From the NCBI GenBank assembly GCA_032622095.1, contig CP136064.1, forward strand, positions 170,632,310 to 170,696,309: a stretch of DNA of 64,000 nucleotides, read 5' to 3'. The notes under the pieces were generated by a model. It was not told the DNA's origin, made no database searches, and worked only from the letters and a program-made list of their open reading frames with translations. The first letter of the stretch is position 1. Each line of letters starts with the position of its first letter. Both the position numbers and the translations under genes were made by a program. This document shows, piece after piece, positions 1-64,000 of the stretch. This DNA is from Siphonodentalium dalli. Lineage: Eukaryota; Mollusca; Scaphopoda; Gadilida; Siphonodentaliidae.

Positions 1-216
1 CTGTTTGAATAAGACTGTTTTTTTTTATTTTTCCTTTCACTTTTGAGGACTAACTGTTCTGATAACGAATTGAAAGTCGAAAAATTACTGAAAACTTCCT
101 TGATTAGCCACTGCCTGTTTCCTCAAATAGATATTTTCTTGTATCTTTTATGCAAAAGTTTTACGTTGAAACTTGCTGACAGTGTGTCATTGCGTACATG
201 ATTTATGTCGCTTCAG
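1..216 (+). other. intron end before ZF exon 1
   Basis: AT-rich sequence with no coding signal, ending in an acceptor AG at 215-216 before the first zinc-finger island. It is presumably the 3' part of an intron whose upstream exon lies outside the window. Confidence 0.6.
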
Positions 217-489
217 GGTGAAGTGTGCAGAATATGTGGGCGGACGTACACATCAAAAGACGGTTGCAACCAGCACATGATAAGGCGACACAAGCCCCTT
301 AATTTCGTCTGTGTTATTTGTAACAAATATTTCGCAACAAATTATGAGCTTCGCCGTCACGCAGCCTCCCACTCGGATGATTTGCCCTATCCTTGCAATA
401 AGTGTGACCGGAGTTTTCGAACAAATAACACTTTGTGGAAACACAAGAGAATTAAACACCAAACTGGTGGGGATTCTCGGCGATATTAA
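217..489 (+). CDS. ZF exon 1: alternative 3'-terminal exon, three C2H2 fingers
   Basis: The coding island follows an acceptor AG at 215-216, is read in phase 0 and ends at TAA 487-489 (90 aa). Fingers are at residues 4-25 (C4,C7,H20,H25), 32-52 (C32,C35,H48,H52) and 60-81 (C60,C63,H76,H81). Linkers are not of the TGEKP type. An ATG at 205 lies in the putative intron and is probably not a start. It would give sequence-specific DNA binding to a trunk encoded upstream. It has no close sibling in the window, unlike most other units, and is separated from other C2H2 exons by the six long-loop exons. Domain call is strong; the splicing role is inferred from the whole array. Confidence 0.85.
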   Translation, partial: GEVCRICGRTYTSKDGCNQHMIRRHKPLNFVCVICNKYFATNYELRRHAASHSDDLPYPCNKCDRSFRTNNTLWKHKRIKHQTGGDSRRY

Positions 490-674
490 CATGTTTATCT
501 AACGATGGTATGAGAGTATGCGTTTCATATTAATTTAATGTTATAGAGAATTATAGAGATTTTTTAGTAGCGATGTAGGCCTACCTCACCAGTATGTAAA
601 GTTGTACAGAACAGTATTCCTCCATGGATTTATGTTCAGACGACAGACATTTTAGAATTTTTAGATTGTGTGTT

Positions 675-709
<35 letters not shown>

Positions 710-1362
710 CCTCCCCCTATCTCCAGTGGAAGATTGTAGCAATCAACTTATCGAAAATCCAGCACATCGACTACTATTTTAGAGAACATAAAGTTTGAAC
801 TACGTAGAAATATAAATATTTACTACATTATTCAGGGCGAAATATTGGACATAAAAAAAAATATTACGGCAATGATTTCGCCAACAGTAGTCACTACATG
901 TATTTTGTTTTTAACAATGATGTTGTTTTCGACCTATTTTGATATAAAATTTATAAAAATAACTTATCTTGGCATCATTCTTTGTTATTCCGTCTGAACA
1001 GCTCAGCGGAGTGTTTCAAATCACTTTAAAATGATGGATCAGGTTCCTTTGCTCTCTGGTAAAATATGCCCTCCGAAGGATCATGGTCTTTTGCCAGCTA
1101 GTAATATGGGATATTGAAAGATGCTCTCTGATTGACTACTGGATTTATAGAGTTATATGCTGTTCAAAGGCCTTAAATTCCAAAAAAAATTGCGAGAATA
1201 AGAACATCGCATTTCTACTGGGATTCCAAGACTTTTTACGAGAATTAAAATGAGAATCATGATTCTTATTCTCGTCAATAGAGCCTTGTATGGAGTGTTC
1301 TCCCTTCTGTGAACATAGCCTCCTCCTATAGAGTACAGTAAGATATGTGGTTATATTTTCAG
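490..1362. other. non-coding spacer with 31-C tract
   Basis: No gene seen. It holds an uninterrupted run of C at 676-706 followed by C/T-rich sequence; the rest is AT-rich. The pyrimidine tract and AG at 1361-1362 serve the next exon. Confidence 0.6.
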
Positions 1363-1692
1363 AATAAACTTCAAGGAAGAGAAATACGAGGCACGCCTGT
1401 TTTTCTTTCGACTCTGGAAAGGTGGCCTATGAGTCATCAACTTGGATTTGAAACTGAGCTGATCAGAGGCAGAGAACTTGTGACGAAAGTGTGGTGCAAA
1501 GTTTGCTCTGAAAATTCCACTGAAATTCTCAGATGTTTGAAGATTGGAATGCGTGATCGAGAACCTTATATGGTCGGCACCAGATCTGTGCGGAAGTCCA
1601 ATATAGAGACTCATATGACATCAGCGGCTCATAAGAAAGGGATTGAAATTCTCAGAGAGAAGAAGCAGGCATTCTCGTTCACTTCTCCCTAG
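1363..1692 (+). CDS. ZF exon 2: long-loop CCHH zinc finger (C17orf113/TTF-like)
   Basis: Phase-0 island after acceptor AG 1361-1362, stop TAG 1690-1692, 109 aa. An N-terminal segment with an R-W-P motif (residues 20-22) and G-F-E-T (28-31) precedes V-T-K-V-W-C (40-45). The metal ligands are C45, C48, H84 and H90, spacing C-x2-C-x35-H-x5-H, with Y-M-V-G-T in the loop. This layout resembles the single finger of vertebrate C17orf113, ZNF862 and KIAA1586, which derive from hAT-type transposases; that link is from memory of the pattern. It is closest to exons 3 and 4 ('VWCKVC' or 'IWCLVC', then E-N-x-x-E-I). Role in the gene inferred: an alternative DNA- or protein-binding tail. Confidence 0.8.
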   Translation, partial: NKLQGREIRGTPVFLSTLERWPMSHQLGFETELIRGRELVTKVWCKVCSENSTEILRCLKIGMRDREPYMVGTRSVRKSNIETHMTSAAHKKGIEILREKKQAFSFTSP

Positions 1693-4661
1693 CCCAGTCT
1701 CACTTCTGAAGTGTGTACTTAGTAGTACTTCTGATGTAAACGTTTGAAACATTCCACGGACATGAAGAGATATTCTACTTTGAACACTTCGTAATTAGGA
1801 GCCAACAGCAGCTTGTGGATCTGCTTAGTTAGAAGAGTCTCACTTTAAAGTAATGTGAAACACTGCGGTAGTGTGATCCAATAGAAATGGAGAATAATCT
1901 TGCTCAAAGTACTTATTATTACAAATATTATATCCAAATTGGCAATGCACATCGTCATTCTTATATATTAATTGCTGTGATTCTCGAAGGTGAAATAGTT
2001 TATCGCAGATAATTGCATCCTGAATCGAGAAGTAAATATTTACAAATGAGGGTAGTTCAGACGATGTTTTATATGGAGTGGTACTGTCAATTTGCTTGAA
2101 ATTTTCGGCAATGTTACTTAAATGCTACATTCCCCCAGTTGACGTAGCACATGAATGCTAACTTATCAGGTTCACATACCCGAACAAGTCCATAATATGT
2201 CTTCAAAAGCAGTCAATTAGCATTCAAGCAATGTTTTATACTTGGATTTGTTGATCTTGTTGGATCTTTCTTGTTTGGTGGTTTATATGTACATTGGAGT
2301 TATTTCCCAAAGAATATAACCATCTGCACATTCTTTCCTCCACTTGTATATTAAACTGACATTGTGATCTGGTTTAGCTGCTGAAATGATAATAGACCCC
2401 ACATAAGCAAAACCTCTCAATGGATTATATCAGACCCCTATGTTAGATCAACCTCTCAGGACCTTTGAAAGATTTGTCACTAGAAACCTTGTGTTACATT
2501 TAATATTTATACCCCCCCCATCTCAAAAGATGAGGGGGGGGGTATACTGGATTACATGCTGTCCTCTCCGTCCGTCCACTCATATATCTCAACCATGGGT
2601 GATCTGATATCAATTAAATTTGGTATGCAGTTTTGGCATCATGAGGGCTTTCAAAAGAGGGTTCATTGACGTTGTTCACTTTTCCCATTCAAGAGTTATC
2701 CCTCTTTGTTTATTGTGTCCAATGATCGTTAGTATTGTCTAGTAATTTGTTTGTTCATCACATTTTTTTTCACAATTTGGTTTCCGACCTGTCCATATTT
2801 AAATTTTCACCATGTCTCAGCACCCGTGGTGTAACCTCTTGTTGTATATAGTAAGCAACTGGTGCAGGTAATTAATCATGCCTTTGGATCTTGGAAAAAA
2901 AACATATTTCCAGGAAATGAAATGGTCTTTCATTTTATGAATTTTACCCATCCATAGCTACTGCAACAACGTTAAGATTGTGTCAGCCTGACTTATATTT
3001 GTTTGTGAACGTGTATTGTCATATTAAATGCTTATTTGACATTTATGTTACATTACATTCTTTGTTTTTATAAGTGCAAAAAGTAGATGAAATGAATATG
3101 ATATGATAAACGGAGATCAACCCTGCTTGTGTAAAATTTTAACCTCAGACCTCTTATAAACACAATTTGTGTACAATGGTAGCTGTGAATTATTTGACTG
3201 ATGAGGCTTATTCCCACCACTAACTCCATGGGTAGGCTGGGATTATTACAGGATCCTGCTTGAGCAATGGTCTGAAGTCTGATATTGGATGTTTACGTAC
3301 ACTTATATTTTATATTATAATGGGCATTTAGACATTTTGCAAAAACATAATAGGCCTCGACCACCCACATGCATATGCTATAAATTTACCAAACGAAACT
3401 CACTATTAATAGTATTGACCGATTACACGCTATACGATATATGTCAACATTTTGCCATAATTTTGTTATTTTGACAAACTCTTTCGTTCGTTTCCACTTG
3501 AGTCATCTTTTACCTGATGAATATATTGTTATATCTGCATATTTACTATCATTGTTGAAATGAAATCAGCTGATCGGAAATTTACATATTGAATTGCTAC
3601 ATTGCTGCATTTTATCCAGTGGCAGTGAGAACACAATATTAGTACCGGTTCTGTCACCACAGGACTCGTTAGGTTTCTACAATTCAAGCCAAAATATGGA
3701 ATTGTGCCCAAATTAGGGAAGATGAAGACGTGTTTTTGAACATGAATTTGAGACTCCAGAAATTTTTCTTTTTAGCAGAAAAATTGTATTTTTTGGTTTC
3801 TTGAAGCAGGAATTGAGTCACCTTAAGCAAGGATTATTTCTTGTCATTTCAAATTTAAAAATGGTCTCATCGGTTTTTTGGTCCACCAGTGGCACCCCTG
3901 TATGTCCATATTAATGGAATCTAAAGACCTAGTTATCCCTAAATGATATGGGGATATTTTATCTTACCCGGCTTAAGTGTGAAGATTACCTTTGTAATAT
4001 TGGCTTTAAAATAATTGTTATATAGGATAATTCCTACTGAACAGTCACTTGAATTATAAGTCATAGTTCAAATAATCAGATAATCCCTCAGACTCTTTAA
4101 AAAGCCGATGATAATCTAAATAATATTTATGTCTCTTGATCTTCATTTCCAAATATGGAGCACATGCCTGGTGTGGTAAAACTTAGTAAGAATTGTAGTA
4201 TTCAGTAGTTACGAATAATGGATAATAAATATAAAAAAAACTTCAAAAGATATTGTCACCTGGATTGCGATGAGTATCACAAGTTATAAACATGTCGCCT
4301 GTGTTCTGTATTATAACATTTGAGTTCGCTATGCGTGTGGCAAATTTGTCACCACATTATTGACCTCTCGTCTCGCTACTTAAATGTCACCAATCATGAA
4401 GCAGTGTTTGTAATTGTTATAGGCTTTTTGAAGAGACCGGATTCCGCTTTTGCATGAGCTGTTGCATGCACAGCCAATGAAATAGTGCTCAGTTTGAGAT
4501 ATGACTAATGGAATGGAGGGAATCCCATCAATACAGAAATCACATCTGAATCGCAGTTCCAGAGACTTTAATCTGTTAAAATAATATCGTCAAGATTTTT
4601 TAAAAGATACTGGTAATCCCTGCATGAGCCTGCAACTTAGGGACTCTTATTTCAATTTCAG
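1693..4661. other. 3 kb non-coding spacer
   Basis: No gene recognised. From about 2505 to 2900 there is a dispersed-repeat-like stretch: a short C-run/G-run hairpin (2511-2544) then 'tatactgg' and 'ctccgtccgtcc', a layout seen again at 30270-30720. The rest is AT-rich sequence with no coding signal on either strand. Confidence 0.5.
2509..2580. repeat. C/G hairpin with CGTCCGTCC, repeat end
   Basis: A run of 8 C, a 12-base spacer and a run of G make a hairpin (2511-2544), followed by 'gtatactgg' and 'cgtccgtcc'. The same arrangement occurs at 30280-30350, so this is probably one end of a dispersed element. I cannot define the other end. Confidence 0.5.
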
Positions 4662-5021
4662 AAGAAACCGCATAAAGAAATCCTTGGATCACAAGTTCTT
4701 CTCAGGACTCTAAAAGCTTGGCCATGGAGTCACATTGTGGGATATGAAACTGCTTTATGTAGTGGTCCTGGTGGAAACCGTGATGTTGTGACAAAAGTTT
4801 GGTGTAAAGTTTGTGTGGAAAATATTGATGAAATTTCTCACCGAGCAAATCTAAGAGGGCGTCTCGTGAAGAGGAATGAAGAACCGTACATAATCGGGAC
4901 ACGGTCTGTGTCAAGATATAAATTTGGGCGACATGTCAAGAGCATTATACATCAGATAGGAGAGAAGATTATTTTAGAAAAAGAAAACGTTAGAAATGAT
5001 TGTTCTTCAGTTCAAAAGTAG
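4662..5021 (+). CDS. ZF exon 3: long-loop CCHH zinc finger (C17orf113/TTF-like)
   Basis: The island begins after acceptor AG 4660-4661 and ends at TAG 5019-5021 (119 aa). It has no ATG near its 5' end, so it cannot be a stand-alone gene, which supports splicing to an upstream exon. A W-P motif lies at 20-21 and G-Y-E-T at 27-30; ligands are C48, C51, H91 and H97 (C-x2-C-x39-H-x5-H), with Y-I-I-G-T-R before the histidines. Closest relatives are exons 2 and 4 on either side. Only 395 bp separate it from exon 4, the shortest intron in this subset. Function of the domain inferred from family resemblance. Confidence 0.8.
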   Translation, partial: KKPHKEILGSQVLLRTLKAWPWSHIVGYETALCSGPGGNRDVVTKVWCKVCVENIDEISHRANLRGRLVKRNEEPYIIGTRSVSRYKFGRHVKSIIHQIGEKIILEKENVRNDCSSVQK

Positions 5022-5416
5022 TCATTGAGAAGAAATTAGAAATGAGAAAAAGATCTGAAAAGGGTTCTTAAATTGAAAATGAAACAGATTAACTGGTGAA
5101 GGTGCGGGCAAGACAAAAAATATTACTATGACTCTTAACCTTTTATACATATGGAAACATGGGCATATTGAGAGGTACCCATTAACTCAACATGTTATTT
5201 TCATTCAAACATTATGGGATGATGGGCCTTGTTTGGATTGCCATTGCCTGAAGAGAGATTTTATGGATATAACCCTGGCTGATGACATATTTTGGACTCA
5301 TAGCTGTCTGGATGTGCAGTTCGCTGTTTTGTTGTGTTTCAAATATTGGCTGAATTTCAGTTCTTGGAAAGAGATGAGTGAAGCTGTATTGAGTTACGTG
5401 TTTGATTTTATTTCAG
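5022..5416. other. short spacer between ZF exons 3 and 4
   Basis: Nothing recognisable apart from the acceptor region ending in AG at 5415-5416. An open frame crossing this stretch is out of frame with the real exon. Confidence 0.5.
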
Positions 5417-5740
5417 TTTACTCTGGAAAGAGCTCGAGGTCGACCAATTTCTCTCGCTGCTATGAAATGCTGGCCATTCATTAACCAACTTGGTTATGAA
5501 TCCATCACTGTTAATTGCAAGGAAGTAGTGACAAAAATTTGGTGCTTGGTTTGTTCCGAAAATGCCGACGAAATTATGAGAGATCCTCGTATGGGTGAGC
5601 GGCAAAAGGCATCGGAGCAATACATGATTGGAACAAAATTTGTGAAGAAGTGGACAGCAGAAAGACATTTAGACTCTAAGGCCCATGCCATTGGAATGGA
5701 AATTATGAGAAGAGATAACCAATACACTGAAGGAGACTAG
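5417..5740 (+). CDS. ZF exon 4: long-loop CCHH zinc finger (C17orf113/TTF-like)
   Basis: Phase-0 island after acceptor TTTCAG (AG 5415-5416), stop TAG 5738-5740, 107 aa. Conserved positions are W19-P20, G26-Y27-E28 and V38-T39-K40; ligands are C43, C46, H84 and H90 (C-x2-C-x37-H-x5-H), with Y-M-I-G-T-K in the loop and S-K-A-H at the end. It shares the S-E-N-A/S-x-E-I motif after the second cysteine with exon 2. Together with exons 2 and 3 it forms one sub-clade, distinct from exons 5-7 in which the sequence after W-P/A is T-G-G. Confidence 0.8.
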   Translation, partial: FTLERARGRPISLAAMKCWPFINQLGYESITVNCKEVVTKIWCLVCSENADEIMRDPRMGERQKASEQYMIGTKFVKKWTAERHLDSKAHAIGMEIMRRDNQYTEGD

Positions 5741-6169
5741 TTCAAGTCATAACAGCAGAATTATGTTGTTTTTACAGGGCCAATAGACTACATATCTCAA
5801 AACTTATAATATAGCTTGCTTTATGTTTAACCCTTTCAGTGTCAAGTCCGATTTTTGTATCAACCCATATTTACTTGGATAATTTTTCAATTTTATTGAT
5901 TATAATAATGTGATACATTGATGGAAAGAGCTCTTAAATGTGCAGAATACTAGTTTTGCTCATTATGGAGGTGTCTGGCACTCTTGATTATTGTCCGCAC
6001 AACTAAATTTAGTAGCATTTATTAAGTACGTCTGTTGTATAACCCTTCCCCACTAGCACTGACCTTTTTCTGTAGGTAGGTAGGCTCGATTTGTGGGAAT
6101 ATTTTCTCATTTTCAACAAAGTCACCCATACTGTCTTGTATATGAATTACCCCCAATGTTCATTTGGAA

Positions 6170-6570
6170 TTAAAGGTACTCAATTCGATTAAGCACCCCT
6201 AAATTATGATTTATATGGCTTCGGTGTTAAAATAAATATTTGATTTGAGTCGAGGAAACCACCCTTCAAAGCTCAGAGTGATCAGATATCGATTTTTGAA
6301 GTAAGATGGATAACTCTAACATCAAGTGCTTATTATTGTTAATAGTAAGCACTTGATTTTAGAGTTATCCATCTTACACCCACAATTTGTCTGTTTGAGC
6401 GCCTGCAAGTGGACCACATCTCCAAAAAATAACATGCTTCAAAAATCGATATGTGATCACTCTGAGCTTTGAAGGGTGGGTTCCTCGACTCGAATCAAAT
6501 ATTTTTTACCCCCGAAGCCAAAGAAATAGTAATTTAGGGGTGCTTAATCGGATTGAGTACCTTTATAGAT
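6170..6570. mobile_element. foldback MITE, family 5
   Basis: A long imperfect inverted repeat. The left arm runs from 'aaaggtactcaattcgatta' through 'gtaagatggataactcta', and the right arm gives its reverse complement from about 6350 to 6570. The centre is a tight hairpin around 6325-6358. Right-arm relatives occur at 42155-42415 and 63335-63430. Non-coding, so a non-autonomous element; superfamily not determined. Confidence 0.7.
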
Positions 6571-7224
6571 TTTATGCAAAAAATGTTTACGATTAAGTCA
6601 AACATGGCCCATTGAGGCCAGCACCAATGTAAGGTTTTTTTATTAGCTCTTCTTTCACCTAAGTGATTGTCAGGTAAAGTGGGTGTCTGACCAGGTAACA
6701 AATTGTCAGGATAGGCGACCACAAACCTAGCACATTAGAATGACAGAGACCAAGTCAGAGTAATGCACTGGCTGGTCGACCAAAAGGCGTTTGGGTTAGG
6801 CTCAAAGCAGGTTTTAGTAAAAAGATTCAACAGCTTAAAATATATGTGTCATAAATGTTCCCAAATAAAATTGGTGATGCAAGAGGAGAGGGTCTGCAAA
6901 GCATATAAAGGAAGGGGTGTACAATTCAGTCAGGGTCCCAATCCACAAAAAATAAATTTAGAGCCTACAGACCAAAACAAGTTTTATGAATCAAAAGTTA
7001 AACCACATTTCTGAAATTTATAACATTTATCACTTTAAAACTATTCAAATTTGAAGACCATAGAAGTAAATTGCATTAAAAAAACCAAAGTTGGATTAAA
7101 GACAAATTTTACGTATTCAAAATTACTATTCATTGTTTTATAACTCAATAAAAGTCAAGTCGAATATTTGCAGGGCCCTTTCGGTAGGGAAACAACAACT
7201 ACAAGTTTATTTTTCTTCCGCATA

Positions 7225-7486
7225 CAGTAATGCCCTAATTAGTGGACTGCTTAACCACAGCAGAATTATGGGTAACTTTTCAGGATTTAGTCGGAAATAT
7301 GGCTTGTTACCATTCATCGGAAAGCTCTCCCAGAGAAATATGGCTTGTTTGTTGCCATTCATCGTAAAGCTCTCCCAGAGAGCTTTCCGATGAATGGCAA
7401 CAAGCCATATTTCCAACTAAATCCTGAAAAGTTACCCATAATTCTGCTGTGGTTATTAAAGCAGTCAATTAATTAGGGCATTACTG
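7225..7486. mobile_element. TA-flanked palindromic MITE, family 1, copy 1
   Basis: Starts CAGTAATGCCC and ends GGGCATTACTG, with TA on both sides. It is longer than the usual 215 bp because the centre (around 7300-7400) has an extra partial copy of the 'atatggcttgtt...aaagctctc' segment. Confidence 0.8.
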
Positions 7487-7867
7487 TAAGTGATTGTGAA
7501 CACCAGGCAATTTAAAATCACAAAATCAGATTTTGTTAGGAATAAATCTTTCATAATGGGAGCTGCATACAATTTCAGGAAGCTCCAGTTATGGAAGGAT
7601 TAAATCTTTCTTTTGAATACCAGAAAGTGATTTTTAAATTCAATATTTTCCCCCCAATAACTAAGCGAGTGCTTGTACTATAAAGTGCTCCAGCTTTCCA
7701 ATTGACCCATTTGTTGAAAATGTAATTTGATTTCTAAATGAAATTTGGTTTTTGGACAAGTTGTCAGGACTGTCAGTGTTCAATAAGATACCTCTGCACC
7801 ACGTTTAGTTAGAATGAGCATTAGAATTCCATTGCTGTCGGAACCTTATCATTTCCCTTATTTTCAG

Positions 7868-8209
7868 GGAGCATATTGTTCTGCCGTGAAGCTTGATGGT
7901 GCTGTGCTTTTCTCAACATTTTCACGCTGGCCAACTGGGGGTCTTATAGGATGTAAAACCGAGCAGGACTCATTTGGCAGAAACTTAGTGAAAGAAGTCT
8001 GGTGTAATCTGTGTATCCAATATTCAGAGCAGATCCTTTCTGAAACGCGGAAATCTCGCCGGAATACCAAGGAGGCTGAAACATATATGAAGGGAACCAG
8101 TCGTTCTATCACAAAATTCAATGTGATGCGTCATTTATCATCTAAAGCCCATGCCATTGGTGTTAGATTGAGCAGTTGTGACCCGCAGCCGTTTGTCCTT
8201 GACGGTTAG
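7868..8209 (+). CDS. ZF exon 5: long-loop CCHH zinc finger, WPTGG subtype
   Basis: Phase-0 island after acceptor TTTTCAG (AG 7866-7867), stop TAG 8207-8209, 113 aa. It has R-W-P-T-G-G at 20-25, C-K-T-E at 29-32 and V-K-E-V-W-C at 41-46. Ligands are C46, C49, H89 and H95 (C-x2-C-x39-H-x5-H), with Y-M-K-G-T before the histidines and S-S-K-A-H at the end. It is closest to exons 6 and 7 but retains the W of 'VWC' that those two replace with R, making it intermediate between the two sub-clades. Upstream ATGs are intronic. Confidence 0.8.
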   Translation, partial: GAYCSAVKLDGAVLFSTFSRWPTGGLIGCKTEQDSFGRNLVKEVWCNLCIQYSEQILSETRKSRRNTKEAETYMKGTSRSITKFNVMRHLSSKAHAIGVRLSSCDPQPFVLDG

Positions 8210-8238
8210 GCGGTTAGGCCAATATAAAAATACATGTA

Positions 8239-8316
8239 CAGTAATACCTTAATTGTCTAGAAAAATTACCCATAATTCTGCTGTGGTTAAGGAGTCAATT
8301 ATTTTGGGCATTACTG
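8239..8316. mobile_element. family 1 MITE, internally deleted copy
   Basis: Both ends (CAGTAATACC and GGGCATTACTG, TA-flanked) are present, but most of the left arm and centre are missing, leaving about 78 bp. Confidence 0.7.
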
Positions 8317-9879
8317 TAACTGCTAGATTCTCACCCCCCCCCCCCCCCCCCCTTATTAAGTCTTTTCCGGTGGTGAATTCAATACCCCACCTTCAATGCC
8401 GGGATGTGACGGTGGAAGGTGGCTGAAGCAGGAAGGATTGGAACATTTTAGTGGTTTTCTCATGCCATAGCCTTCAAAGTACATTACAATGTCCCTTTAA
8501 TCATATATTTTTTATCAAATTGGGCAATTTAAATCACCTTGTATTGTATAAGGTAGGCTGCTGCTTCAATTTCCAGACTAATAATGACCATTTATGTGTC
8601 GAAGAATAAAATACAAAACATGAAATTTGCCCTTCTGCCCAATTTTCCAAAAAAGTTGGATGAGAATAGAGTAATTTATTTATATTGGCCTTATGGTAGG
8701 CTATCCAAAGTTAACTAATTGTTTGTTAGAAAGATCATTGAGGGAGGGAGGTTTAAATTTTTTTATTTATTATTTCAAACTATTAGGATGGTCCGTGGCT
8801 TTAATCTGCATGGTTACGTGGGAGCCAAAATTGATATACCACTACAGCACTTATAATTGGCTAAGGCAATCAGCAATTCCGAAGCAATTTTCTGAAGCAA
8901 ACTGGGCATGGCGAAGAGTTGCTGTAGCAGATTGTCGAAGCCAAACAATCTGAATTAAGAGGGGTGTTAGTTGAATTTGTTATATTTAGTTTTGTAATAA
9001 CCCAAAACAAATCAATAAATGAAGAAATAAATAGGAAATCCATTTAACTACACATCTACAAGTATCCTGCAATCAAATGGTCCTACAGTATAATTTAGTA
9101 ACAAGCAATTTCTGTTAATTAGTAGATATTTCTTGGCTTGCCCAGGCCAGAATGATTTCCTTGGCTAAAAACCTAGGATCCACACAATCTCTGCACATAA
9201 CTTCAGTTTACAATTGGAACTGTGGTCCATTATCATATCATGGCAGACTTTGGTTGGTACTGGCTTAGAATCGCTGATTATCAAGATAGTCTCAGTTGTC
9301 TTTGGCATTCAACAATGATTTTAGCTGTTTGCGCTACTTTCACAGTGTAGTACCAAGACTGCAGCAATTCTTTTAAATTTTGCACAAACCATTGGCAGGT
9401 TCTAAAATTTGTCTCTGCTATAAAAAAAATACCCAACAAATTTCTTTTTGCTTTGGCATTTGCCTCAGCTCAGCTGATGCCGGATGATATCAACAGAGCT
9501 GAACAAGTGATCTGGTAGCCACTATGAATTGAATGAGATCTACTTAACTGCTTTGTTTCACTTGGATACAATAAATTAGTTATTACTGATTCATTTACAT
9601 GTATTCAGTGCTCCAGACTCGTCATAGAGCCTCCTAAAATATAAAATAAAATATCCCTTTTTATGTGAATAGATACTATGAAGTTGTGCTATTTCCAGAT
9701 ATAGATTTATCAGATTGGTGAGTGTTGTATGTTCTTTGTATGATATTTTCCAAAATAAACTTCATTTGGTTCTCAATTGAGTTCTATATTATAGTTAATT
9801 TTATAGTTTTTGTCATGCTGCTGAATGGAACCCTAAATACATATTTCATTATGAACTAAGTAGTACACGTCACAACTTA

Positions 9880-10125
9880 AGGTTCAATTATTTACTAAAT
9901 ATTCACTGGCGAGTAGTTCCCTTAGGAAATGTTCAGATATTAAGGTCAACAAACGGCCATAACTTATCACCTGAACATTCCCCATCAAGGAAAATTAATC
10001 CATTTGCACTTCTATTATCTTTTTGCCTGTCTGTTGTCTGCTAATTTTTCCAGAACATCCCTCCAGAGGAATAATAGACCATTCCAATGTATACTTTCAT
10101 AACTGAATGGGTTTGGGTTGTCTTT
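9880..10125. mobile_element. family 4 element (TTAA-type relative)
   Basis: Contains the family signposts 'actaaatattcactggcgag', 'agttccctt', 'ggaaatgttcagat', 'aacatccctccag' and 'accattccaatgtatac'. Ends are degraded, so the boundaries are approximate. Confidence 0.55.
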
Positions 10126-10158
10126 CATTTAGTTAATTAGCTGTTTGTCTGGTTTCAG

Positions 10159-10545
10159 AATCAATCAGCTGTTAAACGTTCCACTGTAGCATTGTGGACT
10201 TTCAAGCGCTGGCCAACTGGGGGAACATTTGATTACAAAACCGAGACTACTCCCGGTGGAAAGATACTGGTTACTGAAGTGAGGTGTCAGATCTGTCGAA
10301 GATATTCTGACAAGATTCGATCTTCTGAAAAGATCAGAGGTCAAGCAAAACGCGAAGCAGAAGTATTTATGAGAGGCTCAAAACAGATCACAAAACATAG
10401 TTTACTGCGTCACATGATGTCAAAATCTCATTTATATGGTTTTGAATTAAATCGACAGGAGTTGAGACCAATAATTGTTATTACGGAAAATCTGCCAAAG
10501 TGTCTACCAAAGCCGAAAAAGAAGACAAAGAGGAAGAAAAATTGA
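10159..10545 (+). CDS. ZF exon 6: long-loop CCHH zinc finger with basic tail
   Basis: Phase-0 island after acceptor GGTTTCAG (AG 10157-10158), stop TGA 10543-10545, 128 aa and the longest of its class. R-W-P-T-G-G is at 17-22, Y-K-T-E at 26-29 and V-T-E-V-R-C at 38-43. Ligands are C43, C46, H85 and H91 (C-x2-C-x38-H-x5-H), with F-M-R-G-S in place of the usual Y-M-x-G-T. The C-terminus is strongly basic (K-P-K-K-K-T-K-R-K-K-N, residues 118-128), a plausible monopartite nuclear localisation signal that its siblings lack. No ATG near the 5' end. Closest sibling: exon 7. Confidence 0.8.
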   Translation, partial: NQSAVKRSTVALWTFKRWPTGGTFDYKTETTPGGKILVTEVRCQICRRYSDKIRSSEKIRGQAKREAEVFMRGSKQITKHSLLRHMMSKSHLYGFELNRQELRPIIVITENLPKCLPKPKKKTKRKKN

Positions 10546-11463
10546 AATTCTTATCTTGAAGCATTAGTGCATTTAACCCTTCCATAACTGGTGCTCTCTG
10601 AAATTTGCAAAAACTCTGCCAATGCATTCTCTTACATATGTGAGTCTCCCATAGGGAGCCTCACATATATAAGAGAATTCATTGGCCTAACAACATTTAC
10701 CTTGATCTTGTAAGCCAGTGCATTCTCCAATATACCGGTATGCGAGGCTCTTTATGGCAGATATCATGCATTAATTACGAATAATGCATGATATCTGCAC
10801 TCAGTCACGATATCTCCAACAGTTTCGAGGAGATAGCGCGATTTAGTGATGCATGTCATCAAACAACATTGTGATGCCCTATAATATAAATATTGAATAG
10901 CTCCCCCCTCACAATGAAAAACCCTTTTCCACTGTTGCACACCATGTATTGTATTGTATAATTATGTATTATCTTCTCATAATATCATGTAACATGATTT
11001 ACTTGAGAAATAAAACATTTGAACTTTGGAGACTTACATACATGTATATATTAAGAGAATGCACTGCCACAGGGTCTTGATTAAATACTTTAACAGCGCA
11101 GCTCCTGTCATGAAAGGGTTAAGTTTTGATGGGATTCTGAATAAGAATGCAGACTTGTAAAAAAAACACTCATCCTTATTGTGTTTGATGGATAAGTGAT
11201 TTTAGCCCCAAGTGTCGGAACTCAAAAACTGAAGCCCAATAGAACTCCAAAACTGAAGCCTAATAGTGCATGGAAAATATGTTTTTAAATGTAAAAGTGT
11301 TTGCATATAATGCCAGATTTGGTGATTTTCCCCCCCCCCAAGTTTACTGATCAAGTAACCAGTATTCTTCCTTAATTTGAATGGCTTATATATTTTCCTG
11401 ATTTCTATAATAAACAACTACCAGCTTATTTGGCCTTCATACATGTCCGTCTATGGTTTTCAG
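10546..11463. other. spacer almost filled by a TTAA element
   Basis: The family-3 element at 10577-11118 takes up most of it; the remainder is AT-rich with a C-run near 11330 and the acceptor tract ending in AG at 11462-11463. Confidence 0.5.
10577..11118. mobile_element. TTAA-flanked double-hairpin MITE, family 3, copy 1
   Basis: TTAA occurs at 10573-10576 and 11119-11122. The ends are CCCTTCCATAACTGG and CATGAAAGGG. Inside are hairpins built on 'tctcttatatatgcgag' and its reverse complement. The copy is longer than others (542 bp) because about 250 bp of unrelated sequence, including a small palindrome around 10765-10800, lies between the two hairpin blocks. TTAA targets and CCCTT ends are typical of piggyBac-type elements. 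Confidence 0.7.
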
Positions 11464-11832
11464 AGGAATCAGCCACCAGAAAAAGGTTCTAAAATATCGT
11501 TGCCAACCTTCAATCGCTGGGCAACAGGGGGAGTATTTGAATACAAGACTGAGAGAGCAGCAGATGGAAGGATATTGGTTTCTGAAGTCCGCTGCCGAAC
11601 TTGTAGGCGTTACTCAGACGAGATCTTACATCTGGCAGGCCATCGCTTCAAAGGGGAAGTGAAAAATTGTGTAGAGAATTATATGAAAGGGACAAGATTT
11701 GTCCACAAAGGGAATATAACCCGTCACTTAAGGTCAAAATTCCATTTACATGGAGTTGATCTCGGCAAGAAAGATTTCTATCTGACACCTATGTTTAACG
11801 CTGAGGAAAACAATACTTCAGATTATTGTTGA
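11464..11832 (+). CDS. ZF exon 7: long-loop CCHH zinc finger, WATGG subtype
   Basis: Phase-0 island after acceptor TTTTCAG (AG 11462-11463), stop TGA 11830-11832, 122 aa. R-W-A-T-G-G is at 18-23, Y-K-T-E at 27-30 and V-S-E-V-R-C at 39-44. Ligands are C44, C47, H88 and H94 (C-x2-C-x40-H-x5-H), with R-R-Y-S-D-E-I after the second cysteine as in exon 6, Y-M-K-G-T-R in the loop, and an acidic C-terminal end. The 40-residue loop is the longest of the six. It is the last member of the long-loop block; all exons downstream are C2H2. Confidence 0.8.
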   Translation, partial: RNQPPEKGSKISLPTFNRWATGGVFEYKTERAADGRILVSEVRCRTCRRYSDEILHLAGHRFKGEVKNCVENYMKGTRFVHKGNITRHLRSKFHLHGVDLGKKDFYLTPMFNAEENNTSDYC

Positions 11833-12078
11833 TAGTTTCCATCCCTATTTTGAACTATTCTCTGAGGATGCTTTGATTTTGCTGAAGAAAAACTTGAGAT
11901 TTTTTTATGTTTTATAGGATGGTAAACATAGTGTATAATGTCCGGATTGACTGCTCGTCGTCCGTCCGCCTGTCTGTCTGTCCTTTTGTAAGGAAACTAA
12001 ACTAAAAAAGAAATAGAATCTATGTGAAGAAGTTTTATAATAAAAAAAACTTTCCAGAGAAGATGAGACCTACATTAA

Positions 12079-12171
12079 GCAGAATGAGGTCCTCAGAGAG
12101 TGAATTTGGTGATGCTAGCCCACTTTGTGGGATAGCATAACTAAATTCACCCTCTGGGGACCTCATTCTAC
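12079..12171. mobile_element. family 2 palindromic MITE, copy 1
   Basis: Starts GCAGAATGAGGTCC and ends with the complementary GGGGACCTCATTCT. Arms pair through 'gagagtgaatttggt' and 'actaaattcaccctc', with a loop around 'gctagcccac'. About 93 bp, non-coding. Confidence 0.75.
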
Positions 12172-12217
12172 AAATGACAGGCACACTATTATATTAAAAC
12201 TCAGGCATGTCTCATGT

Positions 12218-12437
12218 CAGTTATAAAATTATACATGTACTTGGGAATGGTAATATTATTCATTTGGAAGGATGTTTAGGTAATAAAGGCAGACGAAAAG
12301 CTAATACAAGTGCTGAAGGATTCATAATCTTTGGTGGGAAATATTCAGAGAATAAGTTCAACAAACAGCCTTATTATCCAAACATTTCCTATGGGAACTA
12401 CTCGTCAATGAGTATTTAGTAAAGAAAGAGTTAAACA
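12218..12437. mobile_element. family 4 element, reverse orientation
   Basis: Contains 'cagttataaaattatacatg', 'ggaaggatgtttagg', 'ggtgggaaatattcag', 'gggaactactcgtcaatgag' and ends 'aaagaaagagttaa', the reverse order of the copy near 9880. Confidence 0.6.
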
Positions 12438-13297
12438 CCAAACTTGATGCTTAATTGTATATAAAAATTGTTGACTACCATTTATTGGTAAATAATTTTT
12501 CCTATTTTAGTTCTAAAAATTTTAATTGGGAATTAACATTATTCATTTGTTGAGGAAGTTACAAACTTGTGGATATATAGCGTATGTCATTCATTAAATT
12601 TTCAGTTGTTGTGGTTGGAATTTTCCATAATCTTTAGTTGATAGCTACTTTCTACTAGTGGAGATCAAGTTCGGTTGCTATTAACTTATCGCTTTTGTTC
12701 ACTGAAGTAAGTCCATTATATGTTTTTAACATCCATGTCAGCTTATAATTTTATCCTGACATGAAATAAATTCAGCGACAACTGATCAGGGAGTATTTAT
12801 TTAACAAAACATGGGTGCAACTTTTCAGGCTTTGTGCTTTCTTCTATAACTTTTTCCATATTTAAATGTTCAATGAATAACTTAAAATTATTTGCTGTTC
12901 CTGCCTATTGATAAAAACAAACACCACAAAAGTATAATTTTTTGTGACATAAATTTTGCGAAGAAGATCTAAAAGATCTAACCTACTTTTTTCAGGCTTT
13001 TGTTTGCTATACATTTCGACTAGTCTTTTAGTCTTTATTAATGAGGTGATGGACTCAATGTGCTCCCTTTAAAATCTGATGGATAAATACCTATTTTCTG
13101 TTTCATGTATGGCAATGGCTTTAGAAATGATCTCTACTGATAACTGATAAGAGCAGTGTTATGTCACATTACAAGTAAATATCACATATTCAGGGTGAAA
13201 GAGAAGAAATCCTAATAAATGTTTGAAAATCATGAATTTCAACCACTGAATTCTGAGAAACTTGCCAAACTTATTTTTTTCTCTCTCTTGTCAACAG

Positions 13298-13498
13298 GGG
13301 AAGCTGAGGTGTTCACTCTGTTTGAGGGCATACACATCAACAAAAGCTTTTCAGGATCACATCATTCGCTATCACAAGAAACATAACTACAAGTGTGAAT
13401 GCGGATTAACGTTTCCGTTCAAATACGACCTGTATCGACATGTATCAAGAAGTGGGCATGGATATCAAAAAACAAAAGGGAACGGAGATTTATTATAA
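13298..13498 (+). CDS. ZF exon 8: two C2H2 fingers, second with C-x-C knuckle
   Basis: Phase-0 island after acceptor AACAG (AG 13296-13297), stop TAA 13496-13498, 66 aa, opening with G-K-L-R-C. Finger 1 is C5,C8,H21,H26 (C-x2-C-x12-H-x4-H). Finger 2 is C33,C35,H48,H54, with only one residue between the cysteines (K-C-E-C-G) and five between the histidines. The same short knuckle recurs in exons 9 and 10, so it is not a sequencing slip. The interfinger segment Y-H-K-K-H-N-Y is identical in exon 9. It is one of three tandemly related copies in 2.4 kb. Confidence 0.85.
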   Translation, partial: GKLRCSLCLRAYTSTKAFQDHIIRYHKKHNYKCECGLTFPFKYDLYRHVSRSGHGYQKTKGNGDLL

Positions 13499-13626
13499 AT
13501 AACATTCTGTATAATTCATCATAATTGTGTGGTTATTTAATAGAAAGAAATGACAAGATTGAAATTTTTTTGCTGACTTTAAATGCATCCAGAATCACAC
13601 TTATAATTTGTTAGATGTGGCAGGTA

Positions 13627-13844
13627 CAGTAATGCCCAAAGTAATTGACCACTTAACCACAGCATAATTATGGGTAATTTTTCAGGATTTAGTCGGAAAT
13701 ATGGCTTGTTGCCATTCATCGGAAAGCTTTCGGCGAGAGCTTTCCGATGAATGGCAACAAGCCATATTTCCGACTAAATCTTGAAAAATTACCCATAATT
13801 CTGCTGTTGTTAAGTAAAGTGGTCAATTACTTTGGGCATTACTG
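13627..13844. mobile_element. TA-flanked palindromic MITE, family 1
   Basis: 218 bp, CAGTAATGCCC to GGGCATTACTG with TA at both ends. The two arms are nearly exact reverse complements meeting at 'cggcgagagc' near 13732. Confidence 0.85.
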
Positions 13845-14172
13845 TAGACATAGACGTTTTTTATAACTACCAGATTCGTACTGTGGTAGTCACTGCCTGT
13901 TCATTTGGTTTCTCTTATAAACCTCTATCACTGCACTTCATTAGTATGAAATTCTACATCTGCACATTATGGGGCATGGATAATATTATTCAATATTTGT
14001 GTCATCGAAAGACATTAGATTATTATAGGTACTATCCATATGTATCTGAAAGCTATTTACAATGTATTGACCTATGAAAGACAACCAGATCGGTCCTAAA
14101 ATAATTTTATTGCAATCCCAGGGCTTGAATTTTCAACCTGACCATAGGGCTACATTCAATATTTCAACTCTA

Positions 14173-14374
14173 TATACTAAATATTCATAGTCGTTTGTTG
14201 AACTTATTTTCTGAAGATTTCCCATCAATGAATATGAATCATTCTGCTCTTGCATTATCTATTTCTCTGTCTGGCGACATCTTGTATTACCTAAACACCC
14301 CTCTAATTGAATAATACATTCTAATGTATGCTTTTATAACTGAGTGGGAGAATCTATTTAGTATAGATAGGGTT
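14173..14374. mobile_element. family 4 element
   Basis: Signposts 'atactaaatattcatag', 'gttgaacttattttctga', 'cccatcaatgaat', 'cattctaatgtatg' and 'ataactgagtgggagaatc', ending 'agggttaa'. Confidence 0.6.
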
Positions 14375-14822
14375 AAATTTTACTAAAATTCCCTACCTGT
14401 GTATCCGATGCTCTATCTCTTACCAGCTGTGTTTCCAACAACCAATTTCTATGAAACTCCTTTTCAGAGTCATACTGACATGCTGAATCGATCATTGTCT
14501 CGTCGAAATGTCATTTCCTGCAATCATGGTTCCCTCAAATTACGTCATACCTGTGTATCACTTTTATCTTGGAGCTACTAATAGTCCGTTCTGATTGGAG
14601 CCACTGACATGGAATCCCACAGTTCGGGAAATAGTCTATGAGAAGTAATCAGACCCACTATTTATATGGGCAGGTTTCAATTATTATTACCAAACACATA
14701 CAATTTGAAACATCTTGTATTGCAACTAATTCACAAATATGCTCCTTTTGTGGTGCTTATGTGAACATTTGTATGAAACTCTACCAAAGGTCTGAAAAGT
14801 GATATTTTTTCTCTTATCATAG

Positions 14823-15038
14823 GGCAAGCTGAGGTGTTCTCTCTGTTTGAGAGCATATGCATCAACAAGAGTGTTTCGGGAGCACATCGTTCGCTATCAC
14901 AAGAAACATAACTACAAATGTGAATGTGGAAAAACCTTTCCGTTCAAATACGACCTGTATCGGCATGAAATGAGAAGCTGTCATGGATCACAAAAATCAA
15001 AAAAAGGAAAATACAAAGAATTTTCTCCTGCATGTTGA
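14823..15038 (+). CDS. ZF exon 9: two C2H2 fingers, second with C-x-C knuckle
   Basis: Phase-0 island after acceptor ATCATAG (AG 14821-14822), stop TGA 15036-15038, 71 aa. It starts G-K-L-R-C-S-L-C like exon 8. Finger 1 is C5,C8,H21,H26. Finger 2 is C33,C35,H48,H54 with C-E-C-G-K-T-F and F-K-Y-D-L-Y-R-H. A lysine-rich tail follows (S-K-K-G-K-Y-K). High identity to exon 8 across both fingers indicates a recent tandem duplication; differences are concentrated around residues 13-20 of the first finger (helix region) and the tail. No ATG at its 5' end. Confidence 0.85.
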   Translation, partial: GKLRCSLCLRAYASTRVFREHIVRYHKKHNYKCECGKTFPFKYDLYRHEMRSCHGSQKSKKGKYKEFSPAC

Positions 15039-15488
15039 TGGTTTCAAGATATTAGCAAGATTCAGCTGTAACTTGTAACATGTGTACCATTGCCAACGAA
15101 AGTCTCCTGACTATTATTAAACGTGACCATTCTGCCTACGTATACAGTAATGCCCTAAATAATCGACTCCTTAACCAAAGCAGAATTATGGGTAATTTTC
15201 AGGATTTACCCAGTGACTCAGCCTGATCAATATTAGGCTTGGCCTGCGGCCTGACCTAATATTGATCTGACTTCGCCTCACATGACACCATATCCGACCA
15301 CTAAGCATCCCGTAACTTATAATATCCATCTGGTAATAAAAATAAAACCTGTCTGTACTGATTTGAAAAAAAAATCGCCCTTGACACAAAACATAAATTT
15401 TTGTTTTGGCCTAATGGCTTTAAATAGCCAGTCTGAGTCAATAGCAATAATATTTTCATCTTGAAAATTTTTATTTCTCTTACTGTAG
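15039..15488. other. spacer with half MITE and a small hairpin
   Basis: A left half of a family-1 element (15145-15208) is followed by a short palindrome around 15218-15272 ('gatcaatattagg' pairing with 'cctaatattgatc'). Otherwise nothing recognisable. Confidence 0.5.
15145..15208. mobile_element. family 1 MITE, left half only
   Basis: CAGTAATGCCC through 'ttttcaggattta', preceded by TA, then breaks off; the complementary arm is missing. Confidence 0.7.
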
Positions 15489-15656
15489 GCGAAGCTGAAA
15501 TGTGGGCTGTGCTCCAGAACTTACACATCACGACAAGCATTCAAGAGGCACATCACTCGGTTTCACAGAAAGCATAAATTCAAATGTGAATGCGGGAAAA
15601 CATTCCCCTTCAAATATGAGCTATATCAACATAGAACAATGCGACATCGGAAATAG
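15489..15656 (+). CDS. ZF exon 10: two C2H2 fingers, second with C-x-C knuckle
   Basis: Phase-0 island after acceptor TACTGTAG (AG 15487-15488), stop TAG 15654-15656, 55 aa. It has no ATG that would mark it as an ORF, and was found by reading from the acceptor. It begins A-K-L-K-C-G-L-C. Finger 1 is C5,C8,H21,H26; finger 2 is C33,C35,H48,H53 with the K-C-E-C-G-K-T-F knuckle shared with exons 8 and 9 and P-F-K-Y-E-L-Y. It ends three residues after the last histidine pair (H-R-K-stop), so it is the most compact of the three. Confidence 0.85.
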   Translation, partial: AKLKCGLCSRTYTSRQAFKRHITRFHRKHKFKCECGKTFPFKYELYQHRTMRHRK

Positions 15657-17411
15657 GGAGGCATTCAGTTCTTGACATACATGTATCTTATATTTCTATG
15701 CCATAAACTTCAATACAAGTCACATCTGAATGTTTAAAGCCACATGGCAGTTTGTGCTCCAAAATACACCTTATAATGTTTTCTTTTGAATTTTCCCTGG
15801 TAATGAAATTGGTCAATTAATAACTGACCTACCTTTCTGAGCATTGTATGTCCCATTAGGACGCATTAAAGTCCTAAACAAATATATTGTGACATGTGTA
15901 TTCATTGAAATTCTGGATTTGAAAATGGAATAACATGTGACTTCCAGAAAAAGTATATTTCGTTATCTTAACATGAAACATTTAACAAACTTCACATGCT
16001 ACATTCTCTTTGATTTATTTGTCAAAATGATGTATTACCATAAATGGTTTAGAGCGGTGACAGATGTACCATGTTCTTCCCATGGTCTACATGTGCAGTT
16101 TTACGCAACAACCTTAAAAAGATTATATTGACATGATATCAAATTAATTTTCAGCATTATATTGACAAATTTGTTCGGAAATTTTCTGCGTATGTATGTT
16201 TTGAGAGCCCTCTATCCAAATTATGTATAGCATTGGGGTTTGAATAGGCCATGTCCATTTATTAAGTCTGAGATAGCTTAAAATAATTTTTGGACTATTC
16301 CACATGATCAAGTCCCTGGATAGATAGGATTGGTTTCATGATAAACAGATTTAATTTCTTAAACCGCAAAATATTTGTTTTGCTATATAAATAAAAATTC
16401 TATCCCAGATGATATATGTTTCAAAAGACCTTTTTATACTGGCATTGGCAATTTGGTCTATTTGAATTCATATTCAATGAGGTTCCCTGGGATACATGAT
16501 AACATATTGTGTTCCAAAAGTAGGTCTACCCCTTCAATGTTGGTATTAAGAATGATGCATCACTTCAACATCAAAATAGGTCAATGAGGAGTGTGAAATA
16601 CTTTTATACGAATTTATATCCCATGGAAAGACTAATTCACGTCATAGAATATATCACCACAGAAATATCTGACCTCTTTTTCTTCAGTATAAAGCAATAA
16701 AAGAGCATTCATTGCTAGTCTTTTTCTGATATGGTATTACATTACGGAGAATTTAACTTACTTCATTAAGGAAAATTGAAAAATGTCTGACTACAGTAAG
16801 CGTTTAGTACATTAAGACAGTATGTTTGTAATTGAGTACTTTTGTCGGCCTATTTTATCCCTCCTAATAAAGTATGGATACATAATTTAGAGCTTTAAAT
16901 GAGATATGTCCATAGATTGTAATAACATGTCCATAGATTGTAAGATGGTATCCACTGAGCTGAGCATGATTACGACTAAAAATATTCGAAGCTACCAAAC
17001 CTAATAAGCGCTGTTTCTGTTGTAAAGCACATCATTTCATGTCTTGATAATGATCTTGTGAGGAAAATACAGATAAATTATATACTTCATGCACAATTGC
17101 ATGTTTTTTGGATTAGAAAATATCTACAAGTTATAGAAATTTATCTGTCATCTGTAGTTTGTGCATCTGTAATTGGCATTGGTTGAGTATTTTATAGAGA
17201 GAAATCACTAAATTAAAATAAAATTTTCTGAAACAAATTTGTATAATCCCCCAATACATTTTAATCACAATATTGACTGAAAATCTTTTGAACTTATGTT
17301 GCTCTCCCAAAATATATACGATTATATTATATTATGTTTATATTGTTAGGTGTTCGAAATTAATGGTGTGCATTTAAAATAACTAAAATTCTCTGTTATT
17401 CTCATCGACAG
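15657..17411. other. 1.75 kb non-coding spacer
   Basis: AT-rich; I see no gene, no copy of the main repeat families and no degraded finger. The acceptor AG is at 17410-17411. Confidence 0.5.
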
Positions 17412-17606
17412 AAAATATGGTGCGAGCAATGTGGGCGTGGCTATACGAGTAGGAGGACTTTTCGTGAGCATAACTATCGTCACCACAGGCCCCGTAGCCA
17501 TATCTGTGAATTGTGCCAGAAGTCTTTCTTCTTCCAGTGGCAGCTTCGAAACCATCTGCGAGATAAGCATGATGCAGTGACGGTTGCTCCAACCGAGAAA
17601 AAATGA
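17412..17606 (+). CDS. ZF exon 11: two C2H2 fingers
   Basis: Phase-0 island after acceptor GACAG (AG 17410-17411), stop TGA 17604-17606, 64 aa, no ATG in frame. Finger 1 is C4,C7,H20,H25 with G-R-G-Y-T-S-R-R and R-H-H in the histidine part (H24 also available). Finger 2 is C32,C35,H48,H53 with an ordinary C-x2-C and three phenylalanines in a row before the helix. The layout (first finger H-x4-H, short R-rich linker) places it with exons 8-10, but with a normal second knuckle. Stops on the opposite strand are absent over part of it, giving spurious antisense frames. Confidence 0.85.
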   Translation, partial: KIWCEQCGRGYTSRRTFREHNYRHHRPRSHICELCQKSFFFQWQLRNHLRDKHDAVTVAPTEKK

Positions 17607-19265
17607 AAATTCTGTCTATATGTCTTTATTGTCCCCTGTAGCTATGTTTATGAATCTCTGGTATTTAAAGGGCGAATATGCCAATGTAAAAAAATTCCCA
17701 TTAATAACAATGATCTAATATCAATATTATATGGGAAAATAAGTAATTTGAGTCGAAGATGTCTTCTGTAAACATTGTGGTTAACAGGTTTAATCTTAAA
17801 ATCGAAGTTAGTATTTGATATAAATTTTATTTTGGCTTGGGCCTCGGGCCATAAAATAAATTACTAATTTTAGTGTGTAGGACGTAATCAAATTAATTTA
17901 CGGAAAGTGGATTGGGCAACAAGTGGGACATATGTTCTTGTAAAAAATTATGTTGATACTTCTCAATTTTCAATGTGATTTTTGTCAGTGCTAGTTCCTT
18001 TCAGTATTATAAAAATTCACCATCAGTTACATGAACTGTGCATTGGTGAAAACTTTGGATAATTACTGTTGTAATTTATAATAGACTTTTCAATTACTAC
18101 CACTGTAGTGGGTACAAGAGCAAAATCATACATGATAGACTCCAGGTCGCCGGAACTATTGTTAGGTCATTAGATTCCGGCAAACCAACATGGGGTGATG
18201 CTTTGTGTGAGAAAACTTTGAAATTTAACATTTAAAAAAAAAAGCAATTTCTTACATCTGGGGGGGGGGCTCAAATCCTGCTCAAAGAATCCTTAACAAA
18301 ATGCTAAAATGATTTTAAATATCTAAAATTAAATTCGTATACATGATGAAGGCATTCTTTCATTTAGGTTTTTTAGGAGACAATTCTAATTTTTTGGGCA
18401 CACCCTTTTCAGACTTGAATTTGGGGGAAATTTAAAGGTGTTTAAGAGAGTTTTAACTGAACCAAAGTTTCAGCTTACAATCTTTTACTTAAGAAATGAA
18501 TGTAGTTTGAGTGTTTTTTTAAGGGTATATTGCTGTGGCCATTGGGCACATTGTGTGAACTGCGTGCTCCAAATGCCACAGTGGTTAGTGTTATGTTGTG
18601 TTTTATTGGGATATGAAATGCATGACCTAATTGGCAGTTGACCAATCACCAAACTGGATTTGGTGTAACACACACTATAAATATAACCTCTAAAAGGCTC
18701 TCAAAACATCGGCAATGTGAATAGAAAGTTATTGAATTTTCCCCGATCAACTCTGATCAACTGAGAAATAATATTTTGTGTGAATGATACCATATTAGCA
18801 CGTATCACCTAAGATCATTTTCTGCTTCTCCAGGAGGCAAAACTTGACTCATAATACAGTATTTACCAGAATATTTATGTAAAGTGCTATAAACTCATGT
18901 TTTCTTTTGTTTTAATACCAAGATAGTAACTGTTCAAAGTCACCACAACTGATCATAATCAGCGTTATTAGTAATTTATAGTTATTTTCCATTCTAAAAA
19001 TGTAAACATTACTGTCTATTAAAGCTACGTATTTCAACATGCAGAACCTCATCACTGGAGGATTATTAATAATGAAAGCAAGATTAAATTCCTTCTATTT
19101 TTTCGCATTCTTTGTAATAAAGGTTTAAAAATGTGAAGATTTTTCAGTTGTGCTGACCACGAACGCCTACCGTAGCTTTAATTAAAGACAATTTGTATAT
19201 GATGTCCTGTGGTAATAGGGAGTACAGTCTGATTATTAACTAGCTGTTGATGAATCTGCTATCAG
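17607..19265. other. non-coding spacer
   Basis: No gene recognised. A short G-run lies at about 18260-18268. A cysteine-rich open frame around 18520-18600 has no zinc-finger spacing. Confidence 0.5.
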
Positions 19266-19565
19266 GACAAAAAGCCTTTTACATGCCGCGAATGCAGTGC
19301 TGTGTTTCTTAACAAGATGTCTTTGGAGCATCATGAACCCACTCATGGGAAGAAAATGTGTGAACGCTGTGGCAAGTCATTCACAAGTAACTTTGTTCTG
19401 GCCGCCCATCTTTTGAGTCATATGAAACAAACTGGGCGAGGATCATACCCCTGCGAAATATGTGGCAAAAAGTACTTTGTGAAGTCTGAGTTTATAAATC
19501 ACATCAAAGGCCACCTGGATGGTGATGAAGGGAAAAAGAAGAAAAAGTCATGCCTAGTATACTAG
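19266..19565 (+). CDS. ZF exon 12: three C2H2 fingers, lysine-rich tail
   Basis: Phase-0 island after acceptor TATCAG (AG 19264-19265), stop TAG 19563-19565, 99 aa. Fingers are at 7-27 (C7,C10,H23,H27), 32-52 (C32,C35,H48,H52) and 63-83 (C63,C66,H79,H83), all C-x2-C-x12-H-x3-H. The link between fingers 1 and 2 is only G-K-K-M, shorter than normal, while that between 2 and 3 is ten residues. The tail G-K-K-K-K-K-S (89-96 region) could be a nuclear signal. The acceptor has a weaker pyrimidine tract than its neighbours. No close sibling in the window. Confidence 0.85.
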   Translation, partial: DKKPFTCRECSAVFLNKMSLEHHEPTHGKKMCERCGKSFTSNFVLAAHLLSHMKQTGRGSYPCEICGKKYFVKSEFINHIKGHLDGDEGKKKKKSCLVY

Positions 19566-19733
19566 AAAAACTAAGAACTGAAGAAAAAAATGTTCCTTTC
19601 TTTGAATTTGAATGCAATTTCCTCCTACATGTAAATTTCAAAGGCATATTTATCAAATAGTACCAGCAACATTCAATTGAATGAACATTTACTAGTATTG
19701 CCATCTGGTGTCTCAGCCGAGCATTCCATTATT

Positions 19734-19913
19734 ACTCTCAGGTGCCTAATAGTGTCAGCCCGATTATCAATTTTTGAGAACTCCAGACAATCACTATTAT
19801 TTGGCATTGAGACATAGAGTGAAATTGTCATCACTATTACATGTATTAATTTCAGCCTAAATCCTCACCCATTTCTGTTATCAGGCCATCATGATTATTA
19901 GGCACCTGAGAGT
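19734..19913. mobile_element. short inverted-repeat element (CTCTCAGGTGCC ends)
   Basis: Starts ACTCTCAGGTGCCTAATA and ends with its reverse complement TATTAGGCACCTGAGAGT-like sequence; about 180 bp, arms about 17 bp plus weaker pairing inside. Single copy in the window; non-coding. Confidence 0.6.
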
Positions 19914-20059
19914 AGGAATCAATTGTCTTTCTGCCTTTCATTTCCCACCCACCAGGAACAAACATCAGAGCCTATACAGAGGTGATACCATATTGTAACT
20001 GATGCTAAATGGTAGACAAGATACATTCAACCAAGTTTTATCTATCATATACTCTTTAT

Positions 20060-20971
20060 CAGGGATTCCGCTATACCGGCAGGGGGTCCCTTTGGCGGCC
20101 CCCGTTCCCCTAGCCAAGTTTTCCTCTGAGTTTTCCCCTGACGCATTCCCCTCCCAGGGCCCTTGAACCCCTTGTTTTAATGCAAACTCCTTGAAAACCC
20201 TGGAATTTCGTGTAACCGTAAAACCCTCAGTATATCGATTCGTAATATATAGCCGGAAACGATATATTTTGTGTACGATGCGAATGCGATATTTGTGACG
20301 TAACTCTACCAATGAAGCGTCATAGCTTCGTTCGTTACCAAGTATATATCTTTCCCGCCGATAGCAATACTCTCGAGTCAATTTCAATTGTGTGACCCCC
20401 ACCCCCCACCCAATGAAGCTTCATAGCTAACACTTTCCCGCCGATAGCAGCAATTCTTTTGAGGTAATTTCAATTGTGCGACCCCCAAATGATTGAATGC
20501 GACAACAAAATAGTTCCAAGCTTTTTAAACCAGTGTTTGTAGATCAAATTAATTTTTAAAAGACGAGTGAATGTTACTGTTGGTCATGAACTTCATGCGA
20601 ACAGTATAGTTGAATTTTAACTGGTACGAAATATCATAGTACATTTAATTATTCTACCCACTGGAAATAAAAAATAAATCTGAAGCTAGTCTCAGTTAAA
20701 AGTTCGTTTTTATTTCACTCAGTTCAATCACAATAATGTGGTTAATTGACTGACTGTTGTATCACATAAACGATGTAAATTGTTACATTTCTTGTTTTAA
20801 TTTTGAGAATGTATACATACCGGTACCAGAATTATAATCGTAATTCGCGTTCTGGGTGTGCTGGACAATGCATTTCTAGTGTTGTACTTTTCTAAATTTT
20901 CGAAGCAGGTGTTCGTGTTTTCCCCTATCTACAAACAGGCCCCATTCCCCTACCCCCTAGCGGAAACCCTG
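20060..20971. mobile_element. hAT-like non-autonomous element
   Basis: Starts CAGGGATTCCGCTA and ends TAGCGGAAACCCTG, flanked on both sides by TCTTTAT (20053-20059 and 20972-20978). CAGGG...CCCTG ends and a 7-8 bp target duplication fit the hAT superfamily. The 912 bp body has no transposase I can recognise; an antisense open frame over its left part resembles nothing known to me. Confidence 0.7.
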
Positions 20972-21508
20972 TCTTTATATAAATTTGAGCAATTAGACAT
21001 TGTGGTAATTGCACTAATTAAATCTAGACATTTCAACACATTTCATTTGTCTCCATTACTGCTCAATGAGACTGGAGGGTTCAGATTACTATGTTTTCAG
21101 ATTTTTGTAGTTTTGTACCAGGAACCAGTCTATTCCACAAGACATTGAGTGCACGCATATAAACATTATTATATATCAACATTGAGACGAAAGTTTGTTA
21201 TCAAAATGTACTTTTACTTTCATGAAGTAGAAAATTTGACTGTTGCCAAATTTCATGCATTAGACCGGTCCTTGCCCCAATCGAACCAGCTGCCTGATTC
21301 ATAGTAACCTGACTCGATAAGACTTTTGATATATTACATTACCTGTATAACATTTTTATTCAAAGTAAATATGAAATAATTGATGAATTTGTTTGAAGTT
21401 TTATTGAAGTAATAAAATATATTTTCCCTATTTACGAATTATCTCCATATTTCTCCGGTGGGGAACTTCCTCTGTAATGGTATCATCTTGTTAGTTGATT
21501 GGATTTTA

Positions 21509-21680
21509 CAGTAATGCCCTAAATAACAGGAGAATTATGGGTAATTTTTCATGATTTATTCGGAAATATGGCTTATTGCCATTCATCGTGAAAGCTCACA
21601 AGCCATATTTCCGACTACATCCTGAAAAGTTACCCATAATTCTCCTGTTGTTAAGGAGTCGATTATTTAGGGCATTACTG
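21509..21680. mobile_element. family 1 MITE, centre-deleted
   Basis: TA-flanked, CAGTAATGCCC to GGGCATTACTG, 172 bp; part of the central hairpin is lost around 21595. Confidence 0.8.
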
Positions 21681-21833
21681 TATATTGTCTTCTGTAATCG
21701 TGACATTCTCATAGTGAAATTATTCTCAGTATTATAACTATTTTGTTCATAAATCATCGGAACAGTAGTAACTAGGTTTGGCAATAATTGTTTAAATGGC
21801 CTGCGACTGATTTAAGATAGCAGTGCTTAAGTA

Positions 21834-22046
21834 CAGTAATGCTCTAATTAATCGACCCCTTAACCACAGCAGAATTATGGGTAACTTTTCAGGATTTAGT
21901 CGGAAATATGGCTTGTTGCCATTCATCGGAAAGCTCTCGGGGAGAGCTTTCCGATGAATGGCAACAAGCCATATTTCCGACTAAATCCTGAAAAGTTACC
22001 CATAATTCTGCTGTGTTTAAGGAGTCGATTAATTAGAGCATTACTG
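21834..22046. mobile_element. TA-flanked palindromic MITE, family 1
   Basis: 213 bp near-perfect palindrome meeting at 'ctcggggagag' around 21938-21948; ends CAGTAATGCTC and GAGCATTACTG, where both ends share the same substitution (CTC/GAG instead of CCC/GGG). Confidence 0.85.
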
Positions 22047-22179
22047 TATGTCAATTTTCTAGGATCAAAAATAGGTCTATATACACATGAAATACTGTTA
22101 TTTGGACTTCAATTTGGTCATTTAAATTAATTCTTATACACTGCAAACAATATAATCTATTATCAGAACATGGTCCCTC

Positions 22180-22240
22180 CGAATGAATAATAGATCATTG
22201 TGATGTGTAATTTTATAAATGAATGTGAGAATCCATTTGG
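22180..22240. mobile_element. family 4 element fragment
   Basis: Short piece with 'gaatgaataatagatcattg' and 'gagaatccatttggcaaaga'; the rest of the element is missing. Confidence 0.4.
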
Positions 22241-22522
22241 CAAAGAAAATGACTTATTCTATAGATTCAAAACAAGAAAAGTCATGATGTATATGCTTAG
22301 TTAAAGTTAGTTGCCATATGTGTTGGGGCTTGCATGTGTTGAAAATAGAATCTCTCCATTCAATGGGTCGGTTTTTGGATAAAACGAAATCGATGCATTG
22401 CAGCCATCTAAATGCCTTGGTGCTATCGCCTGTATTCCAATTTCAACACATCTCACAAACGCATCTTCGGTCATTTTAACATTCAATGTGCATCAAACCG
22501 GAATTTTGTGTGTCTGACATTT

Positions 22523-22585
22523 GCAGAATGAGGTCCCCAGAGGGTGAATTTAGTGATGCTAGCCTTCTGGGGGACCTCATTCTGC
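22523..22585. mobile_element. family 2 palindromic MITE, shortened
   Basis: Left arm complete (GCAGAATGAGGTCCCC to 'gatgctagcc'); the right arm is reduced to 'gggggacctcattctgc'. Confidence 0.7.
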
Positions 22586-23111
22586 TTCTTCTGGGAAGAA
22601 TATATAGCCTCAAATTATTGAAATTAACATTGTTTTAGTTACTTTTTATACGCCCTTTTGAAAAAAGTTTGTATTATGTCCGTCCGTTAAAATTTTTGGT
22701 TTCTGATTGGATTATTTGATTTGACCCAAAGTTGGTATGTGTATTTCCTAGCTAAAGATACAGGCCAAGTTTGAATATAGGTTCTGTCGAAATTATTTTC
22801 GCATGAGTTACGGCCATTTTTCGACTTAGAATTTGGACTGCATTTTGGCAATTAAATTAGGAGTATATCAGATAACCTTTTAAGCTCAAGTTATTATTTT
22901 ATTTTGTGGTACATGTAGTACAATTCAAAATGGCTAAATGGCATATTTTGCCACTCCCTAGCCATGCTCTTGTTCCCTTCTGTCAGTTTCTATATCCCCT
23001 ACTTTGCAGAAGATAAAAAGCATAATAGAGGTGACCAATGGGTGAACATCACCAATTTCAACTGGAGGACTTCAATCTAATCATCAGTCTCCCATAGCAG
23101 TCGAGACCTAA

Positions 23112-23204
23112 GCAGAATGAGGTTCCCAGAGGGTGAATTTGGTGATGCTAGCCCACTATGCACGGTAGTTTAACTAAATTCACACTCTGGGGACCTCATT
23201 CTGC
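23112..23204. mobile_element. family 2 palindromic MITE
   Basis: 93 bp, GCAGAATGAGGTTCCC to GGGGACCTCATTCTGC, preceded by 'gagacctaa' as in other copies. It lies only 65 bp upstream of ZF exon 13, next to its branch-point region. Confidence 0.75.
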
Positions 23205-23269
23205 AAATGTCAGAGACTATATTCAGCCTTGATGTACATCAAATTTATGCACACTACCTATAATTGCAG

Positions 23270-23515
23270 GCAGTTCGTCAGCAGAATGCGATCATACATT
23301 ACCAGATGACCGGTGAGATGTTCCAATGCACGCTTTGTGGGCGACATTTCAAATGCAAGCAGTATCTGACAACTCACATGTCTCGTCACGCCGAGCGCTT
23401 CCAACATTTCTGTGAGATGTGTGGGAAAGGATTCAAATTTTATACAAATTTACGTAGACATATTCGTGAAAAAAATCATTCATCAAAGCCAAGGATGAAT
23501 CAGCCAAGAATATAA
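23270..23515 (+). CDS. ZF exon 13: two C2H2 fingers
   Basis: Phase-0 island after acceptor ATTGCAG (AG 23268-23269), stop TAA 23513-23515, 81 aa. A 19-residue polar lead precedes finger 1 (C20,C23,H36,H40). Finger 2 is C48,C51,H64,H70, ending H-x5-H, with K-F-Y-T-N-L-R-R-H. That last helix is shared with the final finger of exons 17-19 (F-Y-T-x-x-R-K-H), so exon 13 looks like a two-finger relative of the three-finger group further downstream. Confidence 0.85.
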   Translation, partial: AVRQQNAIIHYQMTGEMFQCTLCGRHFKCKQYLTTHMSRHAERFQHFCEMCGKGFKFYTNLRRHIREKNHSSKPRMNQPRI

Positions 23516-23598
23516 CTTGTACTAATACAACGATATCATATGAATATCGTTAAAATGACTGAAATAATCCACATGAAACTTGTGTCAGGCGTTGACTA

Positions 23599-23779
23599 CA
23601 GTAAAGCCCGAAGTATATCACCCTTTAACCACAGCAGAATTATGGGAGATTTTTCAGGATTTAGTCGGAAATATGGTTTGTTGCCATTCATCAGAAAGCT
23701 CTCACCGAGCAACAAGCCATATCTCTGATTAAATCCTGAAAAATTTCCCATAATTCTGCTGTGGTTTAGGACATTATTG
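23599..23779. mobile_element. family 1 MITE, diverged
   Basis: Left end CAGTAAAGCCCGAAGTATA with TA before it, right end ACATTATTG; the central hairpin is shortened and the right-end 'cgattatttaggg' is partly lost. Confidence 0.7.
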
Positions 23780-24483
23780 TATATAATATAGTAAATTTCT
23801 TCACTAAATAGATTCTCTGATCAGTTACAAAAGTATATACACAGAATGACATGAGTGTGTTACTGGGTTTGTTGATATGGCACAAGTGTTGGCGCAGAAG
23901 TATAGAATGAGAGGGCAGCCTCCGCAATGGCACAAGTTCCGTATCAACAAACCTGTTAACACAATTGTTGTTCTGTGTTTATTACACGTCGCCCATCCTA
24001 GAATCCATGCATTAAACAGTACAGGCTTACAAGGTTTATTTAGGGCTTGTTTTGTCATGTGTGATGATGCTTTTATTTATTAGTTAAGTTCATGGTTGAG
24101 GCATAGGTCATGTATGTCATTTGACATCAAGATATGTATGGAAAGTATGTTCCATACGGATTTGTAAATATGGACAGCCAATAACCGGGTTCTTCTAGGA
24201 ACAAGCCTGTAATAAACATTGGAATGGAATAATTATCTGGTCAAGTCCTGTTTTTTTTGTGTGCAAAATTGAAACATATTGCTGCAGATATTGTCTTTAT
24301 AGTGTCATACTATGGAATTCTGCAGACAGCAAAAATTAATTGTTGAATACCAAGGACTACTGATATAACAATTACTACACATGTATCTTGATTAGCAGCA
24401 ATTATTAATAGAGTCTGCCATGATAATGGACCAAGTTTAATTGTAAACTGAAGTTATACATGTGTGTTTAGAGCATGCAACTA

Positions 24484-24696
24484 CAGTAATGTCCTAATTA
24501 ATCGACTTCTTAACCACAGCAGAATTATGGGTAACTTTTCAGGATTTAGTCGGAAATATGGCTTGTTGCCATTCATTGGAAAGCTCTCCCCGAGAGCTTT
24601 CCGATGAATTTCAACAAGCCATATTTCCGACTAAATCCTGAAAAGTTACCAATAATTCTGCTGTGGTTAAAGAGTCGATTAATTAGGGCATTACTG
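24484..24696. mobile_element. TA-flanked palindromic MITE, family 1
   Basis: 213 bp palindrome, CAGTAATGTCC to GGGCATTACTG, meeting at 'ctctccccgagag'. Confidence 0.85.
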
Positions 24697-24792
24697 TTTG
24701 TGGATCCTAGGCTTTTTAGCTGAGGAAATATTTCTGACCTTGGGGGATTTTGTTTTAGCTTTATAGGCAAATTATTGCTAATTGACAGGGCT

Positions 24793-24937
24793 GTCTGGAG
24801 GGATGTTTAGGAAAGATAAGCAGACAGACCAGCATATAATATAAGTGCAGCTGGATTCTTACACATTGGTGGGAAATGTTCAGATAATAAGTTCTTCAGA
24901 CTACTCGACAATGAGTATATACTTAAGAAAAGCTAGG
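24793..24937. mobile_element. family 4 element, reverse orientation, partial
   Basis: Signposts 'gtctggagggatgtttagg', 'ggtgggaaatgttcagata', 'ctactcgacaatgagtat'. The end with 'gggagaatccattt' is absent. Confidence 0.5.
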
Positions 24938-25049
24938 TTAATAGCTTACTTATCTCAAGAATCAGCTGTAAGTTTTATCCAGGTTAATTGCTGAACCATT
25001 AACTTCAATGGCCACACAGACAGGCCTCAAAATATGGTGCTGGTCATTA

Positions 25050-25143
25050 GCAGAATGAGGTCCACAGAGGGTGAATTTGGTGACTACCCCACACAGTGGG
25101 CTAGCATAACTAAATTCACCCTCTAGGGAGGACCTCATTCTGC
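25050..25143. mobile_element. family 2 palindromic MITE
   Basis: GCAGAATGAGGTCCACAG to GGACCTCATTCTGC, loop around the 'ctaccccacacagtgggctag' region. Confidence 0.75.
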
Positions 25144-25304
25144 ATGGCCTCATCTTCTCAGGAAAGTATCTTTGTTATCAAATGAGAACAAGTTGTTTTA
25201 GTTTTTTTTCAGAAACTTCTTCACAATCACACATGCACATCACCGTCTTCACCATCTAGGAACTTAAATCTGTGTCAAGGTCTTCTATTTCAGAGGAGGC
25301 CATA

Positions 25305-25396
25305 CAGAATGAGGTCCCCAGATGATGAAATTGGTGATGCTAGCCTGCTGTGTGAGGTAGCGTCATTAAATTCATCCTCTGGGGACCTCATTCTGC
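25305..25396. mobile_element. family 2 palindromic MITE
   Basis: CAGAATGAGGTCCCCAGA to TCTGGGGACCTCATTCTG, 92 bp, arms nearly exact. Confidence 0.75.
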
Positions 25397-25534
25397 AAAT
25401 GACCAGCACCATATTTTGATTATCGAATTGGAACAGCCGTCTCAGTTGGTAGCTTTGATTGCGATTTCGTGAAATATACTCATGACACAACATCACGCAA
25501 GCCTTCTATTATTATAAACAGATTGCTTTTTATG

Positions 25535-25760
25535 GATTCTACCATTTAGTTATAAAAGTATACATGGAACATTCTATTATTCACTTGGATGGGGGGGGGG
25601 GTGTTTCAATAATGCAAATACAGAAGACATGGGATTCCTATTCAATCATTTGGAGGGAACTTTCAGATGGCTGTTTTTTTTAACTTATTATCTGAACGTT
25701 CCCTAAGTGAACTACATTCATACTTGTCCGAAAATAGTTCAATAATCATTAAAGGGTTAA
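25535..25760. mobile_element. family 4 element, reverse orientation
   Basis: Signposts 'tagttataaaagtatacatg', 'tttggagggaactttcaga', 'atctgaacgttcc' and end 'taaagggttaa'; contains a G-run at about 25591-25600. Confidence 0.5.
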
Positions 25761-25891
25761 AGTACCCCATCTCATGCAACATCCATCTGCAAAATGATTT
25801 CTAATTGTAGTGAGTGTGTGTGCATCTGCGCTGATAAGCCAAAAATCTATTCAATATAAAGATTACAGGCTTCTTAACAATTTACTTGCAG

Positions 25892-26110
25892 GTGTATCCA
25901 GAGCAATTAGACACAAATTATAGTGAAGTTCATTGGAAAAACAACCAAGATAACAGTTGTCAAATTTGTGGTAAAGTGTGCAGCGATAGATATCTGCTGA
26001 AAAGTCACATATTGGTGCACTCTCGTAAGCTGGAACAAATTTGTACAAGTTGTGGAGCATCTTTCAGATTCAGAAATCAGTTACGTCGCCACAAAATCAA
26101 ATACCACTGA
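25892..26110 (+). CDS. ZF exon 14: two C2H2 fingers, cysteine in place of aromatic
   Basis: Phase-0 island after acceptor CTTGCAG (AG 25890-25891), stop TGA 26108-26110, 72 aa; the last residue is the final zinc-ligand histidine. Finger 1 is C23,C26,H39,H43; the usual aromatic after G-K-x is replaced by C30 (G-K-V-C). Finger 2 is C51,C54,H67,H72 (H-x4-H) with G-A-S-F and N-Q-L-R-R-H. Both oddities recur in exon 15, its tandem sibling 1.4 kb downstream, so they predate the duplication. The 22-residue lead is acidic/polar. Confidence 0.85.
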   Translation: MYPEQLDTNYSEVHWKNNQDNSCQICGKVCSDRYLLKSHILVHSRKLEQICTSCGASFRFRNQLRRHKIKYH

Positions 26111-26587
26111 GAAATTACTATAGGCTTACTGCTAGGTGGATATATGGTTTATTCGAAACACTTCCGCTTATTAATTAGAAGTAATGTCTCCCCAAAAAAT
26201 GCTTCCCATGAACCTAATTATTGGCTAAACTGCTTCGTCTCACTTTAAACCTAGTGATTGCAAGCTTTTGGTGTATTCCGGAGATAATAATAGGTTGATA
26301 AAAACTTTAAAATAATTATACTGACCTCATCTTCTATGGGAAAACTTATGTAAACGAACGAAATTATAAACTCAAAATGAAAACAAAAACAGATCCAATT
26401 TTCTGTGGCATGCCATGTCAGAATATTCTGTTGCAAGTAGTTTTTTGCTATATTGTAAATATGAGCATATTTTATGTTTTATTTTTGGTTTGTGATTATC
26501 ACGTATCGCATGAGAGCAGATGGCGTAAGAATATCACAAGTATTCTGTATTAGTCATCGGGAAGGGTATAGAGCCTATATATATTAA

Positions 26588-26833
26588 CCCTTTATTTATG
26601 AAATACTCATTGACCGGTAGTTCCCTAGGAAATACTCAGATAATAAGTTCAACAAATGGCCGTTTATTCAGCTGGTTATCTAAACATTTCCATCCAATGA
26701 AATGAATGGGAATACTTCTGCACGTCAGTCTCACTTATGCTATTACTCTGTTAACATCCCTCCAGATAAATAGTGGATCATTCCAATGCATACCTTTATA
26801 ACTGATGGGAGAATCCATTTAGGAAAGAAACAG
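26588..26833. mobile_element. TTAA-flanked family 4 element, full length
   Basis: TTAA precedes CCCTTTATTTATGAAATAC at 26584-26587 and follows AGGAAAGAAACAG at 26834-26837. The 246 bp body has the family landmarks in order: 'agttccctaggaaa', 'agataataagttcaacaaa', 'acatccctccagat', 'tcattccaatgcatac', 'gggagaatccatttagg'. TTAA target and CCCTTT start suggest a piggyBac-like origin. Confidence 0.65.
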
Positions 26834-27135
26834 TTAAAGTATTTCTTATCTATAAAATGTTTTGATCCTCTGGTCATCACAAAGGTGTCCCATTACTTTG
26901 TTTAATTTGAGGATAGAATATTTATGTCCCTTTAGTTAGGGGAGTTTCAGACACGGATCTATTATTTCCTTTCTCTGCTACCTTTCTTCACTTTTCATGA
27001 TAACGCTCGAGTTGAATTAGATTGGGGAAACAACATCCTTGTGCATGTGTTATGGGTAAAAGATTGGCCTGAAACTTGAAAGTTTGACACAGTATGGTCT
27101 AATTATCAAGCCTGCAATTATTGTGTCTGTCTTTT

Positions 27136-27227
27136 GCAGAATGAGGTCCCCAGAGTGTGAATTTAGTAATGCTATCTCCCATGGTGGGCTAGCATCACTG
27201 AATTTACCATTGGGAACCTCATTCTGC
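27136..27227. mobile_element. family 2 palindromic MITE
   Basis: GCAGAATGAGGTCCCCAG to AACCTCATTCTGC; right arm shortened by a few bases. Confidence 0.7.
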
Positions 27228-27388
27228 TATTGGAGACCTAGGATCAGATTGAAGTTCCCCAGTTGAAGTTGATGTTCACCCATTAGTCACCTTGATTATG
27301 CATTTTATCTTCTGCAAATTATGGGATATAGTAACTGAAAACAAAGTTAATTTGAAACTATAGATACTTCCCAGATGATGAGGCCTAA

Positions 27389-27434
27389 GCAGAATGAGGT
27401 TCCCAGAGGGTGAATTTGATGATGCCACTCCACT
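27389..27434. mobile_element. family 2 MITE, left half
   Basis: GCAGAATGAGGTTCCCAGAGG to 'gatgatgccactcca', preceded by 'gaggccta'; the right arm is absent. It ends about 55 bp before ZF exon 15. Confidence 0.6.
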
Positions 27435-27489
27435 GACAGACACCATTTGCAGTCTTGAGTATGGTCTAATTATGTGATGTGTCTTGCAG

Positions 27490-27696
27490 GTTTACTTCAA
27501 TATGACACATGGAAAGGACCAAACTGTCAACTGTCGAGTGTGTGGCAAGATATGTCAATCAAAAGGGATCCTCAAAGATCATATGTTGCTGCACTCTGAT
27601 TACTTGGGACGAATTTGCTCGTTTTGTGGAGCTTCATTCAAGTTCAGGAGCCAGTTGAGCCGACATAAATTGAAATTCCACAGTTCTCATTCATAG
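27490..27696 (+). CDS. ZF exon 15: two C2H2 fingers, cysteine in place of aromatic
   Basis: Phase-0 island after acceptor CTTGCAG (AG 27488-27489), stop TAG 27694-27696, 68 aa. Finger 1 is C15,C18,H31,H35 with G-K-I-C (C22 instead of F/Y). Finger 2 is C43,C46,H59,H64 with G-A-S-F-K-F-R-S-Q-L-S-R-H. Spacing, the odd C22, the I-C-x-x-C-G-A-S-F block and the V-Y start all match exon 14. Differences fall mainly in the lead and the finger-1 helix (K-G-I-L-K-D against R-Y-L-L-K-S). Confidence 0.85.
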   Translation, partial: VYFNMTHGKDQTVNCRVCGKICQSKGILKDHMLLHSDYLGRICSFCGASFKFRSQLSRHKLKFHSSHS

Positions 27697-28861
27697 TCGT
27701 ATCAAAACAGTTGTTCCTCATGTTAGCCCAGATAGATGCAATGAATATTTTCTGTTGGGCCATAGTCCACGATGTCTCTCATTAACCCACTGAAGATTTG
27801 ATGTTCTGCCTTCAGATAATTAGCATGTGAGAACAGGCCTGCTAAATTTCCCATGTATGTTGTAAATAGTTTTGTTGAGTAGTCACATGGCATGGCAAGC
27901 TGACTCATATCATTGCAGTAATATAATTTCAATGTTTGACACACTTGTTTCCATGGCTCAGTTGGTAAGCTTCATGGTGCATGAGGCCAACATATTAAGC
28001 AGTCCAATGATGGCAAAACTATTTTGAATTCCGATGATTGGAGGTTAACCTGGTTCGTGTATCTGGGCAAGTTTGTTAGTTTCTTTCTGCAGGTTGTGGT
28101 TTCTACATGTAGTGTAGTGATATCTCTGTAAAATTAACCCTCTGTGCAGTTGTTCCTCCATCCATAAGACTGACATGTCGTGATATGATCCAGTTGCTGA
28201 AAATAAGATAAACTCTAGTAAACCCAAACGCTTGCTTGTAAGTTTCCACTTGAGTCGACCTTTACTGATTAACCTATTGTTATTTTGTGACTCCTAGATT
28301 GGCCATTATTGGGACTGATTGATTTGATCCTGAATCTATATCATTTTGCTGCAATGCTGGGTTGTTTCAAGTCAGCCGGGGCAGTGGGAAGATTACATTA
28401 TAAACGATACAGTGCATTTGATATTACCCGATTAAAAAAAAAACACTAAGAACATACCAAACATAAACAAAAACAGACTGGCCTGCTTCATCCCCAGAAC
28501 TATTAATCTGATATAAAACAGGGAATTTGATGAGGTTAACCTAAATTGTCTACTCCAATGCAAGATGCCAACATACATGTAAAAGCCTATTACCACTCTG
28601 AACTTTTGTTGCATTTATCTGATAAACAACATGTTTAAATTTATTTTTCGGCATCCCAAAACCTTTCACTTAGAAATATGCTACTCTTTGGTTTTGATGT
28701 GTGTTTTTCCAGTATATTTGTTCTTTATGTGATGTGAGGTTTAAAAGTTTGTATTAATTCTATGAAAGAAATGTTTAGGGTACATGTAGTTGTTTAAAGT
28801 AAGGTCGGTAGACTCTGTTTCCTCAGATTTTTAACTCGTATATTATTAATTTATTTTGCAG
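27697..28861. other. non-coding spacer
   Basis: No gene and no copy of the main repeat families recognised; acceptor TTTTGCAG ends at 28861. Confidence 0.5.
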
Positions 28862-29176
28862 TTTCATAATGAGAGAGCTAGATCTTCTGATTTTTCCTGC
28901 ATTGTTTGTAAGATGAGGTTCAACAACTCGTCACTTTTGCAACAACACATCAAGACTCATGGCAGTCACGAAGCACATAATTGTTATGAATGTGGGAAGG
29001 TCTTTGCTTCGAAATTCCAATTACAGAGCCATATGAGTATACATTCAGATCACCTGAGATGGATCTGTCCAATTTGTGGTAAAGGTTTCCGACATAATAC
29101 ACAGATGCTGAGACACAGGAAGAGGTATCACCCTGATGTTAACATATTTCATTCTCTAAATGTTGCTTTGGAATGA
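28862..29176 (+). CDS. ZF exon 16: three C2H2 fingers
   Basis: Phase-0 island after acceptor TTTTGCAG (AG 28860-28861), stop TGA 29174-29176, 104 aa. Fingers are C13,C16,H29,H33; C41,C44,H57,H61; and C69,C72,H85,H90 (last H-x4-H). Finger 1 has K-M-R-F in place of G-K-x-F. The linker before finger 3 (H-S-D-H-L-R-W-I-C) resembles those of exons 14 and 15 (S-D-Y-L-G-R-I-C), suggesting that fingers 2-3 share descent with them. A candidate AATAAA lies at 29196-29201, 20 bp after the stop, fitting a terminal exon. Confidence 0.85.
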   Translation, partial: FHNERARSSDFSCIVCKMRFNNSSLLQQHIKTHGSHEAHNCYECGKVFASKFQLQSHMSIHSDHLRWICPICGKGFRHNTQMLRHRKRYHPDVNIFHSLNVALE

Positions 29177-30269
29177 TTACAAGTGGAGATAGTATAATAA
29201 ACCAAAGACATCAGCCAAAAAATACCACATACATGTAGTTCTGACCTTCAGGCCCTGCAAATCTAGAGTTGTTTTGAGTCAAACCTTGAATTTTCCATAG
29301 ATTAGTAAGTAAACAACTCTTGACAGTCAATGTTGATTTGAATCAGCTGAATTGAATTGGGAAGTTAGACTTGATATGGCCCTGCAAATCTGAAATTGGA
29401 AGGGGGTGGTAGTAGGGCCTTTAGTGGGAAAACCCGACTCAGAAAATTGAAAGTATTGCATTGTCAGATTCAAAATCAAATTGAATTGATATATTGCATT
29501 GTGAAAAGTCCTTGGTTCTACAGGGGGGGGGGGGGTGTCAAAAAAACATTTTCAGGCACGTATGCTGATTTTTATCTTTCGACCCTTGTTGGGACCCACC
29601 CACCCCCGCATCCAAAAATATTTCCAACCATTTTTGGACACCCTTTTAACACTAAAACAGAGATTTGCTGGGGGGAAATTCACTGTAAACAGCTGTATAT
29701 GAATTTCTGTGCATACTATTTGCCATGGATGTTAACATTGACATGTAAATAGGAACGAGTCATTTTGGGGTCATTCGGCCAAAAACACATGGCTGCCAGC
29801 GGCCATCTTGGATTTCAAAATTTGCAACAAAATATACAACACGATAACTGCCTGCAGTCAGTTTAGCAGTAGAATTACAATATTTCTTTTATTCTGAGGT
29901 ATTTTGAGCCAAACTCATTGCAAAAACAGTCAAAAAATCTGCAGTAAATTCTTGGAAATCCATCATATATCTTCTCTTACTGCATTAAAGACCCACTTAA
30001 TTTTCAAACCCCCAGATTACATTATATAAAATGTATACCATATTATAGACCATTTGAAAGCGGGCGCTCCAAAACATTGTATTATCAACTTATCCGGTGT
30101 AATAAACTGAATATGTTGTTTTGGTAGAGGTACCAATGTGTTTTTTTGTGCTTAAGTTTCATCTGGTTTGTACTGCAAAGTCTATTATTTTATTATTTCA
30201 ATGGAAGGGGAATAACTCTATCTTAATTTGAATTCTGTTGCATTCTGGTAGCAAGACAGGGGAAATGTT

Positions 30270-30720
30270 TATGATTATACCCCCCCCCCCCCCCCGCAAC
30301 GATGTTAGGGGGGGGGGGGTTTACTGGAATCAGCTTGTCCGTCGGTGGACACAAATTTGTCCGGAGTTTTTCTGTCATTTTTTGATCAATTTCCATGAAT
30401 CTTGGCACAGACATCAACCACCATGGGAACCTGTTCACCTGCGATTATGACGTCTGTTTTGGTGGAGTTATCCCCCCTTTTTCGACTTAGAAAATTTTCG
30501 CAACATGTATAATTTTGTCCGAGCTTTTATTCCTACATTTTTAGGTCAATTTTTTTTAACTTGGCACAGATATTTAGTACCATGGGAACCTGTGCACCTG
30601 CGATTATGACGTCTGTCTGACTGTTTTTTTGTGGAGTTATTCCCCTTTTTCGACTTAGAACATTTTCACCACATGCATAATTTTGTCCGAGCTTTTATTC
30701 CTACATTTTTCGGCCAATAG
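30270..30720. repeat. C/G hairpin element with duplicated internal module
   Basis: A C-run/G-run hairpin (about 30283-30320) is followed by 'tttactgg' and 'cttgtccgtcgg'. A module of about 170 bp ('gggaacctgt-cacctgcg', 'gacgtctg', 'ggagttat', 'ttcgacttagaa', 'aattttgtccgag') occurs twice in tandem (about 30423-30545 and 30585-30710). Similar start to the repeat at 2509. Confidence 0.6.
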
Positions 30721-30809
30721 GTTAAAGATCACCTACAATGGGAACTGTTATTTTATTATTTTAACTAAATGTTTACTGACATGTGAAACATTTTAGTATT
30801 TTAAAAACA

Positions 30810-30810
<1 letters not shown>

Positions 30811-30840
<30 letters not shown>
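30811..30840. repeat. 30-base poly-G tract
   Basis: Uninterrupted G run. On the transcript strand it could form a G-quadruplex; its length in the assembly may be unreliable. Confidence 0.9.
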
Positions 30841-30842
<2 letters not shown>

Positions 30843-31742
30843 GATGAATTATAGTAGTTTAATCATATTTTATGTCATAGACTGTTATTAAATCTATATA
30901 TCGAGGCACTATAAAAACAATAATCGGTCGGTGACTCGGAAAATTAAATGGGGCCATTAATCAAGATTTATCTTTCTCAAGTTGATTTATGTTGTTGATT
31001 TCTTTCACCTCCAGCATTATATTTTGCAACACCTTATTGACACATTGTTAAATGATATAACTTGTATTCATATCATGTAAATACAATCACTCATACCTAT
31101 AACAAATATTTGAAGGGAGGGACCTGGTTGAATTTCTGATCAAACCTTGTATTATATATTGTGGAAATCTGTAATGCAATAGATGCTGTGGAACAAAGTC
31201 GCTTTCAGCAGAAAATAAGCTACTAGAAGCAAGAAGTAGCTATTTTATGAGGGGGGAGGTTTGAAGAAAGCAATTAACTATATACTTATAATTGAAATAT
31301 GTACATGTAGATGGTGTAACACCTTATGTTTATTGAAGAACAAGCTTCAGGTTTAACTTTCTTCAAGTTCTCAAAAGGATTTTGTTGTTGTGAACCAGAG
31401 GAAGCCGAAAGCTCATTCATCATTTAATACTGTATACCCCCCCCCCCCCATCAGTAAGCCCAAACCTGAGGATAAGTACAGTCTGTTTTGCCTCCAAACA
31501 AATCATGGGGTGGTCCTCCCAAGATAAGACCACCCCATTTTTAGAACTTAGAGGGCGAGTATAAATTTATGTCGGGTCAACTCTGAATGAAGATGACAAA
31601 ACTTCATGCACAAGAATAGCATTACTCCATCTATTTTCGATTGCAAACTCATTAATACTACCTGCCCATTGTGTTTCACAATGATGTATTATAAAGTTAT
31701 TATACAGTGTTGTGTACAATGTTTTTCTCTTGTAATCATCCA

Positions 31743-31805
31743 AGTTGTGGTGAAAAGTCATATTGGATGTAGCATCGAGTCCAATATGACTTTAATCACC
31801 ACAAC
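31743..31805. repeat. hairpin of 25 bp arms
   Basis: Left arm 'gttgtggtgaaaagtcatat' onward pairs with 'atatgactttaatcaccaca' onward, loop 'tgtagcatcgag'. The core 'aagtcatattgga...tccaatat' occurs again at 31926-31963. Confidence 0.65.
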
Positions 31806-33159
31806 CTGGACGAGTACCAGTACAAGAAAACACATACCGTAGACACCATTGTATAATGACATTTTTCTTATCCATCTGTATGTTTATCCAAATGACCACC
31901 ATGAGTCCTGATATTTTTTTATAAAAGTCATATTGGACTCGATTCGGGAGTCCAATATTACTATTTCCCGGATTATCATGTGACAGATTTTTTGTCTAAT
32001 CAGAAATAGTGTTGTTAAGGAACGGATAATAATAGAATATATAAGATGATATTTTGTGTCTTATTTTAAACATTTTTCTAACATAATAAAACACAAAACA
32101 AATTATTTTCATTAAATAAGATAATATACATGTTGATGATGATTCATATAAAACATGATATTAGTTAAGCACTATGAACGCAAACTGAGATTTTGCATGT
32201 GGGGGTCCTCGACTGTAAGCCCCGTCCAAAAATAATTCACAGGCCCCAGGCTTATACTGATGGGTGTATACAGTATTAAAGCATATTTTAGGTCTGTACA
32301 GTGTTGTTACTCTGTATTGAATACCCACCATATATATACAATGTCCAGACCGGAACAGTTACTTAAAGAATTATGTTTGAAATATAGATCTATAAACTAT
32401 CATTTCTCACCTGCCGACTTTAAGACCTCTCCATTAATCTATGAATCTATTTTGAATAAGCTTTTGGATGATGTATAAATTAATTTCGACATTGAAGCTG
32501 GACCTCTCTTTTGAATTTGTATAGTGTAAAGAAATTTGATTTACAAATTTTTCTTAAGCATTCCACTAAAGAGTCATGCTATTGTAATTGTACTGTCTTT
32601 TATCAGATTCACAATGGTGATTAGTATTATTAAAGTTATGATTTGCAATAAATTTGTGTCATCTTTCTTTTCACATTATCTTGGTTTAGTAAGGTTGACA
32701 AGGCCTGGACGTGTCTTAAACTGTTCTATGATCTGTGTTTGGTTAGATCCTACATCAAATCAAAAACACAATGAAACTAATTTAGAAATCAAGGGATGGG
32801 GTTATTCCTGTGAGGGATAATGCATGTTCGAGGTAATTATCTGCCCTCATACACAGTTGTCAACTTTTTCTTTTGGACTGTCACGAGCTGAACATTAACC
32901 TACCATTCTTTAGGCAATAACTGCATTGTTTTGACAATAGCTATGCGTTATTTGGCCTAGAGGTAAAAACTTTTCAAGGAATGGTCTGATAATATATCAA
33001 GCACATTTATAAGAGGTTAAAACACAGTCCATTTTTCTCCCTCTCATATTATTTCACAGAATGGAAATTTATACAACGTTGAGCTATTACCATATGAATG
33101 CAGAGCTATTATTTTATGAATGAATATTTATTGTCCAAATAATGCAGTTGTTGCCTTAA

Positions 33160-33429
33160 CCACTTTCATAGATGGGAGTTGTGCTGGTTCAGCATCATTA
33201 AGACCCCACAGGGTCTTAATGATGCTGAACCAGCACAATGCATTCTGTTATATATGAGGCTCGCATATATAAGAAAATGCACTGGTTTACAAGGTAGATA
33301 TTGTTAAGCCAATGTACGCTCTTATATATGCGAGGCTCCCTATAGGAGACTCGCATATATAAGAGAATGCATTTCCATATGGTTTTTGCAAAAATTATGG
33401 AAGCTCCAGTCAGTCATGGAAGGGGTAGG
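33160..33429. mobile_element. family 3 double-hairpin MITE
   Basis: TTAA at 33156-33159 and 33430-33433. The left part has an extra exact hairpin (33184-33236, 'tgctggttcagcatcattaa' arms), followed by two blocks based on 'ttatatatg(c)gag' and its complement, ending 'agctccagtcagtcatggaa'. Confidence 0.65.
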
Positions 33430-34029
33430 TTAATGTTTCGCTCAGCATTTTGCTCCCTATGATTATCACGATCAGCATTAAAGATGTATTCTGAATTAAA
33501 AATGACATGTACATTGCCCTCTGAGCATCCAGAACTCCTCGCCCCTAGTGTTCAGACCATTAGAGAACCCGTCTGGTTAACCCGACACTAAAAGATTACG
33601 GTACACAAATTATATACAGTTTTCTGGGACTACTGAAATTTAATAGCCTGGTTTGCGAACACACCCTACAACTTTTCCCCCATATTCAGCCATATTGTAG
33701 AAAAATAAAAATAAGTATTGCTTGGATTATGATCATGTTGACTAAAATAGGAAGCAGAGTCTTTTCCTTTGCTGTCTCCCTTTTCCCCCCATCATTTAAA
33801 TTATTTTATTGGAAGAAGTCTCTCAGTTTATTTCTACATTGTGAATAAAACATATTAAATGGTTTCAAAAATCTTACGAATTTCATGTATATTTACACTG
33901 TCAATATTCTGGACTGTGGTGAATATTTTTTAAATTTAAATTTCTTTTCCTGCATTTTTTTTCCCAACCTGATATTCGTAACCAGGCTATTAATAATATA
34001 GTGACAACTGATTTTGTTGTCCATTTCAG

Positions 34030-34296
34030 GGTGGGCTTTCCTCGCAGTATAGATGTGATATTTGTGGACGCTCCTACACTGCCGCATCATCTCTGACCAG
34101 GCACAAAAACGTACACATGGATGTAGGAAAATACCCTTGCCAATTGTGTGGACGAAGATTTCCCTTATTGGATTATTTAAAAGCGCACATGTCTAGTCAT
34201 TCAGCTGCTCGGCACTTTAAGTGTCAACATTGTGGTAAAGGCTTCCGATACTACACTCATCTCAGGAAGCATGTTCGCGAGACTCATCTAACTTAA
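34030..34296 (+). CDS. ZF exon 17: three C2H2 fingers
   Basis: Phase-0 island after acceptor CATTTCAG (AG 34028-34029), stop TAA 34294-34296, 88 aa; read from the acceptor as it has no early ATG. Fingers are C9,C12,H25,H29; C37,C40,H53,H57; and C65,C68,H81,H86. It shares with exons 18 and 19 the x-V-G/P-K-Y linker before finger 2, A/S-H-M-S-S-H at the end of finger 2, and the F3 helix Y-T-H-L-R-K-H. Helix residues -1/2/3/6: F1 A/S/S/R, F2 L/D/Y/A, F3 Y/T/H/K. It ends two residues after the last histidine. Confidence 0.85.
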   Translation, partial: GGLSSQYRCDICGRSYTAASSLTRHKNVHMDVGKYPCQLCGRRFPLLDYLKAHMSSHSAARHFKCQHCGKGFRYYTHLRKHVRETHLT

Positions 34297-34322
34297 CCTC
34301 TTTACTGCTATACATCTGTACT

Positions 34323-34431
34323 GAGAGCTTTCCGATGAATGGCAACAAGCCATATTTCCGACTAAATCCTGAAAAGTTACCCATAATTCTGCTGTGGTTA
34401 ATATGGAGTTGATTATTTAGGGTATTTACTG
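34323..34431. mobile_element. family 1 MITE, right half
   Basis: From 'gagagctttccgatgaatgg' to GGTATTTACTG; the left arm is missing. Confidence 0.7.
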
Positions 34432-34724
34432 TATCTGTTTCCGTTGCCTGGCCAGGCCTGGTTGGAATATTCTTGCTGGGCTGCCAATTTTTGCTCCACT
34501 GGCAGTCAGTTTATTCAGTAATTTATAGACAACTCATGTTGAACAATCGGATGAGACTAGAATAATTCAATTTAAACAACTATCAGTTATGTAAACGACA
34601 ACAAAGGGGTTACTGCATCACCAATCAAACATGTGTGAGACATGGCAATAAACATCGGTGTAGTTGCATGTGCATGGCATGCGCTTTGTTGTTACCAACA
34701 ATGATACAAACATATTAACAACTA

Positions 34725-34898
34725 CAGTAATGCCCTAATTAATCAACTTCTTAACCACAGCAGAATTATGGGCAACTTTTCAGGATTTAGCCCGAGAGCT
34801 TTCCGATGAATGGCAACAAGCCATATTTCCGACTAAATCCTGAAAAGTTACCCATAATTCTGCTGTGGTTAAGAAGTCGATTAATTAGGGCATTACTG
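34725..34898. mobile_element. family 1 MITE, centre-shortened
   Basis: TA-flanked, CAGTAATGCCC to GGGCATTACTG, 174 bp; the left arm lacks the 'cggaaatatggc...aagctctc' part. Confidence 0.8.
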
Positions 34899-34931
34899 TA
34901 TTAACAACTATCACTTCTGATGTCCAGATCT

Positions 34932-35125
34932 TAGCCCTTCCATGACTGGAGCTTCCTGAATATTTTTGCGAAAACCCTGTGTCAGTACATTATCTTATAT
35001 ATGCGAGTCTCCCATAGGGAGCCTTGCATATATATGAGAATGCATTGGCCTAACAATATTTACCTTGGCCTTGTAAGCCAATGCATTCTCTTAATATATG
35101 CAACGTTCCATATGGGAGATACAGG
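34932..35125. mobile_element. family 3 MITE, right end lost
   Basis: 'cttagcccttccatgactgg' left end, first hairpin block complete, second block starting 'gccaatgcattctctta' then broken off. The left TTAA is not preserved. Confidence 0.6.
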
Positions 35126-36291
35126 ACTTTGTCGAGTTTACACTCAGATGGTAACTGAATCTGATATAGAATCAGAACAATGCTCAAATAATGACGAAAA
35201 GGCCTAATGACTAAAATGACTAATGACACACATAGCCCACCATTGACCAAAATATATGATACAACTGTGCAGCATGTAATGTGTGATGGCTGTTGTAAGA
35301 ATACAGATGCCATGTGATGCGGTATGTGAATTGTCCTAATTTCGAGACAGTAACGTTATTTCAAATGTAAACTCAAGTGATTTTATTTGATGGTCCAAGT
35401 TATATATTACATAATAACAATGGGGGTCTGTGGAAGACATAGCTTGAAGGAGAAAGCCACATAATAAATATAATAATGAACATAAACTGAGTGCAGGTGC
35501 AAGAGAAGAAGAAAAATAGGGGGACAGTTGTCATGGTTCATTATTGGTTGTAGGTTTTGGGGGAAGGGGTAGGAGTGTGCATAACATGTTGGGGATATGC
35601 TCATCATATAAAGCAATAAAATATATATCAATATAAATCCAAGAACAATTTAATTAAGTCTTAAGTGAATGTGTAAGGATGTGACTGTTCAATCAGTGGA
35701 CCTCATTTGATTACAGTTAAAATATGTCTGCAATATTCAGGGAGGCTATTCCACATTGCTCTGGCTGTTTGATTGAGATTGTGCTTTTTAAGTTTTTGGT
35801 CCTTTCACTCAGTTGATTCACATATGCTTTATTGATATTGTTAGAACTTTATTTAGTCGATGTAATTTAAAACTTTAACATAACCAGAACAACATGGATG
35901 AGTGCACTAGGTTACAATAAAGCTTATAAGCTGTTATCTTGAAAACATAGTAACATTTGTAATGAAAGGCATGCTGTATGGGGAATGTTAAAACCTGTTA
36001 GAATGTCATCTATTATAGAGGACAAGGCGTTGAATTTGACCGATATAGTCCTTTGCTAGTCCTTGAATCAAATTGTGAAAATCCTGTATGTACCTTGCAA
36101 TATGTTGTATACACCAGGCGGGTGACTGGCCTAGTTGAGGATTATCGCTAATGCAGCTATACTTGTTTCTTCAAAAAGTTGTGAAAATATTCGCTCTAAT
36201 AAATACATCCAGCAGTTACTGAGCGTTTGGATATAATTCCCTGTCTGGGCATATGGCTTCAATCTTCAAGTGACTCTTTGTTTTCTTCCAG

Positions 36292-36567
36292 GCAGTTTGG
36301 AACTCTGAACTTGGCTGTGAAATCTGCGGAAAGTGTTTTTCAAGAAAAGGGTCCTACCAGAGACACATAAAAAGTCATGTGAATGTGGGAAAATATATGT
36401 GCGAAATATGCTACCGAAGCTTCTCTCGCCAGGATTATCTACAATCCCATATGTCTTCTCACTCAATTACAAAAATGTTTCAGTGCAAATTCTGTTCCAA
36501 CTCATTCAAATTCTATACTCAACTTAGGAAGCACATACGTCATACCCATGTGACAAAAGAGTATTGA
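36292..36567 (+). CDS. ZF exon 18: three C2H2 fingers
   Basis: Phase-0 island after acceptor TTCTTCCAG (AG 36290-36291), stop TGA 36565-36567, 91 aa. Fingers are C9,C12,H25,H29; C37,C40,H53,H57; and C65,C68,H81,H86. Same spacing as exon 17 throughout, with V-N-V-G-K-Y as first linker and S-H-M-S-S-H at the end of finger 2. Helix residues -1/2/3/6: F1 R/G/S/R, F2 R/D/Y/S, F3 F/T/Q/K. It differs from its siblings by G-K-C-F and C-Y-R-S-F in the knuckle-to-helix segments. An internal ATG at 36414 is not a start. Confidence 0.85.
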   Translation, partial: AVWNSELGCEICGKCFSRKGSYQRHIKSHVNVGKYMCEICYRSFSRQDYLQSHMSSHSITKMFQCKFCSNSFKFYTQLRKHIRHTHVTKEY

Positions 36568-37195
36568 TTTTTGTTTCTAGGTGGACACTAGTTCACCATC
36601 TTAGTGCTCAAGATATGATAGGATGAGGTCCAAATGAGCAGAATTATCTAAATCCAACCCCTTTCTTGAAAGACTGTTGCTATTGTCTAAACTATAGAGC
36701 ATCTGTAGAGTTTTCAATACAGGGCCCAATGCTGGCCATTATAAGGCACACTGGGATCAAGTAGATCCACCACCCAATTTGTCCAGGATTTTTTTGTTGC
36801 CACATCCGTGACTCCTTCGCCACAGTAGGTATCTTTAACTTGTGCATATTGTTGCATACGGGGCAGCCATTTATCGTCGGCTCCCGATCCGACTGTGTGC
36901 CCAGCCTAATATCATCCCTGGTCATGGTACTAAGAGTGTGCTCAACTTATTTGAGGGTTTACATGTATTATGCAAGTCCCCCCTCACCCCTGCTGGATTG
37001 GACAAGCTTGATAGGATTACATTTATTTTCAAGAAGGATTTACCAGTGACACTGATGGATTTACCAAATGTATTTGGTAAATCCAGCTCTGTGCGACTTT
37101 CAACTATAGTATCAATAATGGTCGTCCGTAAATGAATCGTGACCCTTAAATATAAAATAAAAGCACTCAGCAGAACTTTCCTCCTACTTTTGCAG
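36568..37195. other. spacer between ZF exons 18 and 19
   Basis: No gene recognised; open frames around 36840-37135 have no known domain. Acceptor TTTTGCAG ends at 37195. Confidence 0.5.
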
Positions 37196-37462
37196 GTTGA
37201 GGCTCCTGTCTACTGTGAAATTTGTGGACGGGGATACAGCTCCAGATCGTCATTAAAGCGGCATAAACAAGTTCATGGCAATGTGCCTAAATACTCATGT
37301 GAAATATGTGGCCGAGGCTTCCCTCTGTTGGGTTACCTACAAACTCACATGTCAAGTCATGCATCTCACCGACAGCATAAATGCACTTTCTGTAGCAAAG
37401 AATTCAAGTTCTATACATCGTATAGAAAACATATTCGAGACATGCACTTAAAGGGGAATTAA
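37196..37462 (+). CDS. ZF exon 19: three C2H2 fingers
   Basis: Phase-0 island after acceptor CTTTTGCAG (AG 37194-37195), stop TAA 37460-37462, 88 aa. Fingers are C7,C10,H23,H27; C35,C38,H51,H55; and C63,C66,H79,H84. Third copy of the exon 17-19 trio, with N-V-P-K-Y linker, T-H-M-S-S-H and F-Y-T-S-Y-R-K-H. Helix residues -1/2/3/6: F1 S/S/S/R, F2 L/G/Y/T, F3 F/T/S/K. A good AATAAA lies at 37498-37503, 36 bp after the stop, giving a very short 3' UTR if used. Confidence 0.87.
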   Translation, partial: VEAPVYCEICGRGYSSRSSLKRHKQVHGNVPKYSCEICGRGFPLLGYLQTHMSSHASHRQHKCTFCSKEFKFYTSYRKHIRDMHLKGN

Positions 37463-38029
37463 ACTCACAAGTAATCAATCAACATACATGCTTTAATAAT
37501 AAACCAATCGAAGGACTAAAAGCTGAATAACAAAATTTGAGATAGAAAAATGTGGACAGTTTATGACACAATGTTTTAAAAAATGTCATGGGAATGTTAA
37601 TTCAGGTTTGTGAATCATGTCTAACTTTAGTATAAAGAATAATATTTTGTGCTTCAAGTAGGAGTTTCTGGTTTCTGACTGTAAATTCCTGACAACTGCT
37701 TCAAACTGACTTTTGTTATTTTCTCCCTGCTAGTGATATTATTTTTTTCATGTGCGTCCTGTAGTTATTTTTCTTTTCATTTTTGCTCTGCTAGTGATGG
37801 GATATAGTAATTTTTGCCCTGTTACTGACTTGTTTTTTTTATTTTGCCATGCCCCTTCCATTTATTGATAGAATTTTTGCCCTGCTAGTGATATGATTTT
37901 GTCATTTTCGCCCAGTTAATGATGTTTTTGTCTTTCCATGATACGATTTTGTCACTTCTGCCCAAACCTGAAAATCAGGTTCAATAGAAACTAAGACCAA
38001 CGACTGCAATAATTCATTTCTGCTTTCAG
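37463..38029. repeat. spacer with degenerate tandem repeat
   Basis: From about 37728 to 37965 a phrase like 'tttttgccctgctagtgat' with 'gattttgtcatttt' recurs five or six times with drift at uneven spacing. It runs up to about 65 bp before ZF exon 20. No gene. Confidence 0.55.
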
Positions 38030-38212
38030 ATGCGCATGCATACATGTGACATTTGTGGAAAGTCATATCTTCACCACCGGAACCTGGTTCGACATAAATG
38101 GTCTCATCGCCCAACATCCAACTTCACTTGCCAATTGTGCGGCAAAACGTTCTCAAGAAGTGATCATTATAAATGTCACATGGACAAACACAGAAAGCAC
38201 AATCAGATTTGA
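38030..38212 (+). CDS. ZF exon 20: two C2H2 fingers (RSD type)
   Basis: Phase-0 island after acceptor GCTTTCAG (AG 38028-38029), stop TGA 38210-38212, 60 aa. The first codon is ATG by chance. Finger 1 is C6,C9,H22,H26; finger 2 is C34,C37,H50,H54. Linker R-P-T-S-N-F-T has canonical length but no TGEKP. Helix residues -1/2/3/6: F1 H/R/N/R; F2 R/D/H/C, the R-S-D start being that of Zif268-type G-recognising fingers. First of five related exons (20-24); R-H-K-W-S-H in finger 1 is shared with exon 21. Confidence 0.86.
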   Translation: MRMHTCDICGKSYLHHRNLVRHKWSHRPTSNFTCQLCGKTFSRSDHYKCHMDKHRKHNQI

Positions 38213-38746
38213 ATAGAGGAACTGTAATACTCTTAAAAAAAATTGAAGAGCATGACAAGTATGAATAGTATGGCGTTAGCTAGGAATTTTCTCATATATA
38301 CAAAACAACGTAACCATCTAATAGTGTCAACTTTACATTGTTTCTTTGAAATTTGGTAATAAATTTTTGCCTGACTTTTATATAAAATCCGTGAATTGTC
38401 AATCTGCTGAAAATTGTATCCATTCAGGGTGTTAGGATGAGCAATCCAATCATATGCAACCATCAAGTCATTACATGACTCGGGTTTACGACTCTATTTC
38501 ATGGAATAATATCCACGATTATGTTGATAGATAGATATCAGGAGGCAGTAACTTCGTGTTTCAACTATTGTATGATTATCTTTCTAATTGATAACATTAA
38601 ATATTCCAAGTTTCTCCTTTCTGGAGCGAGGACACTTACTGTAATTTCCTCTTTTAAATTTTCTGTGCTAGAATGTTTTTCGCTCCATCTTAAATTTGTT
38701 AAAATAGCAGTAACCAGTCTTAACCTCGTTTCCTTCTTGCTTTCAG
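38213..38746. other. spacer between ZF exons 20 and 21
   Basis: AT-rich; nothing recognised apart from the acceptor GCTTTCAG ending at 38746. Confidence 0.5.
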
Positions 38747-38914
38747 GTCCCTCCATATATTTGTGAAATGTGTGGACGGTCCTATCTGCAAAAACGAAAC
38801 TTGATTCGGCACAAATGGTCTCATCGAAGCCACTGGAAGTTTATTTGCGAGTTATGTGGCAAACGATTCCCGAGGAGTGACCAGTACTCAGCACACATGA
38901 GGGTTCCCCATTGA
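38747..38914 (+). CDS. ZF exon 21: two C2H2 fingers (RSD type)
   Basis: Phase-0 island after acceptor TGCTTTCAG (AG 38745-38746), stop TGA 38912-38914, 55 aa, no ATG at its start. Finger 1 is C6,C9,H22,H26; finger 2 is C34,C37,H50,H55, the latter H-x4-H and the last residue of the protein. Helix residues -1/2/3/6: F1 Q/R/N/R; F2 R/D/Q/A. The linker has S-H-W-K-F, introducing the tryptophan found in exons 22-30. A candidate AATAAA lies at 38966-38971, 52 bp after the stop. Confidence 0.86.
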   Translation, partial: VPPYICEMCGRSYLQKRNLIRHKWSHRSHWKFICELCGKRFPRSDQYSAHMRVPH

Positions 38915-40354
38915 CCGACTTGAAGATGCTGCGTTGCTTACTTTGAATTTAGAATATGAAATTAGAATAAATGAATTCATAACTTACAGTATTAGGTGTG
39001 AGCTCACCATTGAAACCTCCAATGTACATGTAGCTTGTGAAATAGTTCTCAAATCAGTCAATTCATGATGCTATCGGTACAGGGAATGGGGATGTCTGTA
39101 TATTGCCCAATTGATGATACGCTGTCGGATGCGAATCCCTCTGCTTTAAAGGTCTATCTCAAAGCTAGTCAGCCCACTAACCAACTGAGCTACTCACACT
39201 TGTATCTTGATTCAAATAGAAATATGACAGAATTGTTTGTATCACTCATAAATCATGATGGGCATTTAGGTAGCTATATAAATATAAACCAACACTTCTA
39301 AATTTATTTAGAAAATGACAGGTTAGGATCCTTACCATAGTATATGAATTTTGTTGTTTGTTTTTAACAAATTTGAGTTATGATTTGGTTTGGTCCACTG
39401 ACGAATATCTAAAAAATCTCATGCCATTTGATGTACGATCTTGTCGCATATTGTTTTTAAATAAAGTGTACTGGCTCTGGGTGAAACTCCTCACGAACTA
39501 ATTGTATTTTCAACTAAAGATTGATTACTCATGGACAGTTATGGCTCACATTTGTAAAACATTGTTTCTCACAATGGGTTATATTATCAGCTGTGTGTGG
39601 TAAGGCCAAAGCAAATTAAATGGGTAGTTGAGGTTACAAGTCAGAAAAAATTTGGGTCATGTAGGCTTAAATAAAAAAAAAAAATTAATTCAATTTTTTT
39701 TTTATTTAGACATACCGGTTTTCTGATGGCTTTTCATGTCATATTTTGTTTACACGATGGAGCTATAGAGATAAATTTGAGTTATCTTTGTATAAATATG
39801 CCATCAACATCATTTTTTGATGAGTGTATAGATGTATCAGTAGACTAACAACATACTGTATTATTTCGCGAATTCTACCGGAATTCTCTTTCCGCGCTTT
39901 CTCGTCATACGTGACATCATGTGGGGCGATGGTTAGACTCACCCGTTTTTCTTGAAGTATAACTACATGAGGTGACTAACCACTGCAACATCTGTATACT
40001 CATAGATCAAATCGTGCATTAGAATAAACGAAAATAGTTGCAAATATACTGCAATAAACTCAATTCTTTGACTGGGAAATCCACCCTCTTGAGACAAAAA
40101 AAGTCTTATTTTTAGTCGAAAGTTTTACATGAAAGTTTTGAAAGATTTTCTTAAATACCATGAAAAAAATCTCTGGGGTAGGGGGTTTTGAATAGGGTTA
40201 GACTGTAGGGAAACCCCAACCACATATATCTTTTTCTTTGGCCTTAATCTATTGTAGACCTAATCTGCTGCACAGTATTTAGAGTTGAATATGTGATCAC
40301 TCGATTTCGCCATGCAGGTTCACTGTGTCACATTACGTTTTCTCTTGATTTCAG
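38915..40354. other. 1.4 kb non-coding spacer
   Basis: No gene or main-family repeat recognised. An A-run/T-run foldback lies near 39670-39710. Acceptor GATTTCAG ends at 40354. Confidence 0.5.
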
Positions 40355-40543
40355 ACTGGCTATTATCCGTGCAGTATTTGTGGGCGGTCTTACCAGCACA
40401 GAGTGAACCTGAGGCGACATGAGCGCTCTCATAAAGCTCAGTGGAAATTCAACTGTCCTCTTTGTGGAAAAATGTTTTTCAGATCTGACCAATACAAGTT
40501 ACATATGAAAGGTCACAAAAGAGATAACCCGCTCTCACACTGA
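40355..40543 (+). CDS. ZF exon 22: two C2H2 fingers (RSD type)
   Basis: Phase-0 island after acceptor TTGATTTCAG (AG 40353-40354), stop TGA 40541-40543, 62 aa, with no early ATG. Finger 1 is C6,C9,H22,H26; finger 2 is C34,C37,H50,H54. Linker K-A-Q-W-K-F-N. Helix residues -1/2/3/6: F1 H/V/N/R; F2 R/D/Q/L. The knuckle C-P-L-C-G-K-M-F-F-R-S-D is close to that of exon 23. A short polar tail of eight residues follows. Confidence 0.86.
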   Translation, partial: TGYYPCSICGRSYQHRVNLRRHERSHKAQWKFNCPLCGKMFFRSDQYKLHMKGHKRDNPLSH

Positions 40544-41749
40544 AATATTTTATTAGAACTTAGCAAAGTTATTATTTACAATAAGCCCAATATAGGTGTT
40601 AAGGCAGAAAATTATTTCTATTTTATAGACAATAATATGCAAGGAGACATGTGCAAAATTTGAGCACGGCCGTTAATTAGTTCATTTTTGAGAATTTTGA
40701 TCGCAATAGCACAATAATATTGGCAAAGCCGGTGCACAGGAGAATACCGTGAATCAGCCAATTTTGCTTTATAATTTCATAGTGCAGGGCTTAAAATCCA
40801 ATGAGAATCAGAATCATTATTCTTAGTTTGATTCCCGTAAAAGCAGCTAATTCCCTGTAGAAACACTATATTTTGATTCTTGCAAAATTTTATGGATTTT
40901 AATGCCTGTAACGTCCTGCATGTCTTTTCTTATGCAATTAACCAACTATGCACATACTCAGAATCGCATAATACCCCCTACCCATGATATTGTTCACAGA
41001 ATCAGTCTATAGATCTCTTTGTCATCGCTATGGTTTATATTTATCCTAGGGCTTTCATTAATAAATAAATGAGGTCAAATTCACTTATAAAACAATTGGA
41101 ACACCCTGAAGTGTGTGATTATATATTGTTTTTGTGAACATGAGGGCCACAAAAAGAAAATAAATAAAAACTTTGATTAACGAACACATTGACGTGTTAC
41201 CAATCATCCCAGTTGTTGGTTTGTTTTGGAATATTTTCAGCAATTTTAGTATGCAATAAACTGGAATATCTCATGATCTCTATGCAAATAAATGGGTAAA
41301 AACTAGTATTTAAAAAAAAGAAATGGTTTGGTGTATGCTACTTTTATACAAATACCCATAATACGCATTTAAGTGATACTCCATTAACTGAAATTGACTG
41401 GATTTGGTTCGTCAGACTTCCTTAGCAGTGTTGTGTATGATTGCCAGTCACAATTAATGCATTTTCGTTTGAAGCCCATGTTTGGCATAGCTATCGAAAC
41501 TCAACCCGCATCTCCTCACTGATTCTTGTTACTTAATTTTTTTCTTCAGAATCAGCATTTATGAGTATCCCTGGTTCATTAATCATGTTATTATTTAAAA
41601 TAGGCTTACAAATATGAAGATTGCCATCTGTACAAATGTTAAAATACATTTCTTGGGTGTCCCTATGCCTTAGCTGATTTTAATTGGGGAATATTAAGAT
41701 TTTTACATATTTGTGGTTTTTACCAGTAAATTTTATTTGTTTTTTTCAG
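40544..41749. other. non-coding spacer
   Basis: No gene or clear repeat; acceptor TTTTTTCAG ends at 41749. Confidence 0.5.
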
Positions 41750-41914
41750 ATATCTCGATTTGTTTGTGGAATTTGTGGTCGGTCATATCAGGCAAAGAAA
41801 AATTTGCTGCGACATGAACGGTTGCACCAGGGTTGGAAATTATCATGTCCTTTTTGTGGGAAAGTTTTCTTTAGAACTGATGTGTTTAAAAAGCATATGA
41901 AAATACATCAGTGA
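41750..41914 (+). CDS. ZF exon 23: two C2H2 fingers (RTD type)
   Basis: Phase-0 island after acceptor TTTTTTTCAG (AG 41748-41749), stop TGA 41912-41914, 54 aa. Finger 1 is C6,C9,H22,H26; finger 2 is C33,C36,H49,H53. The linker is six residues (Q-G-W-K-L-S), one shorter than in exons 20-22 and 24, and like exons 25-30. Helix residues -1/2/3/6: F1 A/K/N/R; F2 R/D/V/K. It ends one residue after the last histidine. Confidence 0.86.
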   Translation: MSRFVCGICGRSYQAKKNLLRHERLHQGWKLSCPFCGKVFFRTDVFKKHMKIHQ

Positions 41915-42928
41915 AAGATACCCTATCATTTTGTCATGCTGTTTACTTAAAGGGACACAATCCGATCAGACGGTCTCCATATTATCAAGTTACAACAACA
42001 TTTCTTCAAAATACGCTTTTGTTATCAGAATCGATTAATTACAATAATGATAACCACTTTCAACTATGGGATAAATTTCCCAAAACAAGTTATTTATAAA
42101 CATGTTCAACGAAATATGCCATATTATCACTTGCCTATCACAAAATTTGGCCATATTACCACTTGATTTTAGAGTTATCCATCTTCATCCGCAATTTTGT
42201 CCGAGACAATCGGTTTGACGACTCGTTTCTGGGCCACAACTAATTACATGTTTCAAGAAATAACAAATTAAAAAAAATTGATATTTGATCACTCTGATCT
42301 TTGATGGGTGGGTTCCTCAACTCGAATCAAATATTTTTCACCCCCGAACCTGCCCGAAGCCAAAGAAATAGTCATTTGGGAGTGTTAATTCGGATTATGC
42401 ATCTTTAAGGAATGACTTGCAGATCGATTGGGATCATTGGATTTTGACCAGCGGAGTAATTACAAATTAAGTAACATATTGTTCAAATTCCAACACAGTC
42501 TCCAAATAACAACATGCAGTGAGCGCGTGCACACGATCGGCTTGAAGTGATGCATAGGCATTTCGTTCATCAACCACAACCAATAACTGAAGGGTCGACT
42601 TCAGTCATTGGTTTGTGAACATTTGAAACATTCATGTACTGATTCCTACAGGAGCTAATTGTGTGAATGTAGAGGGTATGTGATTATATGATGTTGATAC
42701 TTACCTTAATAATTCTGCCTCAATTTCAGGGTGCATTTTTATAAATTTCACGGAACTTAAAAAGTAAAATGCTCAGACGTGAGCACTCTATTCCCCATTC
42801 TGATTACGCCATTATAGGGCCAATGTAGTCGATATTGACACTAAAAGAGTTATTAGCCTGTATGGAATTTTGGATTCCATTTTCTAAATGAACCAATCAG
42901 TGACCAGTTTTGTGTTTTCTGCTTTCAG
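41915..42928. other. spacer with family 5 half element
   Basis: A right-arm relative of the 6170-6570 inverted repeat lies at 42155-42415. The rest shows nothing recognisable. Acceptor GCTTTCAG ends at 42928. Confidence 0.5.
42155..42415. mobile_element. family 5 element, right arm only
   Basis: Shares 'cacttgattttagagttatc' onward, 'gatcactctga', 'gggtgggttcctc', 'tcgaatcaaatattttt', 'acccccgaa' and 'gccaaagaaatagt' with the right arm at 6350-6565; no paired left arm here. Confidence 0.65.
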
Positions 42929-43174
42929 ATTGGTCCATTTCGTTGTGAAATATGTGGGAAAGCATATGCACAAAAGGTGAATTTATGTCGACACAAAAGG
43001 TCACACAGTGATTCATGGAAATTCACTTGTAAATACTGTGGCAAAGTGTACAACAGGAGTGACCATTATAAATTACATATAATGAGACATGAACACAGAA
43101 GGCAGGGGTGTAATAACTCTCTTATTGCAAATTCCGACAAGATTGATGTAATGTATTTAGGGCCACAGACATAG
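42929..43174 (+). CDS. ZF exon 24: two C2H2 fingers (RSD type), long tail
   Basis: Phase-0 island after acceptor TGCTTTCAG (AG 42927-42928), stop TAG 43172-43174, 81 aa, no early ATG. Finger 1 is C6,C9,H22,H26; finger 2 is C34,C37,H50,H54. Linker S-D-S-W-K-F-T. Helix residues -1/2/3/6: F1 Q/V/N/R; F2 R/D/H/L. The 27-residue C-terminal tail is unlike those of its siblings and has no recognisable motif; a lost stop codon is a possible origin. Confidence 0.85.
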   Translation: MGPFRCEICGKAYAQKVNLCRHKRSHSDSWKFTCKYCGKVYNRSDHYKLHIMRHEHRRQGCNNSLIANSDKIDVMYLGPQT

Positions 43175-43344
43175 GGCTTCAATGTGACAATATATAGGCC
43201 CAATTTCGGAAGTTTATGTTGGTGCAACAATACAAAACAATCAACTCAAAATTATGTGTAAAGCAGCGCTCAGATGAATCTGTTGTGTTGGTCTGTCCTT
43301 TGCAATTACACAATCCATTTGATGTGTCAAACAGTTCACAGTAT

Positions 43345-43660
43345 TTTTTCTTTCGTCTCAAAGACAGCCGCCATATTTTATCAATTGAAAGGAAGAAAAG
43401 TCAAGACTGATTGTGTTAAACAGTTCACATGGGTGCGTACATTGTGTTATAACGCAGAGCTTCCGATTAATAATTACAGCTAATATGTTCAATATTGGAA
43501 TAAATGCAATATTGCAAATCAATCTTTACATAATAAATTAATTCTATGATAATGTCAAATCCCAACAATTAACATTTTATTGACATAAATATAAGTATAT
43601 TTTTCTTTCGCCTCAAAGACCGCCGCCATATTTTATCAATTGAAAGGAAGAAATGTCAAG
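43345..43660 (+). repeat. direct repeat pair of about 70 bp
   Basis: 'tctttcg-ctcaaagac', 'gccgccatattttatcaatt' and 'gaaaggaagaaa-gtcaaga' occur at 43348-43408 and again at 43602-43662 with few differences. Confidence 0.6.
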
Positions 43661-43675
43661 ATGCATTGCATTAAA

Positions 43676-44033
43676 GGTGGTACTGTACACCAAATCAGGC
43701 CATTTATGGGACCATGTCCTTTTACACTCAACAGATTATATGCAACAAACGAATGAATTTGAGCAATAGATTAGTGCAAAATACACTCATTTGCTCTATG
43801 AATGATGCAAACAACTTTGTAATTATAATGAAAATGAATTTATGGCTGGAGTCATAAATTCATTTTCGTTATAGTTACCCTGTTGTTTGTATCGTTCATA
43901 CAGTAAATGAGTGTTTTTTGCACTCATCCATGGCTCAAATTCATTCATTTGTTTCATATATTCTGTTGAGTATAAAAGGACATGGTCCCAAAAATGGCCG
44001 GATTTAGTGTACAGTCCCCCTTTTAAAATAGAA
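43676..44033. mobile_element. large foldback element
   Basis: The left arm 'ggtggtactgtacaccaaat' through 'tgggaccatgtccttttac' pairs with the right arm 'aaaggacatggtccca' through 'ttagtgtacagtccccc'. Arms of about 165 bp meet near 43850 ('aatgaatttatggctgg...cataaattcatt'). TTAA-like sequence lies at both ends (43671-43674 'ttaa', 44031-44034 'ttaa'-like), so a TTAA element is possible. Confidence 0.65.
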
Positions 44034-44169
44034 TCTCTCATGCGTGCGTTAATTGATACACCGTAACAGACTCATCACAGCCGTCTGAACACCTTTATTA
44101 GTGGTATTGTCTTTCAATGCAACGCATGCAACAGACTCGTCTGAACATTACTTCATCAAAGTAATTTCA

Positions 44170-44299
44170 TGTAATGTCCTAAATAATCGACCCCTAAACC
44201 ACAGCAGAATTATGGGGAAATTTTTCAGGAATTACTAAATCCTGAAAAATTTCCCATAATTCTGCTGTGGTTAAGGGTCATATACTTCGGGCATTACTG
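44170..44299. mobile_element. family 1 MITE, short variant
   Basis: 'gtaatgtcctaaataatcga' to GGGCATTACTG; arms meet directly at 'aggaattactaaatcct', lacking the 'cggaaatatggc' part. Confidence 0.75.
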
Positions 44300-44806
44300 T
44301 ATACATGTAAGTTTTATAGCCAAATTGGCAGCATATGTCAATTATATGCACCCGCTCTTAATAACCTTGATGAATCATTGCCATTTGTTTTTAATTTTGG
44401 GATCAATTCATCCATGAAATAATGACTCTCAGGCCAATATAAACAAATTGCTAGATTTACATCACCTCCCGGCAGCTCCCGACCCTATTTTCAGTTCCCT
44501 TATCAATTTTTTTTTTATTTTGATATCTTTAATGTAAACTTTTTTCTCATGCATTAACCATTAAATTACATTTCAATGACCCATTATTAATCAGTCTATT
44601 TTGATCAGATTTGACAATCTAAATTACCTTGTATTAAAAGATAGGATACTGCTTCAATATAATCCAGAACTGTCCATGAACTTTTATGTTATGAAGAATA
44701 AAATATAAAATAGGCCCTCCCCCCCCCCCCCCCCCAAACTTTTCTGAAAAAGTTGGATGTAAATCTAGCAATTTATTTATATTGGCCTTATGTATAATTG
44801 TATATA

Positions 44807-45017
44807 TAGTAATGCCTGAAGTATATGACCCTTTAACCACAACAGAATTTTGGGAATTTTTTCAGGATATAGTGGGAAATATGGCTTGCTGCCATTCATC
44901 GGAAGGCTCTCGGTGAGAGCTTTCTGATGAATGGCAAGAAGCCATATTTCCGACTAAATCCTGAAAAATTTCCCATAATTCTGCTGTGGTTTAGGGGTCG
45001 ATTATTTAGGAATTCTG
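44807..45017. mobile_element. family 1 MITE, diverged ends
   Basis: Left 'tagtaatgcctgaagtata', right 'attatttaggaattctg'; the central hairpin 'aaggctctcggtgagagcttt' is intact. Confidence 0.75.
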
Positions 45018-45745
45018 TAGTTCAGATGTTGTGTTTTCTGAAATGGTATCAATGATCAATGTGGTTGGAGTTTTAGGCAATACATGTATCAGTTGAATGC
45101 TATATTCTTCTAATGGGCATTGTTCTGGTACTTACTAATTTAGATCCACTGAAATTAGCACACGAGAATAACACTCTGAAAGCTATAAGTCACTTTATGT
45201 GATTATTTGCCTGAATTACCTGTGTATTGTTATGGAGCTTGGCTTTTATTATTGATATTCTGTATGAATATTTCTTGTACAAATTCTTTTAATTGTATAC
45301 AAATTAGTGACAGGCTGGTGCTGTCGATATGTATATATATTTGTGTGAGATAGTTGATTAATTTTTGTAAAGAAATACAAGTAATAAAGAATTTTCAGCA
45401 AATATTTCTGTTTTTGTCTAATGTTGGGATTCACAAGTTGTCACACAAATGTTGGGATTCCTAAGTTAAAGGGGCACATGGTGTTCACAACTTCAAATTT
45501 AACCCTTATAAAAGTATATATTGGAATACCTTACTCATATTTAAATTTGTGCGGTACTTTTTCGCACACCCGTAGGTGTGCGAATTTAAAAATGAGCGAA
45601 AAATAGTTTGACTATTAATTTAAAATATACCACAGGGAAAATAAGAGGGTTCTGTTGATGAGTTACATACATTACGAAACGTTGAACACTGAATAGGTAA
45701 TTATGCCTATACATGTTCGTGTAGGCCTATATTTACATTCGGTCA

Positions 45746-45845
45746 NNNNNNNNNNNNNNNNNNNNNNNNNNNNNNNNNNNNNNNNNNNNNNNNNNNNNNN
45801 NNNNNNNNNNNNNNNNNNNNNNNNNNNNNNNNNNNNNNNNNNNNN
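45746..45845. other. assembly gap (100 N)
   Basis: Exactly 100 N, the conventional placeholder for a gap of unknown size. It lies between ZF exons 24 and 25, at the transition between two exon subfamilies, so exons may be missing. Confidence 0.98.
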
Positions 45846-45984
45846 GATTTCCATTAGGATGGAAAAATTGGTCATCTCAGCGCCAGCTTTAACAGTGACC
45901 AGGGATTGCTCCTACCCTGATGGGTAACTCAAGGATCATGGGTGTGCCTGTCTAGGCTTCAAGCGGTGTGCATTTAGCCACGTA

Positions 45985-46187
45985 TAAGTAATGCTCTAAA
46001 TAATCGACTCCTTAACCACAGCAGAATATGGGTAACTTTTCAGGATTTAGTCGGAAATATGGATTGTTGCCACTCATTGGAAAGCTCTCACTGAGATGAA
46101 TGCCAACAGCCATATTACTGACTGAATCCTGAAAAGTTACCCATAATTCTGCTGTGGTTAAGGATTCGATTATTTAGAGCATTACTG
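45985..46187. mobile_element. family 1 MITE, diverged
   Basis: 'aagtaatgctctaaataatc' to GAGCATTACTG; both arms carry small changes and the centre is shortened. Confidence 0.75.
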
Positions 46188-46481
46188 TATAAGCAATAGT
46201 AATGTTTCAACAGTCTCAGAATTCATTCACTGGCCTCGATCTGATGTTCTCTTAAATAAGGAAACTCTGTTGTCTCAAATCGCTCATGCATGCATTTAGC
46301 AAGTATAAGTCAGCTTGTCATACTGATGAAATGTGCTGAACAAACCAGAGCAGCACCTGTTGAAAGGCTGCAGTTTGGTCCATTAATGGTTAGGCACAAA
46401 GTACTGCGAAAATGGTGTGATGTTTAAAAGTGTCCATGGATGCAGAACCGAACATTATTGTTATGTGTTTTCGCATTTCAG

Positions 46482-46652
46482 GCTGTTGATCTGCAGTGCC
46501 GGAATTGTGGGAAACAATACACTAACAGATCGAGTTACTCAAGACATATGCTACAGCATGAACAATGGAAATATCCGTGCTCTATTTGTGGAAGAAAGTT
46601 CTACAGGCGTGATATGTTGCTACGTCACTATCGCTCACATAATAGGAACTAA
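46482..46652 (+). CDS. ZF exon 25: two C2H2 fingers (RxD type)
   Basis: Phase-0 island after acceptor GCATTTCAG (AG 46480-46481), stop TAA 46650-46652, 56 aa. Finger 1 is C6,C9,H22,H26; finger 2 is C33,C36,H49,H53. The six-residue linker E-Q-W-K-Y-P belongs to the 'x-Q-W' type of exons 25-30. Helix residues -1/2/3/6: F1 N/S/S/R; F2 R/D/M/R. It ends three residues after the last histidine. First member after the assembly gap. Confidence 0.86.
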   Translation, partial: AVDLQCRNCGKQYTNRSSYSRHMLQHEQWKYPCSICGRKFYRRDMLLRHYRSHNRN

Positions 46653-47446
46653 TTTCACTGATTGAAAAATTTATTTTTGGAGGATATAGTTTTCTGTGAA
46701 CTTTAATATGCCATTTCCAACACGTGGATAAGGCATGTATGATTTGACTTGATGGAATATCCCAAAACCTGACTCGACAGCTCTTTATTGCATCTGATGG
46801 ATTTCATCAATAAAAACGAGTAGCAGAGCTTACCATGAACCAGCCTGCATGACAACAATAATAAATAATAATCAATCCATTTAATATATAACACATTATA
46901 CAGTGAATAAGTGTCAATGCACTTTGCATCAATTATCATCTCGGCCATAAATAATAATGACAGTTTTATATAGCTATTAACCAAAAAACTTCCTCTAACA
47001 CGCTTTTAAACAGTCATTGTGTACAAGCCAACCAATGAACCGGCTGCAGTCATTTCAGTCACTGCTCTAGTTTGATCAGAACATGCTCCGGTACTCAACA
47101 GTATGACAATCTGACTGGTACTCGTTTAACGCATGAGTGGTGCGAAGACGACACAGTATGAGCGACTTTGCTCAAGGGTCACAACTTGGCGTGGGATTTG
47201 TAACAGCGAACAATCTGACAATTGCACATTGCTGAAAGTGGCCAAGCAACAGCTGTGTGAAGACTCACAATAGACCAGTGACGCACTGCAAACTCATACC
47301 ACTATGTGTACAGCTAATACAAGTCCGACACGCTAACCGCTGATCTCCTCAAAGCTATAAAGTACATGACATCATTGTCAGTTCCATCCTGCAATGAGTA
47401 ATCAACCCAAACTGCAATCAATTCATGCCAATATCAAGGTTAGCAT

Positions 47447-47603
47447 ACTGTAATGCCCTAAGTAATCGGACTCTTTAACTACAGCAAAATTTTGGATAAC
47501 TTGTCAGGATTTAGTTGGAAATATGGCTTGTTGCCATTCTAATCCTGAAAAGTTACACATAATTCTGCTGTATTTAAAGAGTCGATTACTTAGGGCATTA
47601 CTG
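47447..47603. mobile_element. family 1 MITE, shortened
   Basis: 'actgtaatgccctaagtaat' to GGGCATTACTG; the centre is deleted (the arms switch at 'gttgccattctaatcctga'). Confidence 0.75.
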
Positions 47604-47685
47604 TACTGACAAGATCTATCAACACCTGGCATGAGTGGTTCTAAGTACTCACCGGTACCAGTATCTTTTCCCAAGGCTCTCAACT

Positions 47686-48202
47686 AGGGTTGCCATGATT
47701 ATTCGATTAATCTTCGACAGGTGTGGTAGTCGATGTTTATTGTCGTTCATCGACGAATCGCCAGAGGGGTGGGGGGTGTGTTTGTTTGTGTGTGTAAGCA
47801 GGACTATGCACAGATGTCATGCATGGAAGTAACAGTTAACAGCATATGCAATGCAGCACCCGACAGCCTGTTCTCTTGTTAGACTGTTATTGTGTGTGCA
47901 GTTTGCAGAAACATCAGTTTCATTGGCAATCCTGGGCAGTATTTATTAGTAAGGGCATGTTTTATAACTACATCGGGATGAATGCATTAAGTAGTCCTGG
48001 TTGTTTATGAAATAAAACACAGAACACTGACAGTTTATAACTGTGTTCAGAATGGATGTAAAGTAGTTATCGTAATTTCGATTTATCACTTGTTTACCTG
48101 GATGTAATATAGGGTGCATATATGAACGATTCATTGACTAACAGTGTGCTATATAAACTGTTGTTAGTCGATTTTGAAAACTCATAGTCGTGGCAACCCA
48201 AG
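47686..48202. mobile_element. hAT-like MITE with 8 bp target duplication
   Basis: Starts AGGGTTGCCATGATTATTCG and ends AGTCGTGGCAACCCAAG. TCTCAACT stands immediately before (47678-47685) and after (48203-48210). Terminal inverted repeats plus an 8 bp duplication are the hAT signature; the 517 bp body codes for no transposase, so it is non-autonomous. Confidence 0.75.
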
Positions 48203-48291
48203 TCTCAACTAGAAGCACAATTAAACAGCACATAACTCTACTGTCACACTCCACTTAAGAAACCTAGTGAAACTGTGAAACTCAGCAGTCC

Positions 48292-48395
48292 GCTGGTAAG
48301 CATCAAACTCATATCTTGACAGTGACTACCAAGTCGAATCGCTGTGTTGACAGTAACTACCAAGTTGAATCACTGTGTTGACAGTGACTACAAGT
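48292..48395 (+). repeat. short tandem repeat
   Basis: About three drifting copies of 'tgttgacagtgactaccaag' with 'tgaatcactg', unit about 33 bp. Confidence 0.5.
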
Positions 48396-49160
48396 CAGTA
48401 GCCGAGAGGTAGCTTACTGGTCTCTCGTGCTAGCAGACATTGGATCGCAACCTGGTCAGGGTATTCTGACAAAAATCAGAACTCAGTCAGATACCAAGTT
48501 TGTCAGGCTGAAAAGTCTCATTCGAGATCACTGAATAAAGATCCGAATGCAAAATGCCGACTCCCCCCCCCCCCCCCCCCCCCCCAAACCATTACAACAT
48601 TATGTTGCATTATGCTGGCAGATCACTGATCTATGTACACGCCTCGGTGTGTGCACGTTAAAGAACAGAATCAACACAGGGTTATAAAGTTACTCGGCCG
48701 TGGTAGCACCTGACCAGTGTGTCTATAAGCATAATTGGTTCCCGCACTTGAATATCTAGATACAGACACTCTTTAACTGCTGTGTTAGCAAGGTCCACAT
48801 TTACAACATGTCGCTTTAATCTCATCAAAATCCTGTGATTGGTGCGGTGCGCCAGTAGTGCACATTATTTTATACATACCTTTGCCAATATTCACTCATC
48901 TGCTCACTACTGCATTCCTCAAGAAACACCTGCTCTTTTATGTCACTTCCATTCAGGGACCTGCCTAATAGAGGGAGACGTGGGAGATATCTTCTCCCTC
49001 CAATGTGTCACTTCTCCCTCTCTTTGCCCTTGGGAGAAGAAACATCTCTGTTATTCTAGCATGCAGATGTCCAATAAGTGTATCAAGACTGTATTTGCTG
49101 ATCATAGTGGTGTATTTTCTTATTATAAATGGATTAATATGAATGGCTTCTTGTAACGTA

Positions 49161-49328
49161 CAGTAATGATGGCCAAACTATATGATACTTTAACCACAAA
49201 AAAAATCAGGATTTAGTCGGAAATATGGCTTATTGCCATTTATCGGAAAGCCATATTTCCGACTAAATCCTGAAAAATATCCCATAATTCTGCTGTCATT
49301 TAGGGGTTGATTATTTAGGACATTACTG
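49161..49328. mobile_element. family 1 MITE, diverged
   Basis: TA-preceded CAGTAATGATGGCC to GGACATTACTG; left arm shortened, right arm nearly complete. Confidence 0.7.
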
Positions 49329-49708
49329 TGGTATTATTTATTTTATCACTGAAGGTTAATTTTGGGAGTGTAAATTGAACCTCAACTTTTATGAGCTCTT
49401 AATAACAAGTCTACTTTTCCCTAATTGTCTAACAAGGAGAAGTGACTTCTCCCAATTTGAAACCCCAAGACTGGTCCCCTGCTTCCATCTCATCCAGGAT
49501 GTACAACTCTATTTACTCAACAGTCACACTCACATTAACACCTAAAACATGACTGATTGCCATGTTTGTTGCAGAGAAGTTGATGGGTTGATAACCTCCA
49601 TGAATAATTTGGTTGGACTAGCTGGTTGGATATTATGTTTTTGTAATTAGATATTTGTACTGAAAACATGAATTCTTGGGACTTCATATCTGTTTTGTCG
49701 CTTTTCAG

Positions 49709-49894
49709 GTTTACAATCCATCATCATACATGTGCCAGCTCTGTGGGAAAGAATATAAGCTAAGAGACAGCTACACCAGACATATGCGAGCGCACAAACA
49801 ATGGCGACACAAATGCTCAATTTGTGGCAAGCTATTCTATAGGGCGGACGAATTGAAAAATCACATGAACAGACATAAGTTAAATGCGACTTAG
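49709..49894 (+). CDS. ZF exon 26: two C2H2 fingers (RxD type)
   Basis: Phase-0 island after acceptor GCTTTTCAG (AG 49707-49708), stop TAG 49892-49894, 61 aa. Finger 1 is C9,C12,H25,H29; finger 2 is C36,C39,H52,H56. Linker K-Q-W-R-H-K. Helix residues -1/2/3/6: F1 L/D/S/R; F2 R/D/E/N. The lead is three residues longer than in exons 25 and 27. It is the closest intact relative of the pseudo-exon at 51966-52100, sharing 'Y-R-A-D-E' of finger 2. Confidence 0.86.
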   Translation, partial: VYNPSSYMCQLCGKEYKLRDSYTRHMRAHKQWRHKCSICGKLFYRADELKNHMNRHKLNAT

Positions 49895-51363
49895 AAGGAA
49901 GTGTTGACATAATTTGCTTTTTAATTTTGACTTCTTCTATTAGGGTAGCATCTCACTGACTACCAGAGGGAAGGGTGGGGGGGGGGGGGGGGGGGGTAAT
50001 CCTACATACCAAATAAGAAATTACAGAATTTTACACTACCAAAATTATATTTTTCATTCCTCTGCTGGCTGTTGAAGCAATGACCTTAATATCAGTATAT
50101 ATATCAGAATCTATCATTTGGCACAACAAATACTGCGCTCTTAAAAGTTGCATATGTACCAGCCGTTTGTCGAATTTGGAATATTGAGTAAATTATGCAT
50201 ATGAACACCGAGTACCAGTTAATGGGGGATATGAATCATGCATGGCAATTACTCGGCACCCAGAAAATAGAGGTGACAGCTTATTCTATGCTGGCTGGAA
50301 AAATTATTCTTTTTTTTTTTTGCTCAGCCTCTCTGGCAGTTGTTGATTTCCATTGCAGTGACCTGTTAATCTTTCACTACCTCCCAAATAACAGGGCTTA
50401 TCTTACCATTTTGCAATTGCTGATTGTTAAATAAATTTTGTGCATTGGCATTGGAAGAACTTGTATGTGCTATATTTTCAACATATATGTAAACAGGTTG
50501 CAGTTTCAGTGACAATTAAGATATTATATTTGCAAATTCTGATAAACATCTATCATGTGCAATGCAGGTCTCGTCTCATCTGCCACAATGAAGAAAATGT
50601 GAAATATACTGAAATTATTTTGTTCTTCCTTCATCACTGTATCTGTAGGAACTAGTCTATACTGCTGTCAGTGTTTACTATATTGAGTATGTACAAACTG
50701 TTATTTCTTACTTTACATGTGAACTGCAGTTGTAAATGATGTACAGGTGTTGCTGTTTGACATTTGTGTTAATTTTCATAGTTCTCAATATTAAATCTTT
50801 TTGCTATGCTAATCGTTAGTATTCAAATCCAATAGTTACCAGACACATAGGATCTGGGTATGGCATCACTAGTAGCATAGTACAAAATTATACAGGACTG
50901 ATTGACTCCCAAAGAAAACGAATATTCATGGAACCAGACTAAGTCATAGTCTCAGAGTCTGCCAAAAGTATTGAGTAGTCTGCAGTCTTCCATATCCATT
51001 TAGACCTCTCACATCATTCATTAAAATTGATCCCAGGATTTAGTAGCTGCCTGGTATTTTTTTCCAACCCTACCATGTCCATTTATATTGCTGTTACAAT
51101 GGGAGTTGTCCATTTATAATGATGTACCTGTGAGTGGTGGCCATTTGTAGTGCTCTATGAGCCTCTAACCAAGGGTAGTGTCTATTGTCTTGTTGCTGAA
51201 TTTGTACATTTCTGTTGTGAAAGCGCAGTGTCCAACTTTTGTTTTTCAACTGGACTGGACCCTGTTTTCAATAAAGTTGAAATGATCAAATTCTGACTTG
51301 GACGTTTCTATTATATTTCTATTATTTTCATGCTTGACTTCCCAAATCTGAAATTATAGCTCA

Positions 51364-51970
51364 CCATTTGGTAGACCAAGTCTTCTCAATCCACAACAGC
51401 TTGGGATATCGTGGGTTGACACTGTTTTTGGACCAAGTCCTGCCCCCTCTGCTCTTCAATAACGGACATTCATTCAAAAGACGTACACAGGGAGCTCGGG
51501 TATTCCCGTAAACCCTTGAATGGGATGGGTTACCTGACATGTCCGCGATTAAGATTTCTTCAAAATGATATGTCATCTACCATGATAGAAAAAGGTATAG
51601 TGATGATACAATCGTTTATTGCATTGTTTACATGCATTTTCTGATAGCGCGACAAATCAAAATTCACTTAAAAACAAGGCTTTGTTTACTTATAAATCTT
51701 GTTTCTTTGACATTTAACAGACCTCTGATATATGTATATTTGATATCATCATATTTTTTGGGAAAGGTTACCCTCTATGTTAATATACGAAAAGCTTCCA
51801 TTTGACCTAATCCGATGACATACAAGCAAGATAACTCCTGCCCACGATTCTGGGTGTAAAGTCTGTTATAGAAGAGTAACGGGATGGGACTTGGTAAAAA
51901 AACAGTATCAACCCAACCGATATCCCAAGCTGTTGTGAACCCAGATGACTTGGTCTATCTAACCATTTGG
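51364..51970. mobile_element. foldback element with about 110 bp arms
   Basis: The left arm (51364-51475), with 'tagaccaagtc', 'cacaacagcttgggatatcg', 'gggttga-actgttttt' and 'accaagtcc', reappears as its reverse complement at 51858-51970. About 380 bp of unpaired sequence lies between. No target duplication could be made out. Its right end meets the pseudo-exon. Confidence 0.7.
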
Positions 51971-52100
51971 AAGCAGCAGACCCAAACAGCTACACGAGGC
52001 ATTTACGTAAACAGATAATGGCCATGCAGTTGTCATATTTGCAGCAAAGAATTCTATAGGGCTGATGAATAGAAAAAACTTGTTCAAGGACAAGAAATTG
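51966..52100 (+). pseudogene. degenerate ZF pseudo-exon related to exons 26/27
   Basis: The finger-1 helix S-Y-T-R-H-L-R-K-Q is readable from 51988. The reading then shifts by +1, with the second zinc-ligand histidine lost, and continues from 52019 as W-P-C-S-C-H-I-C-S-K-E-F-Y-R-A-D-E before TAG at 52070-52072, where exon 26 has TTG (leucine). The first cysteine pair of finger 1 and the splice acceptor are missing at the junction with the foldback element. It is therefore a dead copy of the 25-30 subfamily, nearest exon 26. Strand and position match an exon of the array. Confidence 0.8.
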
Positions 52101-52714
52101 TCTTCAAAGTGATGAATCTGTTGTTTGGCTGGCTTCGTCAGAAATTGTGCTGGGTTGAATTATAAATGAAACTGTTCAAGAAATGTGGGTGTAGATGTTA
52201 AGGCCCATAGAGACGCGATTTCTGCATCAATGGTGCAAAAATATTCTCGTTGAGGATTCTTATCCTTTATTTGGGTTTTCAAATGGCAGCTTTGCAGCAA
52301 GTCATCACATATTGTATATGTGGTAGTTTTCACTGCTTCAATTATATTACTAGTATGTTTGTCCCAATTGACAATTGATGCAGAATTCGCATCGCCGTCT
52401 GCATGGGCCTTTATTCATGGATTGTACAGGGAATGTGTATTCATCAGAAGAAATATGGGTTGGGGGGGGGGGGAAGGGACCCAAAGTGGTAACCTCTGCA
52501 CCATTTAATAGCAGAAACCCTGCAGGCTTTACCAATATGATCATAGAACAAAATGGTTGCCAAATATTTTGACCCACACCTGACATTCATGCGAGACCAG
52601 CCCCTAGAGATCCCTTGAACAAAAGATTTGCCAAACCAAAATATCGAGAAAGCGCCTGCATTTGATAGTAGAGCATTTGGTGAAATACGTTGAAACTACG
52701 TTTTTACGTTGCAG

Positions 52715-52930
52715 GTTAAATTTCATCAGTGTCAGCTCTGTGGAAAGCAGTATGAACATCGAGGCAGCTTTACAAGGCATCTCCGACAGCACAAACAGTG
52801 GAAATATGCTTGTGAAATTTGCGACAAACCATACTATAGAATCGACAATTTCTTGCGTCATTTGGCTGCACACAAGAGACAAACAGCAGCTTCTAAAAGC
52901 GTTGTGTTATCCACTTCTGGCACTGAATAA
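52715..52930 (+). CDS. ZF exon 27: two C2H2 fingers (RxD type)
   Basis: Phase-0 island after acceptor ACGTTGCAG (AG 52713-52714), stop TAA 52928-52930, 71 aa. Finger 1 is C6,C9,H22,H26; finger 2 is C33,C36,H49,H53. Linker K-Q-W-K-Y-A. Helix residues -1/2/3/6: F1 H/G/S/R; F2 R/D/N/R. The 18-residue tail is rich in S, T, A and Q. A larger overlapping open frame is a shadow in another frame. Confidence 0.86.
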   Translation, partial: VKFHQCQLCGKQYEHRGSFTRHLRQHKQWKYACEICDKPYYRIDNFLRHLAAHKRQTAASKSVVLSTSGTE

Positions 52931-53128
52931 GAACAAATATAATACCATTGAGACTTTCACATGGCTGCAGTATGCCTAATTGCTAAAGTGGTGATTTAGT
53001 AGTCAGATGAGATACCAGTAGTTAATTAGTTACTGTGTATTGCCTCTATCGATGATTAGTCCAGGCTTTTGTCCCAAGCTCCTTTTGTCCCAAGCCATTA
53101 TATCATATCATATTGTGTCATGTGGGTA

Positions 53129-53371
53129 CAGTAATGCCCTAAATAATTGATTCCTTAATCACAGAAGACTTATGGGTAACTTCCTTAATCACAGAAGATT
53201 TATGGGTAACTTATCTGGATTTAGTCAGAAATATGGCTTGTTGCCATTCATCGGAAAGCTTGCACTGAGAGGTTTCTGATGAATGGCAACAAGCAATATT
53301 TCCGACTAAATCCTGAAAAGTTACCCATAATTCTGCTGTGGTTATGGAGTCGATTACTTAGGACATTACTG
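53129..53371. mobile_element. family 1 MITE with small internal duplication
   Basis: TA-flanked CAGTAATGCCC to GGACATTACTG. In the left arm 'ccttaatcacagaaga-ttatgggtaact' occurs twice in tandem (53151-53212). Confidence 0.8.
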
Positions 53372-53477
53372 TATATGTAACTTCGGCAGTGTGCACATAC
53401 CTTTTCGATAAGATCGACACAAGCCTGCAAGTCCATACCGAAGTCAATGAACTCCCACTGGATACCCTCCTTGGCAT

Positions 53478-53533
53478 AAAAGTTACCCATAATTCTGCTG
53501 TTGTTAAGGGGTTGATTATTTAGGGCATTACTG
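53478..53533. mobile_element. family 1 MITE, right-end remnant
   Basis: 'aaaagttacccataattctg' to GGGCATTACTG followed by TA; left part missing. Confidence 0.7.
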
Positions 53534-53612
53534 TATATCATATCATGTGGGAATGTAATGACAGTGAGTGGGGTGTTTTACTACCTCTCTCAATTAGAGT
53601 CCATAAAGTTAA

Positions 53613-53862
53613 CCATTCCATGACTGGAGCTGCCTGAAATTTTGTGAAAAACCCTGTGCCAATGCATTCTCTAAAATATCCGAGTCTCCCAGAGGGAGCA
53701 TCGCATATATAAGAGAACGCATTGGCCTAACAATATTTACCTTGACTGTGTAAGCCGATGCATTCTCTTATATATGAGTGTTATATAACCAATTATGTAT
53801 AAGGAAATGCACTGACATAGGATCTTTAATGCTGCACCAGTGCAGCTCCAATCATGAAAGGG
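53613..53862. mobile_element. TTAA-flanked family 3 MITE
   Basis: TTAA at 53609-53612 and 53863-53866; ends CCATTCCATGACTGGAGC and CTCCAATCATGAAAGGG-like. First hairpin complete, second degraded. Confidence 0.7.
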
Positions 53863-54112
53863 TTAACAGTTGGGACATCCTTTATGTATGGAACAACATG
53901 CCTGAAATTCGAAGTTAGATCTACACCACCCCACCACCCACAGCCCCAAATCAGTTCTGCCATGTTTTAGTTATCAGCCAGAGTGTTATTATATAACCAA
54001 TCTATAAATTTGCAATATCATGTGGTATTACAATACATGAAAGGCAACAAATCGTACTTGATGGTATCATGATGACCATTGAGCCTCTGTTATTATAATA
54101 ATGAATAATGTG

Positions 54113-54322
54113 TGTTCAGATAATAAGTTCAACAAACGACCATAACTTTATGATAGCCATATCAATTGAACAATTCCCACCAATGAATAAAATACTTCTG
54201 AACCTGTATATTCTGTCTGTCTTCTGCTTTCCTGAACATACCTCCAGATGAATATCAACAGACCATTCCAAGCTATATGTTTACACCTGAATAGGGGCAT
54301 CTGATCTGTAAAGAAAGGGTTA
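54113..54322. mobile_element. family 4 element
   Basis: 'tgttcagataataagttcaa', 'cccaccaatgaat', 'acctccagatgaat', 'gaccattccaagctatat' and 'gtaaagaaagggttaa' at the end (TTAA 54319-54322). The left terminal part is missing. Confidence 0.6.
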
Positions 54323-55528
54323 AATTTTGTTCGCCTAGACAAATGATATGTATATAATCTAAGATATGTGGATATGATTATTCCTATATTAAATACTTAA
54401 TGTGAATGTGAAGAGATTTCTGAGTATCTTGTCAGGCTATTAAAGTGCTTAAAGGTGGATTATCTCTTCTGCAACATTATCTATATAGTTTCTTTGGTAG
54501 GGTATAATAAATATTACTTGAAGACCACTGTCCGGAAATGTGTCTATTAATTAATAATGATTTTATTCTTTTTGGTATAACATAACTCTTTTCCATTCAA
54601 TAATGGTCCCTGATATTCACGACTGTCTTTTTTTATTTGCATTTATTGGTTAATTTAAGTATAGAAAATAGGTATATAATATGTATCTAGGACTTATCTA
54701 CTTTATTCGCAATTAATATTACAATAAATACAAAACTTTTGGAGACAGTTTGCAGCTCACATTCGTTCAGAGCACCACACTGGAGGCCTCTATCTAAAAG
54801 TTCTATATATAGAAAAAATAAGTGTCCCATTAATTGATACTTTATTTAGAACACTATAATAAAATAAAATCAACAATAATAGATAGAATTATTTACCGGG
54901 CAGGGATTTCAAACTCATACCTATTATTTCACACCCAGGAAACTATCTAAAATGTGCTATTTAAAGAGATAATCCATCTTTAAAATGTAAACATACATAG
55001 TGCAGTGTTGTGTATAAATGACTTACTCAGATGAATTGCATGGTTTTTGCAGATGAGGCATTTGAAGTGTCTTTGAATTTTTGTTGTCATGGGCATCTAA
55101 AACGACAGCTGTCGCTTTCTGTGAAATTACATTGCTATTCACACAGCGATCTGTGGCAAAAATCGTGATTGTACATTACATGTACTAGAATTATTTCTTT
55201 ATCAGAAATATCTTGCTTGACCATGCTTATTTACTTAATATGTGACAATGACTATATTTGTTACTCGGTATTGGTTATTCATGCAATTCTTTATACAAGC
55301 ACATCGCTTGTCTGTATGGGTTTCATTATGACCCCGCTGAATAAATTTTGTTTAATGAAACCAGTTAAGACATCATGACATGCCTCATGCCATCATTACG
55401 TCATTGGATTGCAGGCCAAAATCCAGACAAGACAAGATTCATCTCCAGGCAACTTATTTCGACTCACTAGACTAGACCATATGCAGACAATCTTCAATTA
55501 CTCCAGACATTCACACCGGTACCATATA

Positions 55529-55742
55529 CAGTAATGCTCTAAGTAAGCGACTTCTTAACCACAGCAGAATTATGGGTAAGTTTTCAGGATTTAGTCGGAA
55601 ATATGGCTTGTTGCCATTCATTGGAAAGGCTCTCCCCGAGAGCTTTCCGATGAATGGCAACAAGCCATATTTCCGACTAAATCCTGAAAACTTACCCATA
55701 ATTCTGCTGTGGTTAAGAAGTCGCTTACTTAGAGCATTACTG
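55529..55742. mobile_element. TA-flanked palindromic MITE, family 1
   Basis: 214 bp, CAGTAATGCTC to GAGCATTACTG, TA on both sides; arms almost exact, and they share private changes (AAGCGACTTC/GAAGTCGCTT). Confidence 0.85.
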
Positions 55743-56000
55743 TATGTATAAATCCTCCTTTCTATTTAAGTACATGTATGTACTCAACGAAGTGCCTCTG
55801 TTGAAGTCTAAACTGAAGCTACAAGCATTTGCATTACCACGCATTAATTAGACCTATTAAAATAGGTTCATGGCACGATTCTTCCTGAGGTTCTTTCCCT
55901 TTATAACATTGTATCGGAATTTGTCTATATGCCATGCATATTAACATATTATGACTATCATGCTTGAGATAAAGGGGCATTCTTCACTGTCTTATTTCAG

Positions 56001-56219
56001 ATGATCATTTGTATGGTCTGTAGTAAAGTCTACAGAAATAAAGATAGCTACAACAGACATAAACGCCAACACCAGCAGTGGGACTTCAAGTGCGCAATTT
56101 GTGACAAACTGTTTTATAGGCGAGACCACTGGAACCTTCACATGAAGGGGAAACACGGCGTAGTAGATCCCCACATGCATATGTCCAGAGGAGGTGATAG
56201 AGGACAAGAATTTCCATAG
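56001..56219 (+). CDS. ZF exon 28: two C2H2 fingers (RxD type)
   Basis: Phase-0 island after acceptor CTTATTTCAG (AG 55999-56000), stop TAG 56217-56219, 72 aa. The first codon is ATG, as in exons 20 and 29. Finger 1 is C4,C7,H20,H24; finger 2 is C31,C34,H47,H52 (H-x4-H). Linker Q-Q-W-D-F-K. Helix residues -1/2/3/6: F1 N/D/S/R; F2 R/D/H/L. It is nearly identical in layout to exon 29; finger-1 helices are the same at the four contact positions. Confidence 0.86.
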   Translation: MIICMVCSKVYRNKDSYNRHKRQHQQWDFKCAICDKLFYRRDHWNLHMKGKHGVVDPHMHMSRGGDRGQEFP

Positions 56220-56799
56220 GCAGACTCGATCAATCATCAACATAATCATATTGGTCAATTATCTACCTTGTTCCAAGCACTTTTTGTACCCAATATAAAA
56301 TAACTCTGTTTAACAGAACATGTTTGCCTGAAGGTGTCATCCCCAACTGTCTTATATATCGTTATTTGGTGGAGTTACCAGTTACTTGCCAATGGCACAT
56401 GGTCGATTATTCTATCATCCATTGAAATCGCTATTAGATTAGCTGTAAGTGCATGGATTTCCTCCACCACTAAATCTGGCTATGTCTGATATGGCCTTAG
56501 TTAAATGTAAATGACATTAAAACCCAATCAATCAATCAACCCACCATCTTATATGCTATAATTGGGTAATTTTTAAGAGAGAAACACAATTGGCATAACC
56601 CTGATTAACTGGTTCACAGGATACATACACCCTTAAACCTGGACATTCCAATCAGAAGCTATGAACTTAAAAATATTTCAGCAGACATTTGATGCCAAAA
56701 TTAAAATAATGTAAATGATGGCAACTTCCGAATGGCAAAAGGATGCAACACTGGGCAAGAATTTCCATCATTATGAGTCTATCATGTTCCTTTATACCC

Positions 56800-57056
56800 T
56801 TTCTTTACTGAATGGATTCTCCCATTCAGTTATAAAAGTATACATCAGAATAGTCGACTATTCATCTCCAGGAATGTTCAGGAAATATAAGCAGACAACA
56901 GACAGCAAACAAGTAATCCTATGCAGAAGGATTCATATATATTGGTGGGAAATGTTCAGATGATATGACCTATGGCAGTTCGTTGACATTACAATCTGAA
57001 CATTTTCTAAGGGAACTACTCGTCAATGTTTGAGTAAATATTAAAGAAAGGGTTTA
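56800..57056. mobile_element. family 4 element, reverse orientation
   Basis: Starts 'accctttctttactgaatgg', passes 'cattcagttataaaagtata', 'ggtgggaaatgttcagatg', 'gggaactactcgtcaatg' and ends 'attaaagaaagggttta'. The terminal inverted repeats 'ccctttctttac' and 'aaagaaaggg' are visible. Confidence 0.65.
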
Positions 57057-57113
57057 GCTTCTTTTTATTATTAGAATATTTTGCACCCAATTAATATAAA
57101 ATAACCCTGTTAA

Positions 57114-57495
57114 CCCTTTACCCAACAGAACGGCCCTGTGCCAATGCATTCTCTTATATATGCGAGTCGACCATAGGTAGCCTCGCATATATAAGAGAAT
57201 GCATTGGCTGAACACATTAAAAATTATAAAATTGTTAAAGAATGTAAGAAAAAATGGTAAAAAAAGTTTTTTTTTAGGCCAATGCATTCTCTTATATATG
57301 CGAGGCGACCTATGGTCGACTCGCATATATAAGAGAATGCATTGGCACAGGGCATAACTGTAACTATCACAATGTGGTCAAGGAGCCGGTTCCAATGATA
57401 TCCATATTTGTATGGTTCTATTGAGACAGACCGAAGATATTTTAGGCTGTTGAAGCTTTATTTGGCCGGTTTTGGCCGGTTTGTTGGGTAAAGGG
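57114..57495. mobile_element. TTAA-flanked family 3 MITE, intact
   Basis: 382 bp with TTAA at 57110-57113 and 57496-57499. Terminal inverted repeats CCCTTTACCCAACA and TGTTGGGTAAAGGG are exact. Two strong hairpins on 'gccaatgcattctcttatat' arms, spaced by an AT-rich stretch. CCCTTT ends at TTAA match piggyBac-type elements. Confidence 0.8.
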
Positions 57496-58204
57496 TTAAT
57501 GAAAAACCCTTTACTGGTTTGCGAGTTTTAGGTGATTTTTGGAACTCATGCACTGTTAAATGAACTGAAGTTGTAAACTGTAAAGACATTGCAGGGTTCA
57601 TTCTGGCCCAAAATTTCCTTTTTATTTTATTTTATTTTTCAATAAATAATTTTGATACTTTCATTCGAAAATGAGAACTCACTTAACAAAACTTCTGCCA
57701 AATGAAAGTCATTTTTGCCAAATGTGATTTATTTTTCCTTTTGATAACTTAGACTAGCAGCAGCGCGAACCCTGTGCGTTGAACCTTCCACATGATATAT
57801 ATCGTATGCCTTGTATTTTATTTTGGTGCAGCATGTGGTGTATTAATGTGGACCAGCAAAGTTATTGAGTTGACTGGGATTCAAAATTTGAATATTTGTT
57901 CAATCAAATCAGTAAAATAGTGATGGAAACAGGTGACTAATTAACTCTTTTTCTCTCTTTATCTCTGGAAACGATCCTCAGGTTAACTCTTATAACATCT
58001 GTGAGACCATCAAGATTACGGCTTATATTGTTATGGAGGCTTCCTGGGTGACTTGAGATTCAGATTTAATGAAACCAGATTTATAGACCGGAAAGGGGTG
58101 GAACATCTTTTATGCATCCACCTGGCCCATTAAACTCTAACCAGCATGGGGTGGAGAATCACTGGGTGACTGGGATTCAGACCAGGGTTCAAATGGGGTC
58201 TTAA

Positions 58205-58597
58205 CCCTTTAACCAACAGAAGGGCCCTGTGCCAATGCATTCTCTTATATATGCGAGTCGACCATAGGTCGCCTCGCATATATAAGAGAATGCATTGGCT
58301 TAACACATTAAAAATTATAAAATTGTTAAAGAATGTAAGAAAAAATGGTAAAAAGTGTTAAAAAAAGATTTTTGTTTAGGCCAATGCATTCTCTTATATA
58401 TGCGAGGCGACCTATGGTCGACTCGCATATATAAGAGAATGCATTGGCACAGGGCATAACTGTAACTATCACAATGTGGTCAAGGAGCCGGTTCCAATGA
58501 TATCCATATTTGTATGGTTCTATTGAGACAGACCGAAGATATTTTAGGCTGTTGAAGCTTTATTTGGCCGGTTTTGGCCGGTTTGTTGGGTAAAGGG
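58205..58597. mobile_element. TTAA-flanked family 3 MITE, intact
   Basis: 393 bp, TTAA at 58201-58204 and 58598-58601. Nearly the same sequence and orientation as 57114-57495, differing by a few substitutions and a short insertion in the AT-rich middle. Confidence 0.8.
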
Positions 58598-58754
58598 TTA
58601 ATGTTGGAAGCCCCTATTAGAGCATCTGATCTAAATCTGACTATTACCTTCGTATCTGCTTTCTGTTAGCATGTGCTGTTGTGTCGTACAGTTCTCACAA
58701 TATTAACATGGGTATTGACATGTCGTAAAAGAGTGCTTCACTGTCTTGTTTCAG

Positions 58755-58928
58755 ATGATCATGTGTAGGGTGTGTAGGAAGGTCTACAAAAACAGAGATA
58801 GCTACAACAGGCATAAACGTCAGCACCGACAATGGGACTTTCTTTGCCACATATGCAACAAACCGTTCTACAGGCGAGATGCCTGGAATGTTCACATGAA
58901 GTCGAAACATGGTATTGGACCCGAGTGA
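58755..58928 (+). CDS. ZF exon 29: two C2H2 fingers (RxD type)
   Basis: Phase-0 island after acceptor CTTGTTTCAG (AG 58753-58754), stop TGA 58926-58928, 57 aa, starting M-I-M-C. Finger 1 is C4,C7,H20,H24; finger 2 is C31,C34,H47,H52. Linker R-Q-W-D-F-L. Helix residues -1/2/3/6: F1 N/D/S/R; F2 R/D/A/V. It is the closest sibling of exon 28, even in the intron just upstream ('ttcactgtctt-tttcag' shared), so the duplicated unit included the acceptor region. Confidence 0.86.
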   Translation: MIMCRVCRKVYKNRDSYNRHKRQHRQWDFLCHICNKPFYRRDAWNVHMKSKHGIGPE

Positions 58929-59500
58929 TACTTAGCCAAACAATTTTGGTTGAGTCACCGACGAGGAAATTACCTCTATTAAACATGTGCTCACATTTAT
59001 CCAATTTAGCCCGATTAAACTAAATTTATAACTCGTTTAACTAAATATATTCTCCCGCCAGTTATAAAAGTATAATTTTGAATGGTCTAAGTGATGACCA
59101 AGTAATAAAAAATAAATTACCTATTAATGCAGACAAAATATCGTAGTCAAATTCAAATGCATTAGCATGAAAAAAGTGTTCAATGCAAGCGCATAGCCGT
59201 GAAATCACATACCAAATATGACTACGACTACATGTATGAAGCGCGCGGGTGTAGTGTCACCATTTCACAGATGAACTCTTCATGAAATAGGGGTATAGCT
59301 CAATCAGAAGGCGGGAAAGTCATGTGAGATACAAAATAGTTTAATAGTACATGTATTGTACATTATGAATCTCACTTGAAACAGAAATTCTATTGACGAT
59401 AGTTATTTAAAGGAATTCAAAAATATTTGTTTCTTTATATTATTTTCTCCCACTATGAACCTGACCAATATGGGCTACATGTATTTTCGTCTTTTTCTAG

Positions 59501-59653
59501 AAGTGTGGAAGGATGTACTCAAATCGGAGAAGCTACAACCGACACATACAGCAGCACAAACAGTGGCAGTACGAGTGCCCAATCTGCTATAGGAAATTCT
59601 ATAGAAGTGATGGCCTCGCCAATCATATGAAGTGTCATGGTGACAAACCTTGA
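59501..59653 (+). CDS. ZF exon 30: one intact C2H2 finger, first finger lacking a cysteine
   Basis: Island after acceptor CTTTTTCTAG (AG 59499-59500), phase 0, stop TGA 59651-59653, 50 aa. It begins K-C-G-R-M-Y, so only the second cysteine of finger 1 (C2) is present; H15 and H19 follow normally. The frame is closed upstream by the TAG of the acceptor, so the missing cysteine cannot be encoded here. Finger 2 is intact: C26,C29,H42,H46, helix R/D/G/N at -1/2/3/6. Linker K-Q-W-Q-Y-E. It is either a working exon with one finger or an exon on the way to loss. Three AATAAA motifs follow at 59675, 59713 and 59730. Confidence 0.7.
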   Translation, partial: KCGRMYSNRRSYNRHIQQHKQWQYECPICYRKFYRSDGLANHMKCHGDKP

Positions 59654-59659
59654 ATTAAA

Positions 59660-59755
59660 TGGTCCATCATGGTCAATAAATCAAGCCTGGAAATATCTGG
59701 TCCATCATGGTCAATAAATCAAGCCTTGAAATAAATGCTCCATCATGGTCAACAA
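59660..59755 (+). repeat. 38 bp tandem repeat carrying poly(A) signals
   Basis: About 2.5 copies of a 38 bp unit beginning 'ggtccatcatggtcaataaa'. The first two copies each contain AATAAA, and a third AATAAA arises at 59730-59735. The repeat starts 7 bp after the exon 30 stop codon. Confidence 0.8.
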
Positions 59756-60682
59756 AACGACAGACAGTCTAGTTGATTTGTGCTGGTTATAATAATTTTG
59801 TGTCTGTCAAATAAGTTTTCATGAAGTATTTGCTATGTGTTACGGGATGTTCGTAGTCCACCAAATATAAAATAACCTCATTCCCGATAAGTCTGCTTAG
59901 ATGAACTGCGATTGGATAAAAAAGAAATGTGCGATCTTGTTTGTTTTCTTTCTTGGATACACAAGCAACACAGAAGCAAATACAATTTTATATCTTGCAC
60001 AAACGTAATAGGCAAAAAATATCAGCATTTAGTATCTGCATAAGAGATAAATCGAAACCGGTCATAATGACAGGCACAAACAATCATGCATTGTCAATAG
60101 GATATTTTGGCCGGTTATTGACCATGACTGGATGCTTTAATATTTGCCTGACTTGATGGTCATTGGCAGGTTGAATGAAACCTTACAAAAATTGCATCAT
60201 GTCTGGCTCAAATCATTTTCACTTGTCATTGTGACAGAACCTGATTTAAAGTGATGTTTAATATGTACTTTAATATTAACCTTCATAATATGACATATGC
60301 TATTAACAGAGCTTAGAACAGATAAAATGGATATTATATATAAAAAATTAGCCACCAAGATTGCCACAGTTTAGAAAAAAACATACTATCTAAAATTTCA
60401 TCCGTTGGACTTTGTGGTGCACTGGGGTCGCTTCCACGCTTCTGGTTAGTCACTGATCCAGGTGAGTGACATCGGTTCAATTATGTTTTGTCTTCATGCT
60501 CTGGAAAGGAATGATGATGGCTCAAAATTTGGGGTATATACCAGCATATACGTTTACTTAAATCTTGTTATTGAGTTAACATTTTATTCTGAAATAACAG
60601 GTCTTGAGTGTAGATATTTCGCTTGGACTAATAAACAAATTCGATATCGGAACTATTAATATTTGATGAACAGGATTGTTAA

Positions 60683-60920
60683 CCCTTTTATGATGTGAGC
60701 TATGCTGTTGTTGCATTAAAGATCCTGTGCCAGTGTATTCTCTTATATATGCGAGGCTCCCTATAAGAGTATGCATTGGATTACAAGGTCAAGGTAAACA
60801 TTGTTTGGCCATTGTATTCTCTTGTATATGTGAGGCTTCCTATGGGAGACTTGCATACATAAGAGAATGCATTGGCACAGGGTTTTTCGTAAATTTCACG
60901 ATGCTCCAGTCATGGTAGGG
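60683..60920. mobile_element. TTAA-flanked family 3 MITE
   Basis: TTAA at 60679-60682 and 60921-60924; left CCCTTTTATGATG, right CAGTCATGGTAGGG. Two hairpin blocks, the first partly deleted. Confidence 0.7.
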
Positions 60921-61173
60921 TTAACAATCACTTTAACAGAAGATCAAATGTGATAGATTGGATGCCTGTATGCAGATGAAATAATAACTGGAACACGGAG
61001 CACATAAATTTCACTCAGTCTGAGTACTTTTGAATGTTCCTTAATATGCTTTCATGGAGTTCCTTTCAATGCACATTCAAACATAATGCTTACTCTAACA
61101 GAAAGAAATTGCAATGGAGTTATTCTCAAAGCGTAATTTGCATATACTGTTCTGTTGTCTTTCTAAACCTTAA

Positions 61174-61409
61174 CCTTGAATGGAGCTTCTTGCAATTTTG
61201 TGAAAACCCTGTGCCAATGCATTCTCTTATATATGTGAGACTCCCATAGGGAGCCTCGCATATATAAGAGAATTAATTGGCCTAACATTATTTACCTTGA
61301 TCTTGTAAGCCAGTGCATTCTCTTATATATCAAAGGCTGCCTATGGGACACTCGCATATTTAAGAGAATGTACTGGCACAGGACCAGTGCAGCTCCAGTC
61401 ATGAAAGGG
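61174..61409. mobile_element. family 3 MITE
   Basis: TTAA at 61170-61173; the right side reads TTGA after AAAGGG. Both hairpin blocks on 'tctcttatatat' arms are present. It is followed directly by a family-4 element. Confidence 0.7.
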
Positions 61410-61416
61410 TTGACTA

Positions 61417-61612
61417 ACTCTTTACCAAATACTCATTGACGAGTAGTTTCCTTAGGAAACATTTTCCACCAATGAATAGGAATACTTCTGCACTTGTATT
61501 AACGTCCGCTTATATTTCCTGAACATCCCTCTTGATGCATGCACAAATTATAGACTATTCCAATGTATACTTTTTTAAGTGAATGGGAGAATCCATTATG
61601 TAAAGAAGGGTT
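61417..61612. mobile_element. family 4 element, internally shortened
   Basis: 'ctctttaccaaatactcattgacg', 'agtttccttaggaaa', 'ccaccaatgaatagg', 'aacatccctcttgatg', 'attccaatgtatac', 'gggagaatccatta', 'taaagaagggttt'. Confidence 0.6.
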
Positions 61613-62705
61613 TATAACAGATCCGTAGATGCTGGTGTTAAATCTCTAAGACATCTCAGTCAATTCCCTTTGTTAATATCCCCATCGGTATGAACATATT
61701 GTTATTATATCTTTCCATTTTTCTTCAGCAAAAAAACTGGAGAAACCATTTATATGCTAAAGAATGTCATAAAGCTGTCCGTATTTTTGTATGAAGTAGA
61801 CCTGTAACCTTTGCAGTAGGGCTTTAATGATTCATTGTGAATTCAAGAATTCAATTTATCATGATACACTTTAAAACAAGAGGTGTGTCATATCGCGTCA
61901 TGTGTATCATGTGTAAAAGTGCAAAGCCTGCAATGTTCTCTCAAGTTCACATGTTGATTATGTAATTGACTCATCTAGCTAACTATTAAATTTTTTTTTT
62001 AAATTAACTTTAAAATCTCCAGTAATAAAGATATTGGTTCTGATAATTCAGGTGGTAAATTATTTAATAAGAACACTAATTTTGCCTATTGTGTTATGTA
62101 TCAAACTGTTGATCATATATCATGATTCGTATTGTGTCATGACCAAGTGTATTGTTACAGCCCTACTTTGTAGAGTTTATAAATATAGCTCATAATATCT
62201 TATCTTATCTGTTTGAATAAATAATTGACCTGCGGACAATGTTTCTTCATCATTCTTGCTAGTAAAGGTGATCGGGGTATTGTCACAAGCACCAATCATA
62301 TTCATTGCCAGCTGTTCAAATCGATAAGAAGTGTAACCAGCTTTTTACAGGTGATCACATTCGTAACTAGATTTTCAAATTCCATTGTTTTATGATGCGA
62401 CATATGACGTCATCACGTTCGCGACTAAATTATTGATGTCATTCTCCAAAAATGTGTTAATTTATTAAGTTATAGGAATGGAACTTGAGCAATTTCCCAA
62501 CATTGATTGAAAATCGTAGGTATATAAAGGATAAACTTAATATTTAATTTATTTTCTTCCCTTATGAAAGTTGTTTTTAGCTCAACTTTACTTTTTTATT
62601 CATCTACTCAAGGATGTGATCAGCCTAACTTGTCTCATTCATTAGGCCTACCACATCAATTTGAAAAGCTGGCTACGAATATAATCGCCCTTGAGTAGCT
62701 AGCTA

Positions 62706-62918
62706 CAGTAATGCCCTAAGTAATCGACTCCTTGACCACAGCAGAATTATGGGTAACTTTTCAGGATTTAGTCGGAAATATGGCTTGTTGCCATTCATCG
62801 GAAAGCTCTCGGGGAGAGCTTTCCGATGAATGGCAACAAGCCATATTTCCGACTAAATCCTGAAAAGTTACCCACAATTCAGCTCTGGTTAACGAGTCGA
62901 TTACTTAGGGCATTGATG
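62706..62918. mobile_element. TA-flanked palindromic MITE, family 1
   Basis: 213 bp, CAGTAATGCCC to GGGCATTGATG with TA (part of TAGCTA) on both sides; arms meet at 'ctcggggagag'. Confidence 0.85.
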
Positions 62919-63334
62919 TAGCTACACTTGTGACCAATTTGAAAAGCTGGCTACGAATATGATTGATGCCTTGTGACAGCGTTAGTAAACAGACTGGATG
63001 ACATTAAATGAGATCAGTTTGATGATCAGAATGTGTTTTCACATTCAATATCTAGAAAAATATGAATATTCATGTTTCACTTCAATAATCATCATTTTCA
63101 AACATATATTGAGTTCAAATCAATACTTGATCCAAAAATATTAATGATAAACAATGTAGATGCAATGCATTCAAGCGAATATTGAAAATCAACTATTGAT
63201 TGAAAAATTTACATCAAAAGTTCGGATTGATGACTATTGAAGAGAAACATGACCTCGACTGTTGATATGGCTAATATGGAATTTGAAATAATTCTTATAA
63301 GATAAGTGATGGATTGAAAACCTCAGATACATAT

Positions 63335-63430
63335 ACCGATTTAATGCCCCTAAATTACTATTTCTTTAGCTTCGGGGGTAGAAATTATTTTATTTGAGTC
63401 CACGAACTCACCAAAGCTCAGTTATCATAT
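63335..63430. mobile_element. family 5 fragment
   Basis: 'gatttaatgcccctaaatta', 'tatttctttagcttcggggg', 'tttgagtccacgaa' and 'caaagctcag' match an arm of the inverted repeat at 6170-6570. Confidence 0.55.
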
Positions 63431-64000
63431 TTTTCACCACATCGAATATTTGCGGCAAGCAAAAATTCCAGTGATATTTTTCCAGAAATATATGGACATG
63501 TGCAGACGCCGACGCGAGAGTTCGAAAGGTTATGCAATGTCAAGTTCACTGTGACTTTGCATTGTGATCAGTGCTATAGAAAATTAATTTTGGAATAAAG
63601 AAGAAAAGTAACGCCATCAACAACAAATAAGCTAACTTGTGATAGTCAACATGTGGATACATACATATACTTATTTATGAATCGTTAATCATGTATTTGT
63701 CATGCAAATAGACATGTTATATATCAGCATTCCAGTAACACGTGGAAATATGTTTGTTTACAATTGTGATGACACTTGTTGGGGAATTCCACTAAAACTA
63801 TAGGCATCACCATATATGGAAGTTGCAAACCACACTCACTCATCGTACCGGCGGAACTGCCAAGAAAAAATGGTATTGTAGGACATTTTTGGAAAATATG
63901 ATATCCTGCTTGGTATTGTTGTGAGTATTATTACACTGATTTGGATAATTAAATAGGCTTTTGATGAATACCGTTGTTGTTAAACGGGATGAAACGGGGA

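Follow-up and report, generated by a model that had tools for sequence, protein, structure and literature searches.

A window in the predicted variable 3' half of a BTB zinc-finger gene with at least 47 candidate terminal exons

Are the many zinc-finger-like islands that follow one another on one strand of this 64,000-nucleotide stretch of DNA (the window) the ends of as many genes, or alternative ends of one? The earlier note took the second view, describing 30 phase-0, donorless zinc-finger exons over 59 kb as the variable half of a gene of the lola/mod(mdg4) kind whose common half would lie to the left. Our best reading, which we hold with a probability of roughly 0.87, places the window inside the variable 3' half of a single gene on contig C4, one for a BTB zinc-finger transcription factor.

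A scan of reading frames and splice acceptors between positions 217 and 59653 recovered 30 of 30 islands, all on the plus strand, each preceded by a pyrimidine-rich AG, open in phase 0 and closed by a stop of its own, as had been described. Twenty-four islands carry C2H2 fingers, and six carry a different, finger-like Cys-Cys/His-His domain (class 2 hereafter), so that the term zinc-finger exons fits only if it is taken broadly. The predicted tail exons are listed here in window coordinates, preceded by the array's first tail, which lies outside the window.

C4:170630910, plus strand, array's first tail, 1.4 kb left of the window, homologous to 217..489
217..489, plus strand, tail, 3 C2H2, phase 0, homologous to the array's first tail
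1363..1692, plus strand, tail, class 2, C17orf113-like finger below the Pfam cut-off, phase-0 AG third
4662..5021, plus strand, tail, class 2
5417..5740, plus strand, tail, class 2
7868..8209, plus strand, tail, class 2
10159..10545, plus strand, tail, class 2
11464..11832, plus strand, tail, class 2
13298..13498, plus strand, tail, C2H2 and a second finger with C-E-C, dN/dS 0.39 versus 14823
14823..15038, plus strand, tail, C2H2
15489..15656, plus strand, tail, C2H2
17412..17606, plus strand, tail, 2 C2H2, AG score ties with a phase-2 AG
19266..19565, plus strand, tail, 3 C2H2, AG score tied
23270..23515, plus strand, tail, 2 C2H2
25892..26110, plus strand, tail, 2 C2H2
27490..27696, plus strand, tail, 2 C2H2, phase-0 AG second
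28862..29176, plus strand, tail, 3 C2H2, phase-0 AG second
34030..34296, plus strand, tail, 3 C2H2
36292..36567, plus strand, tail, 3 C2H2
37196..37462, plus strand, tail, 3 C2H2
38030..38212, plus strand, tail, 2 C2H2
38747..38914, plus strand, tail, 2 C2H2
40355..40543, plus strand, tail, 2 C2H2
41750..41914, plus strand, tail, 2 C2H2
42929..43174, plus strand, tail, 2 C2H2, best internal donor-like site (8/9)
46482..46652, plus strand, tail, 2 C2H2
49709..49894, plus strand, tail, 2 C2H2
52715..52930, plus strand, tail, 2 C2H2
56001..56219, plus strand, tail, 2 C2H2, dN/dS 0.10 versus 58755
58755..58928, plus strand, tail, 2 C2H2
59501..59653, plus strand, tail, C2H2 fingers starting almost at the acceptor

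The array turned out to be larger than the 30 tails over 59 kb first proposed as a minimum: at least 47 such exons occupy 129 kb (C4:170630910-170759980), 17 of them outside the window. A run of 100 Ns at 45746-45845 could conceal part of it. When AGs of any phase within 110 bases upstream were scored by their pyrimidine tracts, the phase-0 AG came out on top in 27 of the 30 window islands (3 of these being ties) and ranked second or third in the exceptions 1363, 27490 and 28862. For the array as a whole, with the 17 outside tails scored over 130 bases instead of 110, it was top in 44/47 (4 ties), a result with a binomial probability of 5e-18 at p = 1/3 and with ties taken as hits; the common phase claimed in the earlier note is upheld on this count, ties included. 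Strand is uniform as well: over 174 kb, open frames with a CX2CX12HX3-5H finger number 42 on the plus strand and 0 on the minus strand, and the class-2 pattern gave 6 plus-strand and 0 minus-strand matches. The statement that many islands are without any ATG was too strong, ATG-free tails amounting to 5/30 in the window and 11/47 in the array, and donorless is nearly right, an internal GT that agrees with 7 or more of the 9 donor positions being present in 6/30 window islands (best 8/9, at 42977).

The common half that had been placed to the left of the window is represented there by BTB head exons.

C4:170596402-170596530, tails' strand, BTB-N exon, about 36 kb left of the window
C4:170599005-170599816, tails' strand, BTB-C plus linker exon, phase 0 to 2, about 33 kb left of the window
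upstream of the array, tails' strand, acidic linker exon, 283 nt (1 mod 3), phase 2 to 0
C4:170608697, tails' strand, last shared donor, phase 0, end of the acidic exon

The joined BTB-N/BTB-C translation scores 47.2 bits with the Pfam BTB family (PF00651), whose cut-off is 20.5, and NCBIfam returned no match for the head BTB, an uninformative absence. Since the BTB-C exon leaves off in phase 2 and the tails require phase 0, a missing exon of length 1 mod 3 was predicted beforehand from the phase-2 donor, and it was then found by means of a duplicate locus. Frame-blind DNA comparison of the two loci yielded, at the predicted place, a block (A 16099-16443, 86.8%), one among many blocks of which the others look like repeats, and this block resolves to the 283-nt exon, which at both loci has its acceptor in phase 2 and its donor in phase 0. 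A 67-bp block (A 28569-28635), 97% identical to the duplicate locus and also 1 mod 3, was considered as the missing exon and rejected as repeat-like because it is without splice sites. The BTB domain and the phase-0 donor that the earlier note proposed to search for are both present, except that the donor closes an acidic exon of its own and not the BTB exon. The reading frame of the 408-residue head (3 exons) continues into the tail and stays open up to the stop of that tail in 47/47 cases, the distance from the last shared donor to the tails being 22-151 kb; the 22 kb that separate the acidic exon from the first tail may hold further shared exons.

We propose cis-splicing from this phase-0 donor, which closes the set of three common exons (BTB-N, BTB-C plus linker, acidic linker), to a single one of the terminal exons, all of phase 0 and at least 47 in number. 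Each of these has its own stop, so a single gene would encode 47 or more proteins that have the dimerising, acidic head in common and differ in the DNA-binding tail; each tail would have a poly(A) site of its own, and the products would be transcription factors.

Other accounts of the array have to be set against this evidence. If each island instead closed a zinc-finger gene of its own, many such genes being nested here with separate 5' exons and promoters, the gaps between neighbouring tails, which reach 10.5 kb, would leave space for the other exons, and contig C3 holds very many C2H2 matches. Such an arrangement is, however, hard to reconcile with the uniform phase (44/47 by unconstrained score), the uniform strand, the upstream BTB head with its matching phase-0 donor and the head-then-tails order at other loci, and we consider it very improbable. 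Least probable of all is that the array is a relic in decay, made up of duplicated exons of which few still work as tails. Within 500 bases after tail stops there is no enrichment of poly(A) hexamers (26/47 versus 29.5 expected) and repeats are present between tails, in line with decay, but 47/47 tails are intact open frames after the AG, an intactness to be read in the light of their selection by finger motif and open frame, and dN/dS stays below 0.6 in 12/12 close pairs (0.10-0.56, in pairs of tails more than 60% identical). At the level of sequence comparison, such close pairs are shown to be under purifying selection. The contact-residue strings are distinct in 41/41 C2H2 tails.

A more serious yet still unlikely alternative is that, in the manner of mod(mdg4), each tail has a promoter of its own and its transcripts are trans-spliced to those of the head. 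In mod(mdg4), a conserved intronic motif is reported after the last shared donor. Here, no convincing common intronic motif emerged from the 500 bases after the acidic-exon donor at 9 loci; the best motifs within 150 bases of that donor were TTTCTT (6/9 loci) and TAACCCTTT (3/9); for either motif, 2% of simple shuffles did as well, in a set of ten tests, and U1-like words occurred once each in 2/9 loci. The exon architecture is the same as in mod(mdg4) and the tails are 22-151 kb away from the last shared donor, both of which would suit trans-splicing, and mod(mdg4) makes more than 30 isoforms in this way according to PMC12692577. Against this stands the finding of all tails on the head's strand, as opposed to both strands in mod(mdg4) (PMC12692577). 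Among the features examined in the sequence, none supported trans-splicing, and alternative terminal exons used in cis remain our best reading of the array, with a BTB family that probably evolved independently.

The architecture is not confined to this locus. The genome contains 27 BTB-N/BTB-C pairs, that of the window's gene included, and one fused single-exon head at C4:236451647 that reads straight across the BTB-N/BTB-C join, giving about 28 heads, several of which stand ahead of tail matches; tail counts elsewhere are lower bounds because each genome-wide search scored its best 150 candidates. Similar acidic phase 2-to-0 exons were found in 9 of 15 loci examined and, within the roughly 3 kb searched, not in the other 6. 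Except at the window's gene and the duplicate locus, these exons owe their phase partly to construction, since only phase 2-to-0 exons were searched (one search kept only acidic, K-x-E or W-aromatic candidates). A phase-2 GT is missing at the end of 2/19 BTB-C frames (L006, L027), and in a multi-finger frame at the duplicate locus (C4:171122148) the top-ranking AG is a phase-1 one, with no phase-0 AG that could be used. Phase 0 is common to the head donors found and to nearly all tails checked, so exchange of heads and tails between loci by trans-splicing could occur. That the genome holds a whole head-and-tails system, evolved independently outside arthropods, in which about 28 heads have their own tail arrays, some transposase-derived tails, trans-splicing exchange and heterodimers, is unlikely in our estimation; if true, heterodimerising heads and cross-locus exchange would bring hundreds of tails into combinatorial use. 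As to the genome at large, TTAGGG-repeat matches number 7367 versus 0 in the control, and the arthropod cuticle family PF00379 and the mollusc haemocyanin family PF14830 gave no match in it or in control genomes, so that neither absence counts.

The six class-2 tails (1363, 4662, 5417, 7868, 10159, 11464) suggest one source of new tails, since they resemble a transposase. The tail at 5417, the sole one searched, is 37-38% identical to the N-terminus of an 858-residue multicopy open reading frame, and the class-2 tails have the finger only, without the remainder of that frame. Three of the six match PF25431 (zf-C17orf113; E 0.001, 0.017 and 0.59), all below the Pfam cut-off (best 19.3 versus 29.5 bits), as does the 858-residue frame at 17.7 bits, again under 29.5; we take this finger to be of the hAT transposase type. 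An AlphaFold model built from 6 sequences (pLDDT 87.6) aligned best with U1 and U11 snRNP chains and TUT enzymes (Z 2.5-4.3), 48 residues fitting 4pjo_m at 1.3 A; these chains are zinc fingers, among them U1C, which one title names. Foldseek with the model (E <= 0.001), a PDB profile search with the 6 tails and NCBIfam with one class-2 tail or the 858-residue frame gave no match, absences that are uninformative.

Alternative choice of DNA-binding tails at large scale is known from arthropod TTK-type BTB genes, in which the BTB forms hexamers; ordinary ZBTB genes have one finger set each. If a ZBTB-like BTB carries this architecture too, with more tails and probably outside arthropods, the design would be repeatably evolvable and independent of the TTK domain. 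The locus makes it testable how one last common donor would choose among acceptors that number in the dozens and extend over 150 kb, and also whether such choice needs trans-splicing of the mod(mdg4) type. In the literature searched, no title or abstract opening describes such a locus outside arthropods.

How, then, does the locus compare with lola and mod(mdg4)? The parallel drawn in the earlier note stands, at the sequence level, for the mechanism: common BTB exons end in a donor of the tails' phase and are followed by many 3' exons with zinc-finger tails and stops of their own. It does not extend to family membership. In PMC11426971, the TTK-type BTB defines the lola/mod(mdg4) group and is reported only in arthropods, and fly BTB-C2H2 proteins of non-TTK type have a single isoform each. 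The head BTB is best classed as ZBTB-like, not TTK-type: its best PDB matches are ZBTB17 (fusions)/BCL6 and BACH1 (1e-10 to 1e-8), versus 2.9e-5 for the TTK-type fly BTB CG6765, and it is 24% identical to a Drosophila lola BTB, which itself finds 5 matches in the genome at E <= 1e-6 (identities of 25-35%), the window's gene not being among these. Like lola, with its 20 isoforms, 17 of them with different C2H2 tails (PMC11426971), the locus has one BTB head and many alternative 3' exons, mostly C2H2; unlike lola, it has at least 47 tails, 6 of a non-C2H2 finger type, in a genome with about 28 heads. With mod(mdg4) it shares common BTB exons followed by many alternative 3' exons, more than 30 in mod(mdg4), whereas mod(mdg4) isoforms are mostly FLYWCH, not C2H2 (PMC11426971 and PMC12692577), and its tails are trans-spliced from independent promoters. 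As in animal ZBTB factors, BTB and C2H2 fingers would follow each other in frame after the proposed join; unlike in ordinary ZBTB genes, the fingers here form a selectable array. The design known from lola and mod(mdg4) has apparently been built here from different parts.

Upstream of the window lies a set of shared exons that, judged from exon phase, could be joined to any one of an array of candidate terminal exons with their own stops (tails). Where the earlier note had counted at least 30 tails over 59 kb, the array extends to at least 47 between C4:170630910 and 170759980. The parts of the gene are:

C4:170596402-170596530, BTB-N exon, donor in phase 0
C4:170599005-170599816, BTB-C exon with linker (812 nt), starting in phase 0 (AHKLLLFAVSS) and ending in phase 2
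C4:170608415-170608697, acidic exon (283 nt), acceptor in phase 2, donor in phase 0 (GAG|GTAGGT)
C4:170630910, one tail left of the window, plus strand, phase 0
window (C4:170632310-170696309), positions 217-59653, 30 tails, plus strand, phase 0
right of the window, 16 tails, plus strand, phase 0, the last at C4:170759681-170759980

A BTB domain to the left of the window, leading to a phase-0 donor, had been anticipated; the BTB match 33 kb upstream proved to be the BTB-C exon, and the phase-0 donor ends the separate acidic exon. As the phase-2 donor of the BTB-C exon is incompatible with phase-0 tails, it was predicted that a further exon, 1 mod 3 in length, stands between them. Frame-blind DNA comparison with the duplicate locus (C4:171095400) then gave, among many repeat-like blocks, one block of 86.8% identity that resolves to the 283-nt exon in both loci. 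The resulting head comprises 408 residues, and its join to the tails is open in 47/47 cases. In our survey of 22 BTB loci, 3 gave no frame with the pattern used; 17 of the other 19 BTB-C frames carry a phase-2 GT at, or a few codons from, the end of the open frame (≥7/9 in 15, scripted; 6/9 in the stretches L022 and L028, by eye), and it is missing there in L006 and L027. Comparable acidic exons occur in 9/15 loci (5 in the initial loci, 4/10 in further loci), their phase 2-to-0 character outside this gene and its duplicate being partly by construction, since only such exons were searched for.

Within the window, all 30 islands described earlier were recovered on the plus strand, each preceded by an AG and open in phase 0 from there to its own stop. 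Of these zinc-finger exons, as they were called, 24 carry C2H2 fingers; the other six have a second domain (class 2), with W, C-x2-C and H-x5-H among its invariant columns. Donorless applies to most, six of the 30 holding a donor-like GT (≥7/9 positions), and the claim that many lack an ATG shrinks to five of 30 without methionine. Scoring of AGs irrespective of phase put the phase-0 AG at the top in 27/30 islands (3 of these ties); once the 17 tails to the left and right of the window are counted in, the figure is 44/47 (4 ties; P ~5e-18 with ties taken as hits). The 47 tails measure 50–128 residues and are separated by a median of 2.0 kb; across 174 kb, C2H2 finger frames number 42 on the plus and 0 on the minus strand, class-2 pattern matches 6 and 0. 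Forty-seven is a lower bound because the rightward search covered the 6 kb past the last tail, up to C4:170766309, where no tail was seen, and the best 150 of 14707 candidates from a genome search (2.23 Gb, 9 contigs; single tail as query), among which no C4 match lay past 170759935. A 100-N run (45746-45845), between tails 42929 and 46482, could conceal a tail. The window also holds a palindromic repeat, whole or partial (7207-7416, 13579-13773, 21792-22130, 34262-34510, 44873-45055, 55476-55765), which produces near-mirror open frames on both strands and is probably a short inverted-repeat transposable element.

Because the tails lie on one strand and in one phase, and our search for an intronic motif in the 500 bases past the acidic-exon donor at 9 loci returned none that was convincing, the single head would most likely be spliced in cis to one of many alternative terminal exons; trans-splicing is the less likely route. 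No excess of poly(A) hexamers was seen behind the tails.

The joined BTB as query retrieved 27 BTB-N/BTB-C exon pairs, this gene's included, on contigs C4, C6, C7 and C8, two of them with a weak C partner (E ~0.09). There is also a fused single-exon head at C4:236451647 (stretch L036, C4:236451200-236453700), which runs straight across the predicted BTB-N/BTB-C join and retains the phase-2 GT after the linker. Several of the 28 heads are followed by same-strand tail matches; six loci are named here, with tail phase read at the first two.

Heads with tail matches on the same strand
C4:171095537, a phase-0 AG before each of the four tails read; additional match at 171137142
C6:78832888, two tails read, phase 0
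C6:170492050, matches downstream
C6:208967816, matches starting 160 kb on
C4:236451647 (fused), matches starting 114 kb on, C4:236565654-236614799
C4:170541434, minus strand, matches on that strand

Counter to the uniform phase, phase 1 holds the top AG of a multi-finger frame inside the duplicate locus (L033, C4:171122148-171122552); this frame is possibly an exon of another gene. On contig C3, at ~11-66 Mb, C2H2 matches are very numerous and stand in long open frames, resembling large clusters of ordinary zinc-finger genes.

In 12 tail pairs of >60% identity, which overlap in tails and hence are not independent, dN/dS was 0.10–0.56. The 99 fingers present 89 distinct contact-residue sets, and the full set is unique in each of the 41 C2H2 tails. 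Between this locus and its duplicate, dS in the BTB-C exon is 0.12 for codons 1–240 and 0.80 for the last 30; in the acidic exon it is 0.29, while the three duplicate-locus tails compared match their best counterparts at 49–50% identity. This pattern may reflect gene conversion of the head. The jump in dS falls near codon 240 (6696-7507 of L001, the stretch with this gene's head, against L023, that of the duplicate, from 144); introns of the two loci align in scattered pieces only.

Class-2 tail 5417, the sole class-2 query, matches the N-terminus of an 858-residue ORF at 37–38% identity. At least five copies have this length, plus more of other lengths, and the two read (L052 310-2883; L053, minus strand), from different contigs, are near-identical. 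The ORF is probably a young DNA transposon; by its general look rather than by a family match, it would be of hAT type. Three of the six class-2 tails and the ORF were listed for PF25431, all under its cut-off. The predicted structure of one class-2 tail is confident (pLDDT 87.6), its nearest structures being U1 and U11 snRNP chains and TUT enzymes at Z 2.5–4.3, too low for a fold to be assigned. Derivation of the class-2 tails from a transposase appears likely.

PMC11426971 gives 20 isoforms for lola and at least 30 for mod(mdg4), places both in the TTK BTB group, there reported from arthropods only, and assigns a single isoform each to fly BTB-C2H2 proteins outside that group. Our head BTB is 24% identical to that of lola; the latter found only five matches in the genome at E ≤ 1e-6 (25–35% identical), this gene not among them. 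In the PDB, the closest entries to the head BTB were ZBTB17 fusions and BACH1 (1e-10 to 1e-8), followed by the fly TTK-type CG6765 BTB at 2.9e-5. The gene thus falls outside the lola/mod(mdg4) group; its origin was likely independent of the arthropod genes. What stands of the earlier proposal of a lola/mod(mdg4)-like locus is thus the architecture, one head before many alternative tails, by which the gene would resemble lola and mod(mdg4) in its working; membership does not, their BTB being of TTK type, whereas the one found here is nearest to ZBTB17 fusions and BACH1.
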